Of a stretch of DNA of 64,000 bases, positions 1-64,000 are shown in pieces. Within the stretch, counting starts at the first letter, position 1, and every line of letters begins with the position of its first letter. The notes under the pieces are model-generated. The model saw nothing but the letters and a program-made list of their open reading frames with translations, was not told the origin of the DNA and did not search any database. The stretch spans positions 186,001 through 250,000 of the forward strand of contig NZ_JNIO01000008.1 in the NCBI RefSeq assembly GCF_000702545.1, in the 5' to 3' direction. The translations under genes were made by a program, and so were the position numbers. The stretch comes from Selenomonas sp. AB3002. GTDB taxonomy: Bacteria; Bacillota; Negativicutes; Selenomonadales; Selenomonadaceae.

Positions 1-1
1 G

Positions 2-580
2 TTAGAAACAGCCACATTCTTTAATACGGATACATTCTTTAATACGGATACAATTTTATCAAAATATCTAAACTGGTACGCATTGTCAAAAAAACAGTTC
101 TCTGAAATTGGAAAACAATTTGCACATGTTGGGAAAATAAAATATATAGATGTGGTTTTAGAGCATATGTATGGAGAAGGGGACAGTAATTCGAAATTTA
201 TTCCCTTTCTCTTGAAATCTTTGCAGGATAATGTACCAGAATTGAAGTTAACAGCAGGAGAACAGAAGCGAGATTTTATATACGTTGAAGATGTGATAGA
301 TGCATACTGGAAAATAATGATACAACAGGATAATGCAGAACCGTATCAACGCTACGAAGTCGGAACGGGAAAGCCAATACGTATAAAAGATCTTGCCTTG
401 CAGGCTAAAAAAATCCTAGATAGCAAAACACAGCTGAATTTTGGCGCAATACCGTATCGAGAAGGGGAAATAATGGAGTCAAAGGCTGATATATTCAAGT
501 TAAAAGATTTGGGATGGAGCCCAAGCATTGATATAGAAACAGGTATGTTGAAAATGGTTGAATTTATGAAAGATTGCTAA
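2..580 (+). CDS. NAD-dependent sugar epimerase/dehydratase, 5' end outside window
   Basis: This is the C-terminal part of an extended short-chain dehydrogenase/reductase acting on nucleotide sugars. The reading frame is open from base 2, so the start lies to the left. The catalytic Tyr-x3-Lys is visible as NWYALSKKQF, followed by a substrate-domain segment with RDFIYVEDVIDAYW, typical of the sugar-epimerase branch. The NAD-binding Gly-rich half is not in the window. It belongs with the fucose-synthase and hexomutase remnants downstream as part of a surface-polysaccharide region. Just before the catalytic Tyr the protein carries a duplicated FFNTDT, caused by an 18-bp tandem repeat. The exact sugar substrate cannot be told. 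Confidence 0.8.
   Translation, partial: LETATFFNTDTFFNTDTILSKYLNWYALSKKQFSEIGKQFAHVGKIKYIDVVLEHMYGEGDSNSKFIPFLLKSLQDNVPELKLTAGEQKRDFIYVEDVIDAYWKIMIQQDNAEPYQRYEVGTGKPIRIKDLALQAKKILDSKTQLNFGAIPYREGEIMESKADIFKLKDLGWSPSIDIETGMLKMVEFMKDC
14..49. repeat. 18-bp perfect tandem duplication inside the epimerase gene
   Basis: Bases 14-31 and 32-49 are identical (unit ACATTCTTTAATACGGAT). The repeat keeps the reading frame and adds six residues directly upstream of the catalytic Tyr-x3-Lys. It looks like replication slippage. Confidence 0.85.
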
Positions 581-714
581 GTTAAGTGCGGACACAACAT
601 AGATGTGAATTAGAAAACCTCGGCAATCTAAATGAGAATTGGCAATCATCGGTATTGAGGTGATGTGAAATGCCCTTATACAATGTTGGAATACCGTAGC
701 TTGAAAGTGTATGG

Positions 715-1711
715 AAAAATTGGCGCAGGATACCCAGCCCTGAAAAATCGAATTTTTTTTAGGGTTTTTGCTGCACATCTTGTACACGGCGGCTGCATCG
801 TGTGCAGAATCAAGAATCAAAGCGGAAATATTCCAGTCAGAGAAAACGCCTTGATGCAGGCCAGTCCGTGCAGCATGGCAGGAAGGTCATGGCGGGAAGC
901 ACGCTCCAGGACAGGGAAGACAGGCAGTCAGTAGAAGAAATTTCTGGACGAATCCAAGCCCCAATTGGCATTGGGCTGGGAGAACCAGCGCTTGTGGCAG
1001 CACTTGTCTATGCCCTGCTTATGGCAGTCACAGGTCGAGTGGCTGCGCTCACGGTTTGAGACCACAACGGGAGTGCCGTCACCAGCCAGAACCAACTTCT
1101 TGGTATTCAGAAGACCTTTGTGCATTGAGCCGGCCAAGAAGATACGGCTGAAGATTTTACCGATGATGGAAAGCTTGCTCTTGAGGATGCCTCCTGCACC
1201 ATGCCCATCGAAATATTTGATGATGGTGGCAGCATGATCTTTGTCGAAGGACGGAGACTTTTCACCATTGCCTTTACCTTTAGGCGGTTTTTTCCTGCGA
1301 TAGCGCAGGTGAGGCAAGAAATTGTTGCAGCCTGGCCATAAGCGGTGGAAGAAGTCATAAAAAGAGGCGAAGGAAGGTGTATGGTCGGGTGAAAAGCCCG
1401 AAATTATGGCCAGAGACTCATCGGACCGCAGACGCTCGGCCCAGTCAACAAGGGAAGTAGACTTAAGGCAGATGGAAAGCAAGTAGGAACGCAGCATCGA
1501 GGAAGGGAGCCATGCAGGACGACCTTCCTCTGAGTAGAAAGGGGCGCATGATTTCGTCAATGGGTGAAAGATCAAAAGCCAGGAGCCTGGCTGTCAGCTT
1601 GCACTTCTTCTTGTCGAACCGCTTGAGGTGGCTGTTGTGAATGCGTTGGGAGAGGAGCTGCTTATAAGCAGTGTGGGAGCCGTCTTTAGGCAATCTCAGC
1701 ATGATGTTCAC
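715..1711 (-). pseudogene. DDE transposase remnant with frameshift and stop
   Basis: Read on the minus strand, a transposase starts at 1711 (MNIMLRLPKDGSHTAY). The frame shifts near 1540, where SPIDEIMRPF continues in another frame with YSEEGRPAWLPSSMLRSYLL. It then runs to a stop at 928 after SRNFFY, and coding similarity goes on in the next segments with LPVFPVLERASRHDLP and LDSAHDAAAVYKMC. GDGTP and LDSAHDA look like parts of a DDE catalytic domain. With a frameshift and an early stop it is inactive. The IS family is not certain and I could not find terminal inverted repeats. It separates the epimerase from the fucose-synthase remnant and probably took part in breaking this region. Confidence 0.7.
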
Positions 1712-1758
1712 TTTCTTTCCAAGTACTATTGTACATGTGAAACATCAAACTGAGATGG

Positions 1759-2313
1759 GTGATACTCATTCGCAACAGCTTTTGCTACAAATTGTGGGGG
1801 CACATTGAATATTATGCCATGGTTCGAGACTGGCAAATAAATGGCTTTGAGTTTTCTAATTTACATGGGTATAAGGGGGAGGACATAGCCAAACTGTTTT
1901 CTCTTTTAAGCACTTCGGTCAAAACGGACACTGTTCCTAAATCGTTGCAGCCTGCAATGCAACAAAGCGTTATCTGCTGGGGCGATGGATCGCCTCTCAG
2001 GGAATTCCTCTATGTGGATGATTTGGCTAACCTTTGCGTGTTTCTGATGAATAACTACAGCGGTGATGAGACGGTTAATGCCGGTACTGGTAAGGAGCTT
2101 TCCATAAAGGAATTGACTGAGCTGGTGGCAGAGGTTATCGGCTATGAAGGTGAGATTGCCTGGGATACAAGCAAGCCTAACGGCACTCCAAGAAAACTTC
2201 TTGACGTTTCCAAGGCTGAAAAGCTCGGTTGGAAATATAAGACAGAACTGCGGGACGGTATCAGGTTGGCCTATGAGGATTTCTTGCACAATCCTGTTAG
2301 GGCTGAGAGATAA
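1759..2313 (+). pseudogene. GDP-L-fucose synthase C-terminal remnant
   Basis: From residue 71 of this frame the protein matches the C-terminal half of GDP-L-fucose synthase: [17 protein letters not shown], then [13 protein letters not shown], then [15 protein letters not shown]. The NADP-binding half and the Ser-Tyr-Lys catalytic residues are missing. The first 65-70 residues do not resemble the family, so an unrelated piece has been joined on. The break lies next to a dead transposase. The 184-residue product is about half the usual length of 310 and cannot be a working enzyme. Confidence 0.7.
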
Positions 2314-2363
2314 AAATAATGAGTGACGGATTGATAAATGAAGTTTAGGAGGGGAGGAATCTG

Positions 2364-3710
2364 ATGAGCAAATCTTGTTTTGGTGCTTACGATATAAGAG
2401 GCATTTACCCTGCTCAGGTCAATGAGCAGCTGGCCTATGGCATAGGCCGCGCCTTTCCTGCCTTGATAAAAGGAAAGAAAATAGCCGTGGGACGGGATGT
2501 GCGGCTTTTCGGGGCTTCTTTGCAGGAGGCTTTGGTTAGAGGCTTGATAGAGGCTGGTGCAGAGGTTGCGGATATTGGTGTGGTGGGCACGGAGATGATT
2601 TACTTTGCTGTGCCTCACCTGAATCTGGACGGCGGCATTATGATCACCGCCAGCCACAATCCCAAGGAATACAACGGCATGAAGTTCGTGGGGCGGGATT
2701 CAGTGCCCTTGTCCAAGGAACTATTCAAGGCCTTGGAAGTGCAGGTGAGGGAGGGAAACTTTCCGCCTGTGGAGAGCGGCGGTGTTCTGTGGTAGACGGA
2801 TATACTGGCTGATTATGTGGAGGCCATGCTTTCTTATGTTGATTTGGGCAGCCTGAAGCCATATAAAGTAGTAGTGAATGCTGGCAATGGGGCGGCGGGG
2901 CCGGTGCTGGATGCAATGGAAAAACAGCTGCCCTTTGAACTGGTGAAACTGGGCTGCATTCCGGACGGGAATTTCCCTCAGGGTGTACCTAATCCCCTGT
3001 TGCCGGAGAATCAGGCGGCTACGGCAGAGGCAGTGAAGAAATACGGCGCAGACTTTGGCGTGGCCTGGGACGGAGACTTTGATAGATGCTTTATCTATGA
3101 CGAGCAGGGCAGGTTCATTGACTCCTGCTATATGGTGGGCTTTCTGGCTCAGGCCTTCCTTGCCAGGGAAAAAGGGGCGGGGATAGTCTACGACCCCAGG
3201 GCGGTGTTCAACATAGAAGATGCCATTACCAGCGGTGGCGGCAGGTCCATTATTTCCAAAGGCGGCCATGTGTTCTTCAAACGGAAAATGCGGGAGACAG
3301 GCGCAGTATATGGAGGGGAAATGAGCGCCCACCATTACTTTCGGGACTTCCACTACTGCGACAGCGGCATGCTCCCATGGCTGCTGGTGGCGGAACTCCT
3401 CTCCAAGTCAGGAAAGAGGCTGTCACAGCTGCTAGATGAGCGGATAGAGCGGTTCCCTGTGTCCGGGGAGAGGAATCTGCAGATGGCGGATGCCCCGTCT
3501 GTGATGGAGAAGATTGAAAAAGTCTACAGTGGCGAAGGACAGGTTTCGAAAATTGACGGGCTTTCGGTAGATATGGGGAATTGGCGGTTCAATCTCCGAG
3601 CCTCAAATACAGAGCCTTTGCTGAGGCTGAATGTGGAGAGCCGGGGAGACAGACAGCTGTGCATAGTCAAAGTTGAACAACTAATTGGAAAGATTTTAGG
3701 TTGTGATTGA
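2364..3710 (+). pseudogene. Phosphomannomutase/phosphoglucomutase with in-frame amber stop
   Basis: This is an alpha-D-phosphohexomutase, which moves phosphate between C6 and C1 of mannose or glucose for nucleotide-sugar supply. The phosphoserine loop (TASHNPKEYNGMKF) lies near residue 96 and the metal loop (WDGDFDRCF) further on; the C-terminal sugar-phosphate loop (RASNTEPLLRLN) is present. One frame runs the whole length except for TAG at 2793-2795 (codon 144), between SGGVLW and TDILADYVEAM. A single CAG-to-TAG change (Gln to stop) would explain it. Without the stop the protein has the normal length of 448 residues. A restart near 2817 would lack the catalytic Ser. It could be a young pseudogene, a sequencing error or a suppressed stop. 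RBS AGGAGGGGAGG precedes the ATG. Confidence 0.8.
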
Positions 3711-3870
3711 TATGCAAAAATACAAATCCAAAGCCGGACATCAAAGAATCCAATACAGCCACAATGCGAGTTCGATGGCTGGGGGGGCTGCCACTATGGA
3801 ATAACTTGGCTTCACGACTGGTGAAGCGTTGGAAAGAGGCCCGGGAAAGGGTAGTTGAGTAGGGGCTATT

Positions 3871-4203
3871 ATGGTTTGGAAGAATAAGTTCCATGAACGG
3901 ATCAACGAATTGTGGAAACGTGCCAAAGACCAAAACCACAAAATGACACAGGTGGAGTATGCCAAACGGCTGGGCGTAACAAGAAATACGCTCATGGGCT
4001 GGCTGCGTGGCTCCGGTCAGCCGGATACAGACGGCCTTGTCCGCATAGCCAGCATAGAGAACGTCAGCTTGTACTGGCTGCTGGGGGATGAACGTCATGA
4101 AGACAAAGATGAGCAGGTCATGCTTCAGCTTTTCAAAAGCCTTAGTTCGGAATACAAATCGCACCTGCTGTTTTTGGCGGAGAAATTTAAACAAGATAGC
4201 TAG
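3871..4203 (+). CDS. XRE-family helix-turn-helix protein
   Basis: A 110-residue protein with an N-terminal lambda-repressor-like helix-turn-helix: TQVEYAKRLGVTRNTLMGW, then LVRIASIENVSLYWLLG, the usual end of the five-helix bundle. The C-terminal 35 residues are helical and charged and may serve dimer formation. It stands alone, followed by a strong hairpin shared with the convergent metallophosphoesterase gene. Target unknown; the family includes phage-type repressors and single housekeeping regulators. Confidence 0.7.
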   Translation: MVWKNKFHERINELWKRAKDQNHKMTQVEYAKRLGVTRNTLMGWLRGSGQPDTDGLVRIASIENVSLYWLLGDERHEDKDEQVMLQLFKSLSSEYKSHLLFLAEKFKQDS

Positions 4204-4236
4204 GGCATGTTGCTTAATTCAGCGTTTCCTTAAAAA

Positions 4237-4278
4237 AAGAGCAGTGAGCAATTCCGCAAGGGGAGGCTCACTGCTCTT
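4237..4278. terminator. Bidirectional hairpin terminator
   Basis: Perfect 13-bp arms AAGAGCAGTGAGC (4237-4249) and GCTCACTGCTCTT (4266-4278). A run of A before the left arm gives a T tract on the minus strand, so it ends the metallophosphoesterase transcript; a weaker T-rich tail on the plus strand can end the XRE gene. Confidence 0.85.
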
Positions 4279-4285
4279 GTACGTT

Positions 4286-5305
4286 TTACTTTTCCAGGGT
4301 TATGCTGTCCACCTTTTGGCCGCTTACGGTGAAGCATTCCACTGACAGCTTTTCCGGGGTGACTGACAGAACCAGATAATTTGGTTCCGTAGGCTGTGAG
4401 ATGGCAGCTATATCAAGCGGGTCGGCAGGCACCTGGTATTGCTGGTCGCCGGCAGGGCCGCTCATGATGCAGACGGGGCCTTTGTCTGAGGTCTGGAAGT
4501 TTGACAGCGGCCCCCGGCGGCGGTAGGTGTGCATGTGGCCCGTGAGGATAAGGTCAGCGCCGGTCTCTTCAAGGGCGGGCAGCAGGGCGCGGCCTGCATC
4601 GCTGAAGCCGTAGGCGCTGTCCTGCCCCGGCTGGTATTCATCGTAGGCCAGTACGTCCTTGTGCATGAGTACCACCCGCCAGGGCAGGTCTTTTTTTTCG
4701 CGCTCTTTCAGCCAGTTCAGCTGGGCATTCAGCAGGTGGTCTTTGCCGAAGAAGCCGTCCAGTTCCAGCATTTGGGTGTTCAGCACGATGAATTCCACGG
4801 GACCGTAAGTGAAGCTGTAGAAATAGCCGTGGAAGGTGGCCGTGCCATTGCCGGGGAAGGTGAAGGTGCTGAGATACTTCCTGGGCAGGCAGTTTTTCCA
4901 GTCCAAGCCGTAGCATTCATGATTGCCCATGATGGGGACGAAGGGGTGGTTTGCATAGGGCGCCATAGCAGAGAGAAAGCCTTCCCACTGCCATTCGGCT
5001 TCGCCATTGTCTGCCAGATCACCCAAGTCAGCAAAGAAGGCCGCTTCGGGACAGCGGCCCCAGCCGGCAGCCAAAGTGTCCTGCCATACCTCATAGGAGA
5101 CGTTTGTGCATTGGGAGTCAGTGAAGATCAGGGCTTTGAAAGAAGCCGTAGCAGGAGGCTTGGTACCCGGGGGAAAGTAGGCTCCTGGCACGGGGGTATC
5201 CATGGGGCTGGCCATAGCCCTTTGCCAGCTGTGGGGCAGCAGGGGGAGAAGGCCCAGGGAGAGCATAACCTGTCCTGTTTTTTGCAAGAATGTTCTGCGG
5301 GTCAT
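4286..5305 (-). CDS. Exported metallophosphoesterase (calcineurin-like)
   Basis: A 339-residue binuclear metal phosphoesterase. The metal-ligand motifs appear in order: TDSQC near the start, FADLGDLADNGE, MGNHECYG, the VLMHKD histidine and TGHMHTYRR. The N-terminus MTRRTFLQKTG followed by a hydrophobic stretch is a twin-arginine (Tat) type signal, so the folded enzyme is probably exported. I place the start at 5305, behind AAGAAAGAAGG; the longer open frame upstream runs into the neighbouring gene. It lies 16 bases downstream of the TVP38 gene on the same strand, so both are probably one operon, ended by the hairpin at 4237-4278. Substrate unknown. Confidence 0.82.
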   Translation of the reverse strand: MTRRTFLQKTGQVMLSLGLLPLLPHSWQRAMASPMDTPVPGAYFPPGTKPPATASFKALIFTDSQCTNVSYEVWQDTLAAGWGRCPEAAFFADLGDLADNGEAEWQWEGFLSAMAPYANHPFVPIMGNHECYGLDWKNCLPRKYLSTFTFPGNGTATFHGYFYSFTYGPVEFIVLNTQMLELDGFFGKDHLLNAQLNWLKEREKKDLPWRVVLMHKDVLAYDEYQPGQDSAYGFSDAGRALLPALEETGADLILTGHMHTYRRRGPLSNFQTSDKGPVCIMSGPAGDQQYQVPADPLDIAAISQPTEPNYLVLSVTPEKLSVECFTVSGQKVDSITLEK

Positions 5306-5321
5306 AAGAAAGCCTTCTTTC

Positions 5322-6026
5322 TTAGTTTTGTACCTTGGCAGCTTTTCGTTCGTAAATCCAGGCACCTGCAATCAGAACTACAGCGGCGATGATCACCAGA
5401 ATCAGTCTGGTGGGGTCCTCCTGAGCTGTGATGGTGTCGTGGCCGATGATGGCCTCGATGCCCGTGGAGGGGAATTTGCCGATAAAAGAAGCTATCACAT
5501 AGTCGCGCAGGGAAATGGCAGACAGGGCGCCTACGGCATTCAGGAGGGCTGAGGGCAGGTAAGGCACCATGCGGGCAATCAGCATGACCACGAAGCCCCG
5601 CTCCCCGCTGTACTTGTCGATATTTGAGAGGGATTTGTGCTTCTGGATGATTTTCTCGGCACTTTCCCGGAAGAAGAAGCGCAGCAAGAGGAAGCTGATG
5701 GTGACCCCCACGGTCTCTGCCACGCAGGACAGCACAATGCCGGGGATGATGCCGAAAATCAGGGTGTTGGCAGTGGAGAAGATGATGGCGGGAGGAAAGC
5801 CGATGGCATTGACGCAGAGGGTGAGCCAAAAGGCGAAGAAAACGGCCCAGGTGCCGAAGGATTGGATATATTCAGCTGTCTCCTGTATATCGCCCCGGCC
5901 CAGCAGAGCCAAAAGGTTGGGCAAAAACTCCGGGTCAGCCAGATGGATGGCGGCGAATTGAATGATGATGGCAAAGAGGGCGGCAAACTTCACCCACCCC
6001 ATGGATTTCCTGATAGCCAAAGCCAT
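5322..6026 (-). CDS. TVP38/TMEM64 family membrane protein
   Basis: A 234-residue integral membrane protein of the TVP38/TMEM64 (SNARE-associated, DedA-related) family. It has an N-terminal membrane helix, the family core FGIIPGIVLSCVAETVG and the second re-entrant region ARMVPYLPSALLNAVGAL, then a C-terminal helix (LILVIIAAVVLIAGAW). The related DedA branch has been linked to undecaprenyl-phosphate translocation; whether this branch does the same is not shown. It starts behind TTAGGAGGAATGGC. Its promoter region carries a palindrome and -10 element that recur at uppP and at a RiPP precursor gene. First gene of an operon with the exported metallophosphoesterase. Confidence 0.82.
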   Translation of the reverse strand: MALAIRKSMGWVKFAALFAIIIQFAAIHLADPEFLPNLLALLGRGDIQETAEYIQSFGTWAVFFAFWLTLCVNAIGFPPAIIFSTANTLIFGIIPGIVLSCVAETVGVTISFLLLRFFFRESAEKIIQKHKSLSNIDKYSGERGFVVMLIARMVPYLPSALLNAVGALSAISLRDYVIASFIGKFPSTGIEAIIGHDTITAQEDPTRLILVIIAAVVLIAGAWIYERKAAKVQN

Positions 6027-6051
6027 TCCTCCTAATAAATTTGCTGGCTTA

Positions 6052-6090
6052 ATTATAACGCCATTGTTCAGATTTTGTCGACAGACAAAA
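6052..6090 (-). promoter_or_regulatory. Promoter with palindromic operator of the TVP38 operon
   Basis: On the minus strand TATAAT (plus 6052-6057) is preceded at 18 bases by TCGACA (plus 6076-6081). The -35 box lies inside the palindrome TTTTGTC-GACA-GACAAAA (6073-6090). The block between palindrome and -10 reads TGAACAATGGCGT, nearly the same as at uppP (14349-14386) and at the third precursor (46036-46075). Confidence 0.6.
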
Positions 6091-6145
6091 TATACTAATT
6101 AGCGTTTTCCCACGGGGACTAGCTTCGCGTCGCACGAGGCACGAG

Positions 6146-6174
6146 TTATAACGCCATGATTCAGATTTTGTCGA
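6146..6174 (-). repeat. Second, incomplete copy of the promoter element
   Basis: This 29-base stretch repeats 6053-6081 with few changes (TTATAACGCCATGATTCAG against TTATAACGCCATTGTTCAG). It keeps the -35/-10 layout on the minus strand (TCGACA and TATAAC) but has lost the second half of the palindrome. It may be a weak second promoter or a relic. Confidence 0.5.
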
Positions 6175-6298
6175 GATGCACATTATTTAACAAAGTCTGG
6201 CTGAAAAAAGGGTGGGGGTGCTGTCAATTTCGCCCGGGCTGTGGTATTATATTAGGGTGTGTATGCAGGAAAGAGAATTTTGAGGAGAATGATCGAGG

Positions 6299-7564
6299 GT
6301 GAAGCAGGTAAAGGGCAGGGAATTGTCTGCTGGCCTGACCATGGTCGCGGCTCTGCTTACGAGCCTTATTACAGTGCCGGGCTTGCTTTTCCAGGCGGGC
6401 ATGGACTTCACGGCAGCTTTTATGTCCATGGGAGCCGTGAGCATTGCGGCGTCTGCCTGGCTGGCCTACAAGGGGCTGCCCCTCATAGCCATGCCCTCGG
6501 TGCCTATGGTTGCCTGGCTGGCCTATGTGGTGATCATCTCCAAGGGCTGCAGCTGGCAGGAAGTGCTGGGACTTTCGGCGCTGGTTTCCTGTGCAGGTGT
6601 TGTCCTGTTCAGCTTTGCCCAAGGGCCAAGGCTGTTTTCTGCTGTTCCTGTGTGGCTTAGGAAGTCGCTGGTTATAGGACTGGGCCTGATGCTCATCATG
6701 CAGGGGCTGGTGCAGGGGCGCTTGCTCATTGCCTCTCCCTGGTCGGCTGTGATGCTGGGAAATCTTCAGGATCCGCTGGCCTGGTGGAGTTTCATGGGGC
6801 TGATAGTGGGTGCGGTGCTGCTGGCGGCCAGGTTTGACTGGGCGCTGGGGGCGGTCTTTCTGCTCATTGCGGGACTGACCTTTATGGAAGGCTTCTGGAT
6901 TCTCCCTGCCACTCCGGGGCTTTTGCCTGAGGGGCTGGAAAAGGTCCTGGGGCAGGCTGCCTTTGGCGGCGATTGGGCCGGGGCACATACGTTGGACTTC
7001 TTTCTCATGGGGCTGGTCATGCTGCTGGCAGTGAGCTCGGAATCCTGGTGCCTATGGCAGGGAATGCCAAGGGAGGAAGGAAATCTGCGGCCTGTCCTCA
7101 GAGGACTGGCTGGCTTTAGCCTGATAGGAGCATTTCTGGGGTGCCTGCCCCTTTCTCTTTCACCGCTTTCAGCCGCAGGCTGGGAGTCAGGCGGCAGGAG
7201 AGGCAGAACGGCGGCTTTTGCCCTGTTGGCGCTGGCTGCCATTTGGTTCATGGAGCCGGTTATAGCAGAGCTGTCAAGCTTTCCTGCCATGACGGTGCCG
7301 CTTCTGGTCCTGCCAGGGGTGTTGCTCATCTGGCGGCAGCTGGAGGATTTCAGCCCTCACCGCCTGGCTTTTGAAGAGTTCCTGCCGGGACTCACAGCTG
7401 CTGTGATCATGGCGGTTTCCTTCAATGTGTCGGCCGGAGTGGGAGCGGGGCTGATTGCCCGTGCGCTGCTCTTTGCTGCCGCAGGCAGGAGCAGGGAATT
7501 GTGTCCTGCTGAAACAGGTCTGGCGATTCTCTTTGCCGTATATTTTCTGGTTATATATCTCTGA
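6299..7564 (+). CDS. NCS2-like (AzgA-type) purine permease, divergent
   Basis: A 421-residue protein made almost wholly of hydrophobic helices, about 12-14 membrane segments. The overall plan and segments such as GLTMVAALLTSLITVPG and FLPGLTAAVIMAVSFNVSAGVGAG resemble the NCS2/AzgA group of hypoxanthine-guanine permeases. The family's usual helix-1 and helix-8 motifs are weak, so substrate assignment is an inference. GTG start, with GAGGAG about ten bases upstream. It stands alone, divergent from the TVP38 operon. Confidence 0.6.
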   Translation: MKQVKGRELSAGLTMVAALLTSLITVPGLLFQAGMDFTAAFMSMGAVSIAASAWLAYKGLPLIAMPSVPMVAWLAYVVIISKGCSWQEVLGLSALVSCAGVVLFSFAQGPRLFSAVPVWLRKSLVIGLGLMLIMQGLVQGRLLIASPWSAVMLGNLQDPLAWWSFMGLIVGAVLLAARFDWALGAVFLLIAGLTFMEGFWILPATPGLLPEGLEKVLGQAAFGGDWAGAHTLDFFLMGLVMLLAVSSESWCLWQGMPREEGNLRPVLRGLAGFSLIGAFLGCLPLSLSPLSAAGWESGGRRGRTAAFALLALAAIWFMEPVIAELSSFPAMTVPLLVLPGVLLIWRQLEDFSPHRLAFEEFLPGLTAAVIMAVSFNVSAGVGAGLIARALLFAAAGRSRELCPAETGLAILFAVYFLVIYL

Positions 7565-7626
7565 TTCAAGAGAGAAATATATTTTTCCGCAAGTTCAAGG
7601 TAAAGTTTTTAGGGAGTGTTCTTTTC

Positions 7627-8424
7627 GTGAAAGTTTCGTTTTGGTACGGTAAAGCCATTGCTTGTTCACTGCTGGGAGTTCTGGCAGTTTCTGCCCCTGC
7701 TTCTGAGGTTTCTGCCCGTCATCACAGCAGCCCTGGGGAGACGAAGGTGCTGGACAGGCAGATTGCAAGTGATGTGAAAAGCATGACGGACAGGAAGGTG
7801 CAGGACGCCACCAGCCGTGGGGATTTTCAGGCCCGCATCCACGCCATTCTGGAGCAGAATGAGAAGGAAAAAAAGGCACAGCAGGAAAGCTTCAATGTGC
7901 GGCAGACGCTTTCTGCTGATGACGATGAGATTCTGGGCACGCCGCTGGCCAGCCAGCAGCAGTGCGTGAATTACCTTCTGAGCGTGAATCCCCGTCCGGC
8001 AATTTCTGTTTCTCCCGAAACGCTGGTTTCGTACTATTACGAAGAGGGAGCCCGTGAGGGTGTGCGCCCCGATGTGGCTTTTGCCCAGGCACTGAAGGAA
8101 ACCGGCTTTTTCCGCTATGGCGGCACGGTAACCGCTGACCAGAACAACTATTGCGGTCTGGGCACTACCAGCGCCGAAGTGAAGGGGGCCTACTTCCCTT
8201 CCTCCCAGCTGGGCGTGCGTGCCCATATCCAGCATCTGCTCGCTTATGCCTCTACCAGGAAGCCCGTGGAAGCGGTGGTGGATCCCCGTTACCAGCTGGT
8301 GCGTTCCTCCTATGGCAAGCGTACTCTGGGCCGTTGGGAAGATTTGAACGGCCGCTGGGCAGTCCCTGGCTATTCTTACGGCCAGAGTATTCTCTCCATG
8401 TTCAAGGACATGCTGCGCAAGTAA
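7627..8424 (+). CDS. Exported glucosaminidase-domain peptidoglycan hydrolase
   Basis: A 265-residue protein with a signal peptide (hydrophobic SLLGVLAVSAPASEVSA after a Lys), a charged helical linker (residues 30-95) and a C-terminal glucosaminidase domain (about 125-262). The domain has QALKETGFFRYGG, with Glu of KET as the likely catalytic acid, then NNYCGLGTT and LGVRAHIQHLLAYA. The family cleaves GlcNAc-MurNAc bonds of peptidoglycan. GTG start at 7627. No cell-wall binding repeats are present, as expected for a periplasmic enzyme of a diderm Firmicute. It is followed at 48 bases by the ABC-F gene. Confidence 0.8.
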   Translation: MKVSFWYGKAIACSLLGVLAVSAPASEVSARHHSSPGETKVLDRQIASDVKSMTDRKVQDATSRGDFQARIHAILEQNEKEKKAQQESFNVRQTLSADDDEILGTPLASQQQCVNYLLSVNPRPAISVSPETLVSYYYEEGAREGVRPDVAFAQALKETGFFRYGGTVTADQNNYCGLGTTSAEVKGAYFPSSQLGVRAHIQHLLAYASTRKPVEAVVDPRYQLVRSSYGKRTLGRWEDLNGRWAVPGYSYGQSILSMFKDMLRK

Positions 8425-8472
8425 ATTTCAGCCCGTATGGGTGTAGATAAAGAAAAGGATGAATAACAGCCA

Positions 8473-10095
8473 ATGATTACAACCAACAATGTGAGTCTGC
8501 AGTTCGGCAAGCGCGTGCTTTACAAAGATGTGAACCTGAAGTTCACTCCGGGCAACTGCTATGGCATCATCGGTGCCAACGGTGCGGGCAAGTCCACCTT
8601 CCTGAAGCTTCTCTCCGGTGACATCGAGCCTACTGGCGGCAACATCGAGATTACTCCGGGTGAGCGCCTGTCTGTGCTGAAGCAGGACCATTATGCCTTT
8701 GATGAATTTGAGGTGCTGCGCACGGTCATGATGGGCAACAAGCGTCTGGTGGAAATCATGGACGAGAAGGATGCCCTCTATGCCAAGCCGGATTTCTCCG
8801 ATGAGGACGGTATGAAGGCGTCCGAGCTGGAAGCCGAGTTCGCGGAGATGAACGGCTGGGATGCCGAGTCCGAGGCTGCCCGCCTGCTGAACGGTCTGGG
8901 CATTCCCGAGAATGAGCACACCATGCAGATGGCAGAGCTCACTGCCAAGGAGAAGGTGCGTGTGCTGCTGGCCCAGGCTCTCTTCGGCAATCCCGATATC
9001 CTGCTGCTGGACGAGCCTACCAACCACCTGGATGTGGAGTCCATCAACTGGCTGGAGGACTTCCTGGCTGGCTTTGAGAACACGGTCATCGTGGTTTCCC
9101 ATGACCGTCATTTCCTGAACCAGGTCTGCACCTATATCTGTGATGTGGACTTCGGGGAAATCAAGCAGTATGCCGGCAACTACGACTTCTGGTATGAGTC
9201 CAGCCAGCTGGCTCTGCAGATGGCCAAGGATGCCAACAAGAAGAAGGAAGAGAAGATCAAGGAGCTGCAGACCTTTATCCAGCGGTTTGCAGCCAACGCT
9301 GCCAAGTCCAAGCAGGCTACTTCCCGCAAGAAGATGCTGGACAAGATCACCCTGGACGACATCAAGCCGTCCTCCCGCCGCTATCCCTACATTGCCTTCA
9401 CTCCCGATCGTGAGGCTGGCGACCAGCTGCTGACGGTGGAGGGCATTTCCAAGACTGTGGATGGGGAGCAGGTGCTGAAGAATGTGAGCTTCACCCTGAA
9501 GCGCGGCGACAAGGTGGCCTTTGTGGGTCCCAACAGCATCGGCAAGACCATGCTCTTCAAGATTCTCATGGGCGAGGAGGAGCCGGACGAGGGTTCCTTC
9601 AAGTGGGGTATCACCACCACCCAGGCATATCTGCCTGCTGACAACTCCGCTTACTTTGACGATATCGACCTGAACCTGGTGGACTGGCTGCGCCAGTACA
9701 GCAAGGACCCGGATGAGACCTTCGTACGCGGCTTCCTGGGCCGTATGCTCTTCTCCGGCGAGGAAAGCCAGAAGAAGGCGCAGGTGCTCTCCGGCGGCGA
9801 GCGGGTGCGCTGCATGCTGTCCCGCATGATGCTCTCCGGTGCCAATGTGCTGCTCTTGGACGAGCCTACCAACCATCTGGATCTGGAATCCATTACGGCC
9901 CTCAACAACGGCCTCATGGACTTCAAGGGCACGGAGCTCTTCGTGTCCCACGACCATCAGTTCGTCCAGACCATTGCCAACCGCATCATCGACATCACTC
10001 CCGATGGGGTGGTGGACCGCGTCACCACTTATGACGAGTTCCTTGCCAATGAAACGGTGAAGCAGCAGCTGGCAGAGAAATACGGCAAGAAGTAA
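8473..10095 (+). CDS. ABC-F family ATPase
   Basis: A 540-residue soluble protein with two ABC ATPase domains and no membrane helices, the ABC-F plan. Domain 1 has Walker A GANGAGKST and Walker B DILLLDEPTNHLD but a weak signature (ELTAKEKVRVLLAQ). A charged helical linker lies around 240-285. Domain 2 has GPNSIGKTM, a proper signature VLSGGERVRCMLSR and VLLLDEPTNHLD. ABC-F proteins of the YbiT type act on ribosomes; this one looks like the housekeeping kind, not a resistance type, but that is not certain. ATG start. Confidence 0.9.
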   Translation: MITTNNVSLQFGKRVLYKDVNLKFTPGNCYGIIGANGAGKSTFLKLLSGDIEPTGGNIEITPGERLSVLKQDHYAFDEFEVLRTVMMGNKRLVEIMDEKDALYAKPDFSDEDGMKASELEAEFAEMNGWDAESEAARLLNGLGIPENEHTMQMAELTAKEKVRVLLAQALFGNPDILLLDEPTNHLDVESINWLEDFLAGFENTVIVVSHDRHFLNQVCTYICDVDFGEIKQYAGNYDFWYESSQLALQMAKDANKKKEEKIKELQTFIQRFAANAAKSKQATSRKKMLDKITLDDIKPSSRRYPYIAFTPDREAGDQLLTVEGISKTVDGEQVLKNVSFTLKRGDKVAFVGPNSIGKTMLFKILMGEEEPDEGSFKWGITTTQAYLPADNSAYFDDIDLNLVDWLRQYSKDPDETFVRGFLGRMLFSGEESQKKAQVLSGGERVRCMLSRMMLSGANVLLLDEPTNHLDLESITALNNGLMDFKGTELFVSHDHQFVQTIANRIIDITPDGVVDRVTTYDEFLANETVKQQLAEKYGKK

Positions 10096-10130
10096 GACTT
10101 TAGCAGCTAAATTTTCTAAGAACCGGAGGC

Positions 10131-11747
10131 GTGGCAATGCTCAAGAGATTTTTCCAGGGGCGTGTAGAGGATACCAGTACCACGACGCGCCTCAAGGAAA
10201 TGGTGAACGTCTTGCGCAAGCGGGAAGTCATGGGGGGCATGACCCCCGAGAAGCTGCGGGCAGTGCTGGAGGATCTGGGGCCCACTTTCGTGAAGCTGGG
10301 CCAGGTCATGAGCATGCGTCCCGACTTCCTGCCTCCCGAATACTGCGAGGAGCTCATGAAGCTCCAGACAGAGGCGCTGCCTTTGCCTTTTGAAACCATT
10401 ACCGAGGTCATAGAGCAGGAGTACAACTGCCGCTGGCAGAAGGTCTTCAGCTACATTGACGAAAAGGCTCTGGGGTCTGCCAGCATTGCCCAGGTTCATC
10501 GCGGAACTCTGGTGAGCGGCGAAAAGGTGGCCATCAAGGTCCAGCGTCCCGGCATCTATGAGATCATGAGCCAGGACATTGTGCTGCTGAAGCGGGCTGC
10601 TACCCTGGTGAAGGTCATCAGCGGTGCCCAGGAAGTGGTGGATTTCGGCCAGGTGCTGGATGAGATGTGGCTCATTGCCCAGCAGGAAATGGATTTCCTC
10701 ATGGAAGCTTCCCACATAGAAGAATTCACTCATTTGAACAGCGACAATGAGTATATTTCCTGCCCCAAGGTCTACAAGAACCTTTCCACCCAGCATATCC
10801 TGGTGATGGAATTCGTGGAAGGCATCTGCATGGATGACCTGGAAGGGCTGAAGGCCCGGGGCTACGATGTGAGCATCCTGGGCCGCAGGCTGGGGGAGAA
10901 TTACGTCAAGCAGATCATTGAAGACGGGTACTTCCACGCCGACCCTCACCCGGGCAATATCTGGATACGCAACAGCCGCATCGTGTGGCTGGATCTGGGC
11001 ATGATGGGACGTCTTTCCACCAAGGACAGGCTGGCTATCCGCAAGGCCGTCATAGCCCTGGCCCGCCACGATACCTTTGAGATGAAGGAGGCTGTCCTGC
11101 AGCTGGGGGTGGCCAAGGGGCGCATCAACCACACTGCTCTCTATCAGGACATTGATGCCCTGTTGGGGCAGTACAGCAGCCTTGATTTCAGCTCTTTGCA
11201 GATGGGGGTGCTGACACGGCAGATTATCAATATCCTGCGGGTGCATCATCTGGCCTGTCCTCAGGGGCTGGCCATGTTTGCCCGTGGGGTGCTGACCATC
11301 GAGGGAGTCATGCGGCTTTGCTGCCCCAAGGTGAGCTTTGTGGAAATCTTCGCCAAGAGCCTGGCGGTGGATTTCAAGAAGAATTTCAACTGGCATGATG
11401 AATTTGACAAGGCGAAGCGGCAGGGGCTGCAGCTTCTGCAAAAATCCGTGCAGCTGCCGGAGCAGATCTCGGATATCCTGAAGATGACCATGAGCGGCCA
11501 GACCAAGGTGAACCTTGATGTGACTGGCTCAGAGGAGCCTCTCAGGCGGCTGGACCAGATGATCAACAAGCTGATCCTGGCCCTGCTCTGTGCAGCTATC
11601 CTGCTGGCCTCCAGCACCATCTGCACTACCAATATGACGCCTAAGATAATGGAGATACCTCTCCTGGGGCTGGCTGGCTATTTCCTGGCCTTCATCCTGA
11701 GTCTCAGGCTGATCTGGGATATCCACAAAGGCAGCAAGGGTCTGTAA
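10131..11747 (+). CDS. UbiB/ABC1-family atypical kinase-like protein
   Basis: A 538-residue member of the ABC1/UbiB family. It shows the KxGQ motif (FVKLGQVMSMRPDFLP), the Ala-rich loop (LGSASIAQVHRG), the ion-pair Lys (VAIKVQRPG), the catalytic region (YFHADPHPGNIW) and the metal Asp (IVWLDLGMMGRL). Two hydrophobic helices at the C-terminus anchor it in the membrane. In proteobacteria the family supports ubiquinone synthesis; in anaerobic Firmicutes the role is unknown. Start may be GTG 10131 or ATG 10137, behind GGAGG. The next gene, aroH, follows closely. Confidence 0.85.
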   Translation: MAMLKRFFQGRVEDTSTTTRLKEMVNVLRKREVMGGMTPEKLRAVLEDLGPTFVKLGQVMSMRPDFLPPEYCEELMKLQTEALPLPFETITEVIEQEYNCRWQKVFSYIDEKALGSASIAQVHRGTLVSGEKVAIKVQRPGIYEIMSQDIVLLKRAATLVKVISGAQEVVDFGQVLDEMWLIAQQEMDFLMEASHIEEFTHLNSDNEYISCPKVYKNLSTQHILVMEFVEGICMDDLEGLKARGYDVSILGRRLGENYVKQIIEDGYFHADPHPGNIWIRNSRIVWLDLGMMGRLSTKDRLAIRKAVIALARHDTFEMKEAVLQLGVAKGRINHTALYQDIDALLGQYSSLDFSSLQMGVLTRQIINILRVHHLACPQGLAMFARGVLTIEGVMRLCCPKVSFVEIFAKSLAVDFKKNFNWHDEFDKAKRQGLQLLQKSVQLPEQISDILKMTMSGQTKVNLDVTGSEEPLRRLDQMINKLILALLCAAILLASSTICTTNMTPKIMEIPLLGLAGYFLAFILSLRLIWDIHKGSKGL

Positions 11748-11773
11748 ACAAGTATGGAAGGGAAGGTGAGGCC

Positions 11774-12139
11774 ATGGCAATGCGTGGCCTGCGGGGAGCG
11801 ACAACTGCTCCTGTTGATGACAAGGAAGCAATCTGGCATGCCGCCAAAGTCCTGATGGAGGAACTCCTGAAGAAGAATGATATTTCTGCGGAGGCTATCG
11901 GGGCGGCTATCTTTTCCATGACGGAAGATCTGACGGCGGCATTCCCTTCCACGGGGGTGCGGAGCCTGCCGGGCTTTGACCTGGTGCCGCTCTTTGATGC
12001 ACGCCAGTGTGCCATTGAGGGCAGCCTCCCAAGGTGCATCAGGGTGCTCCTGCTCATAGACACTGACAAGGGTCAGCAAGAGCTCTGCCATGTTTATCAG
12101 GAAGGCGCAGTAGCCCTGCGTCCTGATCTGGCGAAATAA
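11774..12139 (+). CDS. aroH: Chorismate mutase, AroH type
   Basis: A 121-residue protein of the AroH fold, which turns chorismate into prephenate. It starts MRGLRGATTAP, the family's RGA(T/I)T opening, and contains EELLKKNDI, IFSMTEDLTAAFP and LPRCIRVLLLI, which supply active-site residues in Bacillus AroH. The length fits the monofunctional family (about 120-127). ATG start, with GGAAGGTGAGG upstream. It lies 26 bases after the UbiB-like gene. Confidence 0.85.
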   Translation: MAMRGLRGATTAPVDDKEAIWHAAKVLMEELLKKNDISAEAIGAAIFSMTEDLTAAFPSTGVRSLPGFDLVPLFDARQCAIEGSLPRCIRVLLLIDTDKGQQELCHVYQEGAVALRPDLAK

Positions 12140-12163
12140 GCGTAAAAAGTTTTTTGATATTGA

Positions 12164-12187
12164 TACTCGGAGGGGGACACCCCTCTG
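12164..12187. promoter_or_regulatory. Hairpin in the transketolase upstream region
   Basis: Arms CTCGGAGGGG and CCCCTCTGAG pair over ten positions (one G-T) around the loop GACA. There is no T run behind it, so it is not a clear terminator. It lies between aroH and tkt and could end the first transcript or regulate the second. Confidence 0.45.
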
Positions 12188-12247
12188 AGATTGATATGTA
12201 TAATATTCTATCTTTTAAGTATTTTTAGTTTTAGGAGGAGATTTACC

Positions 12248-14245
12248 TTGGCTAATCTCGACACCACCTGCGTCAATGCAATCCGTGTGCTGGCAGCTGA
12301 TGCTGTGCAGAGGGCAAATTCCGGTCACCCGGGCCTGCCTCTGGGCAGCGCTGCCATGGCTTATGAGCTGTGGGCAAAGCACATGAATCATAACGGCAAG
12401 AACCCCAAGTGGGCCAATCGTGACCGTTTCATCCTGTCTGGCGGCCATGGCTCCACGCTGCTCTACTCCCTGCTGCATTTCTTCGGCTACGGCCTCACCA
12501 TGGAGGATATGCGCAACTTCCGTCAGGACGGCTCTTTGACTCCGGGCCATCCCGAGTATGGCCATACCGTAGGCGTTGAAGCTACCACCGGTCCTCTGGG
12601 TGCTGGCATGGGCATGGCTGTGGGCATGGCTATGGCTGAGGCACATCTGTCTGCCAAGTTCAACAAGCCCGGCTTCCCCGTGGTTGACCACTACACCTTT
12701 GTGCTGGGCGGCGACGGCTGCATGATGGAGGGCATCTCCTCCGAGGCTTTCTCCCTGGCTGGCACCCTGGGCCTGTCCAAGCTGATTGTGCTCTATGATA
12801 GCAACAACATCTCCATCGAGGGTTCCACGGATATCGCCTTCACTGAGAATGTCCAGGCACGCATGGCTGCTTTCGGCTTCCAGACCATCACTGTGGAAGA
12901 CGGCAATGACCTTGAAGCCATCGGCAAGGCCATCGAGGAGGCCAAGGCTGACAAGGAGCATCCTTCCTTCATTACCGTGAAGACTCAGATCGGCTATGGC
13001 TGCCCCGCCAAGCAGGGCAAGGCCAGCGCTCACGGCGAGCCCCTGGGCGATGAGAACGTGAAGGCTCTGAAGGAAACTCTTGGCTGGCCTGAGCCGGACA
13101 AGACCTTCAACATTCCCCAGGAGGTCTATGATCACTACAAGGAAGTGGCAAAGAAGGGCGAGGAGGCTGAGGCTGCCTGGAACAAGCTCTTCGCTGACTA
13201 CTGCGCCAAGTTCCCCGAGATGAAGGAGCTTTGGGATAAGTTCCACGCACCGGTGGATGCTATGTCCCTGCTGAACGACAAGGATTTCTGGGCTGTGGAA
13301 GACAAGCCGGTGGCTACCCGCGCTTGCTCCGGCACCATGATCAACCGCCTGAAGGACCTGCTGCCCAACCTCATCGGCGGCAGCGCTGACCTGGCTCCTT
13401 CCAACAAGACGGAAATGAAGGGCGCCGGCGACTTTGCCAAGGGCAGCTACGATGGACGCAACCTGCACTTCGGTGTCCGTGAGTTCGCCATGGCAGCCAT
13501 TGCCAACGGCATCACCCTCCACGGCGGCCTGCGCACCTATATCGGCACCTTCTTCGTGTTCAGCGATTACACCAAGCCCATGATGCGCCTGGCAGCTCTG
13601 ATGAACATCCCTGTGACCTATGTCTTCACCCACGACAGCATCGGCGTAGGCGAGGATGGCCCCACCCATGAGCCCATCGAGCAGCTGGCTATGTTGCGCT
13701 CCCTGCCCAACGTGAATGTGTTCCGTCCCGCTGATATGGCTGAGACCGCTGCCGGCTGGTGCCTGGCTGTCACCGCCGAGAGCACTCCCACGGCTCTGGT
13801 GCTGACCCGTCAGAACCTGCCCCAGCTGGCTGGCTCCGGCAAGGCAGCTCTCCGCGGCGCTTACGTCATTTCCGAGGCCAAGAACCCCGAGAAGATGGAC
13901 GGCATCCTCATCGCTACCGGCTCCGAGGTCAGCCTGGCCATCGATGCTCAGGCAGAGCTTGCCAAGGACAACATCGACGTCCGCGTGGTTTCCATGCCCT
14001 GCATGGATCTCTTCGAGCAGCAGACTCCCAGCTACAAGGAGGAAATCCTGCCCAAGGCTGTGCGCGCCCGCGTGGCCGTGGAGGCTCTCTCCGACTTCGG
14101 CTGGGGCCGCTATGTAGGCCTGGACGGCGCTACTGTCTGCATGCACGGCTTCGGCGCTTCCGCTCCTGCTAACCTGCTCTTCGAGAAGTTCGGCTTCACC
14201 AAGGAGCATGTGGCTGATGTGATGAAGGAAGTATTGAAGAAGTAA
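12248..14245 (+). CDS. tkt: Transketolase
   Basis: A 665-residue transketolase, of normal length, moving two-carbon units between sugar phosphates in the pentose pathway. It has the substrate-binding NSGHPGLPLG, the thiamine-diphosphate motif GGDGCMMEG, the His of KASAHGEPLG and the pyrimidine-domain segment VGEDGPTHEPIEQLAML. I take TTG 12248 as start (then ANLDTTC) because AGGAGGAG lies at the right distance; a longer open frame upstream has no ribosome site. Strong codon bias suggests high expression. It ends before a good terminator. Confidence 0.93.
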   Translation: MANLDTTCVNAIRVLAADAVQRANSGHPGLPLGSAAMAYELWAKHMNHNGKNPKWANRDRFILSGGHGSTLLYSLLHFFGYGLTMEDMRNFRQDGSLTPGHPEYGHTVGVEATTGPLGAGMGMAVGMAMAEAHLSAKFNKPGFPVVDHYTFVLGGDGCMMEGISSEAFSLAGTLGLSKLIVLYDSNNISIEGSTDIAFTENVQARMAAFGFQTITVEDGNDLEAIGKAIEEAKADKEHPSFITVKTQIGYGCPAKQGKASAHGEPLGDENVKALKETLGWPEPDKTFNIPQEVYDHYKEVAKKGEEAEAAWNKLFADYCAKFPEMKELWDKFHAPVDAMSLLNDKDFWAVEDKPVATRACSGTMINRLKDLLPNLIGGSADLAPSNKTEMKGAGDFAKGSYDGRNLHFGVREFAMAAIANGITLHGGLRTYIGTFFVFSDYTKPMMRLAALMNIPVTYVFTHDSIGVGEDGPTHEPIEQLAMLRSLPNVNVFRPADMAETAAGWCLAVTAESTPTALVLTRQNLPQLAGSGKAALRGAYVISEAKNPEKMDGILIATGSEVSLAIDAQAELAKDNIDVRVVSMPCMDLFEQQTPSYKEEILPKAVRARVAVEALSDFGWGRYVGLDGATVCMHGFGASAPANLLFEKFGFTKEHVADVMKEVLKK

Positions 14246-14265
14246 GATAAAGATTAATACTCAAG

Positions 14266-14298
14266 GCTCCGAGGCTTTATAGCTTCGGGGCTTTTTTT
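14266..14298 (+). terminator. Rho-independent terminator of tkt
   Basis: GCTCCGAGGCT (14266-14276) pairs with AGCTTCGGGGC (14281-14291) and seven T follow. Confidence 0.85.
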
Positions 14299-14348
14299 AA
14301 CTACGTTATGACAAAGAAAATCTTCTTGTTGAAACGCCATTAGGTATA

Positions 14349-14386
14349 TTTTGCCTATAGCAAAATTTGAACAGTTGCGTTATAAT
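14349..14386 (+). promoter_or_regulatory. Promoter with palindromic operator of uppP
   Basis: Palindrome TTTTGC-CTATA-GCAAAA (14349-14365), then TTGAACAGTTGCGT and the -10 TATAAT (14381-14386). The second half of the palindrome covers the -35 place, 18 bases from the -10. Same design as at 6052-6090 and 46036-46075. Confidence 0.6.
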
Positions 14387-14430
14387 GGAAAAAGTTTTTT
14401 GTAAGCAACTTATTTAGGAGGAGTTAGACT

Positions 14431-15282
14431 TTGGATTTAAGTATCATAGAGCTTGTCAAGGTAGTCATCCTCGGCGTCGTGGAGGGCCTGACGGAGTGGC
14501 TGCCGGTGTCCAGCACGGGCCACATGATCCTGGTGGATGAGTTCATCAAGCTGGATGTGGATAAGAAGTTCATGGATATGTTCCTGGTGGTGATCCAGCT
14601 GGGGGCAATCCTGGCGGTAGTGGTGCTGAACTTTGAACGGCTGAATCCCTTTTCTTCCTGGAAGACCAGGCAGGAGAAGCGTGAGACCATCGACCTGTGG
14701 ATGAAGGTGGTTGTGGCCTGCGTGCCCGCCGCTGTCATCGGCCTGGCTTTCAATGACTACATGGAAGAGCATTTCATGAATGCCCCTGTGGTGGCCTTTA
14801 CCCTGATCTTTTACGGCGTGCTCTTCATTGTCATCGAGAATTACAACAAGCGCCGCCGTCCCCGGGTGAACAGGCTGGAACGCCTTGATTACAAGACGGC
14901 GCTGATCATCGGCATGTTCCAGGTGCTTTCCCTGGTGCCGGGCACCAGCCGCAGCGGTTCCACCATCATCGGCGGCATCCTCTTTGGTACCAGCCGCTAT
15001 GTGGCCACGGAGTTCACTTTCTTCCTGGCCATTCCCGTGATGTTCGGGGCCAGCTTCCTGAAGCTGGTGAAGTTCGGCTTTCACTATACCGGTGCAGAAA
15101 TGCTGATCTTGGTGCTGGGCATGGCCACGGCCTTCGTGGTGTCCATCGCTTCCATCAAGTTCCTGCTTCAGTATATCAAGACCAATGACTTCAAGGCCTT
15201 TGGCTGGTACCGCATTGCCCTTGGCATTGTAGTGCTGGCGTACCTGTTCCTGGTGGGGGATCCTACCGCAGACAATATTTGA
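14431..15282 (+). CDS. uppP: Undecaprenyl-diphosphatase
   Basis: A 283-residue membrane enzyme that removes a phosphate from undecaprenyl diphosphate, recycling the lipid carrier for peptidoglycan and polysaccharides. Signature 1 is [16 protein letters not shown] near residue 17 and signature 2 is [11 protein letters not shown] near 171; both are complete. About eight membrane helices. TTG start behind TTTAGGAGGAG. Its promoter carries the palindrome shared with the TVP38 operon. Confidence 0.93.
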
Positions 15283-15340
15283 TGTGTTTTTGACAGTTGG
15301 GGGTATATCCTTCAACTGTCAGTTTGTTTAGGAGGAAATC

Positions 15341-15979
15341 ATGAAAGTTATCGTAGGCCTTGGCAATCCCGGCCGGGAGTATGCCCAGACCAAGCATAAT
15401 GTGGGCTTCATGCTGTTGGATGCCCTGGCAGAAAAAATGGGCATTACCGATTGGCAGTCAAAGTTTGATGCCCTGATTGCCGAGGGGCGCATGGGTACGG
15501 AGAAAATCCTGCTGGTGAAGCCCCAGACCTATATGAACGAAAGCGGCAGGGCAGTAGGCCCCTTGATGAACTGGTACAAGCTCATGCCGGAACAGCTTAT
15601 TGTGGCCCACGACGATATGGATATCCCCGCTGGTACCATTCGCATCCGCAAGAAGGGCAGTGCCGGGGGGCACAATGGCATCAAGTCTGTACTTGCCCAT
15701 CTGGGGGATGAAAATTTCAGCCGGGTGAGGATTGGCATCGGCAGGCCTCTGCCCGGCTGGACGGTGATAAACCATGTGCTGGCGCCCTTCCAGGAGGAAG
15801 ATGTGCCGAAGATCAAGGAAGCTATCCAGTACCTGCTGCCTGCGGTGGAGTGCATAGTCACAGAGGATACTGACAAGGCCATGAACCTTTACAATCCCAA
15901 GAAGGTGAAGAAGCAGAAGCAAAAGGCTGAGCCGGAGAAGCAGGAAAGCAAGGAAGCACAGGAAGGGGGAGCAGCATGA
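15341..15979 (+). CDS. pth: Peptidyl-tRNA hydrolase
   Basis: A 212-residue Pth, which frees tRNA from peptidyl-tRNA. It has GLGNPGREYAQTKHNVGF with the catalytic His, KPQTYMNESG, VAHDDMDIP and the GGHNGIKS loop. After residue 185 a Lys/Glu-rich tail (KKVKKQKQKAEPEKQ) extends past the usual end near 190. ATG start behind TTTAGGAGG. Its stop overlaps the start of the radical SAM gene by four bases, so translation is probably coupled. Confidence 0.93.
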   Translation: MKVIVGLGNPGREYAQTKHNVGFMLLDALAEKMGITDWQSKFDALIAEGRMGTEKILLVKPQTYMNESGRAVGPLMNWYKLMPEQLIVAHDDMDIPAGTIRIRKKGSAGGHNGIKSVLAHLGDENFSRVRIGIGRPLPGWTVINHVLAPFQEEDVPKIKEAIQYLLPAVECIVTEDTDKAMNLYNPKKVKKQKQKAEPEKQESKEAQEGGAA

Positions 15980-17217
15980 GTGATATCATCACGGCGGTGT
16001 ACGCTGACGAGGAAGGAAATATCCTGGATGCACCGGGACTGAGGGGCATGGGGCGTACTGGCAGCACCAATGTGGAGCTGAAGCCTGAGGATTTGATACC
16101 TCTGCCGGAGAGTGCTGACCTGATGCTCCTGCCCGGCCATCAGGCCGTGGGCATGACGGCTGAAGGGGAAGTGCTGCCCATTGCGGGACAGGCGGTGTCT
16201 GCCATCCTGCCTGCAGGCTTCACCCGCCTGTTCCTGCCCGCGTACGAGAGGGAAGAGGGGGCAGAGCGCCTGCCCCTCTATGGCTATACAGCGGTGGTGG
16301 TTTACAAGGATGAGCTTTACTGCGCCGCCTTCTACACCGATGAAAATGATAAGTGGGACCCGGTGCATTACAATACGGCAGAGCTTAAGAAACTGGTGAA
16401 GCGCACCAAAAAGGACCTGCCCAACAATCGCATTGTGGAGCAGGTGGCAGGGTGCTCCCTCAACTGGCACTGCTGTACTGCCCAGAATCTTTTCTACCGT
16501 CGCTGGGAGTGCGGCATTCCCACCTCTCCTGTATGCAATGCCAACTGCTTTGGCTGCATTTCCCTGCAGCCTGCAGAGTGCTGCCCTTCTCCCCAGAGCC
16601 GCATCACCTTCCGGCCTACCCCGGAGGAGATAGCAGAGGTAGGCATCTACCACCTGACAGTGGCCCCGGACGGCATCATCAGCTTCGGCCAGGGCTGTGA
16701 GGGAGAGCCCAGCCTGGCAGCAGATAATATCGCTGCAGGCATCAAGCTGATTCGCGCCAAGACCACCAAGGGTCAGATCAATATGAATTCCAACGTAGGC
16801 TGGACTGAGGGCGTGAAGAAAATCATTGATGCAGGCCTCGACAGCCTGCGGGTTTCCATCATCAGCGCCCGCCCCGAAGGCTACGATGCCTACTACCGGG
16901 CCAGCTACCATCTGGAAAATGTCAAGGAGTCCATTGCCTACGCTCTGGAGAAGGGCGTCTATGTCTCCCTGAATCTCCTCTACTTCCCCGGCTACAACGA
17001 CAGGGAAGAGGAACTGGCCGCCTGGCAGGAGTTCTTCCGTGAGCTGCCAGTGCAGATGATACAGGTGAGGAACCTCAACATAGACCCGGACGCTTTCCTG
17101 GCTATCATGCCTGAGGCCAAAGGCAAGGCTGTGGGTACCAGGAAATTCCTGGAAACCCTCAAAGCCGAGTTCCCCCAGCTGGTTATTGGCAGCTTCAGTC
17201 ATTACGTGGAAGGTTAA
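15976..17217 (+). CDS. Radical SAM protein of unknown function
   Basis: A 413-residue protein. The [4Fe-4S] motif CNANCFGC (C-x3-C-x2-C) stands in the middle (about residue 186). The first 150 residues form an N-terminal domain without a clear family to me. The TIM-barrel strands follow, such as GQINMNSNVGWTEG, DSLRVSIISARPEGYDAYY and VSLNLLYFPGYNDREEE. There is no SPASM or B12 domain. It overlaps pth by four bases and comes before carD, so it sits with core translation and transcription genes. The substrate is unknown; a hairpin terminator follows. Confidence 0.8.
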   Translation: MSDIITAVYADEEGNILDAPGLRGMGRTGSTNVELKPEDLIPLPESADLMLLPGHQAVGMTAEGEVLPIAGQAVSAILPAGFTRLFLPAYEREEGAERLPLYGYTAVVVYKDELYCAAFYTDENDKWDPVHYNTAELKKLVKRTKKDLPNNRIVEQVAGCSLNWHCCTAQNLFYRRWECGIPTSPVCNANCFGCISLQPAECCPSPQSRITFRPTPEEIAEVGIYHLTVAPDGIISFGQGCEGEPSLAADNIAAGIKLIRAKTTKGQINMNSNVGWTEGVKKIIDAGLDSLRVSIISARPEGYDAYYRASYHLENVKESIAYALEKGVYVSLNLLYFPGYNDREEELAAWQEFFRELPVQMIQVRNLNIDPDAFLAIMPEAKGKAVGTRKFLETLKAEFPQLVIGSFSHYVEG

Positions 17218-17237
17218 GACAGGTTATCATGAAATAT

Positions 17238-17285
17238 GAAAGCAGGCGCACAGCTGCCTTTTAGAGGCGGCGTGCGCCTGCTTTC
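17238..17285 (+). terminator. Long hairpin terminator
   Basis: Arms GAAAGCAGGCGCAC (17238-17251) and GTGCGCCTGCTTTC (17272-17285) match perfectly; the stem continues inward with GCTGCC and GGCGGC. The T tract is short. Confidence 0.75.
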
Positions 17286-17345
17286 ATTATGTGCACAGGT
17301 TGACGAAGTTAATACTGCGTGTTAAAATAAAATATTTTTATTATT

Positions 17346-17374
17346 TTGCTTTTTTGGAAAGCGTGTGTTATAAT
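17346..17374 (+). promoter_or_regulatory. Sigma-70 type promoter of carD
   Basis: TTGCTT (17346-17351), 17-base spacer, TATAAT (17369-17374), 44 bases before the carD start. Confidence 0.6.
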
Positions 17375-17417
17375 GTAAACAGGCTAGCGATGAACTGCTT
17401 TTCGGGGAGGTGGTTGT

Positions 17418-17912
17418 TTGTTGCATGTAGGTGACAAGGTGGTCTACCCGATGCACGGCGCGGGGGTTATTGCAGGCATTGAGAATTGCGAGGTCCTCGG
17501 CGAAGGAAAATCTTATTATGTCCTCCAAATGCCATTAGGCAACATGAAAGTGATGATTCCAACCGATAATGTGGACAACATCGGTCTGCGAGACATTATT
17601 TCAGAGGATAAGGTAGGTGAGGTCAAAGACGTGCTGGAGGACAAGCCGGAGAAGGCCTCAGGCAGCTGGAACAGACGTTTCCACGCGAACCTCGACCGCA
17701 TGAAAACCGGCAATATCTGTGATGTGGCCGCAGTGGCACGCAACCTCATACTGCAAGACCGCCAGCGCAAAGTATCAAGCGGCGAACGCCGCCTGATGGA
17801 TCTAGCCAGGCAAATCCTCATCAGCGAACTCGTTTATGCTTGTGACAAGACACCAGATGAAGTAGAGGGCTGGGTGGACGACATCTTGGATAAGAACGTC
17901 TACACGCATTGA
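17418..17912 (+). CDS. carD: CarD-family transcription regulator
   Basis: A 164-residue protein with an N-terminal RNA-polymerase interacting domain (VGDKVVYPMHGAGVIAGI, then the sheet LPLGNMKVMIPTDN-like segment) and a C-terminal helical DNA-binding domain (RRLMDLARQILISELVYA). CarD/CdnL proteins bind the polymerase beta subunit and steady the open complex. TTG start at 17418 behind GGGGAGGTGG. Followed by a strong terminator. Confidence 0.88.
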   Translation: MLHVGDKVVYPMHGAGVIAGIENCEVLGEGKSYYVLQMPLGNMKVMIPTDNVDNIGLRDIISEDKVGEVKDVLEDKPEKASGSWNRRFHANLDRMKTGNICDVAAVARNLILQDRQRKVSSGERRLMDLARQILISELVYACDKTPDEVEGWVDDILDKNVYTH

Positions 17913-17922
17913 ATCTTTGGAC

Positions 17923-17973
17923 AAAGTCAGACAGACCTGCTATACTTATAGAGATGGTCTGTCTGACTTTTTC
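17923..17973 (+). terminator. Rho-independent terminator of carD
   Basis: Perfect 15-bp arms AAAGTCAGACAGACC (17923-17937) and GGTCTGTCTGACTTT (17956-17970) with TTTCTC behind. Confidence 0.88.
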
Positions 17974-18021
17974 TCATTTTTAGATGGATTTATCAATTCC
18001 TCACTGAAAGGAGGTGAGAAG

Positions 18022-19179
18022 ATGCTAGACAGGGTACTCAGGTTCTTCATTGTGTCTTTCCTGGCTATAGCAGGCGGGGCGCTGTTTCATCTTTTGGCTC
18101 CCGTTCTGACGGATTTTCTAAGCACAGAGGTACTGAAGACTGACTTGGGAATCTTCAAGCTGACGCTGGCAAGTCTCCTGTGCCTGCTCACAGGTGCTAT
18201 TCTGGGCGGCATCATAGGTTTCCTGTTCTCTCCGTACCTTATCCGGCAGCTCAAAAGGTTTTCTACCTGGGTGGAGCAGCAGCTTAGCAAGATGCCCATC
18301 CACGATGTGATTGCCGGGGCTGTGGGACTTTCTATCGGACTCATTATTGCTAATCTCCTAGGTTATTCCTTTGCCAAGATTCCCCTTATCGGTGATTATA
18401 TCCCGGTAATCTTCAGCATTGTGCTGGGCTATCTTGGCATCCATATCACCATCAAAAAGCGTCAGGAACTGGCGGGGCTTTTCGACTTCTTCCCCAAGCT
18501 CTTGAAGGAGCTGGCCAAGAACCGGGAGGCCAAGCAAAATGCTGCCAAGCCTGCAGCAGTGCCGGCAGAGCTGCCAGCGGGCAAGGATTACAAGCTCCTT
18601 GACACCTCTGTCATCATTGACGGCCGCATTGCCGATATCTGTGAAACCGGCTTCATTGAAGGAACGCTGCTGATTCCCGTGTTTGTGCTGGAGGAACTGC
18701 AGCATATTGCCGATTCCGCTGACCAGCTCAAGCGGGTGCGGGGACGCCGGGGATTGGATATCCTGGCCAAGATTCGCGGCGAGTCCAAGAAGCTCAAGGT
18801 AGAGGTCACCAATGTGGACTATGATGACATCACAGAGGTGGACTCCAAGCTGGTGCGTCTGGGGCAGGAAGTGGGCGGCAAGATCATCACCAACGACTTC
18901 AACCTGAACAAGGTAGCCCAGCTCAGAGGCGTGGAGGTGCTCAATATCAACGAGCTCTCCAATGCCGTGAAGCCTGTGGTCATTCCCGGGGAGACGATGG
19001 TGGTTTCCATCGTGAAATCCGGCAAGGAGCAGGGCCAAGGAGTGGCCTACCTGGATGATGGCACCATGATTGTGGTGGAAAATGGCCAGCGCCATATAGG
19101 TGAGACTTTGGAAGTGGAGGTCACTTCCGCCCTTCAGACGGCGGCAGGTCGCATGATTTTTGCCAAACCTAAACATTGA
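18022..19179 (+). CDS. PIN-TRAM domain membrane protein (YacL-like)
   Basis: A 385-residue protein with four N-terminal membrane helices (roughly residues 5-150), a PIN nuclease domain starting LLDTSVIIDGRIADI with the first acidic ligand, further acidic residues at VLEELQHIAD and TNDFNLNKVA, and a C-terminal TRAM RNA-binding domain. The layout matches YacL of Bacillus, placed, as here, next to ispD-ispF and near carD. RNA cleavage is likely but the target is unknown. Start chosen at 18022 because AAAGGAGGTGAG lies in front; the open frame reaches further upstream through the terminator. Confidence 0.88.
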   Translation: MLDRVLRFFIVSFLAIAGGALFHLLAPVLTDFLSTEVLKTDLGIFKLTLASLLCLLTGAILGGIIGFLFSPYLIRQLKRFSTWVEQQLSKMPIHDVIAGAVGLSIGLIIANLLGYSFAKIPLIGDYIPVIFSIVLGYLGIHITIKKRQELAGLFDFFPKLLKELAKNREAKQNAAKPAAVPAELPAGKDYKLLDTSVIIDGRIADICETGFIEGTLLIPVFVLEELQHIADSADQLKRVRGRRGLDILAKIRGESKKLKVEVTNVDYDDITEVDSKLVRLGQEVGGKIITNDFNLNKVAQLRGVEVLNINELSNAVKPVVIPGETMVVSIVKSGKEQGQGVAYLDDGTMIVVENGQRHIGETLEVEVTSALQTAAGRMIFAKPKH

Positions 19180-19198
19180 TTTTTCTCAAGGTTAGTTA

Positions 19199-19226
19199 GG
19201 GGCTGTCCATGGGACAGCCCCTTTTT
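19199..19226 (+). terminator. Rho-independent terminator
   Basis: GGGGCTGTCC and GGACAGCCCC form a perfect 10-bp stem and five T follow. Confidence 0.88.
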
Positions 19227-19237
19227 AAGGAGTTACT

Positions 19238-19930
19238 ATGGTAAGTGTGATTTTTCCCGCTGCGGGACAGGGCTCCCGTATGAAGGCGGGCAAGAACAAG
19301 GTGTTGCTGGAACTTGGCGGCAAGCCCATTCTCCTGCGCACGCTGGAGAGTTTTTCCCGCCTGGACGAGGTGAGGGAGCTGATTGTGGTTACTGGCCGTC
19401 AGGAGATGGAGGAAGTGAGGGCCATCCTGGAAGGGGCCAGGGGCTTGAAGCCCTGGCAGCTGGTGGAAGGCAGCACAGAGCGGCAGTATTCCATCAGGAA
19501 CGGCCTGAACTGCGTGTCTGAGGAGGCAGGTCTGGTGCTGGTGCATGATGCGGCCCGCCCTCTGATTACCGCTGAGGTCATCAGACGTGTTATAGAGGGT
19601 GCGAAGGAGTTCGGCGGGGCCATTGCTGCCGTGCCGGAGAAGAACACGGTGAAAATCGTAGATGATAACGGGCTGGTGGTCAGCACCCCGCCCCGCAAGT
19701 CCCTCTGGGCTGTGCAGACCCCCCAGGGATTCAGGAAGGACATACTGCTGGAGGCTAACGACAGAGCTGAAGCGGAGGGGTTCCTGGGCACAGATGATGC
19801 CAGTCTGGTGGAAAGGCTGGGCAGGCCTGTCAAGGTGGTGGAGGGGGACTACCGCAATATCAAGCTCACTACCCCTGAGGATATGGTGACGGCAGAAGCA
19901 TTTCTGCAGCAGATGAAGGAGGAAGAATAG
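19238..19930 (+). CDS. ispD: 2-C-methyl-D-erythritol 4-phosphate cytidylyltransferase
   Basis: A 230-residue enzyme of the MEP isoprenoid pathway that joins CTP and methylerythritol phosphate. It has the nucleotide-binding loop PAAGQGSRMKAGKNK, the VHDAARPLI motif, AAVPEKNTVKIV and QTPQGFR. ATG start behind AAGGAG. ispF follows with no gap, so they form an operon. Confidence 0.93.
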   Translation: MVSVIFPAAGQGSRMKAGKNKVLLELGGKPILLRTLESFSRLDEVRELIVVTGRQEMEEVRAILEGARGLKPWQLVEGSTERQYSIRNGLNCVSEEAGLVLVHDAARPLITAEVIRRVIEGAKEFGGAIAAVPEKNTVKIVDDNGLVVSTPPRKSLWAVQTPQGFRKDILLEANDRAEAEGFLGTDDASLVERLGRPVKVVEGDYRNIKLTTPEDMVTAEAFLQQMKEEE

Positions 19931-20407
19931 ATGACGCGTTTTGGCATGGGCTATGATGTGCATAAGCTGGTTGAAGGCAGGAAGCTGATCCTGGGCGGCG
20001 TGGAAGTGCCCCATACCCTGGGGCTCCTGGGCCACTCCGATGCAGATGTGCTCCTTCACGCTATCAGCGATGCTCTCTTAGGGGCGGCGGCTTTAGGAGA
20101 CATTGGCCGCCATTTCCCGGATACCGACCCCAAGTATAAAGGGGCAGACAGCATGAAACTGCTGGCTCACGTGGTGGAGCTGATAAAGGAAAAGGGCTAC
20201 AAGGTGGGCAATGTAGATGCCACCATTGTAGCCCAGAGACCAAAGCTCAAGGATTATATTCAGACTATGAACGATAATATTGCCCGCGTGCTGGAAGTGG
20301 AGCCTGACCAGGTGAATGTCAAGGCCACTACTGAGGAAAAGCTTGGCTTCACCGGCACGGAACAGGGGATTTCTGCTTACGCTGTGGCAGGATTGGAGAA
20401 AGCCTGA
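19931..20407 (+). CDS. ispF: 2-C-methyl-D-erythritol 2,4-cyclodiphosphate synthase
   Basis: A 158-residue IspF. The zinc-binding start [17 protein letters not shown], the motif [20 protein letters not shown] and the C-terminal [12 protein letters not shown] are complete. It works two steps after IspD. It ends three bases before the stop of the convergent hydrogenase gene; I see no terminator between them. Confidence 0.95.
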
Positions 20408-20410
20408 AAA

Positions 20411-21895
20411 TCAGGACTGGCCTGTTTTTGAGGCAGCCTGTGCGGCTTCCTCGTTTTCGTCGCTGATTTTCTTTTCTGCCGTCTGGGCGAATTTGGTTAC
20501 CATGACACGGGTCAGGCCTTGCTGGGCCAGAGTACCGGGACCGTCCACACAGCCGTTTACACAGGCCATGCCCTCGAAGTACTCTATGGGCAGCGTCCCC
20601 TGCTTCACCAGGGTCAGCTTGTCCTGGCAGTTCCTGAGGCCGTCAGCGTACTCCATGATGGTGTCTGCTTTGCCATCCTGCTTGGTCAGCAGGGCTTTCA
20701 TGGAGGACTGTACGCCCCGGTTGAGGGGGAAGCCGATGCCGCCGGCTGTGGCCGTGGTCTGGTAAGGCTCTGCCTGCAAATTGTCCAGGTCGATATCCAG
20801 CCCGTCGAAGATGCAGGCCAGTTCCTCGTAGGTCATGGCGAAATCCATGCACTCGGGGTGATGGAGAGCTTCAGATTTCTTGGCAATGCAGGGACCGATG
20901 AAGCAGGTCAGGGCTTCAGGATCTTTATCCTTTACCCAGTGTCCGCAGGCGACCATGGGAGAGGCGGTTTCGGAAATGTTTTCCTTGAATTCCGGGAAGT
21001 GCTTCTTCACCTGCTCCACAAAAGCAGGGCAGCAGGAGCTGGTCATGAAATCAATCTTCCCCGGTACTTTTTCTTTGAACTCTTCGGCTTCGCGAATGGT
21101 GGTGATATCCGCGCCAACGGCGACTTCCACCACTTCGGCAAAGCCGATTTTTTTTATGCCTGCAATGATCTGCCCCGGCTGTACTTTGGCTCCGAACTGT
21201 CCCACAAAGGAAGGCGCCAGCATGGCTGTTACCTTTTTACCTGCCTTGATGGCAAGGAGAATCTGGGCAATCATGCTGCGCTCGTCCAAAGCGCCGAAGG
21301 GACAGCCCTCACGGCAGTTGCCGCAGCTGACGCATTTGTCATAGTGGATGAAGGTGCGCTTGTCCGGTCCCGAGCTCATGGCATCCAGGGCGCAGGATTT
21401 GATGCAGGGGCGGGTAATCTCGATGATGGCGCCGTAGGGGCAGGACTTGGCACAGCGTCCGCACTCGATGCAGATATCCCTGTCGATGTCTGCCCGGCCA
21501 TTCTGGATGCTGATGGCGTGCTTGGGGCAATGCTCCATGCACTTGTGCTGGATGCAGTGGCGGCAGAGGTCAGTCACATAATACTTGTCGATGGGGCAGG
21601 CGTCGCAGGCATCGGGCAGCACATCCATGACAGGCAGGTTTTTCTCGAAATTCCCAGAAAGTGCCCGCTTGGCAGCCTCTACGATGTGGATGCCAGTCTC
21701 CTGCCACAGTGCCATCTGGATGCGGTTCTTGAGCACTGCCCGCTCCTTATGCACGCAGCAGCGCACCCGGGGGGTGTCCTCTTTCACGATGTTCAGGATA
21801 TCGTAGACCTTTTCTTCCAGCGTCCCGTCCCAGACATATCTGGCAATCTGGCGCAGGACATTGCGCCGGAAATTGGCTACCTGTGTGGTTTCCAT
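20411..21895 (-). CDS. [FeFe] hydrogenase, monomeric, group B-like
   Basis: A 494-residue iron hydrogenase. The N-terminal half carries several ferredoxin-type clusters (CRHCIQHKCMEHCPK, CIECGRCAKSCPYG, CVSCGNCREGCPFG). The H-cluster motifs follow: L1 TSSCCPAFV, L2 FIGPCIAKKSEA and L3 GMACVNGCVDGPG. L1 lacks the canonical TSCCPxW form, which fits group B enzymes and separates it from the fast group A type. It probably couples ferredoxin to proton reduction or H2 sensing; the maturases are not in the window. ATG behind TAGGAGG; a TATAAT lies about 40 bases upstream. Confidence 0.88.
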   Translation of the reverse strand: METTQVANFRRNVLRQIARYVWDGTLEEKVYDILNIVKEDTPRVRCCVHKERAVLKNRIQMALWQETGIHIVEAAKRALSGNFEKNLPVMDVLPDACDACPIDKYYVTDLCRHCIQHKCMEHCPKHAISIQNGRADIDRDICIECGRCAKSCPYGAIIEITRPCIKSCALDAMSSGPDKRTFIHYDKCVSCGNCREGCPFGALDERSMIAQILLAIKAGKKVTAMLAPSFVGQFGAKVQPGQIIAGIKKIGFAEVVEVAVGADITTIREAEEFKEKVPGKIDFMTSSCCPAFVEQVKKHFPEFKENISETASPMVACGHWVKDKDPEALTCFIGPCIAKKSEALHHPECMDFAMTYEELACIFDGLDIDLDNLQAEPYQTTATAGGIGFPLNRGVQSSMKALLTKQDGKADTIMEYADGLRNCQDKLTLVKQGTLPIEYFEGMACVNGCVDGPGTLAQQGLTRVMVTKFAQTAEKKISDENEEAAQAASKTGQS

Positions 21896-22032
21896 AAAAT
21901 CCTCCTAAAATGCAATACAGGTATTATATTCATATTGCTAAATACAACATAATTTTATTTTAACATATCTCTATTTGCTGTAGCTACAAGATTTTCCTCT
22001 TGTTTTCCGACATAGCAATATCGCCCAACACC

Positions 22033-22263
22033 TTAAATGCTGTCATCATAAGCTGAGATTATCTCGCAGTCATGTCGCTGTGCTTCCAGTCTGGCAGTAT
22101 GTTCCGTGGCTGGCATGATGTCGTTGTAGCGGCTGGTATCTTCATCCGACCGGCTCTCATCTGCGACCACAAGGGCGGTAGTAAGAGGGTCAAGACCGCG
22201 TTCCACACATTCCACGGAGGCATAGAAGGACTTGAGGTCGATGGCGATGTAGGTTTTATCCAT
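22033..22263 (-). pseudogene. Y-family DNA polymerase N-terminal stub
   Basis: MDKTYIAIDLKSFYASVECV is the start of a UmuC/DinB-type polymerase, with the first catalytic Asp and the Phe-Tyr steric gate region; LTTALVVADESRS follows. After residue 40 the sequence leaves the family and stops at 76 residues against the usual 400 or more. The downstream 220 bases to the VWA gene show no rest of it. A deletion remnant. Confidence 0.75.
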
Positions 22264-22483
22264 ATTCGTAAATCCTTGATTTTTGCATTTTAGTTTGAGG
22301 TGCCGATTGGCGTCCAAGATTTCTCTATGCGTTTATCTTATCAATTTTTGAAGGTGGATTCAATCGGGGAAGCTGGTCGTTTAACCACCTCTTTAGAGTT
22401 ATTGAAATTGTCGCATGGCAGGCGACCCGACGCCCCCTCATCTTCGGTAGAATAAAGCTATCAAAGAAAAGGGGGCGTTTGCA

Positions 22484-23140
22484 ATGAAGAAGGGGTTAAC
22501 TGAAATCGTGTTCATTCTGGACAGGAGTGGCTCTATGAGCGGCCTGGAGGCAGATACCATTGGCGGCTTCAACTCGCTCATCAGGAAGCAGCGGAAGGAA
22601 CAAGGGGAGGCCATTGTTTCCACTGTGCTGTTTGATGACAAGTGCGAAGTGCTCCATGACCGGGTGCCGATGGACAAGGTGCAGGAGATGACAGAGGAGA
22701 CCTACTTCGTCCGTGGTTGCACGGCACTTCTGGATGCTGTGGGTGGTGCTATTCACCACATTGGCAACATCCACAAGTATGCCCGTGATGAGGACAGGCC
22801 GGAGAAGACAATCTTCATCATCACCACGGATGGCATGGAAAATGCCAGCCACCAGTATACCTTCAATAAGGTCAAGGCTATGGTGGAGAGGCAAAAGGAA
22901 AGGTTCGGCTGGGAGTTCCTGTTCCTGGGGGCAAATATAGATGCCATTGAAGCTGCCGGGCATATTGGCATTCACGCTGACCGGGCTGTGACCTATCAGA
23001 ATGATGAAGCAGGAACAGCACTGAACTACGAGGTCATGGAAGAGGCAATACATCATGTGAGGTGTTGCTCTGAGCCATTGGGAGCCAGTTGGAAGCGCAG
23101 GATTGATGAGGATGCAAAGCGGCGCAGCAGAAAAAATTGA
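22484..23140 (+). CDS. VWA-domain protein
   Basis: A 218-residue von Willebrand factor A domain, nearly the whole protein. The metal-ion site is complete: DRSGSMSG near residue 11, the Thr in GCTALLDAVGG, and TTDGMENAS. There is no signal peptide or membrane helix, so it is cytoplasmic. Similar small VWA proteins stand near tellurium-resistance-like or phage-like genes, but no such partner is here. Pieces of a close relative are fused to a macro domain at 26490, so this locus has been copied and recombined. GGGGGCG precedes the ATG. Confidence 0.8.
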   Translation: MKKGLTEIVFILDRSGSMSGLEADTIGGFNSLIRKQRKEQGEAIVSTVLFDDKCEVLHDRVPMDKVQEMTEETYFVRGCTALLDAVGGAIHHIGNIHKYARDEDRPEKTIFIITTDGMENASHQYTFNKVKAMVERQKERFGWEFLFLGANIDAIEAAGHIGIHADRAVTYQNDEAGTALNYEVMEEAIHHVRCCSEPLGASWKRRIDEDAKRRSRKN

Positions 23141-23281
23141 AAAGCTGTGCCTGGGCTGCCTGGTTACTTGCCGGGGAGCCACTTTCTTTGGTGGTAGAGA
23201 ACTGTTATGTGGTGTTGTATAATAGTTGTGTTAAAATTCTTAGAATGAATAAGGGCATGAGATTGAAGGGGCGGAGGAACT

Positions 23282-23695
23282 ATGGTAAAAGAGATAATGA
23301 GAGATGTGCTGTTCTTGGGGCAGAAGGCCGAGGCGGCCACTAAAGAAGATATATCTATAGCTGAGGACTTGCTGGACACTCTCCGTTTCCATAGAGAACA
23401 CTGTGTCGGCATGGCCGCTAACATGATTGGGGAGCGAAAAGCCATCATTGCCATAGCCGAGGGAAACAGGTTCACAGCTATGCTGAATCCGGAGGCAGTG
23501 AAGAAATCTCCCAAGACTTATAAGGCCACGGAAGGCTGCCTTTCCATCCCCGGGGAGCGTGAAGTGGAGCGTCACGACTGGATTGAGGTCAAATACAGGG
23601 ATATGGCTTGGCGCAAGGAAAAGCGGAAGTTCACAGGCTTTGAGGCAGAAATCGTGCAGCACGAGCTTGAGCATCTGGAAGGGAAGCTCATCTGA
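23282..23695 (+). CDS. Peptide deformylase-like protein
   Basis: A 137-residue protein of the deformylase family, short and divergent. Motif 1 is GMAANMIG (Ile where the canonical GxGxAAxQ has Gln), motif 2 is EGCLS with the metal Cys, and motif 3 is QHELEH with the metal His and Glu. Change of motif 1 suggests altered substrate choice or weak activity; similar second deformylases are common in Firmicutes. Start probably ATG 23282, behind GGGGCGGAGG. The next gene overlaps by one base (TGATG). Confidence 0.82.
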   Translation: MVKEIMRDVLFLGQKAEAATKEDISIAEDLLDTLRFHREHCVGMAANMIGERKAIIAIAEGNRFTAMLNPEAVKKSPKTYKATEGCLSIPGEREVERHDWIEVKYRDMAWRKEKRKFTGFEAEIVQHELEHLEGKLI

Positions 23696-24156
23696 TGCGG
23701 ATTTATGTTGATGCTGATGCCTGCCCAGTGGTACGGCAGACGGAGCAGGTGGCCAAAAGATATGGTGTGCCTGTGACGCTTCTATGTGACACCAATCATG
23801 TGATGACTTCTGATTACAGTGAGGTACGCATCATAGGTGCCGGGGCAGATGCTGTAGATCTGGCATTGATAAATCTTTGTCAGGCTGGAGATATTGTAGT
23901 GACTCAGGACTATGGTGTGGCAGCTATGGCCTTGGGAAAGCGTGCCTATGCCATACATCAGAATGGCTGGTGGTATACGGCCGAAAATATCGACCGCCTG
24001 CTGATGGAGCGGCACATGGCCAAAAAAGCCCGGCGCGTCAAGAAAAAGGTGCATCTAAAAGGTCCTGCCAGGCGTACCGGGGCAGATAACGAGAAATTTG
24101 TGGAGGGGCTTGCCCGTCTGCTGGAGGTGGTGAGGAATAGCGATGGATTGGCTTAA
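23695..24156 (+). CDS. YaiI/YqxD family protein (DUF188)
   Basis: A 153-residue protein that opens with MRIYVDADACPVV, the family signature, and has VTQDYGVAAMALGKRA and a basic KKARRVKKKV segment before the C-terminus. The fold is PIN-like with acidic residues (Asp 5, Asp 7, Asp 78 region) that could bind metal; function unknown. Start overlaps the deformylase stop; its end overlaps the next gene by 14 bases, so three genes form a tight operon. Confidence 0.88.
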   Translation: MRIYVDADACPVVRQTEQVAKRYGVPVTLLCDTNHVMTSDYSEVRIIGAGADAVDLALINLCQAGDIVVTQDYGVAAMALGKRAYAIHQNGWWYTAENIDRLLMERHMAKKARRVKKKVHLKGPARRTGADNEKFVEGLARLLEVVRNSDGLA

Positions 24157-24469
24157 ACTGGAGATATACATACCAGAATCTCATTTCCCGGCTTTGCAAA
24201 AGGCATTGCAATCAGCAGATGCCGGGCATATAGGCAATTATGATAGTTGTCTGTCTTACTCCCGCGTCAAAGGCACCTGGAGGCCGCTTCAGGGAGCCAG
24301 ACCATATATTGGAGAGGAAGGTACTGTGAGTGAGGCAGAGGAGCTCAAGGTAGAGGTAAATGTCCGCATAGACAAGCTGGATAGCACTTTGCGGGCTATA
24401 AGGAATGTCCACCCCTATAAAGAACCTGTCATAAATGTCATTCCCCTTTATGCATTCGGGGCGAGATGA
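24143..24469 (+). CDS. YqfO/NIF3-insert (CutA-like) domain protein
   Basis: A 108-residue protein matching the ferredoxin-like domain found inserted in NIF3/YqfO proteins and also standing alone: LEIYIPESHFPALQKAL, then GHIGNYDSCLSYSRVKGTWRP and PYKEPVINVIPLYAFG. The stand-alone form has no known role. Last gene of the three-gene operon; a hairpin terminator follows. Confidence 0.85.
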   Translation: MDWLKLEIYIPESHFPALQKALQSADAGHIGNYDSCLSYSRVKGTWRPLQGARPYIGEEGTVSEAEELKVEVNVRIDKLDSTLRAIRNVHPYKEPVINVIPLYAFGAR

Positions 24470-24526
24470 TGGAACATTGCAAGAATGCTTACAGTCAGAA
24501 TGAAAACGCTCCCTTGGAAAATCGCG

Positions 24527-24576
24527 AAACGCCACCTGGCCAATGCCTTATGTTTCGTTGAATAAGGGGGCGTTTT
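24527..24576 (+). terminator. Hairpin terminator behind the YqfO-like gene
   Basis: AAACGCC (24527-24533) pairs with GGCGTTT (24569-24575) and CCTTAT with ATAAGG inside. The tail TTTTGTG resembles those of the Rpn-associated hairpins. Confidence 0.65.
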
Positions 24577-24645
24577 GTGCTATCATAATGAACTGTGTAA
24601 GATTATCGATTTGGAATGCTTGGTCGAGGTGACATAGACCGGCTG

Positions 24646-24735
24646 AATTGGACAAAATTATAGCTTAACTAATACAAGTATACGAAGGTAGAAAGACCTC
24701 GAACCCCCATGAAATAAGGGGCGTCGAGGTCTTTT
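24646..24735 (+). repeat. Conserved box plus variable-stem hairpin, copy A
   Basis: A 33-base box (AATTGGACAAAATTATAGC and on to ATACAAG, 24646-24678) is followed after 13 bases by a hairpin with perfect 11-bp arms AAAGACCTCGA and TCGAGGTCTTT and an inner CCCC/GGGG pairing. Copy B at 29717-29805 has the same box with three changes but a different, equally perfect stem. The hairpin ends in TTTT and may terminate transcription. I see no coding gene in 24736-24969, only the AbiEi promoter area. Confidence 0.65.
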
Positions 24736-24969
24736 GTCGTTGTGGGGTGGGGCTTGTAATTGGGCGGTGGGGAGCTATGAGCAAAATTGCTACTTTTTTA
24801 CTCCGGGGGGTTGCATGGTTGAAGGTGCCCCGTTTTTAGAGTGTAAGTGTTCGGCAGATTGCCGTTTGCAGGGTGAGCAAAATAGCCTAGAAGGCAGTAG
24901 GTAATCGTAATAGCGTATTTACTTTCTTGCTAATTTTAGTTATGATATTAGCAAGAAAGGAGTGGTAGC

Positions 24970-25563
24970 GTGAAAGCATCAGAAAAGCTCGATTTGCTTT
25001 TTGAGCAAAATAACGGGATTGTCAAAACTGCTCAGGTCCTGGAAAATGGCATCACAAAAACATCTTTTTATGCCTATGCCAAACAGCGTGGTATAGAGCA
25101 GGCAGCACATGGAATCTATGTTTTGCCTGATGCCTGGACAGATGGCATGTATATGCTGCACCTGCGCTGCAGTCAGGCCGTATTCTCTCACGAAAGCGCA
25201 TTGTTCTTCCATGACCTGACTGACCGGGAACCAAGTCCATATTCGATCACTGTAAAAACAGGCTATAATCCTGCCAGCCTGAAGGCTGATGGAATCAAAG
25301 TCTATACCATCAAAAAAGAACTGCATGATGTAGGACTTATCACGATGGATACACCCTTTGGCAATGCTGTCCCTGTCTATGATGCAGAGCGCACCATATG
25401 CGACTTGATTCGCAGCCGCAGCAGCATTGAAATGCAGACCTTTCAGGATGCAATCAAGCAGTATGCAAGAAGCAGGGAGAAAGATTTACGCAAGCTGATG
25501 CGCAATGCAAAGCTGTTTCATGTGGAAAAAATTCTTCGACAGTACTTGGAGGTACTTCTATGA
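24970..25563 (+). CDS. AbiEi-type antitoxin, toxin partner deleted
   Basis: A 197-residue protein of the AbiEi family. It has an N-terminal winged helix (SEKLDLLFEQNNGIVKTAQV, ITKTSFYAYAKQRGIEQAAHGIY) and the C-terminal domain with VFSHESALFFHDLTDREP, VPVYDAERTICDLIRSRS and FQDAIKQYARS. In type IV toxin-antitoxin pairs AbiEi represses its own operon and counteracts the nucleotidyltransferase AbiEii. GTG start at 24970 behind AAAGGAGTGG. The stop overlaps an ATG that opens a typical AbiEii start but ends after 13 codons, so the antitoxin is an orphan. Confidence 0.85.
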   Translation: MKASEKLDLLFEQNNGIVKTAQVLENGITKTSFYAYAKQRGIEQAAHGIYVLPDAWTDGMYMLHLRCSQAVFSHESALFFHDLTDREPSPYSITVKTGYNPASLKADGIKVYTIKKELHDVGLITMDTPFGNAVPVYDAERTICDLIRSRSSIEMQTFQDAIKQYARSREKDLRKLMRNAKLFHVEKILRQYLEVLL

Positions 25564-25601
25564 TAAAGACGGCTTGGCAGCTCAAAGACCTGATATGGTG
25601 A
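25560..25601 (+). pseudogene. AbiEii toxin stub, 13 codons left
   Basis: ATGA overlap with the antitoxin stop, then MIKTAWQLKDLIW and TGA. The start MIKTA-x-QLKDLI is the usual AbiEii opening. The remaining 250-300 residues with the nucleotidyltransferase motifs are gone and an unrelated frame begins directly after. Confidence 0.65.
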
Positions 25602-26096
25602 AGCTATGGGGGGCTTATCAAAAGAAGTTCTCCTATGCTCTTGATGTGTCATGGGGTACAGTTTTGGATTCGGGTGGTGGAGTCCTTCCTGGATGATATT
25701 GGCGAGTGGAAGTTTGTGGAAAGCAGGGAGGACTTCACTATCCAGTTCGTGGATATATTCCGCTCACACTTTCTGGGCAGGACAGGCTGCCCGATGACAG
25801 AGGAAGAGTGGAACGCCGTACTCGATAAGATTATCTGGGCTTTTGAAGAGATTGCAGGCGACGAGCCCAATGACCCACGATTGGCAGTGATGGGTGAGAT
25901 GCTGGATGCTTTCCCGAACGCCTGGGAAGATGAGAGGCTTGAGGACGGCTCCTGTAAGTCCTGGCTGTCGAAGGATGCGCAGGCGTTTCTCGATGCCCGT
26001 GAAGAAGAAACGGCAAAGGCGTATGATGCTTATAAGGCACGCATAGAGGAAGGCAAGCAGCTCTTCGTCAAGTACATCGGTGCATTTTGGGACTGA
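25595..26096 (+). pseudogene. Uncharacterised protein, frameshifted
   Basis: Two adjoining frames appear to make one protein. The first reads MVKLWGAYQKKFSYALDVSW and GTVLD, then loses sense near 25670. The second goes on with RVVESFLDDIGEWKFVESRE and continues to FVKYIGAFWD at 26096. Joined, it would be about 166 residues, acidic and mostly helical (EEEWNAVLDKIIWAFEEIAG). I recognise no family. The frameshift and the position right behind the AbiEii stub speak for a piece fused in by deletion. Confidence 0.45.
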
Positions 26097-26114
26097 GGTT
26101 TAGGAGGCATAAGC

Positions 26115-26492
26115 ATGGGCAAATCATTGGTTGAATTGCTGGACGATATGGAGAGCGCCAGACTTGCCACCATAAAGGAAGGGCAGAGGAACAACGCCAT
26201 CGTGAAGAAAATCTTTTCTAGCGTGGGGACGGATGCCTGGCCGGAGAACAGGGAGAATCTGATGAACGGACTAAACAGCATATATAGGCACATGGACTGG
26301 GGCAAGAGCATGGGACACGGCATCTTCTCGGCTGAGTTCTTCAAAGAGATTCCTGAGCTTTATGAGTCCTTGCCACCAGCAAAGCAGCAGGAAATAGACG
26401 GCGTGTTCCTTGAACAGCCTAACATTCGGGAACATATAAAACGAATGGAGTGGACGGTGTTGGACTTTTTGAAGTCCGAGTCGGAAGGATAA
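26115..26492 (+). CDS. Small uncharacterised protein
   Basis: A 125-residue acidic, helical protein (MGKSLVELLDDMESARLATI, then AWPENRENLMNGLNSIYRHM). A proper GGAGG lies in front of the ATG. No family recognised, no signal or membrane helix. Its last codons overlap the VWA part of the chimeric fragment downstream, so its true C-terminus may have been replaced. Confidence 0.45.
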   Translation: MGKSLVELLDDMESARLATIKEGQRNNAIVKKIFSSVGTDAWPENRENLMNGLNSIYRHMDWGKSMGHGIFSAEFFKEIPELYESLPPAKQQEIDGVFLEQPNIREHIKRMEWTVLDFLKSESEG

Positions 26493-26893
26493 TTCACAAG
26501 TATGCTCGTGATGAGGACAGGCCGGAGAAGACCATGTTCATCATCACCACCGATGGCATGGAAAATGCCAGTCGGCGGTACACATACCCCTGTGACTATG
26601 TGATTCATACGGTTGGGCCAATCTGGCATGGAGGCAGCCAGGGCGAGGCGGAACTGTTGGCTGGCTGCTGTCGGCATTCGCTGGAACTTGCCATGGAACA
26701 TGGTATTCGTAGTGTGGCCTTTCCTTCTATTTCCACGGGGGTGTATTCCTATCCCGTCCAGCAGGCAGCGGAGATTGCTGTGCGGATGGTCAGGGAAGTA
26801 GTGAAGGAGCACCCGAAGGCGTTTGATGAAATACTGTGGGTGCTGTTCGATGAACGGACGAAACTTATGTATGACGGGGCACTACAGGGCTAA
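26490..26893 (+). pseudogene. Chimeric fragment: VWA piece joined to a macro-domain C-terminal half
   Basis: The frame opens with IHKYARDEDRPEKTMFIITT and DGMENAS, nearly the same as residues 94-126 of the VWA protein at 22484. At RRYTY it switches to [20 protein letters not shown] and runs to YDGALQG, nearly the same as the C-terminal two thirds of the macro-domain protein at 30516. Neither domain is complete: the VWA metal Asp-x-Ser-x-Ser and the macro-domain ADP-ribose loop are both missing. No start with ribosome site exists. It is a recombination product between relatives of the two genes. Confidence 0.75.
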
Positions 26894-26957
26894 AGAAAAA
26901 CATGGCATGATAGGTAAGGTGGCGAGAGTTCAGTAAAAATGAGACACTCCAGTTTTT

Positions 26958-27019
26958 AGACAAATGTATATTAAAACATCCTGCTTGCCATTATGATTAA
27001 ATGGAAACAGGATGTTTTG
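26958..27019 (-). terminator. Terminator of Rpn gene 1, with conserved end box
   Basis: Perfect 11-bp arms AAAACATCCTG (26973-26983) and CAGGATGTTTT (27009-27019), inner CCAT/ATGG. The box AGACAAATGTATA (26958-26970) borders it and recurs beside the second Rpn gene and at the right edge of the window. Confidence 0.7.
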
Positions 27020-27043
27020 CAAAGCGGTCAGTTTTGGAGAAGT

Positions 27044-27922
27044 TCAGTTGTAAGCGAGCTTATTCATTTGGGCAATGCGGATTATATTATCTTTGGTGGT
27101 TCCAGCAAGCTCAACAATTTCATCGCAGCTGTAATTTTTCTTCAGCATCCTAATTACAAATTCAGTGGTTTTAGCATCAGCAGTTTCTGCAGAGGCTTTG
27201 GCAGCTGCCTGTTCAGCAGCCTCTTCAGCCCTGACTTCCATAGCCCTGTTCCAATCCCATTTGAAGCTAACCATATCGAAAACCTCCTCTTGTTCCTTCT
27301 TGGCGAAGTAGTCAGCCAGAAGGTCGTGTTCTTGACAGTATTTGATGGCTTGGCTGATGGCCTGGCGCAGTGTTTTGCCGGCAGCTACTTCTTTACGTAC
27401 CTGGTCAACGAAGATGCTGTAGCACTTGAGGTCGTGGCATTTCTGCAGGAGCTCGCTGTTCTTGGCGTAGTTGATATTGAACACCGTGACGACAAGTTCC
27501 AGGGTATTGCCATTTTCCTCGAAGGCATCAGAGAGCCGCATAGTCCATTTTGCAGGAGCATCGTCCTTGCCATTGTAGAACATATAGAAATGCGGTGCGG
27601 GAAGCGCTATACGGGTTTTCTTGTAGGGAGCATCTGGATCAACTCTCTGCCTGTAGAGCTTGGCAATATACCACAGCATACGTAGCGGCATATTTTCCGA
27701 GAGGGTAGACTGGTGCTCCATGAGTATGATGTGCTGGTTGCCAGCCATGAAGCTGATGTCATTCTTTATGTCTTCAAAAAAGGTGCCCCTCAGCGTAGTA
27801 ATCGTTATATCGCTCAGGGAAATGTGCTTACCTGTTAGTGCCTCATAGATTCGTTGCAGGCGGCGCTTGTTGTTGAAGATGTCTCTGAAGAGTGAATCTT
27901 TGTATGTACGTTTGGCCTTCAT
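27044..27922 (-). CDS. Rpn/YhgA-type PD-(D/E)XK nuclease, copy 1
   Basis: A 292-residue protein of the Rpn family (recombination-promoting nuclease, earlier called YhgA transposases). It opens MKAKRTYKDSLFRDIFNNKR, has the nuclease-fold segments FFEDIKNDISFMAGNQHIIL and MEHQSTLSENMPLRMLWYIA (the E-x-Q type active site) and an Ala/Glu-rich helical C-terminus. Family members cut DNA and raise recombination when overproduced. Start taken at 27922. A paralogue stands at 31290-32129; upstream regions and terminators of both are alike. Confidence 0.85.
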   Translation of the reverse strand: MKAKRTYKDSLFRDIFNNKRRLQRIYEALTGKHISLSDITITTLRGTFFEDIKNDISFMAGNQHIILMEHQSTLSENMPLRMLWYIAKLYRQRVDPDAPYKKTRIALPAPHFYMFYNGKDDAPAKWTMRLSDAFEENGNTLELVVTVFNINYAKNSELLQKCHDLKCYSIFVDQVRKEVAAGKTLRQAISQAIKYCQEHDLLADYFAKKEQEEVFDMVSFKWDWNRAMEVRAEEAAEQAAAKASAETADAKTTEFVIRMLKKNYSCDEIVELAGTTKDNIIRIAQMNKLAYN

Positions 27923-28039
27923 CTGATGTCCCCCTTCTACGGTGATTATACCATGAAACCAGTGGGGAAGGAAGATTGTTGCTAACAATTGTACCGCCTT
28001 GAACGATTGGTTGTTTAGAGGAGTCAGGCCCATGGAGGG

Positions 28040-28121
28040 GGGAGCACTTAGAGGCGTTTGATGAAATTCTGTGGGTGCTGTTCGATGAACGGACTAAGCT
28101 GGTGTATGACGGAGTCTTATA
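28040..28121 (+). pseudogene. Macro-domain C-terminal tail fragment
   Basis: Reading [20 protein letters not shown] and VYDGVL then stop, this is the last 26 or so residues of a macro-domain protein, matching those at 26893 and 30990. A third copy of the same tail in 5 kb. Confidence 0.7.
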
Positions 28122-28321
28122 GAGTGAGTACATATATATGAGCCGATTCTGGTTGCTTGATGAAACTTGTGAAGCTATTGTTGTGTTGTCGGTGACGCTA
28201 AATATTATGTTTTGCACAATATAGGCAGGGGAGATGAATCATATGCAGAATATAAACTGGGACAAGCAACCAATGATTGGGATATATATTATTCAAATTT
28301 TCTTTCAGGGCGGGTGAAGAT

Positions 28322-29254
28322 ATGGGAATAAAATTAGGCAAGATGCAGCGTGTAGTTGATTTACGGTCGGTATGGCCGCATGAGGAACATGATTTTTCAC
28401 AGTGGCTGGCCAAAGATGAAAACCTTGCACAGTTGGCTGAAGCGGTTGGTATTGACCTGGAGTTGGAAGAAACAGAATCGTCAGTAGGTAGTTTTAGCGT
28501 TGACATCTACGCCAAAGAAGTGGGGACATCAAGAGGGATTATCATTGAGAACCAACTGGAAGATACAAATCACGACCATCTTGGCAAGATAATAACTTAT
28601 GCAGCAGGCAAGGAAGCCCAGGTGATTATTTGGGTTGTAAAGCATGCTCGGGATGAGCACAAGCAGGCTGTTGCTTGGCTGAACCAACATACAGATGAAA
28701 AGATTGGGGTCTTCTTGATAGAGGTTGAACTTTGGAAGATAGGTGACTCGTTGCCGGCCCCACGCTTTAACGTGGTAGAAAGACCGAATGAGTGGGCTAA
28801 GAGTGTCAAGGTAGTGGAGTCCTTGACGCCCTTGAAGCGTTTCCAGCTCGAATTTTGGCAGAATTTCTGTACCTTTGCCTTTAAGGATGCGGAGTTCAGT
28901 AAAATTTTCAAAAAGAGAAAGCCATATGCGACAAATTGGTACAATCTAAGCTGTGGTGTACAACCCCTGATTTTGGAATTTACTATCAACGTGTCCAAAG
29001 GCCTTCTTACAGCGGGTATTTACATTACCAATGATAAGGATCTGTACCATTCTATGCAGGAGCGTCAGGCCGACATTGAGCAGATTCTTGGGGCAACGAT
29101 AGAGTGGAGTGAAGCAGACATGGATTGTCGTATGTTGGTGTACCGTAAGACTTCCAAGGGTATTGATAGCAAAGAATGGGATGGAGATTACCGCTGGTTC
29201 ATGGACAAGGCAATATCTCTAAAAAAGGTTGCGGAGATGTTCAAATCCAAATAA
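28322..29254 (+). CDS. DUF4268-type PD-(D/E)XK nuclease-like protein
   Basis: A 310-residue protein. The N-terminal half looks like a restriction-endonuclease fold: FSVDIYAKEVGTSRGIIIEN then QLEDTNHDHLGKIITYAAG, where the Asp, the Glu and the Gln form an active site like that of archaeal Holliday-type nucleases. The C-terminal half (VVESLTPLKRFQLEFWQNF onward) is the DUF4268 region. Often near restriction or defence genes. ATG 28322 behind GGGCGGGTGAAG. No partner methylase is present. Confidence 0.7.
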   Translation: MGIKLGKMQRVVDLRSVWPHEEHDFSQWLAKDENLAQLAEAVGIDLELEETESSVGSFSVDIYAKEVGTSRGIIIENQLEDTNHDHLGKIITYAAGKEAQVIIWVVKHARDEHKQAVAWLNQHTDEKIGVFLIEVELWKIGDSLPAPRFNVVERPNEWAKSVKVVESLTPLKRFQLEFWQNFCTFAFKDAEFSKIFKKRKPYATNWYNLSCGVQPLILEFTINVSKGLLTAGIYITNDKDLYHSMQERQADIEQILGATIEWSEADMDCRMLVYRKTSKGIDSKEWDGDYRWFMDKAISLKKVAEMFKSK

Positions 29255-29257
29255 TTA

Positions 29258-29446
29258 GTGATGTCAGCTAATCCCACGGGATATCTTGGGGTTGGAGGAG
29301 TTTGCAACGGCTATGGAATCGCAGTCAAACGGCTGACTGAGTTTGATGAAGGCCTGTGGGGGACGCTGGTAGACTTCATGACCGTATACAGCAAGGATGA
29401 CATCAGTGTTACCTTCAAGGACGGCACAGAAATTCATATAGGATAA
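29258..29446 (+). pseudogene. Large serine recombinase C-terminal fragment
   Basis: FDEGLWGTLVDFMTVYSKDD and ISVTFKDGTEIHIG is the common C-terminal end of large serine recombinases of phages and ICEs. The catalytic resolvase domain and zinc ribbon are missing. It marks a lost mobile element at this spot. Confidence 0.65.
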
Positions 29447-29451
29447 AGGAT

Positions 29452-29480
29452 GGCACGGGCTTGTTCCCGTGCCAATTTTC
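29452..29480 (+). terminator. Hairpin terminator behind the recombinase fragment
   Basis: GGCACGGG and CCCGTGCC with loop CTTGTT, then AATTTTC. Between 29481 and 29716 I see no supported gene; a 76-codon frame there lacks a ribosome site. Confidence 0.75.
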
Positions 29481-29716
29481 TTGTCTTCTCTTCTTATTTT
29501 ATGGTAAAATAACTGTTATGCGAGTTCAAAGAGGCTCAGGCAAGACAAGGTGCGCTCTGCGCTTTGGCAAGCCACATGCAACCAATAAAGCTCGGAACCT
29601 AGTCGTTACAAGGCTTCACGGTACTCGCAAACGGGATGCAACCCCCTGTGTTTTTGAGGAGAAGATTTGCAACCCCTCAAACGGTAAATAATGTGATTGT
29701 ATCAATTTTATACGAC

Positions 29717-29805
29717 AATTGGACAAAATAATAGCTTAACTGATACAAGCAAACGGGCATATAAAACCCGCGAAAACCTATGATATAAGGGGTTTCGCGG
29801 GTTTC
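29717..29805 (+). repeat. Conserved box plus variable-stem hairpin, copy B
   Basis: Box AATTGGACAAAATAATAGC to ATACAAG (29717-29749), then after 14 bases a hairpin with perfect 12-bp arms AAACCCGCGAAA (29764-29775) and TTTCGCGGGTTT (29793-29804). Compare copy A at 24646-24735: the box and the loop core ATGA-ATAAGGGG type are kept while the stem is fully different. Confidence 0.65.
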
Positions 29806-29951
29806 TTGCATTGTGGAGCAATGCCTTAGCGGTTATCAGGGCGTTGGCATGGTAGGATGGATAAATTTGTGGAACAGAGGTGGTTGCAGAGATAAAATCA
29901 GCCGTTTGCAGGATATGGCTCTTTTGCAGATAACCGTTTGTAGGGTATACT

Positions 29952-30494
29952 ATGGTTATAGATATGTTTGGAGATGATAGATTGAAGGTACTGAATTTTT
30001 ATGGTGGTGCAGGCATTGGCAAGAGCACCATTGCCGCGGATATTTTTTCGAAGCTGAAGCGCAAGGGATATAAGACGGAACTGGTGGGTGAATACGCCAA
30101 GTGGCTCTGGTATCAGAATGCCACGGATATTGTGCAGGATCAGCTGTATCTCTTTGCTGAGCAGGTGCATCGGCTGAAGACGCTGGAACGCTATGGAGTG
30201 GAGTATGCGGTCTGCGACTCTCCTCTGCCGCTGAACATCATCTACAACAACACGCCTGATGAGCTCTTTGACCAGCTAGTGATGCATGAGCATGCCAAGT
30301 TTGACAATGTGGAGTATCTTTTGCGGCGCAATGATGAGTTCATCAGCATTGATGGTCGCAAGGAAACCAATCTGGAGCGGGCCAAGGTGAAGGACGAGGA
30401 AATCAAGGCAGTCCTGGACGGAGCTGGCATTGGCTATACGGTCATTTCTCCTTGGGAGACGGATAAGGTGTTGCTGGACTTGAAGGTGAAATGA
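29952..30494 (+). CDS. P-loop ATPase/kinase-like protein
   Basis: A 180-residue single-domain P-loop protein. Walker A is YGGAGIGKST near residue 18; YAVCDSPLPLNIIYNN looks like the Walker B/lid region, and LRRNDEFISIDGRKET could be the lid. The size and plan resemble small kinases and AAA-type ATP-binding proteins of accessory regions. Substrate unknown. Start ATG 29952 or 29961. It is followed at 21 bases by the macro-domain gene, so both may be one operon handling nucleotides or ADP-ribose. Confidence 0.65.
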   Translation: MVIDMFGDDRLKVLNFYGGAGIGKSTIAADIFSKLKRKGYKTELVGEYAKWLWYQNATDIVQDQLYLFAEQVHRLKTLERYGVEYAVCDSPLPLNIIYNNTPDELFDQLVMHEHAKFDNVEYLLRRNDEFISIDGRKETNLERAKVKDEEIKAVLDGAGIGYTVISPWETDKVLLDLKVK

Positions 30495-30515
30495 ACACAT
30501 GGGGAGGTAAGCACA

Positions 30516-31079
30516 ATGACTATTATAAGGACAGAACTGGGGGACATCACTGCCAAGCATTATGCTGATGCCATTGTCAATGCCGCCAATGAGAGCCTGC
30601 TAGGGGGCGGTGGTGTTGATGGTGCTATACACCGGGCGGCAGGGCCGGAACTTCTGGCAGAGTGCCGGACACTTCATGGTTGCAGGACAGGGCAGGCGAA
30701 AATCACCAAGGCATACAGGCTGCCATGTGATTATGTTATCCATACGGTAGGGCCAGTTTGGCATGGAGGGAGCGATGGTGAGGCAGAACTGCTGGCTGGA
30801 TGCTATCGGCATTCGCTGGAACTTGCCATGGAGCATGGTATCCGCAGCGTGGCATTTCCGTCTATTTCCACGGGCGTGTACTCCTATCCTGTGCAGCAAG
30901 CAGCGGAGATTGCTGTGCAGACGGTCAAGGAAGTGGTGAAGGAGCACCCAGAGGCGTTTGATGAAATTCTGTGGGTGCTGTTCGATGAACGGACGAAACT
31001 TATGTATGACGGGGCACTACATGATAGATGTTTTTCAAGGTGGCAAGAATTCGGGAAAAATTTGCCACCTTGCGAGTGA
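30516..31079 (+). CDS. Macro-domain protein, O-acetyl-ADP-ribose deacetylase-like
   Basis: A 187-residue macro domain. It has the ADP-ribose pocket residues [30 protein letters not shown] and the phosphate loop [10 protein letters not shown]. The family removes acetyl from O-acetyl-ADP-ribose or ADP-ribose from proteins. ATG behind GGGGAGG. The end ([19 protein letters not shown]) is not typical and may come from a fusion; related genes here end shortly after YDGAL. Parts of relatives lie at 26581 and 28040. Confidence 0.85.
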
Positions 31080-31204
31080 GAGACGTGGCTGAAACTAATG
31101 GTGACAATGTATGGAGTGATTTTTAGGAATTATGGCTTAATAGAAAATGATGCTGCAAGAGTACCATTTTTCTCCTTGCCATCTTGCCACCTTCCGACTA
31201 TAGA

Positions 31205-31264
31205 AGACAAATGTATACAAAACGCCCTGTTTACCATGACATTTAATGGCAAACAGGGCGTTTT
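31205..31264 (-). terminator. Terminator of Rpn gene 2, with conserved end box
   Basis: Perfect 14-bp arms AAAACGCCCTGTTT (31219-31232) and AAACAGGGCGTTTT (31251-31264). The same AGACAAATGTATA box (31205-31217) as beside Rpn gene 1 borders it, although the stem differs. Confidence 0.7.
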
Positions 31265-31289
31265 GTGCGAGAGTGGCTGAAGGTAGGGG

Positions 31290-32129
31290 TCAATTGTAAG
31301 CAATATTGTTCATATGGGCAATTTTTTTGACATTTTCCATGGAAGTTGATGCGAGACGAGATATTTTTTCATATGGCTCATGCTCGCGCAGCATATTTAG
31401 AACAAACTCTGTAGTCTTTGCATCAGCGACCTCTTCAGCCCTGACTTCCATAGCCCTGTTCCAATCCCATTTGAAGCTAACCATATCGAAAACCTCCTGT
31501 TCCTTCTTGGCAAAGTAGTCAGCCAAAAGGCCGTGTTCTTTGCAGTATTTGATAGCTGAGGCGATGGCCTGGTGGAGAGTCTTGCCAGCGGCCACTTCGG
31601 TGCGTACCTGGTCAACGAAGATGCTGTAGCACTTTAGGTCGTGGCATTTCTGCAGGAGCTCGCTGTTCTTGGCGTAGTTGATATTGAACACCGTGACCAC
31701 GAGTTCCAGGGTATTCTCATTCTCCTCGAAGGCATCGGAAAGCCGCATCGTCCACTTTTCTGGGGCATCGTCTTTGCCGTTGTAGAACATGTAGAAATGT
31801 GGTGCTGGTAGAGGGATGCGAGTCTTCTTGTAAGGGGCATCTGGATTTACCTGCTGCCTGTACAGCTTGGCAATATACCATAGCATCCGCAATGGCATAT
31901 TCTCCGAGAGGGTTGACTGGTGCTCCATAAGGATGATGTGCTGGTTGTCAGCCATGAAGCTGATGTCATTCTTGATGTCCTCGAAAAAGGTGCCCCGCAG
32001 GGTGGTGATCTTGATGTCGCTCAGTGGTATGAGCTTCCCGGTCAGTGCCTTGTAGATGCGCTGCAGGCGGCGCTTGTCGTTGAAGATGTTTCTGAAGAGC
32101 GAATCCTTGTATGTACGTTTGGCCTTCAT
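31290..32129 (-). CDS. Rpn/YhgA-type PD-(D/E)XK nuclease, copy 2
   Basis: A 279-residue paralogue of the protein at 27044, nearly identical over the first 225 residues (MKAKRTYKDSLFRNIFNDKR, MEHQSTLSENMPLRMLWYIA). The Ala/Glu-rich stretch is shorter (RAEEVADAKTTEF) and the last 45 residues differ (LREHEPYEKISRLASTSMEN against LKKNYSCDEIVELAGTTKDN), so the C-terminal, possibly DNA-choosing, part has diverged. Homology of the DNA includes about 55 bases upstream of the start and the end box downstream. Confidence 0.85.
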   Translation of the reverse strand: MKAKRTYKDSLFRNIFNDKRRLQRIYKALTGKLIPLSDIKITTLRGTFFEDIKNDISFMADNQHIILMEHQSTLSENMPLRMLWYIAKLYRQQVNPDAPYKKTRIPLPAPHFYMFYNGKDDAPEKWTMRLSDAFEENENTLELVVTVFNINYAKNSELLQKCHDLKCYSIFVDQVRTEVAAGKTLHQAIASAIKYCKEHGLLADYFAKKEQEVFDMVSFKWDWNRAMEVRAEEVADAKTTEFVLNMLREHEPYEKISRLASTSMENVKKIAHMNNIAYN

Positions 32130-32192
32130 ATGATGTCTCCCTTCTATGGTGATTATACCATGAAACTAGTAGGGAAGGAAGATTGAGGACCT

Positions 32193-32450
32193 TTAATGCG
32201 AGATTTTCTCGCTTCTGTCAATGAGCAGGGCATCGAACCCTTTTGTGCTGAAGAATTCTCCCAGTGTGATGCCGAAGCCGTCGCAGAGCTTCTTGATGTT
32301 GTTGCACCCCGGATTCTTGCTTTCCCCCAGCAGGATGCTCTTGATGGTGGCCTGGGGGATGCCGGAGATTTTGCTCATTTTGTTGGGGGTGACATTATTT
32401 TCCTGGCAGAGCTGGCGGATGCGGTGGGCGATTGCTTCTTGTGTGTCCAT
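32193..32450 (-). CDS. XRE-family helix-turn-helix regulator
   Basis: An 85-residue Cro/C1-type repressor: AIAHRIRQLCQENNVTPNKM, SKISGIPQATIKSILLGES, then NIKKLCDGFGITLGEFF. Start ATG 32450 behind GGAGG. It is divergent from the serine recombinase gene, and the 190 bases between may hold operators for both. Confidence 0.8.
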   Translation of the reverse strand: MDTQEAIAHRIRQLCQENNVTPNKMSKISGIPQATIKSILLGESKNPGCNNIKKLCDGFGITLGEFFSTKGFDALLIDRSEKISH

Positions 32451-32643
32451 GATGGAGCCTCCTTGTGCTATTTCCAATAGCATACTGCATATTTTGATTG
32501 ATGTCTAGTGAGAGTTCACTAGACTCTTTTTTTATGGTAATATCAGTGATAATTCACTAAGAAACGGTGAATACTTAGCACATTCAGGGATTCCTCTGAT
32601 ATTTTGATATGTTTCATAAGCAAAGTAGTTGGGAGGAATCGAC

Positions 32644-33240
32644 ATGAGCAAGAGTATCTATGGATATGTCCGTGTATCGACGAAGGAGCAGAACCTTGAC
32701 CGGCAGCTCATTGCTATGCGGGAGTACGGGGTGCCACAGGAAAACATCTTTGTAGACAAGCAGTCTGGCAAGGACTTTGAGCGGCCTTCTTATCAGCGGA
32801 TGATGAAGGAGATCTCTAGTGGGGGCGTTTTGGTCATCAAGAGCATTGACAGGCTGGGGCGCAGTTATGATGAGACGATTGAGGAGTGGCGTAGGATAAC
32901 CAGGGAGAAGGGGATAGAGATTGTGGTGCTTGACCTGCCTGTCATGTGTTCCCTGCCCACGGGGACACTGCTGGGACGGCTGCTGGCAGACCTCATTTTG
33001 TATCTGCTCTCATATTTTGCCCAAGCGGAGCGTGAAATGAATCATCAGCGCCAGGCCGAGGGCATTTCAGCTGCCAGGCTGCGTGGCGTTCGGTTTGGCA
33101 GGGTGCCGAAGGAGCGCACGGAGGAGTTCTATGCGCTTAGGGAACAATGGCAGAAACATCAGGTTTCTGCACGGCAGGCGGCGGAGAAACTTGCCATTGA
33201 CCACAAGACCTTCCTGCGCTGGGCCAGGGAGGAAAGATAA
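32644..33240 (+). CDS. Serine recombinase, resolvase/invertase type
   Basis: A 198-residue small serine recombinase. The catalytic Ser is in YGYVRVSTKEQNLDRQL; SIDRLGRSYDETIEEWR carries the Arg pair; the C-terminus has a helix-turn-helix (VSARQAAEKLAIDHKTFLRW). Usual for plasmid or transposon resolvases and DNA invertases. ATG 32644 behind GGGAGGAATCG. No invertible segment with inverted crossover sites could be made out, but two matched palindromes lie downstream at 33286 and 33496. Confidence 0.88.
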   Translation: MSKSIYGYVRVSTKEQNLDRQLIAMREYGVPQENIFVDKQSGKDFERPSYQRMMKEISSGGVLVIKSIDRLGRSYDETIEEWRRITREKGIEIVVLDLPVMCSLPTGTLLGRLLADLILYLLSYFAQAEREMNHQRQAEGISAARLRGVRFGRVPKERTEEFYALREQWQKHQVSARQAAEKLAIDHKTFLRWAREER

Positions 33241-33243
33241 AAG

Positions 33244-33274
33244 CCGCCACCTGGCTTGATGCTTGAGGTGGCGG
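33244..33274 (+). terminator. Hairpin behind the serine recombinase
   Basis: CCGCCACCT and AGGTGGCGG pair perfectly (9 bp); no T run follows, so termination may be weak. Confidence 0.55.
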
Positions 33275-33285
33275 GGAAGGCAGGA

Positions 33286-33315
33286 GTGGGGAATAAAGCA
33301 CGCTTTATTCCCCAC
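33286..33315. repeat. Perfect palindrome, copy 1
   Basis: Arms GTGGGGAATAAAG and CTTTATTCCCCAC around CACG. A near-identical one at 33496-33523 differs at a position that is changed on both arms. The 181 bases between them hold no gene. Confidence 0.75.
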
Positions 33316-33495
33316 TATTGGAACCCTGTTTGTGCTTGAACTATTGAGTTGAACCTGACCTAAAATCGCATAATATCTCTTACTTTGTCTCACATTTCGC
33401 TCAAGGTCTATAAAAATCCTGCATAATTGCTCACTTTTTTTTGTATATTCGTATAATCGCCGACGTTTCTATGCTTGCATACTGTTTCTGGCTAG

Positions 33496-33523
33496 TGGGG
33501 CATAAAGCGTGCTCTATGCCCCA
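33496..33523. repeat. Near-perfect palindrome, copy 2
   Basis: Arms TGGGGCATAAAG and CTCTATGCCCCA around CGTG, 100 bases before the first gene of the RiPP export operon. Compared with copy 1 the pair A-T has become C-G on both arms, so pairing is kept. Confidence 0.7.
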
Positions 33524-33623
33524 GGCTGAGCGGCCGAAATACTATGGTTTTTCGGCAATATGCATGAGAGGATGGGTGATTCATGCCACATCCAGGCACG
33601 TTGGAAGAAACGGGGAGTGAGTC

Positions 33624-34796
33624 ATGAAGAAATATTTTTTGGCGGGGCTGGCTGTGGTGTTCCTGTTGGCGGTGGGGCTGATATCATACGGCGCCTATCT
33701 CAATTACCATGACGAAAATCAGATCACGGAGCGTCTTGCCCAGCAGGTTCTTCCCCTGGCAGGGGAAAAAGCGAAGATACGCGACATAAGGCCTCGCTTG
33801 GAGATTGCACCGGTGCATCTTTCCTCTGGACAGATGGCAGACGCGGTTGCGCTGACCAAAGGGCAAATCGTCGAGGTCAAAGTTAAGAAAAATGACCGTG
33901 TCAGAATGGGCGACGTTCTCTTTGTCGTGCACATGCCCGAACTTTCTTCGCGACTCAAACAGGCTGATAGCAGTGTGTTCAAGGCCGAGACAGAACTCCT
34001 TCGCGCTCGCAACACCTATAATCGCTATACCGAACTGCGGAAAGAGGAAGCCGTATCGGCAGAAAAGTACGATGAGACAGAGAGTGCTTACCATGCGGCG
34101 CAGGCGAGTCTGGATGCCGCAATCGCGGCGCGGGATGAGCTTCTGGTGCAGCAGGAGGAGCAGCAGGTGCTGGCTCCCATCGACGGAGAGGTGATCAAGC
34201 TGTATCATCCGATGGGTACTTACATTTCGGCAGGGACTCCTCTGGCGCTGATCGGCAATTTTGAGCAGCTTCATTTCTATACGTCTGTAGACGAGAAAGA
34301 AGCCAGCTATCTTGCTTTTGGGCAGGAAGCCGTTGTTTCCTTTAGCTATGAGGACTTCGAAAAGGTGTACGGCACGGAATACAGTGCGGACAATCGTGGC
34401 AGGGAAGAAAATATCATCGCCCGCGTAATTGAGATTTCTCCGGATCTCTCCGAGCCGGCGGCCATACGCAAGGTGCTTTGGGAAATCGACAACAGGGCCG
34501 GTCTCCTCGAGCCGAAAACCTACGGAAGCCACGGAAGCGTCAGCCTCACATTCCTTGATTCCCGCAGATCTTTATCGGTTCCGGTTTCCGCTGTCATTGG
34601 CTCTTCCCAAGCGGCAGTTTTTGTCTTTCGAGATGATGGCACGTTGGAACGGCGCAGAGTGAAGACAGGTTTGAACGATGGAACGTATGTCGAAATTTTG
34701 TCGGGGCTGGAAGAAGGGGAGACGGTGGTCACATCCGTTCCCCAAGGGGTGAAGGAAAACATGAAAGTATCGCCCATACTGATATCCGGTGATTGA
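33624..34796 (+). CDS. Periplasmic adaptor (membrane fusion) protein, HlyD/RND type
   Basis: A 390-residue adaptor with one N-terminal membrane anchor (FLAGLAVVFLLAVGLISYGA), a lipoyl half (VALTKGQIVEVKVKKNDRVR), a coiled-coil hairpin (about 110-175, rich in Ala/Glu), the second lipoyl half (LAPIDGEVIKLYHPMGTYIS) and beta-barrel and membrane-proximal parts. It links an inner-membrane exporter with an outer-membrane channel, as expected in a diderm. First gene of the RiPP export operon; the next gene starts 14 bases on. It is extra compared with the minimal NHLP export set, which has a single HlyD-like protein. ATG behind GGGGAGTGAG. Confidence 0.85.
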   Translation: MKKYFLAGLAVVFLLAVGLISYGAYLNYHDENQITERLAQQVLPLAGEKAKIRDIRPRLEIAPVHLSSGQMADAVALTKGQIVEVKVKKNDRVRMGDVLFVVHMPELSSRLKQADSSVFKAETELLRARNTYNRYTELRKEEAVSAEKYDETESAYHAAQASLDAAIAARDELLVQQEEQQVLAPIDGEVIKLYHPMGTYISAGTPLALIGNFEQLHFYTSVDEKEASYLAFGQEAVVSFSYEDFEKVYGTEYSADNRGREENIIARVIEISPDLSEPAAIRKVLWEIDNRAGLLEPKTYGSHGSVSLTFLDSRRSLSVPVSAVIGSSQAAVFVFRDDGTLERRRVKTGLNDGTYVEILSGLEEGETVVTSVPQGVKENMKVSPILISGD

Positions 34797-34810
34797 GGAG
34801 GTGCTGATGG

Positions 34811-35767
34811 ATGGCCGACAAACAGCTATTTAGCCAGGAGGCGCTGGACAAGCTCCGCACGCCGGAGCGGCTTGACAAGATGCTTCCTATCACCACGCCG
34901 GTCAATTGGGTGGCCGCTGCTGCAATCGGTGTTTTATTGCTTGCCGTGTTGCTGTGGTCAATTTTCGGTGCTTTCACCGAAAAGACGGAAGGAATGGGGC
35001 TGATCATGGATTCAGCCGGCGTGATCAATGTCTCCCACATTGCAGGGGGAAAGGTGTCCGGCATCTATATCAGCACGGGCAGCTATGTGCATAAAGGAGA
35101 CCGCATCGTTACTCTGGAACAGGCGAACGAGACTGCCAATACGAACATGGCACGTTACAGTGTTGATTTGGCCGATAATGGCCGCGATACGGTGCGCTAT
35201 GCCTACGAATATGACATGAAACAATACCAGCAGGGCGTGAACATGGATGTTTACAGCGATTACGAAGGCATTGTGGATGAGGTAATGGTGGAAAAGGGAA
35301 TGTACCTGACCAGTGGGATGCCCATATGCTCGGTTCGTATCACGCAAAACCGCGACGAACTGTCCGGCATACTCTACATTCCCGTGGAGAAAGGCAAGCG
35401 GGTGGAACCCGGCATGACCATACAGCTTGCGCCGAACGGCGTAGATGTAAGCGAGACCGGCAGCCTGATTGGCGTGGTGCGCTCCGTTTCCCAATATCCA
35501 ATTTCGGGGCAGGGGGTAAAAATGGGGCTGGGGAATGTGGAACTGGCCCAATGGATTTTCGAGCAGAAGGGCAGAGCCCTGATTGAGGTACGCTTTGATT
35601 TGGTGCGTGACGAATCGTCAGAGTCAGGATATCTCTGGACATCCTCAGTGGGGGATCACAGCCCCATAACCCCCGGCAGTTTTTGCCGTGGCAACATCAT
35701 CATCGAGCGTATGCCGCCCATCGAAAAAGTTTTCTACAAAATAAGCCAGTGGGTAAGGTCAAGGTGA
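34811..35767 (+). CDS. NHLP-type secretion protein, HlyD family
   Basis: A 318-residue adaptor of the kind found in NHLP bacteriocin systems. Residues 1-30 (SQEALDKLRTPERLDKMLPI) form the cytoplasmic start typical for this group, then a membrane helix (VAAAAIGVLLLAVLLWSIFG), a first lipoyl half (GGKVSGIYISTGSYVHKGDR) and a second one (YEGIVDEVMVEKGMYLTSGM). The coiled coil is short. It works with the two ABC proteins that follow directly (the next gene is four bases on). Confidence 0.85.
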   Translation: MADKQLFSQEALDKLRTPERLDKMLPITTPVNWVAAAAIGVLLLAVLLWSIFGAFTEKTEGMGLIMDSAGVINVSHIAGGKVSGIYISTGSYVHKGDRIVTLEQANETANTNMARYSVDLADNGRDTVRYAYEYDMKQYQQGVNMDVYSDYEGIVDEVMVEKGMYLTSGMPICSVRITQNRDELSGILYIPVEKGKRVEPGMTIQLAPNGVDVSETGSLIGVVRSVSQYPISGQGVKMGLGNVELAQWIFEQKGRALIEVRFDLVRDESSESGYLWTSSVGDHSPITPGSFCRGNIIIERMPPIEKVFYKISQWVRSR

Positions 35768-35771
35768 GGGT

Positions 35772-37985
35772 ATGAGTTTTACGGACAGGATAAAATCCAT
35801 CTTCCCAAAGTCGCTCCGCATCAAGGTGCCGACGGTGCTGCAGATGGAAGCTACTGAGTGCGGCGCGGCATCTCTTGCCATGGTGCTCGCCTACTACGGG
35901 CTGTGGATGCCCTTGGAGAAACTGCGCGAGGAATGCGGCGTCAGCCGTGACGGCTCAAAAGCATCGAACATCGTAAAGGCGGCAAGGAGAATGGGATGCG
36001 AGGCCAAGGGGTATCGCTGGTCGGCCGAGAAGCTCAGGCAAAAGAGTTTCCCGCTGATTCTCCACTGGGAATTCAACCATTTCGTTGTTCTGGAAGGGTT
36101 CAAGGAAGATACCGCTTGCCTCAATGATCCGGCCCATGGGCGGCGGGAAGTACCGTGGGAGGATTTTCGCACATCTTATACCGGCATTGCTCTGGAAATC
36201 AAGCCGGGAAGCGAGTTTCGGCGAGCGGGCAAGCCGTACAGCATCGTGAGAGCAATGGCGAAAAAACTTCTGGCCGATCGATCGGCTATGCTCTTTCTCA
36301 TTCTCATCAATCTGGGGTTGATTTTCCCGGGATTGGCTACGCCGGTATTCCACAGAATCTTCATCGATGACATACTCTCCATGAAGCATGATGAGGAGTG
36401 GATGTTCAATCTCGTCATCGCTATGCTTGTGGCCGTCTGCCTGCTCATGGTCATGACCGCTCTCAGGCTGTTGGTACTTACCCGTTGGCAAAACAAACTG
36501 ACGGTTGCCGATTCTTCGGATTTTTTCTGGCATGTGCTGAGACTACCCATGCAGTTTTTCCAGCAACGCTTTGCCGCAGAAGTGGCCTCGCGTATCGCCT
36601 TCAACGAGGCAATTGCCGGTGTTCTGTCCGGCAGCGCAGCCACCGCCGTTCTGGATTTTTTTGTAGGGCTTTTTTTCCTCATGCTGCTCCTGCAGTACAG
36701 CGTGCCCCTTACGGTCATCGGGGTGACCTTCAGTCTCATCAATCTTGCGGTGTTCTTATTCCTGCGAAAAAAAATCACCGACATGAACCAAGGCATCCAG
36801 CAGGACCAGGGCAAGGAATATGGCACGGCCATGAACGGTCTCATGATGATAGAGACCATCAAGGCCAACGGTGGCGAAGCTGATTTCTTCGCCAAGTGGG
36901 CAGGCTATCGCACCAAGGTCCTCGCTGCCACTCAGACGAGGGATCTCTGGTCGCTGACGAGCATTGTGCTGCCGGTCTTTTTCGGCGGCATCAATACGGC
37001 GCTGATCATGACGCTGGGAGGCTTTTCCATCATGGATGGAGTGATGACGGCCGGCATTTTCCTGGCCTTCCAAAATCTCATGGGTAAATTTCAGGAACCG
37101 GTGAACAACTTGGTGGGTTTGGGGAATACGCTCCAGACGACGGAAATGCAGATGAAGCGATTGGACGATGTGCGCCGCTATGCCATCGACAGCCTGAACT
37201 ATCCGGAGGACAGGCAGCCGGCAAAGGCCGGGGAGAAACCCGCAAAAACCCGCCTGACGGGGGAACTGGAACTGGTGGACGTGAGCTTCGGTTACAGCCC
37301 GTTGGAGCCGCCGCTGCTGGACAATTTCAGTTTGCACCTGGAGCCGGGGTATTGGGTCGCCATCGTGGGGGGCAGCGGCAGCGGAAAGAGCACTCTCGCG
37401 AAGATTGTCACCGGCCTCTATGAGGAATGGTCGGGAGAGGTACGTTTCGATGGCATCAAACGGCGCGATCTATCCAGACAGGCCATCGTGTCCTCCCTGG
37501 CCTCAGTGGATCAGGATATTTTCCAGATTACGGGAACAGTACGGGAAAATATTTCCCTTTTCGACAGTTCTCTGGGGCGCGCCGATATCATGCAGGCGGC
37601 GAAGGATGCATGCATACATGATGACATATTGAAGCTGGACGGCGGCTATGAGGCACAGGTCAGCGAGGGAGGCGCGAATTTTTCCGGCGGTCAGCGCCAG
37701 CGCCTGGAAATCGCCCGCGCCCTTGCCGTGAACCCCTCCCTGCTTGTTCTTGACGAGGCCACCAGCGCGCTGGATCCGGTGACGGAACAAACCGTCCTGC
37801 AGAACATACGGCGCCGCGGATGCTCCTGCTTCATCATAGCCCATCGTCTCTCCACCATCCGCGATGCCGACGAAATTATCGTTCTGGAGAGGGGCAAGGT
37901 AGTGGAGCGCGGCACCCATTCTGAGATGATGGCCCATGATGGCCCGTATCGCCGCCTCATCGAAGAACAAGCAAAAGAGTCATGA
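35772..37985 (+). CDS. NHLP-type ABC exporter with C39 peptidase domain
   Basis: A 737-residue peptidase-containing ATP-binding transporter. The N-terminal C39 peptidase (residues 15-150) has its catalytic Cys in MEATECGAASLAMVLAYYG, His in HWEFNHFVVLEGF and Asp in LNDPAHGRR. It cuts leaders behind double Gly. Six membrane helices (about 170-460) and an ABC domain follow: Walker A GGSGSGKST, signature FSGGQRQRLEIARAL, Walker B LLVLDEATSALD. The precursors at 45238, 45631 and 46101 all end their leaders in Gly-Gly and are its likely substrates. Confidence 0.92.
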   Translation: MSFTDRIKSIFPKSLRIKVPTVLQMEATECGAASLAMVLAYYGLWMPLEKLREECGVSRDGSKASNIVKAARRMGCEAKGYRWSAEKLRQKSFPLILHWEFNHFVVLEGFKEDTACLNDPAHGRREVPWEDFRTSYTGIALEIKPGSEFRRAGKPYSIVRAMAKKLLADRSAMLFLILINLGLIFPGLATPVFHRIFIDDILSMKHDEEWMFNLVIAMLVAVCLLMVMTALRLLVLTRWQNKLTVADSSDFFWHVLRLPMQFFQQRFAAEVASRIAFNEAIAGVLSGSAATAVLDFFVGLFFLMLLLQYSVPLTVIGVTFSLINLAVFLFLRKKITDMNQGIQQDQGKEYGTAMNGLMMIETIKANGGEADFFAKWAGYRTKVLAATQTRDLWSLTSIVLPVFFGGINTALIMTLGGFSIMDGVMTAGIFLAFQNLMGKFQEPVNNLVGLGNTLQTTEMQMKRLDDVRRYAIDSLNYPEDRQPAKAGEKPAKTRLTGELELVDVSFGYSPLEPPLLDNFSLHLEPGYWVAIVGGSGSGKSTLAKIVTGLYEEWSGEVRFDGIKRRDLSRQAIVSSLASVDQDIFQITGTVRENISLFDSSLGRADIMQAAKDACIHDDILKLDGGYEAQVSEGGANFSGGQRQRLEIARALAVNPSLLVLDEATSALDPVTEQTVLQNIRRRGCSCFIIAHRLSTIRDADEIIVLERGKVVERGTHSEMMAHDGPYRRLIEEQAKES

Positions 37986-38001
37986 ATGAAGGAGAGTTCC
38001 T

Positions 38002-40707
38002 ATGAGGTTGATTGCCGGCGAACGATTGCGCCTGACGGATGAAGATAAATATGCCTTGGCGGTATCCGGCCGTATCGAGGTCTATGCCGTGACAAAAGAC
38101 AAGGATTCTTTCCGGCAGATGTTCCTGTTGGAACTGGCCGTTGGGGAGGCCGCTTTTCCGACGCTGGATGATCTTGAGCAGGTTGAAACACTGCTGTATG
38201 CGGTAGAAGATGCAGAAGTGGAACTCATCTCCTTTGAGATGCCTCCGCCGGAGAAAATCAAAGCACTCATGCAGGATTGGTTTTGCCATCTGGCAGACGG
38301 CATACCTTATCTGCGCATGATGGCAGATCGCGGAGACGATGTGCTCGCCCAGTGGGTTGACAGGAGCGTCTTGGGCACAGCGGAAAGCAGGGAAGAAATC
38401 CTCGATGGTTTCCGCCGCAACGAGGAGATTCTGTCCGCGCTGGTGGGGGTATATTTTGACTCACGGGATGATCTTTTGGAGCAACGCATGGAAGTGCGTG
38501 CCAAGTATCAGAGCAGGCTCATGGATGAGGCGCTCGGCCACCTTTTGCGTCAGGATGTCATGCACAGCGAGGCTGCACCCATCGGCAGCAAAAATCTGGA
38601 AGAAGTCACAGGGATTGTGCGCCAGGTAGCTCACCATTTTGGTATGCCCGTCGATAATATCAAGCTGGCACCGGAACTGAGCAGGAAACTTGATCAGGTG
38701 GGACTTCTTCGCCGCCTCATACAGAAAGGCGGCATGCAGATGCGACTTGTTACGCTGGAACGTGGCTGGTACAGGAAAGACAGCGGGGTGATGATAGGCT
38801 GGTACTCCGCTGCTTCCGGCAAAAAACGGAGACTGATCGCCATCCTGCCTGAAGCTCCGGGCCGGTACATCATCTGTACGGGGGACAATAATGGGGGCAT
38901 TCCTGTCACGGAAGATACGGCGAGCCACATCGAGCCAAGCGCCTTGGCCTGCTACGCAGGACTGGCAGCCCGTCCCTTGAGTCTCAGGGATTTGTTTCGC
39001 TTCATGTTGCGCCATAGCTGGCAGACAGACAGACGCTTTCTTATTCTTGTCAGCATTTTGGCCGGTCTGATCCCCTTGGTGACACCGATTATCACCGAGA
39101 CTATTTTTCAGGATATTATTCCCATTCTGGATCGTCGAGGCTTGGCAACTGTCACTCAGGTATCGGTGGTTTCCAGCTTTACGCTGGCAGCTTTTTCCCT
39201 TTGCCGGGCCCTTGCTATGCTGCGCATCACCACGGGGCTCGACATGGCCGTTGAGACGGCTCTCTGGGGGAGGCTCCTGGCTCTCCCCACGCAATTCTTT
39301 CGGCGATTTACCTCTGGCGAGCTGGCCAGCCGCATGATGGGGCTGGAGTCGGCCAAGACCCTGCTCTCCGGCAGCTTTGTGGAGACAGTCATGGGATTTG
39401 TGTTTTCCTTTTGGAGTCTCCTGCTCATGTGCTATTACAGCCTGAAGCTCACGGCTCTGGCTCTTGTCATTTGGGCAATTTATCTGGTCTTGCAGATCGC
39501 TATTTTCCGAAATGTCAAGAGGATACAGCGAAATCTGGTAACGGCCAAGAACAAGACGGCGGGCATTGTGCAGCAGATTTTTGCCGGCCTCGCAAAATTC
39601 CGCATCCAAGGCTCCGAAACCCAAGCCTATTATCTGTGGAGCAAGTTTTTCGGCGAAGAATGGGGCTGGAACTTGAAACTGCGCTGGCAAAATAATTACA
39701 GTACCATTCTGACGGATGTGCAGCCGCTCCTGCTGGCTCTTGTACTCTACTACGTTGCATACACCGACAGCGCGAAGGCGATTCTTGACGGGAAGCTGGA
39801 GGATGTCATCAGCAGCGCAACCTTCATGGCCTTTTCTGCTGCCTATACCGGCTACAATACGATGCTGGCCAAGGCGGTTCCCCTGGCCAGCCAGATCTTT
39901 TCCCTGCAGCCACTCCTGGAAAATCTGCAGCCCATTCTCGCCGAACAGCCGGAGGGGGCGGACGACCGTGTGGATGCCGGTGTCCTTTCCGGCGCCATCG
40001 AGGTGAGCCATCTTAGCTTTTCCTATGGGGAAGGGGCGCCGGAGATCCTGCATGATCTGAGTTTCCGCGTGGCGGCGGGGGAAAATATTGCCATCGTCGG
40101 CAAAAGCGGATGCGGCAAATCGACGCTGCTGCGCCTGTTGCTGGGCTTTGAGCAGCCGAAGATGGGATCGGTGCTTTTCGATGGGCAGGACATGGCCGAC
40201 CTCAATCCCACCTCCGTGCGCTCGCAAATGGGTATTGTGCTGCAAAATGGGCAGCTCATGACCGGCGATATCTTTACGAATATCGTGGGCCAGTCAGCGC
40301 TGACCATCAAGGATGCTTGGGCGGCTGCCGAGGCAGCGGGCATCGCAGATGATATCCGGCAGATGCCCATGGGCATGCAGACCGTCATCAGCGAGGGGAG
40401 CGGCAACATATCTGGAGGACAGCGCCAGCGGCTCTTGATTGCGAGAGCCCTGGCGGCAAAACCTGCCATCGTCATCTTTGACGAGGCCACCAGTGCTCTG
40501 GACAACCGCGCACAAGCCATCGTGACCGAGAGCCTGAATCGACTGAAAGCCACACGCTTGGTAGTAGCCCATCGTCTATCGACCATAAGGGAGTGCAACC
40601 GTATTCTGGTTCTGGAGCAAGGTCGCATCGCCGAAAGCGGCACCTTTGACGAGCTGGTGAAAAAAGACGGTATCTTCGCCAAACTGGTCAAGCGTCAGGT
40701 GGTGTAA
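38002..40707 (+). CDS. NHLP-type ABC export permease/ATPase, second subunit
   Basis: A 901-residue ABC exporter without C39 peptidase. The first 330 residues form the large N-terminal region known from this subunit of NHLP systems, with a cyclic-nucleotide-binding-like start (RLTDEDKYALAVSGRIEVYA). Membrane helices lie around 345-620, and the ABC domain has Walker A GKSGCGKST, signature ISGGQRQRLLIARAL and Walker B IVIFDEATSALD. It probably pairs with the peptidase-bearing half transporter. ATG behind AAGGAG, 16 bases after the previous gene. Confidence 0.9.
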   Translation: MRLIAGERLRLTDEDKYALAVSGRIEVYAVTKDKDSFRQMFLLELAVGEAAFPTLDDLEQVETLLYAVEDAEVELISFEMPPPEKIKALMQDWFCHLADGIPYLRMMADRGDDVLAQWVDRSVLGTAESREEILDGFRRNEEILSALVGVYFDSRDDLLEQRMEVRAKYQSRLMDEALGHLLRQDVMHSEAAPIGSKNLEEVTGIVRQVAHHFGMPVDNIKLAPELSRKLDQVGLLRRLIQKGGMQMRLVTLERGWYRKDSGVMIGWYSAASGKKRRLIAILPEAPGRYIICTGDNNGGIPVTEDTASHIEPSALACYAGLAARPLSLRDLFRFMLRHSWQTDRRFLILVSILAGLIPLVTPIITETIFQDIIPILDRRGLATVTQVSVVSSFTLAAFSLCRALAMLRITTGLDMAVETALWGRLLALPTQFFRRFTSGELASRMMGLESAKTLLSGSFVETVMGFVFSFWSLLLMCYYSLKLTALALVIWAIYLVLQIAIFRNVKRIQRNLVTAKNKTAGIVQQIFAGLAKFRIQGSETQAYYLWSKFFGEEWGWNLKLRWQNNYSTILTDVQPLLLALVLYYVAYTDSAKAILDGKLEDVISSATFMAFSAAYTGYNTMLAKAVPLASQIFSLQPLLENLQPILAEQPEGADDRVDAGVLSGAIEVSHLSFSYGEGAPEILHDLSFRVAAGENIAIVGKSGCGKSTLLRLLLGFEQPKMGSVLFDGQDMADLNPTSVRSQMGIVLQNGQLMTGDIFTNIVGQSALTIKDAWAAAEAAGIADDIRQMPMGMQTVISEGSGNISGGQRQRLLIARALAAKPAIVIFDEATSALDNRAQAIVTESLNRLKATRLVVAHRLSTIRECNRILVLEQGRIAESGTFDELVKKDGIFAKLVKRQVV

Positions 40708-40747
40708 CAACAGATGGTTTGTGGTATGCGTGAGGAAGGGATTTCTA

Positions 40748-41257
40748 GTGAACAACGAATTTTCTGAGGTTTGCCGAACTTGTTTCCGCCCTATATACAA
40801 CTACGTTTACGCCAGGGTACTGAGGCGCGAAACGGCAGAAGACATCACTCAAGACAGCTTTGCTTATGCGCTGGCTCACTGGGGAAATTACGATGCAGCT
40901 CGCGGCAGCCACCTTGCTTATCTGTACCGTATTGCTGCCAGCCGCCTGGCAGACCATTTCCGCAAAGCCTATTTGCAACGGGAGGTGCCGGCAGAGGATG
41001 TTCTGGAAATCGCCGACGGAGCTGCAGCGGCATTTCCCCCGGCCGGGGACGACACGCTGAAAAATCCCGTCAACCGGCAGGTGGAAAATATTTTGCAGCG
41101 GCTTACGGACAAAGAACGTGAGTTCCTGAGCCTTCGCTACGGCATGGAGCTGTCGAACCCGGAAATCGCGGCTCTCCTGGGCATCAGCGAGAAAGCGGTA
41201 AGCGAACGTTATCGTCGCCTTTTGGCCAAATGTTGCAGGATACAAAAAGAAGGATAA
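40748..41257 (+). CDS. ECF-type RNA polymerase sigma factor
   Basis: A 169-residue sigma-70 family protein with region 2 (CFRPIYNYVYARVLRRETAE, DITQDSFAYALAHW) and region 4 with a helix-turn-helix (LSNPEIAALLGISEKAVSERY). No region 1 or 3, so ECF type. I prefer GTG 40748, behind AGGAAGGG, over an ATG 27 bases earlier. No classical membrane anti-sigma factor follows; instead a small unknown protein and the RiPP enzymes come next, and an RsbV/RsbW pair lies 7 kb downstream. It may drive the precursor or enzyme genes. Confidence 0.85.
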   Translation: MNNEFSEVCRTCFRPIYNYVYARVLRRETAEDITQDSFAYALAHWGNYDAARGSHLAYLYRIAASRLADHFRKAYLQREVPAEDVLEIADGAAAAFPPAGDDTLKNPVNRQVENILQRLTDKEREFLSLRYGMELSNPEIAALLGISEKAVSERYRRLLAKCCRIQKEG

Positions 41258-41347
41258 AATTTTTCTGGAAATATTTTCGCAGCGTGGATTTACGGTGAAC
41301 TGTTGCGTATAGATAATAGGGTGGTTGGATTGAGGAGGTGGTTGCGC

Positions 41348-41557
41348 ATGGAAGCCGGGGAATGCTTTGGAGCCATCACGCAGGATATGCGGGAGATGGA
41401 TGCGTTGTTGCGGATGGCCGATTTTTCCTCCGAAAGCCACTTTTTGGAAACCATGCTGAAGCGGCTCTCAGTAAGCGACGAACTGCAGGATGACGAGCTC
41501 GATGATGTGGTCGCTGCTGCCTGTCTCCCACAGAAGTCGGACAAAATTTACAGGTAG
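41348..41557 (+). CDS. Small protein with leader-like C-terminal motif
   Basis: A 69-residue protein between the sigma factor and the first radical SAM gene. GAGGAGGTGG precedes ATG 41348. It is acidic and helical (AITQDMREMDALLRMADF, HFLETMLKRLSVSDELQ). The last part, DDELDDVVAAACLPQKSDK, looks like the end of a double-Gly leader (compare DEDLEAVAGG in the third precursor) but with Ala-Ala-Ala for Gly-Gly and an 11-residue Cys-bearing tail. It could be a divergent precursor, a regulator of the sigma factor or a peptide-binding helper. No family recognised. Confidence 0.6.
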   Translation: MEAGECFGAITQDMREMDALLRMADFSSESHFLETMLKRLSVSDELQDDELDDVVAAACLPQKSDKIYR

Positions 41558-41571
41558 GTGTTATCAGAACA

Positions 41572-42888
41572 ATGAAATGGTCACGATACAGTCATCTCTT
41601 TTTATCCAAGCGAAACGGCTGGCTTCTCTACAACAGTGCAGCCAATTCCTTCTTGAAGCTTGAGGAAGGGCAGGAGACCATCATCCGGAACATTAGCGAG
41701 AACCCGGATCATTATGATTTTTCCCGCTCTCCCCAGCTTTATATCTTGCTGCGTTCGGCGGGGCATCTGGTGACGGAGGGGCAGGATGAGGATTTTTACA
41801 ATATACTCAAGATGCGCCGTCTGACCAATCAGTACGCGCCAGGCACGCTCCTTTTGACCGTCGCCATTACCCGCGCTTGCAATTTCGACTGCTCCTATTG
41901 CTTTGAGGGCAACCGCACAGGGAAACCCATGAGCGAAGAAATGGCGGAAAAGCTCGTTGCCTTCATCAAAGGCCACAAGAACATGAAGCTCTTCATCACT
42001 TGGTATGGCGGGGAGCCGCTTCTGGCCTTTGACCGCATCCTGAGCATCGATGAAAAGCTCAAGGCAGAGGAGCTTCCCTATCATTCCATGATGGTGACGA
42101 ATGGCTATCTGCTGGAGGAACGGGTCATCTGTGAGCTCAATCGGCTGAATATCAAGATTATCCAGATCACCTTGGACGGGAAGCGGGAAACTCACGATTC
42201 CCGCCGCTGCCTCAAGGGCGGCGGCAAGACCTACGACCGCATCTTCCGGAATCTGGAAGCCCTCATGGCTTCGGACTACAATGGGAAGGTATATGTGCGT
42301 GTGAATGTGGACGGGCGCAATGCCGAGGAATTCATGGAGGTGTACCGCTCCGTCCAAGAGAAATTCCCGGAGGATTACGGCAAGCGTATTTCCGTTTATC
42401 CCGGCTTTGTGACGGGGGCTGCCCATCCCGATGCCTCCTGCTTTTTCAACTCCGACGACAAGGGACGCTTCGTGGCCGAGATGAGCGAAAAATACGGTGA
42501 GGCGCCCCTTTCCCTCTTCCCCCGCAGGCCGCCCGGGGGCTGTACCCTCACAAAGCGCAACGCCTATGTGGTGGGGCCGGAGGGGGAGCTTTACAAATGC
42601 TGGAATGATGTGGGGCTGGAGAAGATGGTGGTGGGGCACATCGACTCCCTGACGGACTGGAATATGCCCCTGGTGGCGAAGGGCATGGTGGCGGCATCCT
42701 ATCTCGATTCCGCCGAGTGCCGCCAGTGCTTCTGCTTCCCCATCTGCGATGGCGGCTGCCACAAGATGCGTATGGAAAATATCACAGAGGGTGCGAAGCA
42801 CGATGTGTGCACCTATTTCAAGCATCATCTGGATGAACTGCTGGAGCTTCATTATGAGCAAAAAACAAGCGCGGATGTCGCCGGCTGA
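41572..42888 (+). CDS. Radical SAM/SPASM RiPP-modifying enzyme
   Basis: A 438-residue radical SAM protein. The SAM cluster motif is TRACNFDCSYCFEG (C-x3-C-x2-C, about residue 103). The N-terminal 90 residues (LLYNSAANSFLKLEEGQETI) resemble the peptide-binding (RRE-like) part of such enzymes. The C-terminal SPASM domain has the Cys set CTLTKRNAYVVGPEGELYKC shape, CRQCFCFPICDGGC and VCTYF, for two auxiliary clusters. Relatives form thioether or C-C crosslinks or act as sulfatase maturases. The next gene begins inside its end (35-base overlap), so they are co-translated. Confidence 0.9.
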   Translation: MKWSRYSHLFLSKRNGWLLYNSAANSFLKLEEGQETIIRNISENPDHYDFSRSPQLYILLRSAGHLVTEGQDEDFYNILKMRRLTNQYAPGTLLLTVAITRACNFDCSYCFEGNRTGKPMSEEMAEKLVAFIKGHKNMKLFITWYGGEPLLAFDRILSIDEKLKAEELPYHSMMVTNGYLLEERVICELNRLNIKIIQITLDGKRETHDSRRCLKGGGKTYDRIFRNLEALMASDYNGKVYVRVNVDGRNAEEFMEVYRSVQEKFPEDYGKRISVYPGFVTGAAHPDASCFFNSDDKGRFVAEMSEKYGEAPLSLFPRRPPGGCTLTKRNAYVVGPEGELYKCWNDVGLEKMVVGHIDSLTDWNMPLVAKGMVAASYLDSAECRQCFCFPICDGGCHKMRMENITEGAKHDVCTYFKHHLDELLELHYEQKTSADVAG

Positions 42889-44206
42889 GTACGGCGCCTG
42901 GAAACGTGCATGGGAATGCTATAGCGCCGACCCCAAGTGGCGGGAGGATTTTCTGGCGAATCCGGCAAAGAGCTTGTCAGGTTTTTTCGCCATATCGGAT
43001 GTGTACGCTGCCTTCAAGGCCCTGGGCATGGTGTGCCAGGGAAAGGCGAGGGACAGGTCAAATCCTTATTATGATGAATTTATGCGCCGCTACGAGGAAA
43101 TCGGTGCAGCTGTGGAAGCAGGCCTGGGGGAGGAACGGTTCGCCGACAAGCGGCTTTTCCGCTGGAACCGGATGGTGCTCCGGCGGGCGCGGGTGGAGCG
43201 GCGCGAGCTGATCCTTCAGGAGCATGTGCGTTTTTTCCCCATCGTATTCGAGCTGTCCGACGGCTGCCGGGAGCAGTGTCCCTTCTGCGGGCTGGCTGCG
43301 CCGCCTCATAAGGGGGACTTTCTCGCCACGCCGGAAAACCGGGCGCTGTGGCGTGAGGTGCTGGTCGCAAGCTGCGAGCTTCTGGGAGAGGTTGTGGGGG
43401 AGGGTGGGTGCTACTTTGCCACCGAGCCGCTGGACAATCACGACTATGAGAAACTGCTGGCGGATTTTTACGATCTGGTCGGGAGGTATCCCCAGACCAC
43501 CACGGTGCTGGCGGCCCAATATCCCATGCGCATTCGCTCCCTCATGGGACAGATGGGCAAGGAGCGCATGGGGCTTGCGGCGCTGCGCTTCTCCGTGAGG
43601 TCCTTGAGGGAGTTTCACCGCATTATGGCCGAATACACTCCGGAGGAACTGGCCGATGTGGAGCTGCTTTTGAACAACGCAGAATCCGGCACCACATACA
43701 GCGACTCGGGGCGTGCCAGGGGACTGGACTTGCCGCCGGGGAAAAGGCGCCTTTGCTACAGCATTTCCTGTGTCGCCGGTTTTCGCGTGAACATGGCGCG
43801 CCGCTGTGTGGCTTTTATGGAGCCGGAGCTGCCTGACGAGGCCTGCCCCACCGGCGTGCGCATCCATGAGGAGCAGTATTTTGCCGATGTAGGGGAGTAC
43901 CGCCGCATCCTGCGGGATTTTTCCGCCCGGTTCGCAAGGGACACTCTGCCGGAGGATGCGCCCCTGCGGCTGAATCCCCAGGTCAGGGTGGAGGAACTGG
44001 AGAATGTCATGGTATTCCACGGCGACGGCGTGAGCCTGCGCCTCGGCGGCAATATTCATTTCCGGAGGGCGGTGCGCCGGCTTATGGAGGGGGCGGCTGC
44101 CTTGCCGGAAATCTTCCGGGAACTGGGCATCAGCCCATTGGTGGGAGCCGGGGTGCGGCAGAAATTGGAGCTGCTGTACCAAAAAGGATATGTGCGGCTG
44201 CCCTGA
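42854..44206 (+). CDS. PoyD-like radical SAM peptide epimerase
   Basis: A 450-residue protein. The SAM cluster motif stands inside FELSDGCREQCPFCGLAAPP; ELSDGC-x3-C-x2-CG is the form seen in RiPP-maturing amino-acid epimerases such as PoyD and OspD, which turn L- into D-residues in proteusins. The N-terminal part (YSADPKWREDFLANPAKSLS) also fits this family. Cysteines in the C-terminal half (LCYSISCVAGFRVNMARRC, EACPTG) may bind another cluster or give the H atom. Start 42854 (MSKKQARM) overlaps the previous gene. It predicts D-amino acids in the products. Confidence 0.8.
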   Translation: MSKKQARMSPAEYGAWKRAWECYSADPKWREDFLANPAKSLSGFFAISDVYAAFKALGMVCQGKARDRSNPYYDEFMRRYEEIGAAVEAGLGEERFADKRLFRWNRMVLRRARVERRELILQEHVRFFPIVFELSDGCREQCPFCGLAAPPHKGDFLATPENRALWREVLVASCELLGEVVGEGGCYFATEPLDNHDYEKLLADFYDLVGRYPQTTTVLAAQYPMRIRSLMGQMGKERMGLAALRFSVRSLREFHRIMAEYTPEELADVELLLNNAESGTTYSDSGRARGLDLPPGKRRLCYSISCVAGFRVNMARRCVAFMEPELPDEACPTGVRIHEEQYFADVGEYRRILRDFSARFARDTLPEDAPLRLNPQVRVEELENVMVFHGDGVSLRLGGNIHFRRAVRRLMEGAAALPEIFRELGISPLVGAGVRQKLELLYQKGYVRLP

Positions 44207-44224
44207 CTGGGAAAGGACAAGATC

Positions 44225-45172
44225 ATGTGTGATACGAAAGGCCGGGAAAAATATGCATTCCTTCCCATCGATAGCTATGAGGAGCTGAGGGAAACCTATG
44301 CCTCCTTCGGAATAAAGTTCGCTGCGTCATCGCTCCTGCAGAAAAATCAGCAGCTGCTTGCCTTGGGGATCCATTCTGTGGCGGGTGAAACCTGCGGTAT
44401 CGCCAGCGGCGTTTATTCCCAAAAAGAGAAGCGGTTCCTGATTTTGGGACTCCATATCCGGCGGGAGGACAGGAGCAAGGAACTGGTTCGTGCAGTTCTG
44501 CGTGAGCTGCTGGGACGGGCGCGACAGCAGTTCCATCCCGATCGCTACGAATGGGTGTATAAGCAAAAAGAGGAAGGCCGCGACCCGCGCCTCTCCCTCG
44601 TGAAGGGGCTGGATCTGCCCTGGCTGTCTCCTGCGGTTCGCCGTCGTGCCGGTGCCCTGATGAAGCTGGACACGGCCATCTTGCAGGAGTCAGGCAGCAA
44701 GATGAGGCACAATCGCTCCTACTGGTCACCGGAGCATGTGGCGAGCCTGGGCTATGCTTTCCTTCCTTGGGAGACCTGCGGCGAGGAGATAAAAGGAAAA
44801 ATCCGTGCTATGCTGGCTTTGCCGGAGGAAAACACCGAGGGCCTGTCCCCCTTCGTGGGTGACGAGTATGACCTGGATACTAGTTTTGTCCTTGCCCATG
44901 AAGATTCGGTCTGCGGCTGGGTGATTTGCGCCAAGTTCAATGACGGTGTGGAAATCCGGCGCTGGTACATCGTCAGAGATGCCCGCCGCAACCGGGCCGG
45001 CCAATTCCTGGGCGCCTATATGCTGCAGGTCATACAGGAAAGATACAAGGCCGTTTATTTTAAGGTTCTGGAGCACAGCAAATCCATGCTGCGATTTGCC
45101 AAAGGCTACCTGGGGGGAGCCATCGTCGAGGAGATTCCCCTGTATCGTCTGGAGATGAAAGAATCCGGATAG
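44225..45172 (+). CDS. Protein with two GNAT-like halves
   Basis: A 315-residue protein between the epimerase and the precursors. The two halves appear to repeat one fold: YAFLPIDSYEELRETY with VAGETCGIASGVYSQKEKRF, and YAFLPWETCGEEIKGKIRAM with EDSVCGWVICAKFNDGVEIR. The second half has the acyl-CoA-site-like DARRNRAGQFLGAYMLQVI and ends like a GNAT domain (LGGAIVEEIPLYRLEM). This suggests an N-acyltransferase acting on the peptide or giving immunity. The first half lacks a clear CoA site and may bind substrate. ATG behind AAAGGAC. The assignment rests on pattern only. Confidence 0.55.
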   Translation: MCDTKGREKYAFLPIDSYEELRETYASFGIKFAASSLLQKNQQLLALGIHSVAGETCGIASGVYSQKEKRFLILGLHIRREDRSKELVRAVLRELLGRARQQFHPDRYEWVYKQKEEGRDPRLSLVKGLDLPWLSPAVRRRAGALMKLDTAILQESGSKMRHNRSYWSPEHVASLGYAFLPWETCGEEIKGKIRAMLALPEENTEGLSPFVGDEYDLDTSFVLAHEDSVCGWVICAKFNDGVEIRRWYIVRDARRNRAGQFLGAYMLQVIQERYKAVYFKVLEHSKSMLRFAKGYLGGAIVEEIPLYRLEMKESG

Positions 45173-45237
45173 GCCGCTTTGTCTGCCTTTTGCGGGTATG
45201 GATATATATGGCATTTTCTAAGAAAGGAGAATGAAAA

Positions 45238-45561
45238 ATGGAATGGACCAAAGAGGAGATGGAATCCCTGTATGCCAGCATGCAGAAGAAGGCCATGACC
45301 GATGAGGAGTTCCGCAAGGAGATCCTGGCGGATGCCAACAAGGCATTGGCGAAGCTGGCGGGGAAGGAACTGCCCGAGGGCGTGAAGATCAAGGTCGTCG
45401 AGCAGGATCCCGCCTATACCGCCACTTTCGTATTGCCGAATTTGCTGTCGGAAGAAGTGGATATGGAGGATCTTGACAAGGCCGCCGGCGGAGGAATCTG
45501 TTTGATGGAGGCTCCCGGTATATGCAGCAACAAAGGATGCTTTGCCTATGCCGGTTTATGA
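45238..45561 (+). CDS. NHLP-leader RiPP precursor 1
   Basis: A 107-residue precursor. The leader (about 1-84) resembles the nitrile hydratase alpha chain: TDEEFRKEILADANKALAKL, then VKIKVVEQDPAYTATFVLP, ending MEDLDKAAGG. The core after Gly-Gly is GICLMEAPGICSNKGCFAYA-GL, with three Cys spaced 7 and 4 residues. AAAGGAG precedes the ATG. The upstream 60 bases resemble those of precursor 2. Export and cutting by the C39 transporter, and modification by the radical SAM enzymes around it, are expected from the family. Confidence 0.9.
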   Translation: MEWTKEEMESLYASMQKKAMTDEEFRKEILADANKALAKLAGKELPEGVKIKVVEQDPAYTATFVLPNLLSEEVDMEDLDKAAGGGICLMEAPGICSNKGCFAYAGL

Positions 45562-45630
45562 CATGCTCCTTTTATCCGCATTTTGCGGGTATGGATATAT
45601 ATGGCGCTTTTTACGAAAGGATGATGAAAA

Positions 45631-45984
45631 ATGGAATGGACCAAAGAAGAGATGGAGGCCCTGTATGCCAGCATGCAGAAGAAGGCCATGACCGATGAGG
45701 ATTTCCGCAAGGAGATCCTAGCGGATGCCAACAAGGCATTGGCGAAGCTGGCGGGGAAGGAACTGCCCGAGGGCATGAAGATCAAGGTCATCGAGCAGGA
45801 TCCTGCCTATACCGCCACCTTCGTGCTGCCGGATCTTGCATCGGAGGAAGTGGATATGGAGGAACTGGACAAGGCCGCCGGCGGTATTTCCTTTGCGCTT
45901 GTCCTGACGATCTGCGGCGCTGCCCTTCCCGCTGACCCCACTCATGATATATGCGAAGCTGACATTTGCGGTGTCAGGTTATGA
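45631..45984 (+). CDS. NHLP-leader RiPP precursor 2
   Basis: A 117-residue precursor, a recent copy of precursor 1: the leaders are almost the same (MEWTKEEMEALYASMQKKAM, ending MEELDKAAGG). The core is longer and different: ISFALVLTICGAALPADPTH followed by DICEADICGVRL. It again has exactly three Cys, spaced 12 and 4. Leader kept and core changed is what is expected when one enzyme set serves several products. GAAAGGATG precedes the ATG. Confidence 0.9.
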   Translation: MEWTKEEMEALYASMQKKAMTDEDFRKEILADANKALAKLAGKELPEGMKIKVIEQDPAYTATFVLPDLASEEVDMEELDKAAGGISFALVLTICGAALPADPTHDICEADICGVRL

Positions 45985-46035
45985 CGAGGCAAGAAATGTC
46001 CCCGACTTCTATAAGTTGATGAAAGGCCGAGATGA

Positions 46036-46075
46036 AGTTTTGCCTACGGCAAAACTGGAACAATGGCCTTATAAT
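46036..46075 (+). promoter_or_regulatory. Promoter with palindromic operator of precursor 3
   Basis: Perfect palindrome AGTTTTGCC-TAC-GGCAAAACT (46036-46056), then GGAACAATGGCCT and TATAAT (46070-46075). The right arm covers the -35 place at 18 bases. Same design and near-same bases as at uppP and the TVP38 operon. Confidence 0.65.
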
Positions 46076-46100
46076 TTATTTTTCTAAAGGAGAATGAAAA

Positions 46101-46415
46101 ATGGAATGGACAAAAGAACAAATGGAAGAGACTTATCAGCAGGTGGTCAAAAAGGCTGTGACCGATGAGGAATTCCGCAAGGAGCTTCTTGCCAATCCCA
46201 ACGAGGCCATCGGCAAGGTAGCAGGCATTCCCGTGCCGGCTGATTTCCGCATCTGCATCGTTGAGCAGGATCCTTCCTATCAGGCCACTTTCCTGCTGCC
46301 CCCCATGCTGCCGGAGGATGTCAGCGATGAGGATCTGGAGGCTGTGGCCGGCGGTGACTGTGTGCAGGATGTGGATATATGCGGGGCGCAGGGCTGTGGC
46401 GTACGCGGCAAGTAA
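46101..46415 (+). CDS. NHLP-leader RiPP precursor 3
   Basis: A 104-residue precursor with a more distant leader (EWTKEQMEETYQQVVKKAVT, IPVPADFRICIVEQDPSYQA), ending DEDLEAVAGG. The core DCVQDVDICGAQGCGVRGK has three Cys spaced 6 and 4. Unlike precursors 1 and 2 it has its own palindrome-bearing promoter at 46036-46075. AAAGGAG precedes the ATG. A hairpin follows before the B12-type maturase gene. Confidence 0.9.
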   Translation: MEWTKEQMEETYQQVVKKAVTDEEFRKELLANPNEAIGKVAGIPVPADFRICIVEQDPSYQATFLLPPMLPEDVSDEDLEAVAGGDCVQDVDICGAQGCGVRGK

Positions 46416-46501
46416 TGATTTCGATTAGCTTCGCAAGGTTCTTCCGCCGGTCTGTACGGCGGCAGGAGCTTGCTGATGGCCGAAACAACATACTGGAACA
46501 T

Positions 46502-46526
46502 AAAGCCCCTCATCCTTGGGGGCTTT
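46502..46526 (+). promoter_or_regulatory. Hairpin between precursor 3 and the B12 radical SAM gene
   Basis: AAAGCCCC (46502-46509) pairs with GGGGCTTT (46519-46526). It directly touches ATG 46527. The T tail is weak (TATGTTTG), so it may be a partial terminator, a message-stabilising stem or a block to the ribosome site. It would let much precursor and little enzyme be made from one transcript. Confidence 0.6.
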
Positions 46527-48488
46527 ATGTTTGTGGGACAGGGAGTGGTGGATTTGCGCAAGGATACATCGGTCTGCTTGGTCATGCCTCCGTTTTCGAA
46601 TGATATTTCCCCCTCATTGGCCCTGGGACTTTTGCAGGCATGCCTCTTGCGGGAAGGGATTCCCTGCCGGGTGGACTATGCCAACATGGGCTTTCACCGC
46701 CTTTTGGGAATGCCCCTCAGGCGAAAGCTCATGACGCTGGCAGACTATTTTGATGTGGCAGATGCCGTGTTCGCACCCCTTGCGGGCATTGCACCCCGCC
46801 GGAACCTGGATGATCTGGCGGGGTGGCTGGCCAGCGGTGCCAGCCACCCCGCCTTTTCGGCAGAGGAAAACCGGCAGATTCTTTATGACTCCATCCGGGT
46901 GGCAAAGGTCTGGCTGGAGGAGACTGCAGAACGCATTCTCGCCATGAACCCGCGTTTTGTGGGAGCCTGCTCCATGTTCCAGCAGCACAATGCTGCTCTT
47001 GCCCTCCTGCGGCGGCTGAAGGAACGCCGTCCGGAGATTGCCACCGCCATGGGCGGCCCGAACTGCATGGGCAGCGCAGGGGGGAGAACCCTGCGGCATT
47101 TCCCCTTCGTTGATTTCGTCTTTTTCGGCGAGGCTGATGAGATCATAGCCGAGGTGGTGAGGGGGGCGCTGGCGGGAGGGGAGTTCCCTCTGCCCTACGG
47201 GGTGCTGCGCCAGGGCAGCAACCTGCCGAGGGACGGCAAATGGCCCCATCGTCTGACCCGGGATCTGGACAGTCTGCCGCTTCCGGATTACCATGATTTC
47301 TTTGCTTCGTGGAATGATTCTTTCCCTGAGCTGGCAAAGTTCCACGCTTCCATTCTGGCCTCGGAGGACAATGTGCTTCTTTATCTCGAAGGTTCCCGCG
47401 GCTGCTGGTGGGGAGAGAAGCATCCCTGCACCTTCTGCGGGCTGAACGGCAGCATGAACCGCTATCGCCGGAAACGCCCGGAGCGTATCGCCTGGGAAAT
47501 GAGGGAAATCCGGGAACTATACGGACAGCATACGATTGCTTTCACGGATAGCATCATGAGCCGTGAGGCGCAGAAAGAACTGCCCCGCCTTGTGGAGCAT
47601 CACCCCTTGCCTATAGATGCCTCCGGCTCCGGTCAGCCGTGCCAGTTCACCGAGATAAAATCCAATCTGACGGAGGAGGAAATAAAATCTCTGGCAGAAA
47701 TCGGTTTCACGAAGCTGCAGCCCGGCATCGAGAGCTTCTCCGACCATATACTGCAATTGATGGGCAAGGGGAATACGGCCATCCGCCATATCGCCCTGCT
47801 GAAATATGCGCGCCGTTTTGGCGTGTATCTTTTCTGGAATCTCCTGTACGGTTTCCCCGGTGAGACAAGGGCCGACTATGAGGAGCTCATCAATCTGTTG
47901 CCCCTCCTCACCCACTTGCAGCCCCCGGGAAGCTTCTCGCCTCTCGTATATCACAAGAACAGCATCTATTGCACGCATCCGGAGCAATATGGCCTGCAGC
48001 TGATCCCGGCCCGGTGGTATGATTTCCTCGCGCCGGATGATGACGAGTACATCAGAGACATCGCCTACACATATGAAAACACTGCCGAACTCGGCAAAGC
48101 ATCTCCCCTGCAGCCACTCTATGACGAGCTGGAGAATCGGATTCGCAGGTGGAAGCTTCTCTCTTCCGGCGGAGGATTTGCTGATCGCCTGGAGATGCGC
48201 TTGGCTGACGGAGCCATTGAGATAACTGATTTGCGGGAGTGCCACAAGAAACCGCGCCATGTGCTGACGGGACTGGCCAAGGAAATCTGCCTTCTTTGCC
48301 GTGCGCCCATATCCCGCAAAAAGCTCGCCGCCTCTTTGGATGCCACGCCGGAAGCGATAGATATTTGCCTGAGCGAGCTGACCTCGCAAAATCTTCTCAT
48401 TGGTATAAACGAAGAGTATTTAACTTTAGCAATAGACAGAGGGGAAGACGGTGCAACGTCTTGCCAGCTCGCGAAAAGGAACAACTGA
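46527..48488 (+). CDS. B12-binding radical SAM RiPP maturase (rSAM_ocin type)
   Basis: A protein of about 653 residues. The N-terminal half is a cobalamin-binding-like domain (VCLVMPPFSNDISPSLALGL, VGACSMFQQHNAALALLRRL, FVFFGEADEIIAEV). The SAM motif is EGSRGCWWGEKHPCTFCGLN, the C-x7-C-x2-C spaced form of the RiPP maturation radical SAM protein 1 family. Later barrel strands include ASGSGQPCQFTEIKSNLTEE and LFWNLLYGFPGET. Relatives are encoded beside NHLP precursors. The start is unsure: ATG 46527 touches a hairpin, and TTG 46554 behind GGGAG would start MRKDTSVCLVMPPF. Confidence 0.85.
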   Translation: MFVGQGVVDLRKDTSVCLVMPPFSNDISPSLALGLLQACLLREGIPCRVDYANMGFHRLLGMPLRRKLMTLADYFDVADAVFAPLAGIAPRRNLDDLAGWLASGASHPAFSAEENRQILYDSIRVAKVWLEETAERILAMNPRFVGACSMFQQHNAALALLRRLKERRPEIATAMGGPNCMGSAGGRTLRHFPFVDFVFFGEADEIIAEVVRGALAGGEFPLPYGVLRQGSNLPRDGKWPHRLTRDLDSLPLPDYHDFFASWNDSFPELAKFHASILASEDNVLLYLEGSRGCWWGEKHPCTFCGLNGSMNRYRRKRPERIAWEMREIRELYGQHTIAFTDSIMSREAQKELPRLVEHHPLPIDASGSGQPCQFTEIKSNLTEEEIKSLAEIGFTKLQPGIESFSDHILQLMGKGNTAIRHIALLKYARRFGVYLFWNLLYGFPGETRADYEELINLLPLLTHLQPPGSFSPLVYHKNSIYCTHPEQYGLQLIPARWYDFLAPDDDEYIRDIAYTYENTAELGKASPLQPLYDELENRIRRWKLLSSGGGFADRLEMRLADGAIEITDLRECHKKPRHVLTGLAKEICLLCRAPISRKKLAASLDATPEAIDICLSELTSQNLLIGINEEYLTLAIDRGEDGATSCQLAKRNN

Positions 48489-48529
48489 CCGAAGTTTCGC
48501 ACGGAGTTTTGTGAAGGAGTTTGAGTGCT

Positions 48530-48862
48530 ATGAGAAATGAAGTTGCCTACAAAGAAGAAAAATTGGCAAACGGATGGTTCATCCTGGGCGTGCAGGGACA
48601 GGTGAATCGCCTTACTGCCGACGGGGTTTATCAAAAGGGGGAGGAAGTCGTGTCCAGGGAGGCGCGGACAGCCATTGACCTGAGCGGTGTGGACTATTTG
48701 TCCAGCGCCGGCATCCGGGTGTTCTTGAGGCTGCTCAAAAAGGCGAAGAAGGAAGGCAAGGAGTTTACGGCAGTGGGGGCAGCGGGGGATGTGAAAAGCG
48801 TGCTGGAGGACAGCAATATGGCAACGCTTTTGCATATGCGCGATACCCGGGACGATTTGTGA
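48530..48862 (+). CDS. STAS-domain anti-sigma factor antagonist (RsbV-like)
   Basis: A 110-residue STAS protein. TAIDLSGVDYLSSAGIRVFL holds the Ser that the partner kinase phosphorylates in RsbV/SpoIIAA proteins. In the unphosphorylated state these proteins bind and sequester the RsbW-type kinase. GAAGGAG lies before ATG 48530. It follows the B12 enzyme gene at 42 bases and comes just before the kinase gene, so the switch module is linked to the RiPP operon. Confidence 0.9.
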   Translation: MRNEVAYKEEKLANGWFILGVQGQVNRLTADGVYQKGEEVVSREARTAIDLSGVDYLSSAGIRVFLRLLKKAKKEGKEFTAVGAAGDVKSVLEDSNMATLLHMRDTRDDL

Positions 48863-48875
48863 AGGGGACGATGAA

Positions 48876-49364
48876 ATGCGGCCGAGCGGTGACTGGAAGC
48901 AATATGAGGCAACCGATGAAATGTACGTCAGCATGCTGGAGGACATCATGTCTGCTGCCCAAAAAGCCGGAATCCCCAAGACCCAGGAAACCAGGCTGAC
49001 GCTGGGCGTCGAGGAAATGCTGGGCAATATCGTAGATTATGCCTATGAGGGGCACGGCCCTATCTGGATCAGAGCTGGGCTGGAAGGCGATTTTTTCCGG
49101 CTGGATTTCGCCGACCACGGCCATCCCTTCAATCCCCTAGCCAAGGATATGCGGCATGAAGAGGGCCTGCCCGTGGAGGAGATGGAGGAAGGGGGCTTCG
49201 GCATTTACTTCGTGCGGAAATACTTTGATAGGATGGAGTACGACTACCGCGACTTTCAAGGGAAAAAGGCCAATATTCTTTCCCTTATGCTGAAAGTCCT
49301 CGGGGGTTCATCCCTAAGTTCCGGCGACGACGAAGCGTCCCTTGCGGAAGGGGAGGATTCATGA
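48876..49364 (+). CDS. RsbW-like serine kinase / anti-sigma factor
   Basis: A 162-residue GHKL ATPase of the RsbW/SpoIIAB kind. The N box is VEEMLGNIVDYAYEG, the G1 box DFADHGHPFNP and the G2 box EEGGFGIYFVRKYFD. Such kinases hold a sigma factor or another partner and phosphorylate their STAS antagonist. No sigma-B type factor lies in the window; the ECF-type factor at 40748 is the nearest candidate, though RsbW proteins are not known to hold ECF factors. The stop overlaps the start of the first phosphatase (ATGA). Confidence 0.88.
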   Translation: MRPSGDWKQYEATDEMYVSMLEDIMSAAQKAGIPKTQETRLTLGVEEMLGNIVDYAYEGHGPIWIRAGLEGDFFRLDFADHGHPFNPLAKDMRHEEGLPVEEMEEGGFGIYFVRKYFDRMEYDYRDFQGKKANILSLMLKVLGGSSLSSGDDEASLAEGEDS

Positions 49365-51586
49365 AGGTATCCATCAGGACACGCGTATCCCTGGTGCTGA
49401 TTGGCTTTGCGGGTGTGATTCTCATGCTCGCTTTTGCGGCAGCGCTCTACGGCATGGCCTGGGGCAGGGATTTCGCCACCCATTATGCCAAAGAAATCAG
49501 CAACAGCTCCATCCACAACAGCTCCGATACCATTGTCTCCATGCGGCGGAATGAACTGCTCACCCTTGTTGAGCAGACTGCCGCCGGCATTGACGAATTC
49601 ACCACCGATGTCCGCCGTGACGTTCACCTACTGAAACTTGAGATGGAGCGTATCCTGGCAGACCCGGAGGGCTATAAGAGAACACCCGTACCGGCGGCTA
49701 GGCCGGAGCAGGTCCTCGATGAGAACATACCTATAGAGGAATACGGCGATAGGGTATTTTCCTTCATCACCTATGCTCCGGGGATAGATCCTGCCTCCCT
49801 CCAAGAAGAGATTGCCGTGACTTCAAACATCCAGGATTTCCTGATTGCTTTTTCTGAACGGGCGGTGCAGCGGGGAGCTCATCAGACCGGCGTGCTGGGG
49901 GCAAAATCCGGTTTTCTCATGAAGGCTGATGTGGGAGCCTCTCCTCTCAATCTGGAATTCAGACAAAGCGCCTGGTACCGTGCCGCCATGGAAAAGGGAG
50001 AGCTTGCTTTCACTCCCGTATATCGTACCCAGGGCAGGAAAATCGAAGCAGCCATAGCCTGCACAGAGCCATACAGCAAGGACGGGGAGGTCATGGGCGT
50101 CATAGGCTTTGGCATGGGACTGGAGGAGCTGTCAAAGCTCATGCGGGATGACCTGGACACCATCATAGAGGCCAATCAGGACGGCATCAATTTTTTGCTG
50201 GATGAGCGGGGGAAGGTTATCTTCTGCCAATATGAGGAAGGCAGCCAGGATGAATTTTTGGCGGATTTTTCCTCCCAGGCAGTAAGGTCAGCGGACTTTC
50301 CCAAGATTGAAAACACTGTTTTTATGGATGCCGTGGATGAAATGAGAAACGGGGCCAAGGGCGTTGTCAGCTTTGAGCAAGACGGCAAGGGCTATACCTT
50401 TGCCTATGTGCCGGTAAAGGGTATGGGCTGGTCTGTGGGGGCCGTTATTCCCATGCCGACGGTGGAGGTTCTGGCCGAAAAGAACCGTCAGCAAATCCTC
50501 GCTCTTACGAATGAACATATTCAGGAACTGGAAGCGACCATGGGGCAGCGCAACCTGTGGTTCGCGCTGATAATCCTGCTGCTGGCCGCTTGGGGATTGT
50601 ACGGGGGAAGGAGGCTCTCCGACCGCCTGGTCAGACCGTTGCTGAATCTTCGCAATGGCATCAACTCCATCGCCACAGGAGATTTTGACCATAGGATTGA
50701 GATTGCTACCGGGGATGAAATCGAGGAAGTGGCGGATGCTGTCAACTCCATGACCGTCGAGCTCAAAGCCTATATAGAGAAATTGAAGAAAATCACTGCC
50801 GAGGAGGAACGCATCCAAGCGGAACTGGACACAGCCAAAGGCATACAGGTGGGGATGCTTCCCCATGTCTTTCCCAGACATACAGCCTTTGACATCTTCG
50901 CCTCCATGGAAGCGGCCAAGTCGGTGGGGGGAGATTTTTACGATTTTTATTTTCTGGATGAGAATCATTTTGCCATTACCATTGCAGATGTATCCGACAA
51001 AGGCGTAGCCGCCGCGCTTTTTATGGCTAGAGCCAAGACCATCCTCAAAAACGGCGCACTGTCAGCCAGGCGCCTGGCAGCCGGCGCAGAAACCGACTGG
51101 GGGCTGGTTGTGGCCCAGGCCAACAACCAGCTGTGCGAGGACAACGACGAGATGCAGTTTGTGACGGTGTTCTTCGGGGTGCTGGATTTGGAAACGGGAG
51201 AATTTTCATATGTGAACGGCGGGCACAATCCTCCCCTTTGGGGGCATGGCCTGGGCGAAAGAATGGTTTGGGAGTATCTGCGGCAGGAAAAGAGGAACAA
51301 TATGCTGGGGGCAATCGAAGAATCGGAATATGATACCGTGAGGCTCACCCTTTCGCCGGGAGATATGCTTTATCTCTACACGGACGGCGTGACCGAGGCC
51401 ATGAACGAAAAGCAGGAGCAATATTCCGAACGCCGTCTGCATGAGGTTTTGACCCGGATCGCTCAAGGTGGAAAATCCTCCGAGGATATTATTTTGACAC
51501 TCCGGGCAGATATGAAGGAATTTGTGCAAGACGCGGAGCAGTCCGATGACATCACCATGCTGGGGGTGAGGTTCTTGGGAGTATGA
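49361..51586 (+). CDS. Membrane dCache-HAMP-PP2C phosphatase 1 (RsbU/SpoIIE type)
   Basis: A 741-residue sensor phosphatase. A membrane helix (VSLVLIGFAGVILMLAFAAA), a periplasmic dCache-like region (about 40-375, with WYRAAMEKGELAFTPVY), a second helix (LWFALIILLLAAWGLYGG), a HAMP linker (DRLVRPLLNLRNGINSIATG) and a PP2C domain follow. The metal motifs are intact: GGDFYDFY, IADVSDKGVAAALFM, YTDGVTEAMN, SDDITMLGV. It should strip phosphate from the STAS antagonist when its outside sensor is triggered. Its last 40 bases belong to a 112-bp repeat found again behind phosphatase 3. Confidence 0.88.
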   Translation: MKVSIRTRVSLVLIGFAGVILMLAFAAALYGMAWGRDFATHYAKEISNSSIHNSSDTIVSMRRNELLTLVEQTAAGIDEFTTDVRRDVHLLKLEMERILADPEGYKRTPVPAARPEQVLDENIPIEEYGDRVFSFITYAPGIDPASLQEEIAVTSNIQDFLIAFSERAVQRGAHQTGVLGAKSGFLMKADVGASPLNLEFRQSAWYRAAMEKGELAFTPVYRTQGRKIEAAIACTEPYSKDGEVMGVIGFGMGLEELSKLMRDDLDTIIEANQDGINFLLDERGKVIFCQYEEGSQDEFLADFSSQAVRSADFPKIENTVFMDAVDEMRNGAKGVVSFEQDGKGYTFAYVPVKGMGWSVGAVIPMPTVEVLAEKNRQQILALTNEHIQELEATMGQRNLWFALIILLLAAWGLYGGRRLSDRLVRPLLNLRNGINSIATGDFDHRIEIATGDEIEEVADAVNSMTVELKAYIEKLKKITAEEERIQAELDTAKGIQVGMLPHVFPRHTAFDIFASMEAAKSVGGDFYDFYFLDENHFAITIADVSDKGVAAALFMARAKTILKNGALSARRLAAGAETDWGLVVAQANNQLCEDNDEMQFVTVFFGVLDLETGEFSYVNGGHNPPLWGHGLGERMVWEYLRQEKRNNMLGAIEESEYDTVRLTLSPGDMLYLYTDGVTEAMNEKQEQYSERRLHEVLTRIAQGGKSSEDIILTLRADMKEFVQDAEQSDDITMLGVRFLGV

Positions 51587-51660
51587 ACGCTCTGCTCGCC
51601 GATATTATGGATGGGCAACGCACCGCGTATGCGGCGGAATGGAGTGGCTGACATTGATGA
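51549..51660. repeat. 112-bp direct repeat, left copy
   Basis: Covers the end of phosphatase 1 (DITMLGVRFLGV and stop), the gap and the start of protein 2. It matches 55990-56101 with only two or three changes. Confidence 0.85.
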
Positions 51661-53855
51661 AGACGGGGAAAATGGATATCGGCAGACGCATGCTGCTCAC
51701 GTTTCTGGCAGTGGCATTCCTGGCACTTTTTTTCATCGGCTTGCTTTTCCTTCGCGGTTTTTGGGCGATATGGGAGAATACGCAAGAGGACGGTGCACAT
51801 CTTTCGGAAGCCTCCCTGGCCTTTGCAGAGGACATGGCGATGAGTCGAACGCGGGAGCTGCTCGAAAAGACTGCAGCCGATAAGGCGCAGCAGGTGGAAC
51901 TGGCTCTGGAGGTTCTCCGTGAGGACACCCAGTACATGGCCGATGCCATGACAAGCATCCTGACCCATCCGGAGAGGCATAAGCCAAGGCAGCTCCCCAT
52001 GTATACCCCAGAACTTATGGCCTCCGGCCGGGCATACCTTCTTGTCACCCCCGCAGTCAGGGAGGATTGCGGCAGCGAGGAAGCCAGAGAAGCCGTCCTC
52101 CTCTCTGCCAATGGCGTCGATACATTGGAAGAGATGGGGTATTTTTATGCTGGCTACCAGACATCCATATATTATGCCTCGAAATATGGCCATTTCATTG
52201 GCATGATGATGCTGGCGGAGGGTGAAGAATATGCTCCTTTGGTCACATACGGCGATGATTACAATCCCAGGCAGCGCCCGTGGTATCAGCGCGTTGTCGA
52301 GACCAGAGCACCGGGGTTCACCGATGTGTACATGGCGGTGGATGGCTTCCCGGAAATCACCTGCTCCGCCCCGTATTACGATGCAAATGGCCTGGCCGGG
52401 GTTGCTGGGATTGACATAAGTCTGGATGCGCTGTATGACATTGTTTCAGATACCACCCTTGGCCGGTCGAACATCAATTTTGCCCTCACTTCCAAAGGGG
52501 AAATCTTGTTCTCCTCGGAGAAGGAGGGAGCGCTGGCCGTCGGCGATGGCCGGCGGAATCTGTGCAAGGCATCGGACGAGGGCCTGGCACGGGCGGCAGC
52601 GGACATGGCAAAGGGGGCAAGCGGCACGGCCCTGGTGGAACTCGATGGGGAGGAATATTATCTTGCCTATGCCCCCATACCCTCCGAAGGCTGGAGTCTC
52701 GGCACCATGCTGAAAAAGTCGGAGGTGCTGGAGCCAGTGACGGACATGGAAAGCGAGCTGTCGGCACGGGCGGAGGGCTTCGACGAATCCATGCGCTCGC
52801 TGTTCATAGCGAACCTTTTGAAAATCATCCCTGTTCTCATGGTCATGTGCGCCCTGTTTGTCTATAAAAGCCGCCTTGCAGCACAGCATTTCGCCCGTCC
52901 CTTTTTGGCATTGGCAGAGGGCGTAGGGGAGATTGCCAAGGGAAACTTTGACAAGAAGATAGACATAAAAACCGGCGATGAAATCGAGATGCTTGCGGAT
53001 GCCATCCATGGCATGGCGGCAAAGCTCAAGGAACATGCGGCAAACCTGGAGACGGTCACGGCGGAGAAGCAGCGGGTCGCTACGGAGCTTTCTCTGGCGC
53101 AGGGCATCCAGGAAAGCATGCTGCCAAAGATTTTCCCAAAGTTCTCGGGCAATCCCCACTATGACCTTTCGGCCAGCATGAAGGCTGCCGAAGAAGTGGG
53201 CGGGAATTTTTACGACTTTTATATGATAGATGATGAGCACATGGCGCTGACGGTGGCGGGGGTATCCGGAAAGGGCGTTCCGGCAGCCCTGTTCATGGTG
53301 GCGGCAAAGGCCATGCTGAAAAACGATGCCCTGGCGGCAGCGATGGAACGCGGCCCGGGCAAAGCTGATTGGGCGAAGGTCATGAGCCGGGTGAACTGCC
53401 AGATATGCGAGAACAACGATTACACGATGTTCATGACCGTTTTCTTCGCTGTGCTGAACCTGGCGACGGGGGAGCTCATCTGCGTGAATGGAGGCCACAC
53501 TCCGCCCTTCCTTGGGCGCGCATCGGCAGGAAATACCGAATGGCAGCCGCTCCGGGATGAGGGAAAGAAATACGTTGTAGGCATCTTCGAAGAGGCGGAA
53601 TATGCGGAAAAGCGGCTGAGGCTGCACCCGGGCGACCTGCTGTTTCTCTGCACGGAGGGAGTAGCCGGGGCCATGGGCGCGGACGGAAGCCCCTATACAA
53701 AAAAACGTCTGCAGGAAACCCTGTGCCGCACAGGTACGGCGGATATCAGCATGGAAAAGCTGCTTGCTTCTGTGCAGGCAGATATCGACCGTCATGTGGG
53801 AGGCGCCGGGCAGCGGGATGACCTCACGATGCTGGCCATCCGTTTCCTGGGGTGA
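51657..53855 (+). CDS. Membrane dCache-HAMP-PP2C protein 2, probably catalytically dead
   Basis: A 732-residue protein with the same plan as its neighbours: membrane helix (LLTFLAVAFLALFFIGLLFL), periplasmic sensor with RQRPWYQRVVETRAPGFTDV, second helix (ANLLKIIPVLMVMCALFVYK), HAMP and PP2C domain. Three acidic metal-ligand motifs are changed: GGNFYDFY for GGDFYDFY, VAGVSGKG for IADVSDKG and CTEGVAGAMG for YTDGVTEAM. Only RDDLTML is kept. It may be a pseudophosphatase that binds the antagonist or dimerises with the active ones. Start chosen at ATG 51657 (MKTGKMDIGRRM). Confidence 0.85.
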   Translation: MKTGKMDIGRRMLLTFLAVAFLALFFIGLLFLRGFWAIWENTQEDGAHLSEASLAFAEDMAMSRTRELLEKTAADKAQQVELALEVLREDTQYMADAMTSILTHPERHKPRQLPMYTPELMASGRAYLLVTPAVREDCGSEEAREAVLLSANGVDTLEEMGYFYAGYQTSIYYASKYGHFIGMMMLAEGEEYAPLVTYGDDYNPRQRPWYQRVVETRAPGFTDVYMAVDGFPEITCSAPYYDANGLAGVAGIDISLDALYDIVSDTTLGRSNINFALTSKGEILFSSEKEGALAVGDGRRNLCKASDEGLARAAADMAKGASGTALVELDGEEYYLAYAPIPSEGWSLGTMLKKSEVLEPVTDMESELSARAEGFDESMRSLFIANLLKIIPVLMVMCALFVYKSRLAAQHFARPFLALAEGVGEIAKGNFDKKIDIKTGDEIEMLADAIHGMAAKLKEHAANLETVTAEKQRVATELSLAQGIQESMLPKIFPKFSGNPHYDLSASMKAAEEVGGNFYDFYMIDDEHMALTVAGVSGKGVPAALFMVAAKAMLKNDALAAAMERGPGKADWAKVMSRVNCQICENNDYTMFMTVFFAVLNLATGELICVNGGHTPPFLGRASAGNTEWQPLRDEGKKYVVGIFEEAEYAEKRLRLHPGDLLFLCTEGVAGAMGADGSPYTKKRLQETLCRTGTADISMEKLLASVQADIDRHVGGAGQRDDLTMLAIRFLG

Positions 53856-56027
53856 GTGGGAGTGGATCAATCAGTGCTGAAGAAGATGAATATCTATCGC
53901 CGCTTTTTGCTGTATTTGTTATCGGCAGGGCTTCTCTCTTTCCTTGCCTTGAGCGCTGTTTTCCTTTGGAGCCTGTACGATGCCAATCAAAAAGCGGTAC
54001 AAAACGGCAGGGATATGGGAACTGCCGTCGAAACCACCATAGCGGGCATGGATGCCTATTTTGCCAAGCAGCAGCTGCTCCTTTTCGCTCAGGGCAAGGC
54101 GCAGTTCATGGATTCCGAGCTTCGTACTTTTGGGGCAGATACGCAGCATATCGCCATGGAAATGGAGCGGCTCCTGTCCGCTGCGGGACAGTACAGGCCA
54201 AGAGAGCTGAAACGTGCGGGAACCCAGCCGGTCATGCCGGGAGAAGCGTGCATCTACTACTCGCCGGAGATACGCAGCCAGGAGGCAGAAAACGCGCTTC
54301 GGGGCGAAATCGGCATCGCCTCCGGCATTGCCGATATTTTGGAGAACACGGCAGGATTCTATGCGGCGGAGGGATGTGAAGGATGGTTTGCCGTGGCTTC
54401 GGAAAAGGGATATTATATCACCGTCAATATCTCGCCCAGGTACCGGGAATATGTGGAATTCAGCCCGGAATTTCTTGCTGGTTACGTTCCGAAAGATGCT
54501 CCCTGGTATCGGGACGCTGCCGGAACGGGCAAGCTTGCCATCAGCGATGCCTTTGTGGACAAGAACAGAGGCTTGCCGTTCCTTTCGATTTCCATGCCAT
54601 ATCGCGATGGAGAGGGATTTGCCGGAGTAGCGACCATCAGCCTCAGCGTCCAGTCCATGTACGAGTTCATCGTGAATAGCACCAGGGGTGGATCCGGCAT
54701 CAGTTTTGCCGTCAATGGCAAAGGCGATGTGATGCTTTCCTCCCTCTCCGGCAGACAGGATTCCCCCCAAGACCGGGAAGCCATGCTTGCGGCAGCGGCA
54801 CGCAGCGTGCTCAGCAGCAAGAGCCAGGCAGTCAAGACAAGCCTGAACGGAGAAAACTATTATCTTGCTTCTGTGCCGCTTCCTTCTGTAGGCTGGAAAT
54901 TTGTCACGCTGGTCAAGGAGGCACAGACCGCATCTGCGGCAAGGGAGGCACGAAGCAGGGTGGAGGCGCAGAAGGAAGCCTTTGCCTCGGCAATGGATGC
55001 CTTTTTCCGGGACAAGCTGTGGGAAATGGCGCTGCTGCTGCCCGTGATTCTGGCAATCCTGGCACTGCTCAGCAGGATGGAGGCCAAGCGATTTTCAAGG
55101 CCCGTCCTTGCGCTGACGGATGGCGTCAAAACCATAGCAGAGGGCAATCTCGACCATAGGCTTGAGATTCGGACGGGGGACGAGATCGAGGCGTTTTCGG
55201 ACTCCGTCAACCGCATGACGGCAGACCTCAAGGAATACATGGCAGCTGTTTCCGCAGCTGCGGCGGAAAAGCAGAGCATCGCGACGGAGCTTTCCCTGGC
55301 GCAGGAAATTCAGGAAGGGCTGCTGCCGAGGGTGTTTCCCCAAGCTTCGGACAGCAACCGCTTTGAGCTTTTCGCCACCATGGAGGCTGCCAAGATAGTG
55401 GGCGGGGATTTTTATGACTTCTACCTGCTGGACGAACAGCATCTGGCCGTTACCATTGCCGATGTGTCCGACAAGGGCATACCTGCGGCCCTGTTCATGA
55501 TGTGCAGCAAGACCATCCTCAAAAACATTGCCCTGACAGGTGTCGGGGCAATGGGTTATGACGCTGTCATGAACCTGGCTAACAGGCAGCTTTGCGAGGA
55601 CAATGATGAGATGATGTTCGTGACGGTGTTCTTCGGGGTGCTGGATCTTGAAACGGGGGAGCTTGCCTACGTGAACGCCGGCCACAATCCGCCCCTCCTG
55701 TGCCATGGGGGAGAGTTTACCTATCTGCGCATGGAGCAAAAGAGCAGCATGCTGGGGGCGGTGGAAGATGAGGTCTACCTCGAGCACCGTTTGACCCTGG
55801 CGCCGGGGGATATGCTCTTCCTATACACGGACGGGGTGACGGAGGCGATGGATGCCCAAGGGAAACAGTATTCGGAAAGGCGGCTTTGCGAAACGCTGAA
55901 CGCTTGCAAGGAAAAGAATGTGAAGGAAATCCTGGCCTGTGTGCGTGAGGACATGGCAGCCCACGTTGGGGAGGCGGAGCAGTCCGACGACATCACCATG
56001 CTGGGGGTGAGGTTCTTGGGAGTATGA
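53856..56027 (+). CDS. Membrane dCache-HAMP-PP2C phosphatase 3
   Basis: A 723-residue sensor phosphatase. Membrane helix (FLLYLLSAGLLSFLALSAVF), periplasmic sensor region with PWYRDAAGTGKLAISDAFVD, second helix (MALLLPVILAILALLS), HAMP (FSRPVLALTDGVKTIAEGN) and PP2C domain with intact metal motifs GGDFYDFY, IADVSDKGIPAALFM, YTDGVTEAMD and SDDITMLGV. The sensor part differs clearly from that of phosphatase 1 while the last 13 residues are the same at DNA level. GTG 53856 is taken as start directly behind the previous stop; ATG 53886 is an alternative. Confidence 0.87.
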   Translation: MGVDQSVLKKMNIYRRFLLYLLSAGLLSFLALSAVFLWSLYDANQKAVQNGRDMGTAVETTIAGMDAYFAKQQLLLFAQGKAQFMDSELRTFGADTQHIAMEMERLLSAAGQYRPRELKRAGTQPVMPGEACIYYSPEIRSQEAENALRGEIGIASGIADILENTAGFYAAEGCEGWFAVASEKGYYITVNISPRYREYVEFSPEFLAGYVPKDAPWYRDAAGTGKLAISDAFVDKNRGLPFLSISMPYRDGEGFAGVATISLSVQSMYEFIVNSTRGGSGISFAVNGKGDVMLSSLSGRQDSPQDREAMLAAAARSVLSSKSQAVKTSLNGENYYLASVPLPSVGWKFVTLVKEAQTASAAREARSRVEAQKEAFASAMDAFFRDKLWEMALLLPVILAILALLSRMEAKRFSRPVLALTDGVKTIAEGNLDHRLEIRTGDEIEAFSDSVNRMTADLKEYMAAVSAAAAEKQSIATELSLAQEIQEGLLPRVFPQASDSNRFELFATMEAAKIVGGDFYDFYLLDEQHLAVTIADVSDKGIPAALFMMCSKTILKNIALTGVGAMGYDAVMNLANRQLCEDNDEMMFVTVFFGVLDLETGELAYVNAGHNPPLLCHGGEFTYLRMEQKSSMLGAVEDEVYLEHRLTLAPGDMLFLYTDGVTEAMDAQGKQYSERRLCETLNACKEKNVKEILACVREDMAAHVGEAEQSDDITMLGVRFLGV

Positions 56028-56101
56028 ACGCTCTGCTCGCCGATATTATGGATGGGCAACGCACCGCGTATGCGGCGAAATGGAGTGGCAGACATTGATG
56101 A
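55990..56101. repeat. 112-bp direct repeat, right copy
   Basis: Covers the end of phosphatase 3, the gap and the start of the NamZ remnant. With the left copy at 51549-51660 it brackets proteins 2 and 3 (4.4 kb), which points to duplication or gene conversion and allows loss or amplification of the unit. Confidence 0.85.
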
Positions 56102-56496
56102 AAAAGAAAAATATAGACTGCCGAGGCATGCTGCTGGTGTTTCTCGCAGCAGCGATCCTCATATTCGCTCATTGCTCTCCGGCTGCGGCGGCAGAAGCCA
56201 TTGTTCTTGGGGATGAGCGCACGGATGAATACATGCCTTTGCTGGATGGCAAGCGTATTGCTCTCTTTGCCAATCATTCAGCCATGGTGAAAGGCGAACA
56301 CCTTCTGGAATTGCTCCTGAGGAATGGGGAGCATGTGACGGTTCTCTACACTCCGGAGCATGGCATTCCCTATGTCCGTGAGGCCATTCGCGCCGGTAAG
56401 AGCGCCCGAGAAATACGTTACATGTGGCGCCGCGATGTAGCATCATTTATCGAAAAAAGCAAGCCGTATCTTCTCTATGAGCGAAAGGAGAGATGA
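56098..56496 (+). pseudogene. NamZ-type exo-muramidase (DUF1343) with internal deletion
   Basis: A signal peptide (GMLLVFLAAAILIFAHCSPA) leads into the DUF1343 start LDGKRIALFANHSAMVKGEH and LYTPEHG. Then the sequence jumps to the family's C-terminal end, IRAGKSAREIRYMWRRDVAS followed by FIEKSKPYLLYE. The 133 residues left compare with about 400 usual, so some 250 central residues with most of the catalytic domain are gone in frame. The first 30 residues resemble the N-terminus of sensor protein 2, so the start region may come from the 112-bp repeat recombination. Confidence 0.7.
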
Positions 56497-56549
56497 AGGC
56501 TTTTGCTCGATAAGTTTTTACTGGAATCGATGGATTAGGAGGGATTTTT

Positions 56550-57113
56550 GTGACAGAAGCGGAAAAACTGGATGCGGGGCTTGAATACGATTTCACGGAG
56601 CGGGAAGTGCGCGGACGAAAGTTCCGTGCTGTCAAGGGGTGCCAGAAGCTCAACGGCATAGACATGACAGAAACGGCGGCAAGGGAGGCTGCAATTCGGG
56701 AACTTTTCGGAAGTGCGGGAAAAAGCCCGGTGGTTCTTCCCACCTTTCATTGCGACAATGGGGGAAACATTCATGTCGGGAACAATTTCTTTGCCAATTA
56801 TAATGTGACTATCCTCGACAATAGAGAAGTACGAATCGGAGATAATGTGATGATAGGACCGCATACGCTTATTGCCACAGTGGGGCACCCGTTGTCCCCG
56901 GCAAAGCGTCGTATGCACTGTGCCATAGCAAAGCCTATTCGTATAGGCAATGATGTGTGGATTGGCGGTAATGTGACGATTATGCCGGGGCTTACTATTG
57001 GGAATAACGTGGTTATCGCGGCTGGGGCTGTCGTCACTAAAGATGTGCCGAATAATTCATTGGTGGCTGGAGTCCCAGCCCAAAAAATCCGTGACTTGGA
57101 AAATGACGTTTAG
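56550..57113 (+). CDS. Sugar O-acetyltransferase, maltose/galactoside type
   Basis: A 187-residue left-handed beta-helix acetyltransferase. It has the N-terminal helical mac domain (MTEAEKLDAGLEYDF, AAIRELFGSAGKS), hexapeptide repeats (VRIGDNVMIGPHTLI, IRIGNDVWIGGNVTIMPGL) and the catalytic His in ATVGHPLSPAKR. Acetyl-CoA-dependent acetylation of a sugar is expected, in detoxification or glycan modification. GTG start behind TAGGAGGG. A terminator follows. Confidence 0.9.
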   Translation: MTEAEKLDAGLEYDFTEREVRGRKFRAVKGCQKLNGIDMTETAAREAAIRELFGSAGKSPVVLPTFHCDNGGNIHVGNNFFANYNVTILDNREVRIGDNVMIGPHTLIATVGHPLSPAKRRMHCAIAKPIRIGNDVWIGGNVTIMPGLTIGNNVVIAAGAVVTKDVPNNSLVAGVPAQKIRDLENDV

Positions 57114-57122
57114 ATGAGAATC

Positions 57123-57160
57123 GGCCATGCCCTGGAACATATCTAGGGCATGGCCGCGTT
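57123..57160. terminator. Terminator between acetyltransferase and GH84 genes
   Basis: Perfect 10-bp arms GGCCATGCCC (57123-57132) and GGGCATGGCC (57146-57155), then GCGTTTTT on the plus strand. Confidence 0.85.
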
Positions 57161-57183
57161 TTTCAAAAGATTTCTTCTGTGCG

Positions 57184-58623
57184 TTATTTTTTTCCGTTCT
57201 CGTATACACTGTCCGCGTATTTTATGACCTCATCCAGAAATGCTTTTGCCGCCTTATCGGAAATCAATGCCTTTTTTTCCGCTTTCAGTATGGCACGGTG
57301 TCTTTTTTTCAAGGCAGAAAGCTGTTTTTTTGCCTCTTTCCCATCACCATCACGGATGCTTTTCATCAGATGAAGCGCGATTTGATCCGCCTTGGCAATC
57401 CGCTCCATCTGCTGCAGCTGCGGACGGCATTCGCTGAGTTGATTTTCCGGGAGTTCCTGCAGCAATCGCCGGGAAGCCTGCTGCAATTCCGAAATCTGTT
57501 TTTGCACATCATCCCAATCCTTGTCTGCGGATGCCCCTTCCGGCCAAGATTTCCATAGGGCGTCCATTGCGGCGCGCAACTTCCCCCCGTCCGGTCTTCC
57601 GACGTTTGCCCAACTGTTTTCGAGGTGTTGGGACTGTCCGGCAAAACACATCATATCCTCGGACAGTTTGCCGTATTGAGCCTTAATTGCTCGTTCCCAG
57701 GAGGCTTGCGGCTCATAATGATCTGGGTCATTTGCGTAGTCGGCACCGGTCGCTAGGGCGATTTTTGAGAGTTCCTCATATTTCATGGGATTGAAAAAAA
57801 TCGCCGGGATTTCTGAGCTTCGGGGAAGACGCTCCACAGGCCCCAAAGCGAGTTTCTGCTCCATATAGTCCGTCACGGGGTAGTTCCACCAGATGCCGAG
57901 ATGTCTTCCGTAGACATTGTCTGCCTGTGCAAGCTGCTCTTCCGATATCCCGGGGCAAACAACGCCATCCCCGGTATACAACACCAAAACGTCCTTGCGG
58001 ATGTTTTGGGAAAACTCCTCGGTATAGGGTTTCACCCGGCCGCCTTTGTCCACCATATTCTCCCGATAATACTCCGTCGGCACCGTAATAAGAGGCGAAA
58101 CTCCATCATGCCGCTTGACGAAATGCTCATCAAGCCAGTTCAGAAGCTCTGCCTGCCCTTTGCCATCGGATTCCTTGAGATCAATGTCATCAAAAAAGAT
58201 GGCAAAATCCCGCACGCCGATCGCATAAACGGACTCAAGTTTTTCCAGCAGCACCTTCTTGTCGTGCTGTCCGCGAAGAATCGTATAATGGAAGTCCAGT
58301 CCCGGTGATACGGCAAAGATAAACTTCACCCGGTTTTCCCGTGCTTTTTCCACCAGTGAGGCAAGCTCTTTCAGTTTCTTTTTCGGATAGGGCTCTCTCC
58401 ACTTATCTCGATGGTACGGATCATCTTTGGGGGCGTAGATGTAGGCATTGAGCCCATGTTCCCCGCAAAATCCGAGGATGTCCATGCGGTCGGTCGTTGT
58501 CCAGGGAGTCCCGTAAAAACCCTCCACGATCCCCCTGAGGGGAATTGCTTCCGCAAATGCTGCCGCAGGAGACGCCATCAACCCTGCGAGCAAAAGACCC
58601 GTCATTGCTTTTTTCCAAGCCAC
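57184..58623 (-). CDS. Exported GH84 beta-N-acetylglucosaminidase
   Basis: A 479-residue protein with signal peptide (MTGLLLAGLMASPAAAFAEA) and a GH84 catalytic domain (about 28-310). It opens IPLRGIVEGFYGTPWTTTDR, has YIYAPKDDPYHRDKWREPYP, and the catalytic Asp pair in FAIFFDDIDL. A helical C-terminal part follows, with a Lys-rich end. GH84 enzymes use substrate-assisted catalysis to remove GlcNAc from glycans or proteins. Convergent with the acetyltransferase gene. It may serve peptidoglycan or host-glycan use along with the lost NamZ. Confidence 0.9.
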   Translation of the reverse strand: MAWKKAMTGLLLAGLMASPAAAFAEAIPLRGIVEGFYGTPWTTTDRMDILGFCGEHGLNAYIYAPKDDPYHRDKWREPYPKKKLKELASLVEKARENRVKFIFAVSPGLDFHYTILRGQHDKKVLLEKLESVYAIGVRDFAIFFDDIDLKESDGKGQAELLNWLDEHFVKRHDGVSPLITVPTEYYRENMVDKGGRVKPYTEEFSQNIRKDVLVLYTGDGVVCPGISEEQLAQADNVYGRHLGIWWNYPVTDYMEQKLALGPVERLPRSSEIPAIFFNPMKYEELSKIALATGADYANDPDHYEPQASWERAIKAQYGKLSEDMMCFAGQSQHLENSWANVGRPDGGKLRAAMDALWKSWPEGASADKDWDDVQKQISELQQASRRLLQELPENQLSECRPQLQQMERIAKADQIALHLMKSIRDGDGKEAKKQLSALKKRHRAILKAEKKALISDKAAKAFLDEVIKYADSVYENGKK

Positions 58624-58933
58624 TTCTCTCCACCCTTTCTACCAAGAATTGCCGTTCAATCTCCATGTACACACCCTTCCTCCATTTCAAAGGACTCCTC
58701 ACCTTCAGGTGGCGTATGTATCGAGCCGGCTTTGATACACCCGGGAGTCAAAGGTGCCGGTCACCTCTGCAGCCTCGCCAGGGGCCGGGCCCCGGACAAG
58801 AGCAGCCAGCCTGTCAGCAGGCCGCAAAGCAATCTTTTCGTCAGTTTTTCCTGTGCATCATTCGTTCCTCCAACCTTCAGCCTTCACACCGTCAAAGCGG
58901 CAGAGAATTATCCCAGGGAAAATCCACCTGTTT
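58624..58933. other. Intergenic stretch without supported gene
   Basis: About 310 bases between two minus-strand genes. It must hold the promoter of the GH84 gene. I see overlapping shadow frames but no ribosome site with a believable protein and no clear terminator for the acetolactate decarboxylase upstream. Confidence 0.5.
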
Positions 58934-59779
58934 TCAATTATCTCCCTGCAATTTTCCCTTGGTATCCTGCTCTGCGCTTCTGATGTCTTCCTTCATGTCC
59001 TTGGCCAGATTGAGTTCATGGAACTTCTTGTCATCATGCAGGATCAGGGTGAACTTGTCCGTCTGGTCAAGATATGCCGTGGCGTTTTGCAGAGAAAGCT
59101 CCAGGATATGTCCGCCCTTCTTTTTGTCAGCCGAAAGGAAATGGAAATGCCAGCCGACAGAGTTGAGTTCTCCCATATAGCTGGGGCAGTACAGGCCCAC
59201 CAAGGTGCCCTTGATGTTTTGCTCGGTAAACTCCGTCTGCTTGCCTTTCAGCGCCTCTACCAGGGTGGGATAAGGTTCCTGGCTGCCGTATTCGCTGCGA
59301 AACAGGATAGAGGAGAATTCGGCGGGGAGTTTCACCATGTAAAAGCTGTTGGCGCCGTGCTGCCGAACAGCCTCGTTCAAGGCGTTCTCCAAAGCCGCCT
59401 TATCCTTGACATTTTCCAGCTTGACGGCAATATCCTTATCAAAAAAAGTCACATTGGAAAAGGGGATAATCGTTTCGTCGGGGCACACAATCACGCGCCC
59501 ATCCCCCAAGGCCTGATAAACAGTGCCGTCTAGCACGATCATCTCGCCGTTTAGCCCCTCGAAAGTTCCAATCCCCGTATCGCCAAAGGTGCGGAGCTGC
59601 CCGGCCGTAACCGTGCCGCCGAAGTATCCCTGCGCCAGAGACTGCAAGAGCGCCACCTGGGCAATGCTCTCCCGGTCTGCCCTAGCAGCATAAGCAGACG
59701 AGGCCCCCATCCCTGCGCCGATTGCCACCGTACCGGCCAAAACAGCTGCCATAAGTTTCTTTTTGAAGTCAAATTTCAT
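58934..59779 (-). CDS. budA: Alpha-acetolactate decarboxylase with signal peptide
   Basis: A 281-residue acetolactate decarboxylase, which makes acetoin from alpha-acetolactate. The zinc ligands are visible as WHFHFLSADKKKGGHILEL, and FGDTGIGTFEGLNGEMIVLD and LYCPSYMGELN fit the family. The N-terminus MKFDFKKKLMAAVLAGTVAI with GASSAYAA is a signal peptide, odd for an enzyme on a cytoplasmic substrate, though exported forms exist in some bacilli. Start ATG 59779 at ten bases from AAGGAG. The open frame reaches upstream through a 66-bp tandem repeat, which I consider untranslated. No acetolactate synthase gene is near. Confidence 0.88.
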   Translation of the reverse strand: MKFDFKKKLMAAVLAGTVAIGAGMGASSAYAARADRESIAQVALLQSLAQGYFGGTVTAGQLRTFGDTGIGTFEGLNGEMIVLDGTVYQALGDGRVIVCPDETIIPFSNVTFFDKDIAVKLENVKDKAALENALNEAVRQHGANSFYMVKLPAEFSSILFRSEYGSQEPYPTLVEALKGKQTEFTEQNIKGTLVGLYCPSYMGELNSVGWHFHFLSADKKKGGHILELSLQNATAYLDQTDKFTLILHDDKKFHELNLAKDMKEDIRSAEQDTKGKLQGDN

Positions 59780-59789
59780 GTCTATCATT

Positions 59790-59921
59790 CTCCTTGCATA
59801 GCAAACCTCAAAAGCTGTATCACGCCCACATATTCGACTTTGATGAAGTAAAATCCTCCTTGCATAGCAAACCTCAAAAGCTGTATCATGCCCACATATT
59901 CGACTTTGATGAAGTAAAATC
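59790..59921 (-). repeat. 66-bp tandem duplication in the budA leader
   Basis: 59790-59855 and 59856-59921 differ at one base. On the minus strand each unit ends with GCTATGCAAGGAG, so the ribosome site of budA is doubled and a spare copy sits 66 bases upstream. Confidence 0.9.
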
Positions 59922-59980
59922 CTGTCTGCGCCCCATTTCCCTGCCGCCATGCAGTTTGTTCATGGCATCATAAAATAAAA

Positions 59981-60028
59981 GAGCGCAAGGAAAAAGGCGA
60001 TTGGCAGACCGCCTGATTCCTTGCGCTC
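59981..60028 (-). terminator. Hairpin terminator on the minus strand
   Basis: GAGCGCAAGGA and TCCTTGCGCTC pair perfectly (11 bp), inner AGGCG/CGCCT; on the minus strand TTTTATTTTATG follows. It lies behind the STAS fragment and shields budA from it. Confidence 0.8.
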
Positions 60029-60099
60029 AAAATTGTTGTATTTTGCCGCCCTCACTTATAGAAGCGAGGGACCTCTTGTACTCGTTATGATGGAAAGGG

Positions 60100-60198
60100 T
60101 CAGGTTTTTGAACCCTCCACAATGTGGATGATGCGGTCAAAGTTCGTCATCTCAAAGACTTCCATCACCGTTTCCTGGGGATAGAGCATTTTTAGTTT
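60100..60198 (-). pseudogene. STAS-domain protein C-terminal fragment
   Basis: On the minus strand the frame reads KLKMLYPQETVMEVFEMTNF then DRIIHIVEGSKT and stop. VMEVFEMTNFDRIIHI is the last helix and strand of an anti-sigma antagonist STAS domain. The Ser-bearing N-terminal part is missing. A relic of a second antagonist. Confidence 0.6.
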
Positions 60199-60273
60199 AG
60201 CAGGAATTACGGCTATGAGCGAAGAATATAAATAGCTTTAAGAAGATATGATGTAAAGCTGGGTGAGCGTATT

Positions 60274-60435
60274 ATGAGCAGAAAATTCACTTTTGATTTT
60301 ATACAAAAATTTCATAGCCCCATTTGTGTGAACGCTTTTCTGAAGGGACTGGACGAAAACGGCATTTCCTATAATTTTCAAGATGGGGTATTGGAGGAAC
60401 CTTCGAATATGAGGGATATATCATCGTTATGCTGA
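60274..60435 (+). CDS. Possible short protein, 53 residues
   Basis: ATG 60274 to TGA 60435 gives MSRKFTFDFIQKFHSPICVN onward to MRDISSLC. GGTGAG lies nearby as a weak ribosome site. No family recognised. It ends 16 bases before the symporter start and could be a leader or a leftover. Confidence 0.3.
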   Translation: MSRKFTFDFIQKFHSPICVNAFLKGLDENGISYNFQDGVLEEPSNMRDISSLC

Positions 60436-60450
60436 AAGGAGGAATTTTGC

Positions 60451-61683
60451 TTGCAAGACAAACAACAACCCAAATATAGTTTATCTACCAAAATTTTGCT
60501 TTCGTTACTACTGGCCTTGATATTGGGCTTTATAGCGGATCCCGCTTGTCTGCCTTTCGTAAATCAGTGGATCGCTCCTTTGGGAATTATGTTTATAAAT
60601 CTCATCAAAATGATGATTGTTCCCTTGATATTTTCATCTATCATAGCCGCTGTGACCAGTTTGCATGAGCCGCAAAAATTAAAACGCATAGGACTCTCCA
60701 CAATCGGTCTTTACCTTCTTACAACACTCGCAGCCATCGCTATAGGTCTATTCGTGGCAAATATCATAAAACCGGGAATCGGCGTTTCACTCCCGGGAGA
60801 TGCGCAAATATCCGAAAAATCAGCGCCTGCCCTTATGGATACATTGGTAGGTCTTATCCCGGCAAATCCGGTGGCGGCTATGGCAAACGGGGAAATATTG
60901 CCACTCATCGTTTTTTCGTTGTTTTTAGGTATGAGTATCTTAAAAATGGGAGGCGAGAAGGGGAAGCTCCTTGCAAATTTCTTTGCGGCTTGCGCCGAAA
61001 CATCCTATACATTGATAGGGATTATAATGAAATTTACACCTATAGGAGTTTTCGCTCTGCTTTTTCCCATCATTGTGCAAAGCGGCGTTGACATTGTCCT
61101 GCCGCTTATATCGCTTATCGGCTCCGTAGCGCTTGGCTGTCTTTTGCATGGACTCGTTACTTACGGAGCGTTGCTCAAATTTTTGGGTAAAATGAGTCCG
61201 CTTAGATTTTTCAGAAACATATTTGAAGCCATGACGGTTGCCTTTACCACCGTGTCCAGTGCAGCCACGCTTCCAATCAATATGAAAAACTGTCAGGACA
61301 ATTTGAAGCTTCGTCCCGAAATCGTCAGCTTCGTTTTGCCTCTGGGCGCCAATATCAATATGGACGGCACAGCGATATACATCGGAGTAAGTACGATTTT
61401 TGCGGCAAACTTATATGGAGTAGATTTTTCTTGGGGGCAAATGCTTATCATAGTTTTAACCGGCACCCTAGGTTCCATTGGCGCTGCCGGCGTACCTGGG
61501 GCAGCCGTTATCATGCTGGCTACTGTTTTGCAGTCGGTGGGGTTGCCTCTTGAAGCGATTGCCATTATTGCCGGCGTGGATCGCTTCACGGATATGTTTG
61601 CCACCTGCCTTAATATAACAGGCGACGCTACCGTAGCCGCCGTCATAAACGAAAATGAGAACAGGCGGGAGATTATGCCATGA
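60451..61683 (+). CDS. Dicarboxylate/amino acid:cation symporter (DAACS family)
   Basis: A 410-residue glutamate/dicarboxylate symporter. It has eight membrane helices and re-entrant loops; NLIKMMIVPLIFSSIIAAVT, TTVSSAATLPINMKNCQDNL (the Ser-rich hairpin), LGANINMDGTAIYIGVSTIF (cation and substrate site NMDGT) and GIGAAGVPGAA-like GSIGAAGVPGAAVIM are clear. TTG start behind AAAGGAGG. Takes up C4-dicarboxylates or acidic amino acids with Na+ or H+. Confidence 0.93.
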   Translation: MQDKQQPKYSLSTKILLSLLLALILGFIADPACLPFVNQWIAPLGIMFINLIKMMIVPLIFSSIIAAVTSLHEPQKLKRIGLSTIGLYLLTTLAAIAIGLFVANIIKPGIGVSLPGDAQISEKSAPALMDTLVGLIPANPVAAMANGEILPLIVFSLFLGMSILKMGGEKGKLLANFFAACAETSYTLIGIIMKFTPIGVFALLFPIIVQSGVDIVLPLISLIGSVALGCLLHGLVTYGALLKFLGKMSPLRFFRNIFEAMTVAFTTVSSAATLPINMKNCQDNLKLRPEIVSFVLPLGANINMDGTAIYIGVSTIFAANLYGVDFSWGQMLIIVLTGTLGSIGAAGVPGAAVIMLATVLQSVGLPLEAIAIIAGVDRFTDMFATCLNITGDATVAAVINENENRREIMP

Positions 61684-61948
61684 ATTTATGGTAAACGACA
61701 GTAAATTACGAGGAGTGGCGATTAGATTGGCACTACGACAGGGATACGAGTCCTAATGGCGGAAGGCGGGATTTGCTGGTCAGTGAAAGCATACGGCTTA
61801 TAAGACACTTCCCAATCAAAAGGATTCGCAGATAGTGATTGTGAACGGAGCAGCTTATGCAATGCTGATGGAACGACCTTCTTACAGGATATTTTAGAGA
61901 GCAGATATTGAAATTCTTCACCGAATCTTCTCGAAGTCAGGTTCGAAT
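61684..61948. other. Degraded intergenic stretch
   Basis: No intact gene. A short frame ending in VIVNGAAYAMLMERPSYRIF near 61899 looks like the tail of an unknown protein. The surrounding sequence has no ribosome site or start. Confidence 0.4.
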
Positions 61949-62121
61949 TTATCCTGCAAATTCACAGCCACCAGGTCCGCAGACCATGCCATTTAGGGAT
62001 CCCGTTGCTGTTTTTTCTTCCGCAAGGATTTTCTCGATGGCTTCCTTCAGTATGGCTGTCGGCTGCGCTCCTGAAGCCGTATATTTCTCGTTGATAAGGA
62101 AATCAGAACCACCCGTTGGAC
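61949..62121 (-). pseudogene. FrnE-like DsbA-family protein, C-terminal fragment
   Basis: On the minus strand GGSDFLINEKYTASGAQPTA, ILKEAIEKILAEEK and VCGPGGCEF match the end of FrnE-type DsbA proteins (INEKYAISGAQ type and a final Cys-rich tail). The thioredoxin-fold start with its CxxC is missing. It is joined to an IS3 remnant through a palindrome. Confidence 0.65.
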
Positions 62122-62135
62122 GGGTGGTTCTGATT
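62101..62135. repeat. Perfect 16-bp palindrome at a fusion point
   Basis: AATCAGAACCACCCGT (62101-62116) and ACGGGTGGTTCTGATT (62120-62135) around TGG. The left arm belongs to the FrnE coding sequence; the right arm sits where the IS3 remnant begins. Confidence 0.85.
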
Positions 62136-62205
62136 CTTTGTCGCCTTGCAGTATCGACAGGACGACCTTGGTCTTGAATTCGGCTGTGTACTTTTTTCTT
62201 GGCAT
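62136..62205 (-). pseudogene. IS3-type transposase OrfA start fragment
   Basis: From ATG 62205 on the minus strand: MPRKKYTAEFKTKVVLSIL then QGDKE, the usual N-terminus of IS3-family OrfA. The similarity ends at the palindrome after 24 residues. Confidence 0.7.
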
Positions 62206-62307
62206 GAATATGACCTCCATTTTGTTCGGTTATTATATCATGCACTCTTAAAATACGAAAAGGCACACCGTATCAGTTCGCTGGGTTGCGCCCTTTCCCA
62301 GACTGCC

Positions 62308-62499
62308 ATGGATGAAGCTACCGAAAAACTATCCCAAACTTATCAGGATATTCGTACCGAAATGCTGAATATCATCGATTCTGGTGATGCTGAATACATT
62401 TTCGTATTATCAAAAGCATTGTTTGGCTGTTCTCTGGCGGGGAAAAGTCTTTCGGAAACCAAGGAATTGCTGTATCCGCATGTAACGGAAGAAAATTGA
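62308..62499 (+). CDS. Short uncharacterised protein, possibly a fragment
   Basis: MDEATEKLSQTYQDIRTEML to YPHVTEEN, 63 residues, helical and acidic. Similar frame goes on upstream for some residues (HRISSLGCALSQTA) without a start, so it may be the end of a longer lost gene. No family recognised. Confidence 0.35.
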   Translation: MDEATEKLSQTYQDIRTEMLNIIDSGDAEYIFVLSKALFGCSLAGKSLSETKELLYPHVTEEN

Positions 62500-62557
62500 G
62501 AATAAAGTATCGTTATCAACAAGATGCTACACTAGGACTGATGAGGGGGCTTTGACT

Positions 62558-63421
62558 ATGAAATTAGATCTGTCACTTTTGGTGCAGTTGCAAAGCGCGG
62601 CTGAATATTTGCAGCATTGTTATGAGATTCCGCAAACTTTGCCGCAGCTTCCTCTGCCCGATGAGTCTTTCGTTACTCAGTGGCAGGAGGCCAGGGGAAA
62701 GGCAGTGCTTGATTTTATGGGGGAAATTTTTTCTCTGCCGGTTGCTGCTTTCCCGTGGGAGCAGGAGGATTTTCTCAAGATTTCCTTTGTCCAGACATTG
62801 GGAGGGAGATTGCCAGTGATTGCCACGGGAAGTCATGAGGATTTCCGCGTGATGGAGGCCTTGTTGAATGGTCGGGAGGAGAGGAGCAATCTGCCCCTGA
62901 CAGTCAATGCTTTTACCATCAAAGCGAAGGCGGAGAAGATTTCCCGTCAATGTGTCCTGCTCCTGAATCGTGCTCCCTACAGCAATATTCCTGCCACCCG
63001 ATTGGGTCTTGGGGAGGAGGAATGGCTGGATCGCTCCTATCGTCTGCGTGCTGCCCATGAATGTGCCCATTATGAAACTTTGCGCCTTTTTGGCAGCATG
63101 AAGAACAATGCTCTGGATGAAATTCTGGCAGATGCCATGGGGCAGTTGGCCGCATTTGGTGATTTCAGTGCCGACCGACAGAGGCTTTTCTTTGGCCTGA
63201 CCAAGGGAGAGGAAAGCTGCACGGGACGGCTTTCTTTCTACACGAAAAAGGTCCTGCCAGAGGAGCGGGGACAGGTCTACCAGGCCGTGGATCAGGTGCT
63301 GGATATCATAGAAGCTGATGTGAAGGAGTTGCTTTCCCAAAAGGCTGGCAATTGGGAACTGCTGACAGGAATAGCTGGAAAGAGCATCGCGTCAAGGCTG
63401 GCAACTGCAGGCAGTCATTGA
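62558..63421 (+). CDS. Unknown protein with HExxH metalloprotease-like motif
   Basis: A 287-residue soluble protein. Around residue 168 it has AAHECAHYETLRLFG, an HExxH with a further acidic residue in DEILADAMGQL 20 residues on, as in gluzincin-like metalloproteases. No signal peptide. The first 150 residues (YLQHCYEIPQTLPQLPLPDE) match no family I know. ATG 62558 behind GAGGGGGC; the TTG two codons earlier is possible. It stands alone; a cytoplasmic protease or a metal-binding regulator is possible. Confidence 0.6.
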   Translation: MKLDLSLLVQLQSAAEYLQHCYEIPQTLPQLPLPDESFVTQWQEARGKAVLDFMGEIFSLPVAAFPWEQEDFLKISFVQTLGGRLPVIATGSHEDFRVMEALLNGREERSNLPLTVNAFTIKAKAEKISRQCVLLLNRAPYSNIPATRLGLGEEEWLDRSYRLRAAHECAHYETLRLFGSMKNNALDEILADAMGQLAAFGDFSADRQRLFFGLTKGEESCTGRLSFYTKKVLPEERGQVYQAVDQVLDIIEADVKELLSQKAGNWELLTGIAGKSIASRLATAGSH

Positions 63422-63518
63422 AACAACAATCAAGCGGACGCAGGCCACCTGCCGGTAGCGGAGGTCTGCTGAGATGAGGGGGTCAATTCGGACGAAGGAT
63501 TAAGGAGGTCAATCCTAA

Positions 63519-63759
63519 CGGTTTCGATTTCATGCTGGACGAGCAGGGAAGAGTGATTTTTTGCCATCACATCGAGTCCGATGATGACAAGGTTTTAACT
63601 GATGGCAGCCATGAGACGGGGCAGCCTGTATACTGAAAATATTTCCAGGATCAAGCGGAAGGATGTAAGCGCCTATTTCGGTGAGGCAGAACAATCCGAC
63701 GACATCACCATGCTGGGACTGAAGTTTTTTGGGGTCCCATTGGCTGAACTGAATGAATA
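63519..63759 (+). pseudogene. Fragments of a fourth sensor phosphatase
   Basis: The first piece, NGFDFMLDEQGRVIFCHH, matches the sensor part of phosphatase 1 (DGINFLLDERGKVIFCQY). After a gap the second piece, DVSAYFGEAEQSDDITMLGL and KFFGV, matches the very end of the PP2C domain. About 450 residues between them are gone. A relic of another dCache-PP2C gene. Confidence 0.75.
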
Positions 63760-63919
63760 GAGTTGGCATAAAGCCTAAATGTTGTAAAGTACTGTTCTTT
63801 TAAGTACAAAAATTAATGTCGTTTACTATAGATTGGGGATTTGTTGGAGAGGAAATTTTCTAAAAATGAAAGACAGATGAGAAAAAATTTTTTTGTGTGA
63901 ACAAATGTGAAAATTGTGC

Positions 63920-63948
63920 TTGACAGGAGCACATTTGCAATGTATTAT
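63920..63948 (+). promoter_or_regulatory. Strong sigma-70 type promoter at the right edge
   Basis: TTGACA (63920-63925), 17-base spacer, TATTAT (63943-63948). No gene starts before the window ends at 64000. Confidence 0.65.
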
Positions 63949-64000
63949 GTACATTGTTCGTGGACATTTCCTGAACATTCGTTGAAAGACAAATGTATCA

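Follow-up and report, generated by a model that had tools for sequence, protein, structure and literature searches.

The window, by which we mean the whole 64-kb stretch of DNA analysed here, contains a row of genes between positions 33,624 and 56,027 in which an NHLP exporter, an ECF-type sigma factor, RiPP enzymes, three NHLP precursors, RsbV, RsbW and three dCache-SpoIIE proteins all lie on the + strand. An earlier reading, made from the sequence only, had described this arrangement, and its gene positions, orientation and family assignments are borne out by family matches, as is its description of small gaps or overlaps, the spacing ranging from -140 nt to 116 nt across the row; the value of -140 nt arises from the longest frame of the PoyD-like gene, whose real start, judged by eye, lies nearer 42,854. 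Three items did not appear in that reading: a small protein after the sigma factor, the loss of motifs in the second phosphatase and a NamZ-like remnant. No tRNA or Rfam match at gathering level occurs within the 64-kb window. The host of this NHLP locus is a rumen bacterium.

The export genes come first (all genes given below are on the + strand). They comprise the periplasmic adaptor MFP1 (33,624-34,796; RND_mfp TIGR01730, 179 bits), the HlyD-type NHLP secretion protein MFP2 (34,811-35,767; TIGR03794, 226 bits, cut-off 156), the exporter ABC1 with its C39 peptidase domain (35,772-37,985; TIGR03796, 992 bits, cut-off 853; PF03412) and the exporter permease/ATPase ABC2 (38,002-40,707; TIGR03797, 735 bits, cut-off 709), the last three exceeding the curated cut-offs of the NHLP export system. 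The ECF-type sigma factor follows (40,721-41,257; PF04542, PF08281), which consists of regions 2 and 4 only, matches TIGR02937 with 77 bits (cut-off 42.9) and falls into clade B of the tree described below. Behind it lies a gene for a 69-residue protein, here called SMALL (41,348-41,557, the start placed by eye from the ribosome site), with the signature DFSS...DELDDVVAAAC.

The proteusin part comprises a SPASM radical SAM maturase (41,572-42,888; PF04055, TIGR04085, with TIGR04463 below its cut-off), a PoyD-like radical SAM epimerase (42,749-44,206 as the longest frame), whose score of 294.5 bits is slightly below the TIGR04517 cut-off of 325 and in which the CxxxCxxC motif is visible by eye, a GNAT-type protein of 315 residues (44,225-45,172) whose PF00583 match covers residues 216-292, that is, its second half, and a B12-binding radical SAM C-methyltransferase (46,470-48,488; TIGR03975, 501 bits, cut-off 282). 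Between the last two are the proteusin-type precursors 1 (45,238-45,561; 56.5 bits), 2 (45,631-45,984; 56.1 bits) and 3 (46,101-46,415; 68.3 bits), all above the TIGR03793 cut-off of 50.9. The radical SAM enzymes would probably epimerise, C-methylate and otherwise modify the precursors, after which the C39 domain of ABC1 would cleave them for export. The closest relative of this enzyme set, locus L134, likewise has a resolvase homologue 5' of MFP1; it has no sigma gene between exporter and cargo, and what follows its C-methyltransferase is, by eye, a TolC-like gene in place of RsbV, on a contig that stops about 1 kb beyond. Neither the locus DNA nor RsbW has a match in the plasmid collection, and the viral contigs searched returned one distant ABC relative only.

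The partner-switch genes complete the row. The RsbV-type STAS protein (48,521-48,862; PF01740; acceptor region DLSGVDYLSSAG) retains the conserved acceptor serine of the SSAG motif, which we take to be the residue that is phosphorylated, and the RsbW-type HATPase_c_2 kinase (48,876-49,364; PF13581, 63.9 bits) retains its nucleotide-site motifs, while scoring far below the RsbW equivalog models (30 bits against a cut-off of 145). Three dCache-HAMP-SpoIIE phosphatases follow, of which PP2C1 (49,361-51,586; PF07228, PF02743, PF00672) and PP2C3 (53,856-56,027) have intact metal-site motifs; in PP2C2 (51,639-53,855) some residues of the usual motifs have been lost (GGN, AGVSGKG, CTEG), and this protein is therefore likely a pseudophosphatase. 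No target sigma factor of the sigma-B/F type was found among the genes of the row, the only sigma present being of the ECF type.

At its left edge the locus has a serine resolvase gene (32,629-33,240; PF00239), the 3' part of which recurs in species G003 at 98.9% identity (32,861-33,314) and in species G001 at 72%, and on the right is a remnant (56,080-56,496) consisting of a duplicated PP2C2 start, recognised by eye, and pieces of a NamZ-like muramidase (PF20732). From 48,510 to 56,944, covering RsbV, RsbW, the phosphatases and the right flank, the window shares a block with G001 at 98% DNA identity, except for 49,299-51,622, the stretch bearing PP2C1, which G001 lacks. In G001 this block is joined to another exporter (66% DNA identity), another cargo and another sigma factor, which is 35% identical to that of the window although RsbV and RsbW are 98% identical. 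Simple inheritance, with 98% as the species background, was set aside, other loci common to both species being only about 85% identical (L047-L051, 84.8%; L041-L045, 84.6%). A recent exchange of the Rsb block and right flank between the two species is thus likelier, and the presence of the block in both is accordingly not evidence of long conservation.

This mosaic bears on what the switch controls. One RsbV/RsbW pair beside two such different sigma factors is awkward if RsbW docks on the sigma, and it favours an alternative in which RsbW/RsbV gates export by acting on the exporter itself or on some accessory protein, while transcription is left to the sigma and SMALL; we consider this somewhat unlikely, partly because the exporter of the mosaic differs along with the sigma, so that the switch would need to fit different exporters too. 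The joint exchange of block and right flank also suits a second alternative, that the switch controls something unlinked and is present through local gene history, such as a mobile right flank.

The recurrence of the neighbourhood weighs against this second alternative. When gene places were read by hand and then tested against expectation, 12 of 23 long SpoIIE genes in four genomes of the genus (G000, G001, G002 and G005) had an intact ABC2 no more than 20 kb away, where about 5% would be expected; the count comes from related, hence non-independent, genomes, and it omits G004, which has no intact ABC2, and G003, whose six long SpoIIE genes share no contig with an intact ABC2 (320 contigs). 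A history of this local kind agrees with the absence of long SpoIIE genes from the contig neighbourhood of intact ABC2 in G003 (0/6, fragmented) and G002 (0/3), and with the class-wide sample, in which any Rsb part was found at 10 of 71 exporter loci and none at 61. These loci were chosen by hand among the matches listed, for assembly room and genus spread and before their Rsb content was viewed; the stretches read were 8-20 kb long, 12 of them shorter than 19 kb, and 44 named loci overlap with the sample. At most two matches were scored per genome, so per-genome exporter numbers are lower bounds. The sequence-only reading had held that the link would be chance if most relatives carried the export/enzyme genes without the Rsb genes and transcripts ended near 48.5 kb, and this is in part what is seen, since Rsb parts are missing from the stretch covered for most NHLP exporters.

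The exporter-Rsb link is thus not general, but it recurs well above the chance share in several Selenomonadaceae genera and in a second phylum, with differing gene orders, which makes the local-history alternative distinctly improbable. Within the genus, 5 of 18 loci have an RsbV match, and among the Synergistaceae-type loci (L249, L252, L254-L257, L261, L262; several short) 3 of 8 have Rsb parts. The Rsb genes precede the export genes in L198 and L244 and follow them in the window, L039 and L127; about 10 nt separate sigma from RsbV in L051, and several clade A2 loci (L047, L051, L127, L129) have RsbV and PP2C without an RsbW match. In G271, RsbW and PP2C precede the exporter (L244), and no RsbV was seen after the cargo when the ORF list was inspected by eye. 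Beside its exporter, Anaerovibrio lipolyticus DSM 3074 carries a dCache-PP2C fused to an RsbW domain and flanked by RsbV and sigma; this strain (L221) and Selenomonas sp. AE3005 (L208) are named carriers of exporter, sigma, RsbV and PP2C together. As comparable wiring accompanies related exporters in further species, the pairing probably has a function and is not accidental, and chance was dropped as the likeliest explanation of the neighbourhood given the 12/23 count, with the kinship of its genomes in mind. The earlier proposal of a proteusin locus joined to the switch is not supported as worded, as the neighbourhood recurs with different RiPP genes or none and L134 lacks RsbV after its C-methyltransferase: the Rsb switch is tied to the exporter and sigma system, not to proteusins.

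Within that system the switch follows the sigma factor. A tree of 63 sigmas places 46 in the sister clades A1 and A2, delimited by eye on the tree, 8 in clade B with the window, and 9 elsewhere, two of these (L123, L095) with RsbV. RsbV accompanies clade A2 at 10 of 16 loci (one of which, L159, was fetched for its SpoIIE genes) and clade A1 at none of 30, and in loci fetched for the exporter alone the figures are 6/11 and 0/19; PP2C occurs at the same 10 A2 loci and at 2 of the 30 in A1. That RsbV follows the sigma clade argues against gating of export, whereas the 30 A1 loci without RsbV count in favour of such gating, as do the three Synergistaceae loci that combine exporter and Rsb parts without a match to a window-type sigma or SMALL.

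The sigma factor is in turn paired with SMALL, whose window representative appears to belong, if divergently, to a sigma-linked protein family that has no name. It scores 43.9 bits against a family model that included it; the match becomes weak in a leave-one-out model (20.5 bits, E 4e-4 among 22,860 ORFs), with E 0.008 once the other clade-B row is also removed, and it occupies the same place between sigma and SPASM as clear family members. Across the full set 58 of 64 sigma genes have a SMALL, 16 of them in loci fetched around SMALL; without these, SMALL lies within 10 kb of 42 of 48 sigma genes and within 500 nt of 18, and conversely 43 of 44 SMALL genes have a sigma nearby. Overlapping or partial stretches (from L052, L155 and L158-L163, not all each time) were removed before the SMALL promoter, sigma tree, clade B promoter, distance and leave-one-out/pairing counts. 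SMALL has no Pfam or NCBIfam match, and its structural model has a mean pLDDT of 64, for which no PDB match was found. A sequence-profile match to EH-domain proteins (E 5e-4) was discounted as a presumed fortuitous resemblance between helices.

Given its pairing and co-divergence with one sigma, SMALL is probably an anti-sigma factor. The same gene may be read as a RiPP or pheromone precursor, with a leader ending in ELDxVAAAG and a short variable core, that serves as substrate of the SPASM enzyme and exporter and regulates nothing. We regard this as unlikely, even though the leader-like end and variable tail suit it, the SPASM gene directly adjoins SMALL in the window, L044, L180, L181 and L183, and SMALL and GG-leader genes have a promoter box in common. 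In place of the GG (or GA) before a cleavage site, SMALL has AAAG in most members, AAAC in the window and in some cases AAAS; eight g11 stretches (L164-L171) have the sigma-SMALL pair without an exporter or SPASM match, and in L145 and L150 the tail is a zinc ribbon (by eye). SMALL distances, moreover, track those of sigma (r 0.83; 0.74 given MFP2) and not those of the C39 domain (0.08 given sigma).

Promoter boxes suggest that the pairing extends to cargo, and their dialect follows the sigma clade, A1 and A2 each having a box of its own. The A1 box, TGTAAYA-N15-CGTATR, matches 164 times in 30 genomes, the reversed pattern 7 times; among 81 sites read, a few of them counted twice through the overlap of L274 and L301, 36 have a GG-leader ORF starting at most 130 nt downstream (17 of 3000 for random anchors), 6 precede SMALL and 19 lack any ORF with a ribosome site over that distance. 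The A2 box, TRTAACA-N14-GGGATA, has 27 matches against 7, eight before SMALL and eight before GG-leader genes. Both boxes were defined on stretches upstream of SMALL, which leaves the GG-leader matches as the only independent ones; many of the sites, moreover, are orthologues repeated across related genomes. These boxes suggest that, in the better-resolved sister clades, the sigma transcribes SMALL together with scattered GG-leader cargo genes. Both boxes are absent from the two strands of the window, and a two-box search for a shared clade B promoter in 44 upstream stretches returned only scattered runs or runs among close relatives.

Several known systems resemble parts of this locus. It shares the exporter, leader, epimerase and C-methyltransferase families of NHLP/proteusin clusters (TIGR03793/03794/03796/03797; PoyD-type) and differs from them by its ECF sigma, SMALL and dCache partner switch; the words sigma and phosphatase are absent from the available portion of the 2010 NHLP family paper (PMC2887384). 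According to the available parts of two Bordetella papers, BtrS, BtrA (BspR) and BtrU-BtrV-BtrW, an ECF sigma, its antagonist and a SpoIIE/STAS/kinase switch, serve one secretion machine (PMC7498569, PMC10732220); the likeness to the window is one of gene roles in a single locus, and the machine is a type III injectisome, which secretes BtrA with a chaperone, whereas the window encodes a peptide ABC exporter. RsbU-RsbV-RsbW, SpoIIAA-SpoIIAB-SpoIIE and SiaA have the same STAS protein with SSAG acceptor, HATPase_c_2 kinase and membrane SpoIIE phosphatase, whereas the window has dCache-HAMP sensors, three in number with one degenerate, only an ECF sigma nearby, and matches far below the cut-offs for named single-function members. 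NepR is a very small protein, and the likeness of SMALL to it is confined to size and helix prediction (model pLDDT 64; no fold match). The EcfG-NepR-PhyR system, in the part of its description available, joins an ECF sigma and antagonist by partner switching (PMC8103513); PhyR was not seen at the window locus.

We consider the locus to be one instance, loaded with cargo, of an export system that recurs, with a partner switch that most likely acts on its own sigma/SMALL pair, a reading to which we give slightly less than even odds (roughly 0.47). It would comprise three blocks: exporter and cargo; transcription, through the ECF sigma with SMALL as its small partner and probable anti-sigma; and input, through the dCache phosphatases, RsbV and RsbW. 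A periplasmic ligand, or its absence, would alter the dCache domains of PP2C1 and PP2C3, which would then dephosphorylate RsbV; free RsbV would capture RsbW, and RsbW would let go of its target, for which the sigma/SMALL pair is the likeliest candidate; cargo would then be made only in the presence of the cue. This supposes that the sigma reads the box and that clade B, to which the window belongs, works like clade A2. Against this reading speak the single RsbV/RsbW pair beside two unlike sigmas, the Synergistaceae loci lacking such a sigma or SMALL, the A2 loci with no RsbW match, the failure to find a clade B promoter, the weak score of the window's SMALL and the majority of exporters with no Rsb part nearby in the stretches covered. 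A more far-reaching version, which we hold to be rather improbable, is that Selenomonadaceae possess an undescribed type of circuit leading from signal to secretion. In it, periplasmic dCache sensors would act through a partner switch on an ECF sigma that governs GG-leader proteins encoded genome-wide, and the dedicated NHLP exporter would carry these out. SMALL would be the equivalent of FlgM or BtrA for an ABC exporter: an anti-sigma that mimics the cargo leader (ELDxVAAAG) but cannot be cleaved, and through which the state of the exporter would feed back on the sigma.

To our knowledge, how RiPP or GG-leader export is switched on in Gram-negative gut bacteria is largely open. The mosaic junction at 48.5 kb indicates that such loci can couple one switch to different products. 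The cargo proteins (sets of six and five) have no Pfam or NCBIfam match above any cut-off, and the boxes offer a route to exported peptides that no family model names. Sensor, switch, sigma with its small partner and exporter occur together here, the boxes of two sister clades can be read and carrier strains are named, so that cue, regulon and cargo become directly testable.

Every gene of the row described in the sequence-only reading (33.6-56 kb) was re-found, one by one; overlooked there were a 69-aa protein (SMALL; 41,348-41,557, + strand) directly 3' of the sigma gene, and the alteration of the metal-site motifs in PP2C2 (window 51639-53855). Neighbouring intact and degenerate dCache-SpoIIE genes, one copy with these motifs and the other without, are found at this position and in five further loci (L047, L051, L127, L159 and L181). 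A remnant at window 56080-56496 consists of a copy of the PP2C2 start fused to pieces of a NamZ-like exo-muramidase, and the same remnant is present in a second genome, G001.

The same reading had joined NHLP export to Rsb signaling; that link is real, yet the majority of exporters lack it. NHLP exporters are abundant in the genus, and of 23 long SpoIIE genes, 12 have an intact ABC2 exporter gene no more than 20 kb away (7/10 in the window's genome, G000, 4/6 in G001, 0/3 in G002 and 1/4 in G005, with G003 and G004 left out as too fragmented), versus about 5% expected from genome share; as the genomes are related, the binomial value of 2e-10 marks strong enrichment and no true probability. RsbV and/or PP2C genes adjoin the exporter in genera g1 (L039, L047, L049, L051), g3 (L087, L181), g11 (L095, L109), g19 (L120), g20 (L123), g22 (L127, L129) and g29 (L183). 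Of eight Synergistaceae-type loci, L256, L257 and L261 place RsbV together with RsbW and/or PP2C beside the exporter and give no match to the sigma or SMALL models used here. Among 71 exporter loci sampled across the class, sigma was matched in 34, SMALL in 29, RSBV in 7, RSBW in 3, PP2C in 8 and any Rsb part in 10, and 44 named loci in which 9 kb or more beyond ABC2 had been read, counted over the whole stretch, gave 29 sigma, 25 SMALL, 10 RSBV, 5 RSBW and 8 PP2C matches. Kinase and phosphatase form one module, since in A. lipolyticus DSM 3074 and in genome G112 one dCache-PP2C protein ends in an RsbW domain; this dCache-HAMP-SpoIIE-RsbW fusion, of about 850 aa, stands at L087 and L221 (on one contig of A. 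lipolyticus DSM 3074) and at L181. Taken singly, the components (NHLP exporters, proteusin enzymes, ECF sigmas, Rsb switches) are already known; their combination is not described among the matches listed from open-access PMC papers. The words sigma and phosphatase are absent from the accessible portion of the 2010 NHLP paper (PMC2887384), and the available part of a survey of RiPPs in anaerobes (PMC4289311) mentions neither Selenomonas nor a sigma factor.

Sequence identities indicate that two blocks of separate history meet at about 48.5 kb: exporter and cargo on one side, the Rsb genes together with their right flank on the other. The window (G000:C8:186001-250000, in a genome of 3.67 Mb) matches contig G001:C27 at 98.4% DNA identity over 48,510-49,298 and at 98.5% over 51,623-56,944, reaching that contig's end, a common region comprising RsbV, RsbW, PP2C2, PP2C3 and the NamZ remnant. 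The exporter is about 66% identical (DNA) and the sigma 35% (protein), PP2C1 is missing from G001, and SPASM genes stand in place of the PoyD, GNAT, precursor and C-methyltransferase genes, none of which has a match in G001:C27 at E 1e-5. The left side of G003 matches the window at 96.7% identity over 30,716-33,314, after which come a G001-like exporter and SPASM genes. Pieces of G001, G002 and G003 match the flank at 57-64 kb with 98-100% identity, a level that also holds for window 48510-64000 as a whole, whereas other loci common to G000 and G001 reach only about 85%, so window 48510-64000 looks like a recently exchanged stretch. The window's enzymes are closest to those of L134, from another genus (protein identity 54-76% for the exporter, 69% for SPASM, 60% for PoyD and 58% for the C-methyltransferase), a locus in which exporter and cargo have no sigma gene between them and the C-methyltransferase gene has a TolC-like gene (by eye) directly 3' of it. 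These otherwise distant loci with the same enzyme set both carry a serine resolvase immediately 5' of MFP1 (window 32629-33240; L134 19436-19870), a possible agent of cassette movement. Genes resembling those for an acyl carrier protein, two ketosynthases and a short-chain reductase (by eye) lie between exporter and RiPP cargo at L134 8682-11983. Elements of about 55 bp at window 46020-46074 and 60034-60088 recur in other loci, the second being multi-copy across genomes of the genus; broken NHLP exporters occur at L052 (G000:C6:1-20000), on a small G000 contig.

No Pfam or NCBIfam model matches more than one member of the SMALL family. The family occurs (E 1e-6) in 102 of 380 genomes of the class, 98 of which also carry NHLP ABC2 (E 1e-170). 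When loci fetched around SMALL are set aside, a SMALL gene lies within 10 kb of 42 of 48 sigma genes (within 500 nt of 18), and a sigma accompanies 43 of 44 SMALL genes (58/64 and 59/65 over all loci). Eight g11 stretches (L164-L171) carry the pair without an exporter match, and in the three read gene by gene (L164, L167, L169) it adjoins glgB, named by eye. SMALL distances track sigma distances (r 0.83 over 43 loci; 0.74 given MFP2) and, with sigma accounted for, show no correlation with the exporter C39 domain (0.08). These patterns favour a sigma partner, such as an anti-sigma, over a plain export substrate, notwithstanding an ELDxVAAAG end with variable tail that resembles a leader-core junction. 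The window's SMALL is a divergent member (E 4e-4 when its own sequence is kept out of the model; E 0.008 with the other clade-B row also out), and its position between sigma and SPASM is the same as in L044 and L180. In L145 and L150 (f25), relatives of about 120 aa have a C-terminal zinc ribbon (by eye) replacing the variable tail.

Upstream of SMALL, TGTAAYA-N15-CGTATR scores 11-13 of 13 in 27 of 61 stretches, the same ones on which it was first spotted (0.5 expected from shuffles), with no such excess upstream of sigma, MFP1, RSBV or PP2C. Exact matches number 164 in 30 genomes, versus 7 for the reversed control, and are present in 27 of the 30. Among 81 sites read, a GG-leader ORF lies within 130 nt downstream in 36 and SMALL in 6; random anchors gave GG-leader ORFs in 17 of 3000. 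L310 (G153:C28:46200-49740) holds five GG-leader genes in tandem, every one behind its own sigma-type promoter box, and G000 itself encodes three GG-leader proteins that are nearly identical (frames of 122 aa; L302, G000:C7:52800-54300; L303, C7:59000-60500; L304, C8:432200-433700), each of them behind a TGTAATA-N15-CGTATG box; the one tested has no Pfam or NCBIfam match. A second box, TRTAACA-N14-GGGATA, goes with sigma clade A2 (27 matches versus 7 for the control; 13/29 genomes), its 27 sites, by eye, preceding SMALL in 8 cases, GG-leader genes in 8, apparent signal-peptide proteins in 4 and nothing clear in 7. A third clade, B, includes the sigma of the window; the promoter search came up empty for this clade, and neither box occurs in the window.

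RSBV accompanies 10 of 16 clade A2 sigmas and 0 of 30 of clade A1. Because RsbV thus follows the sigma clade and adjoins sigma in A2 loci, the sigma/SMALL pair is our choice of RsbW target, at a probability just short of even (about 0.47). A serious rival, though a less probable one, is that the partner switch acts on export: the same RsbV/RsbW stands with two sigmas 35% identical, and Synergistaceae carry the switch without this sigma, which together make the strongest evidence against the sigma/SMALL target. In the closest working analogue, Bordetella BtrS/BtrA/BtrUVW, BtrU and BtrW are described as acting on export, as far as the available parts of the sources go (PMC7498569, PMC10732220; the export role in the former). 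With the sigma/SMALL pair as the preferred target, a periplasmic cue would act through PP2C1 and PP2C3 on RsbV, which would then capture RsbW, and RsbW would let go of the pair.
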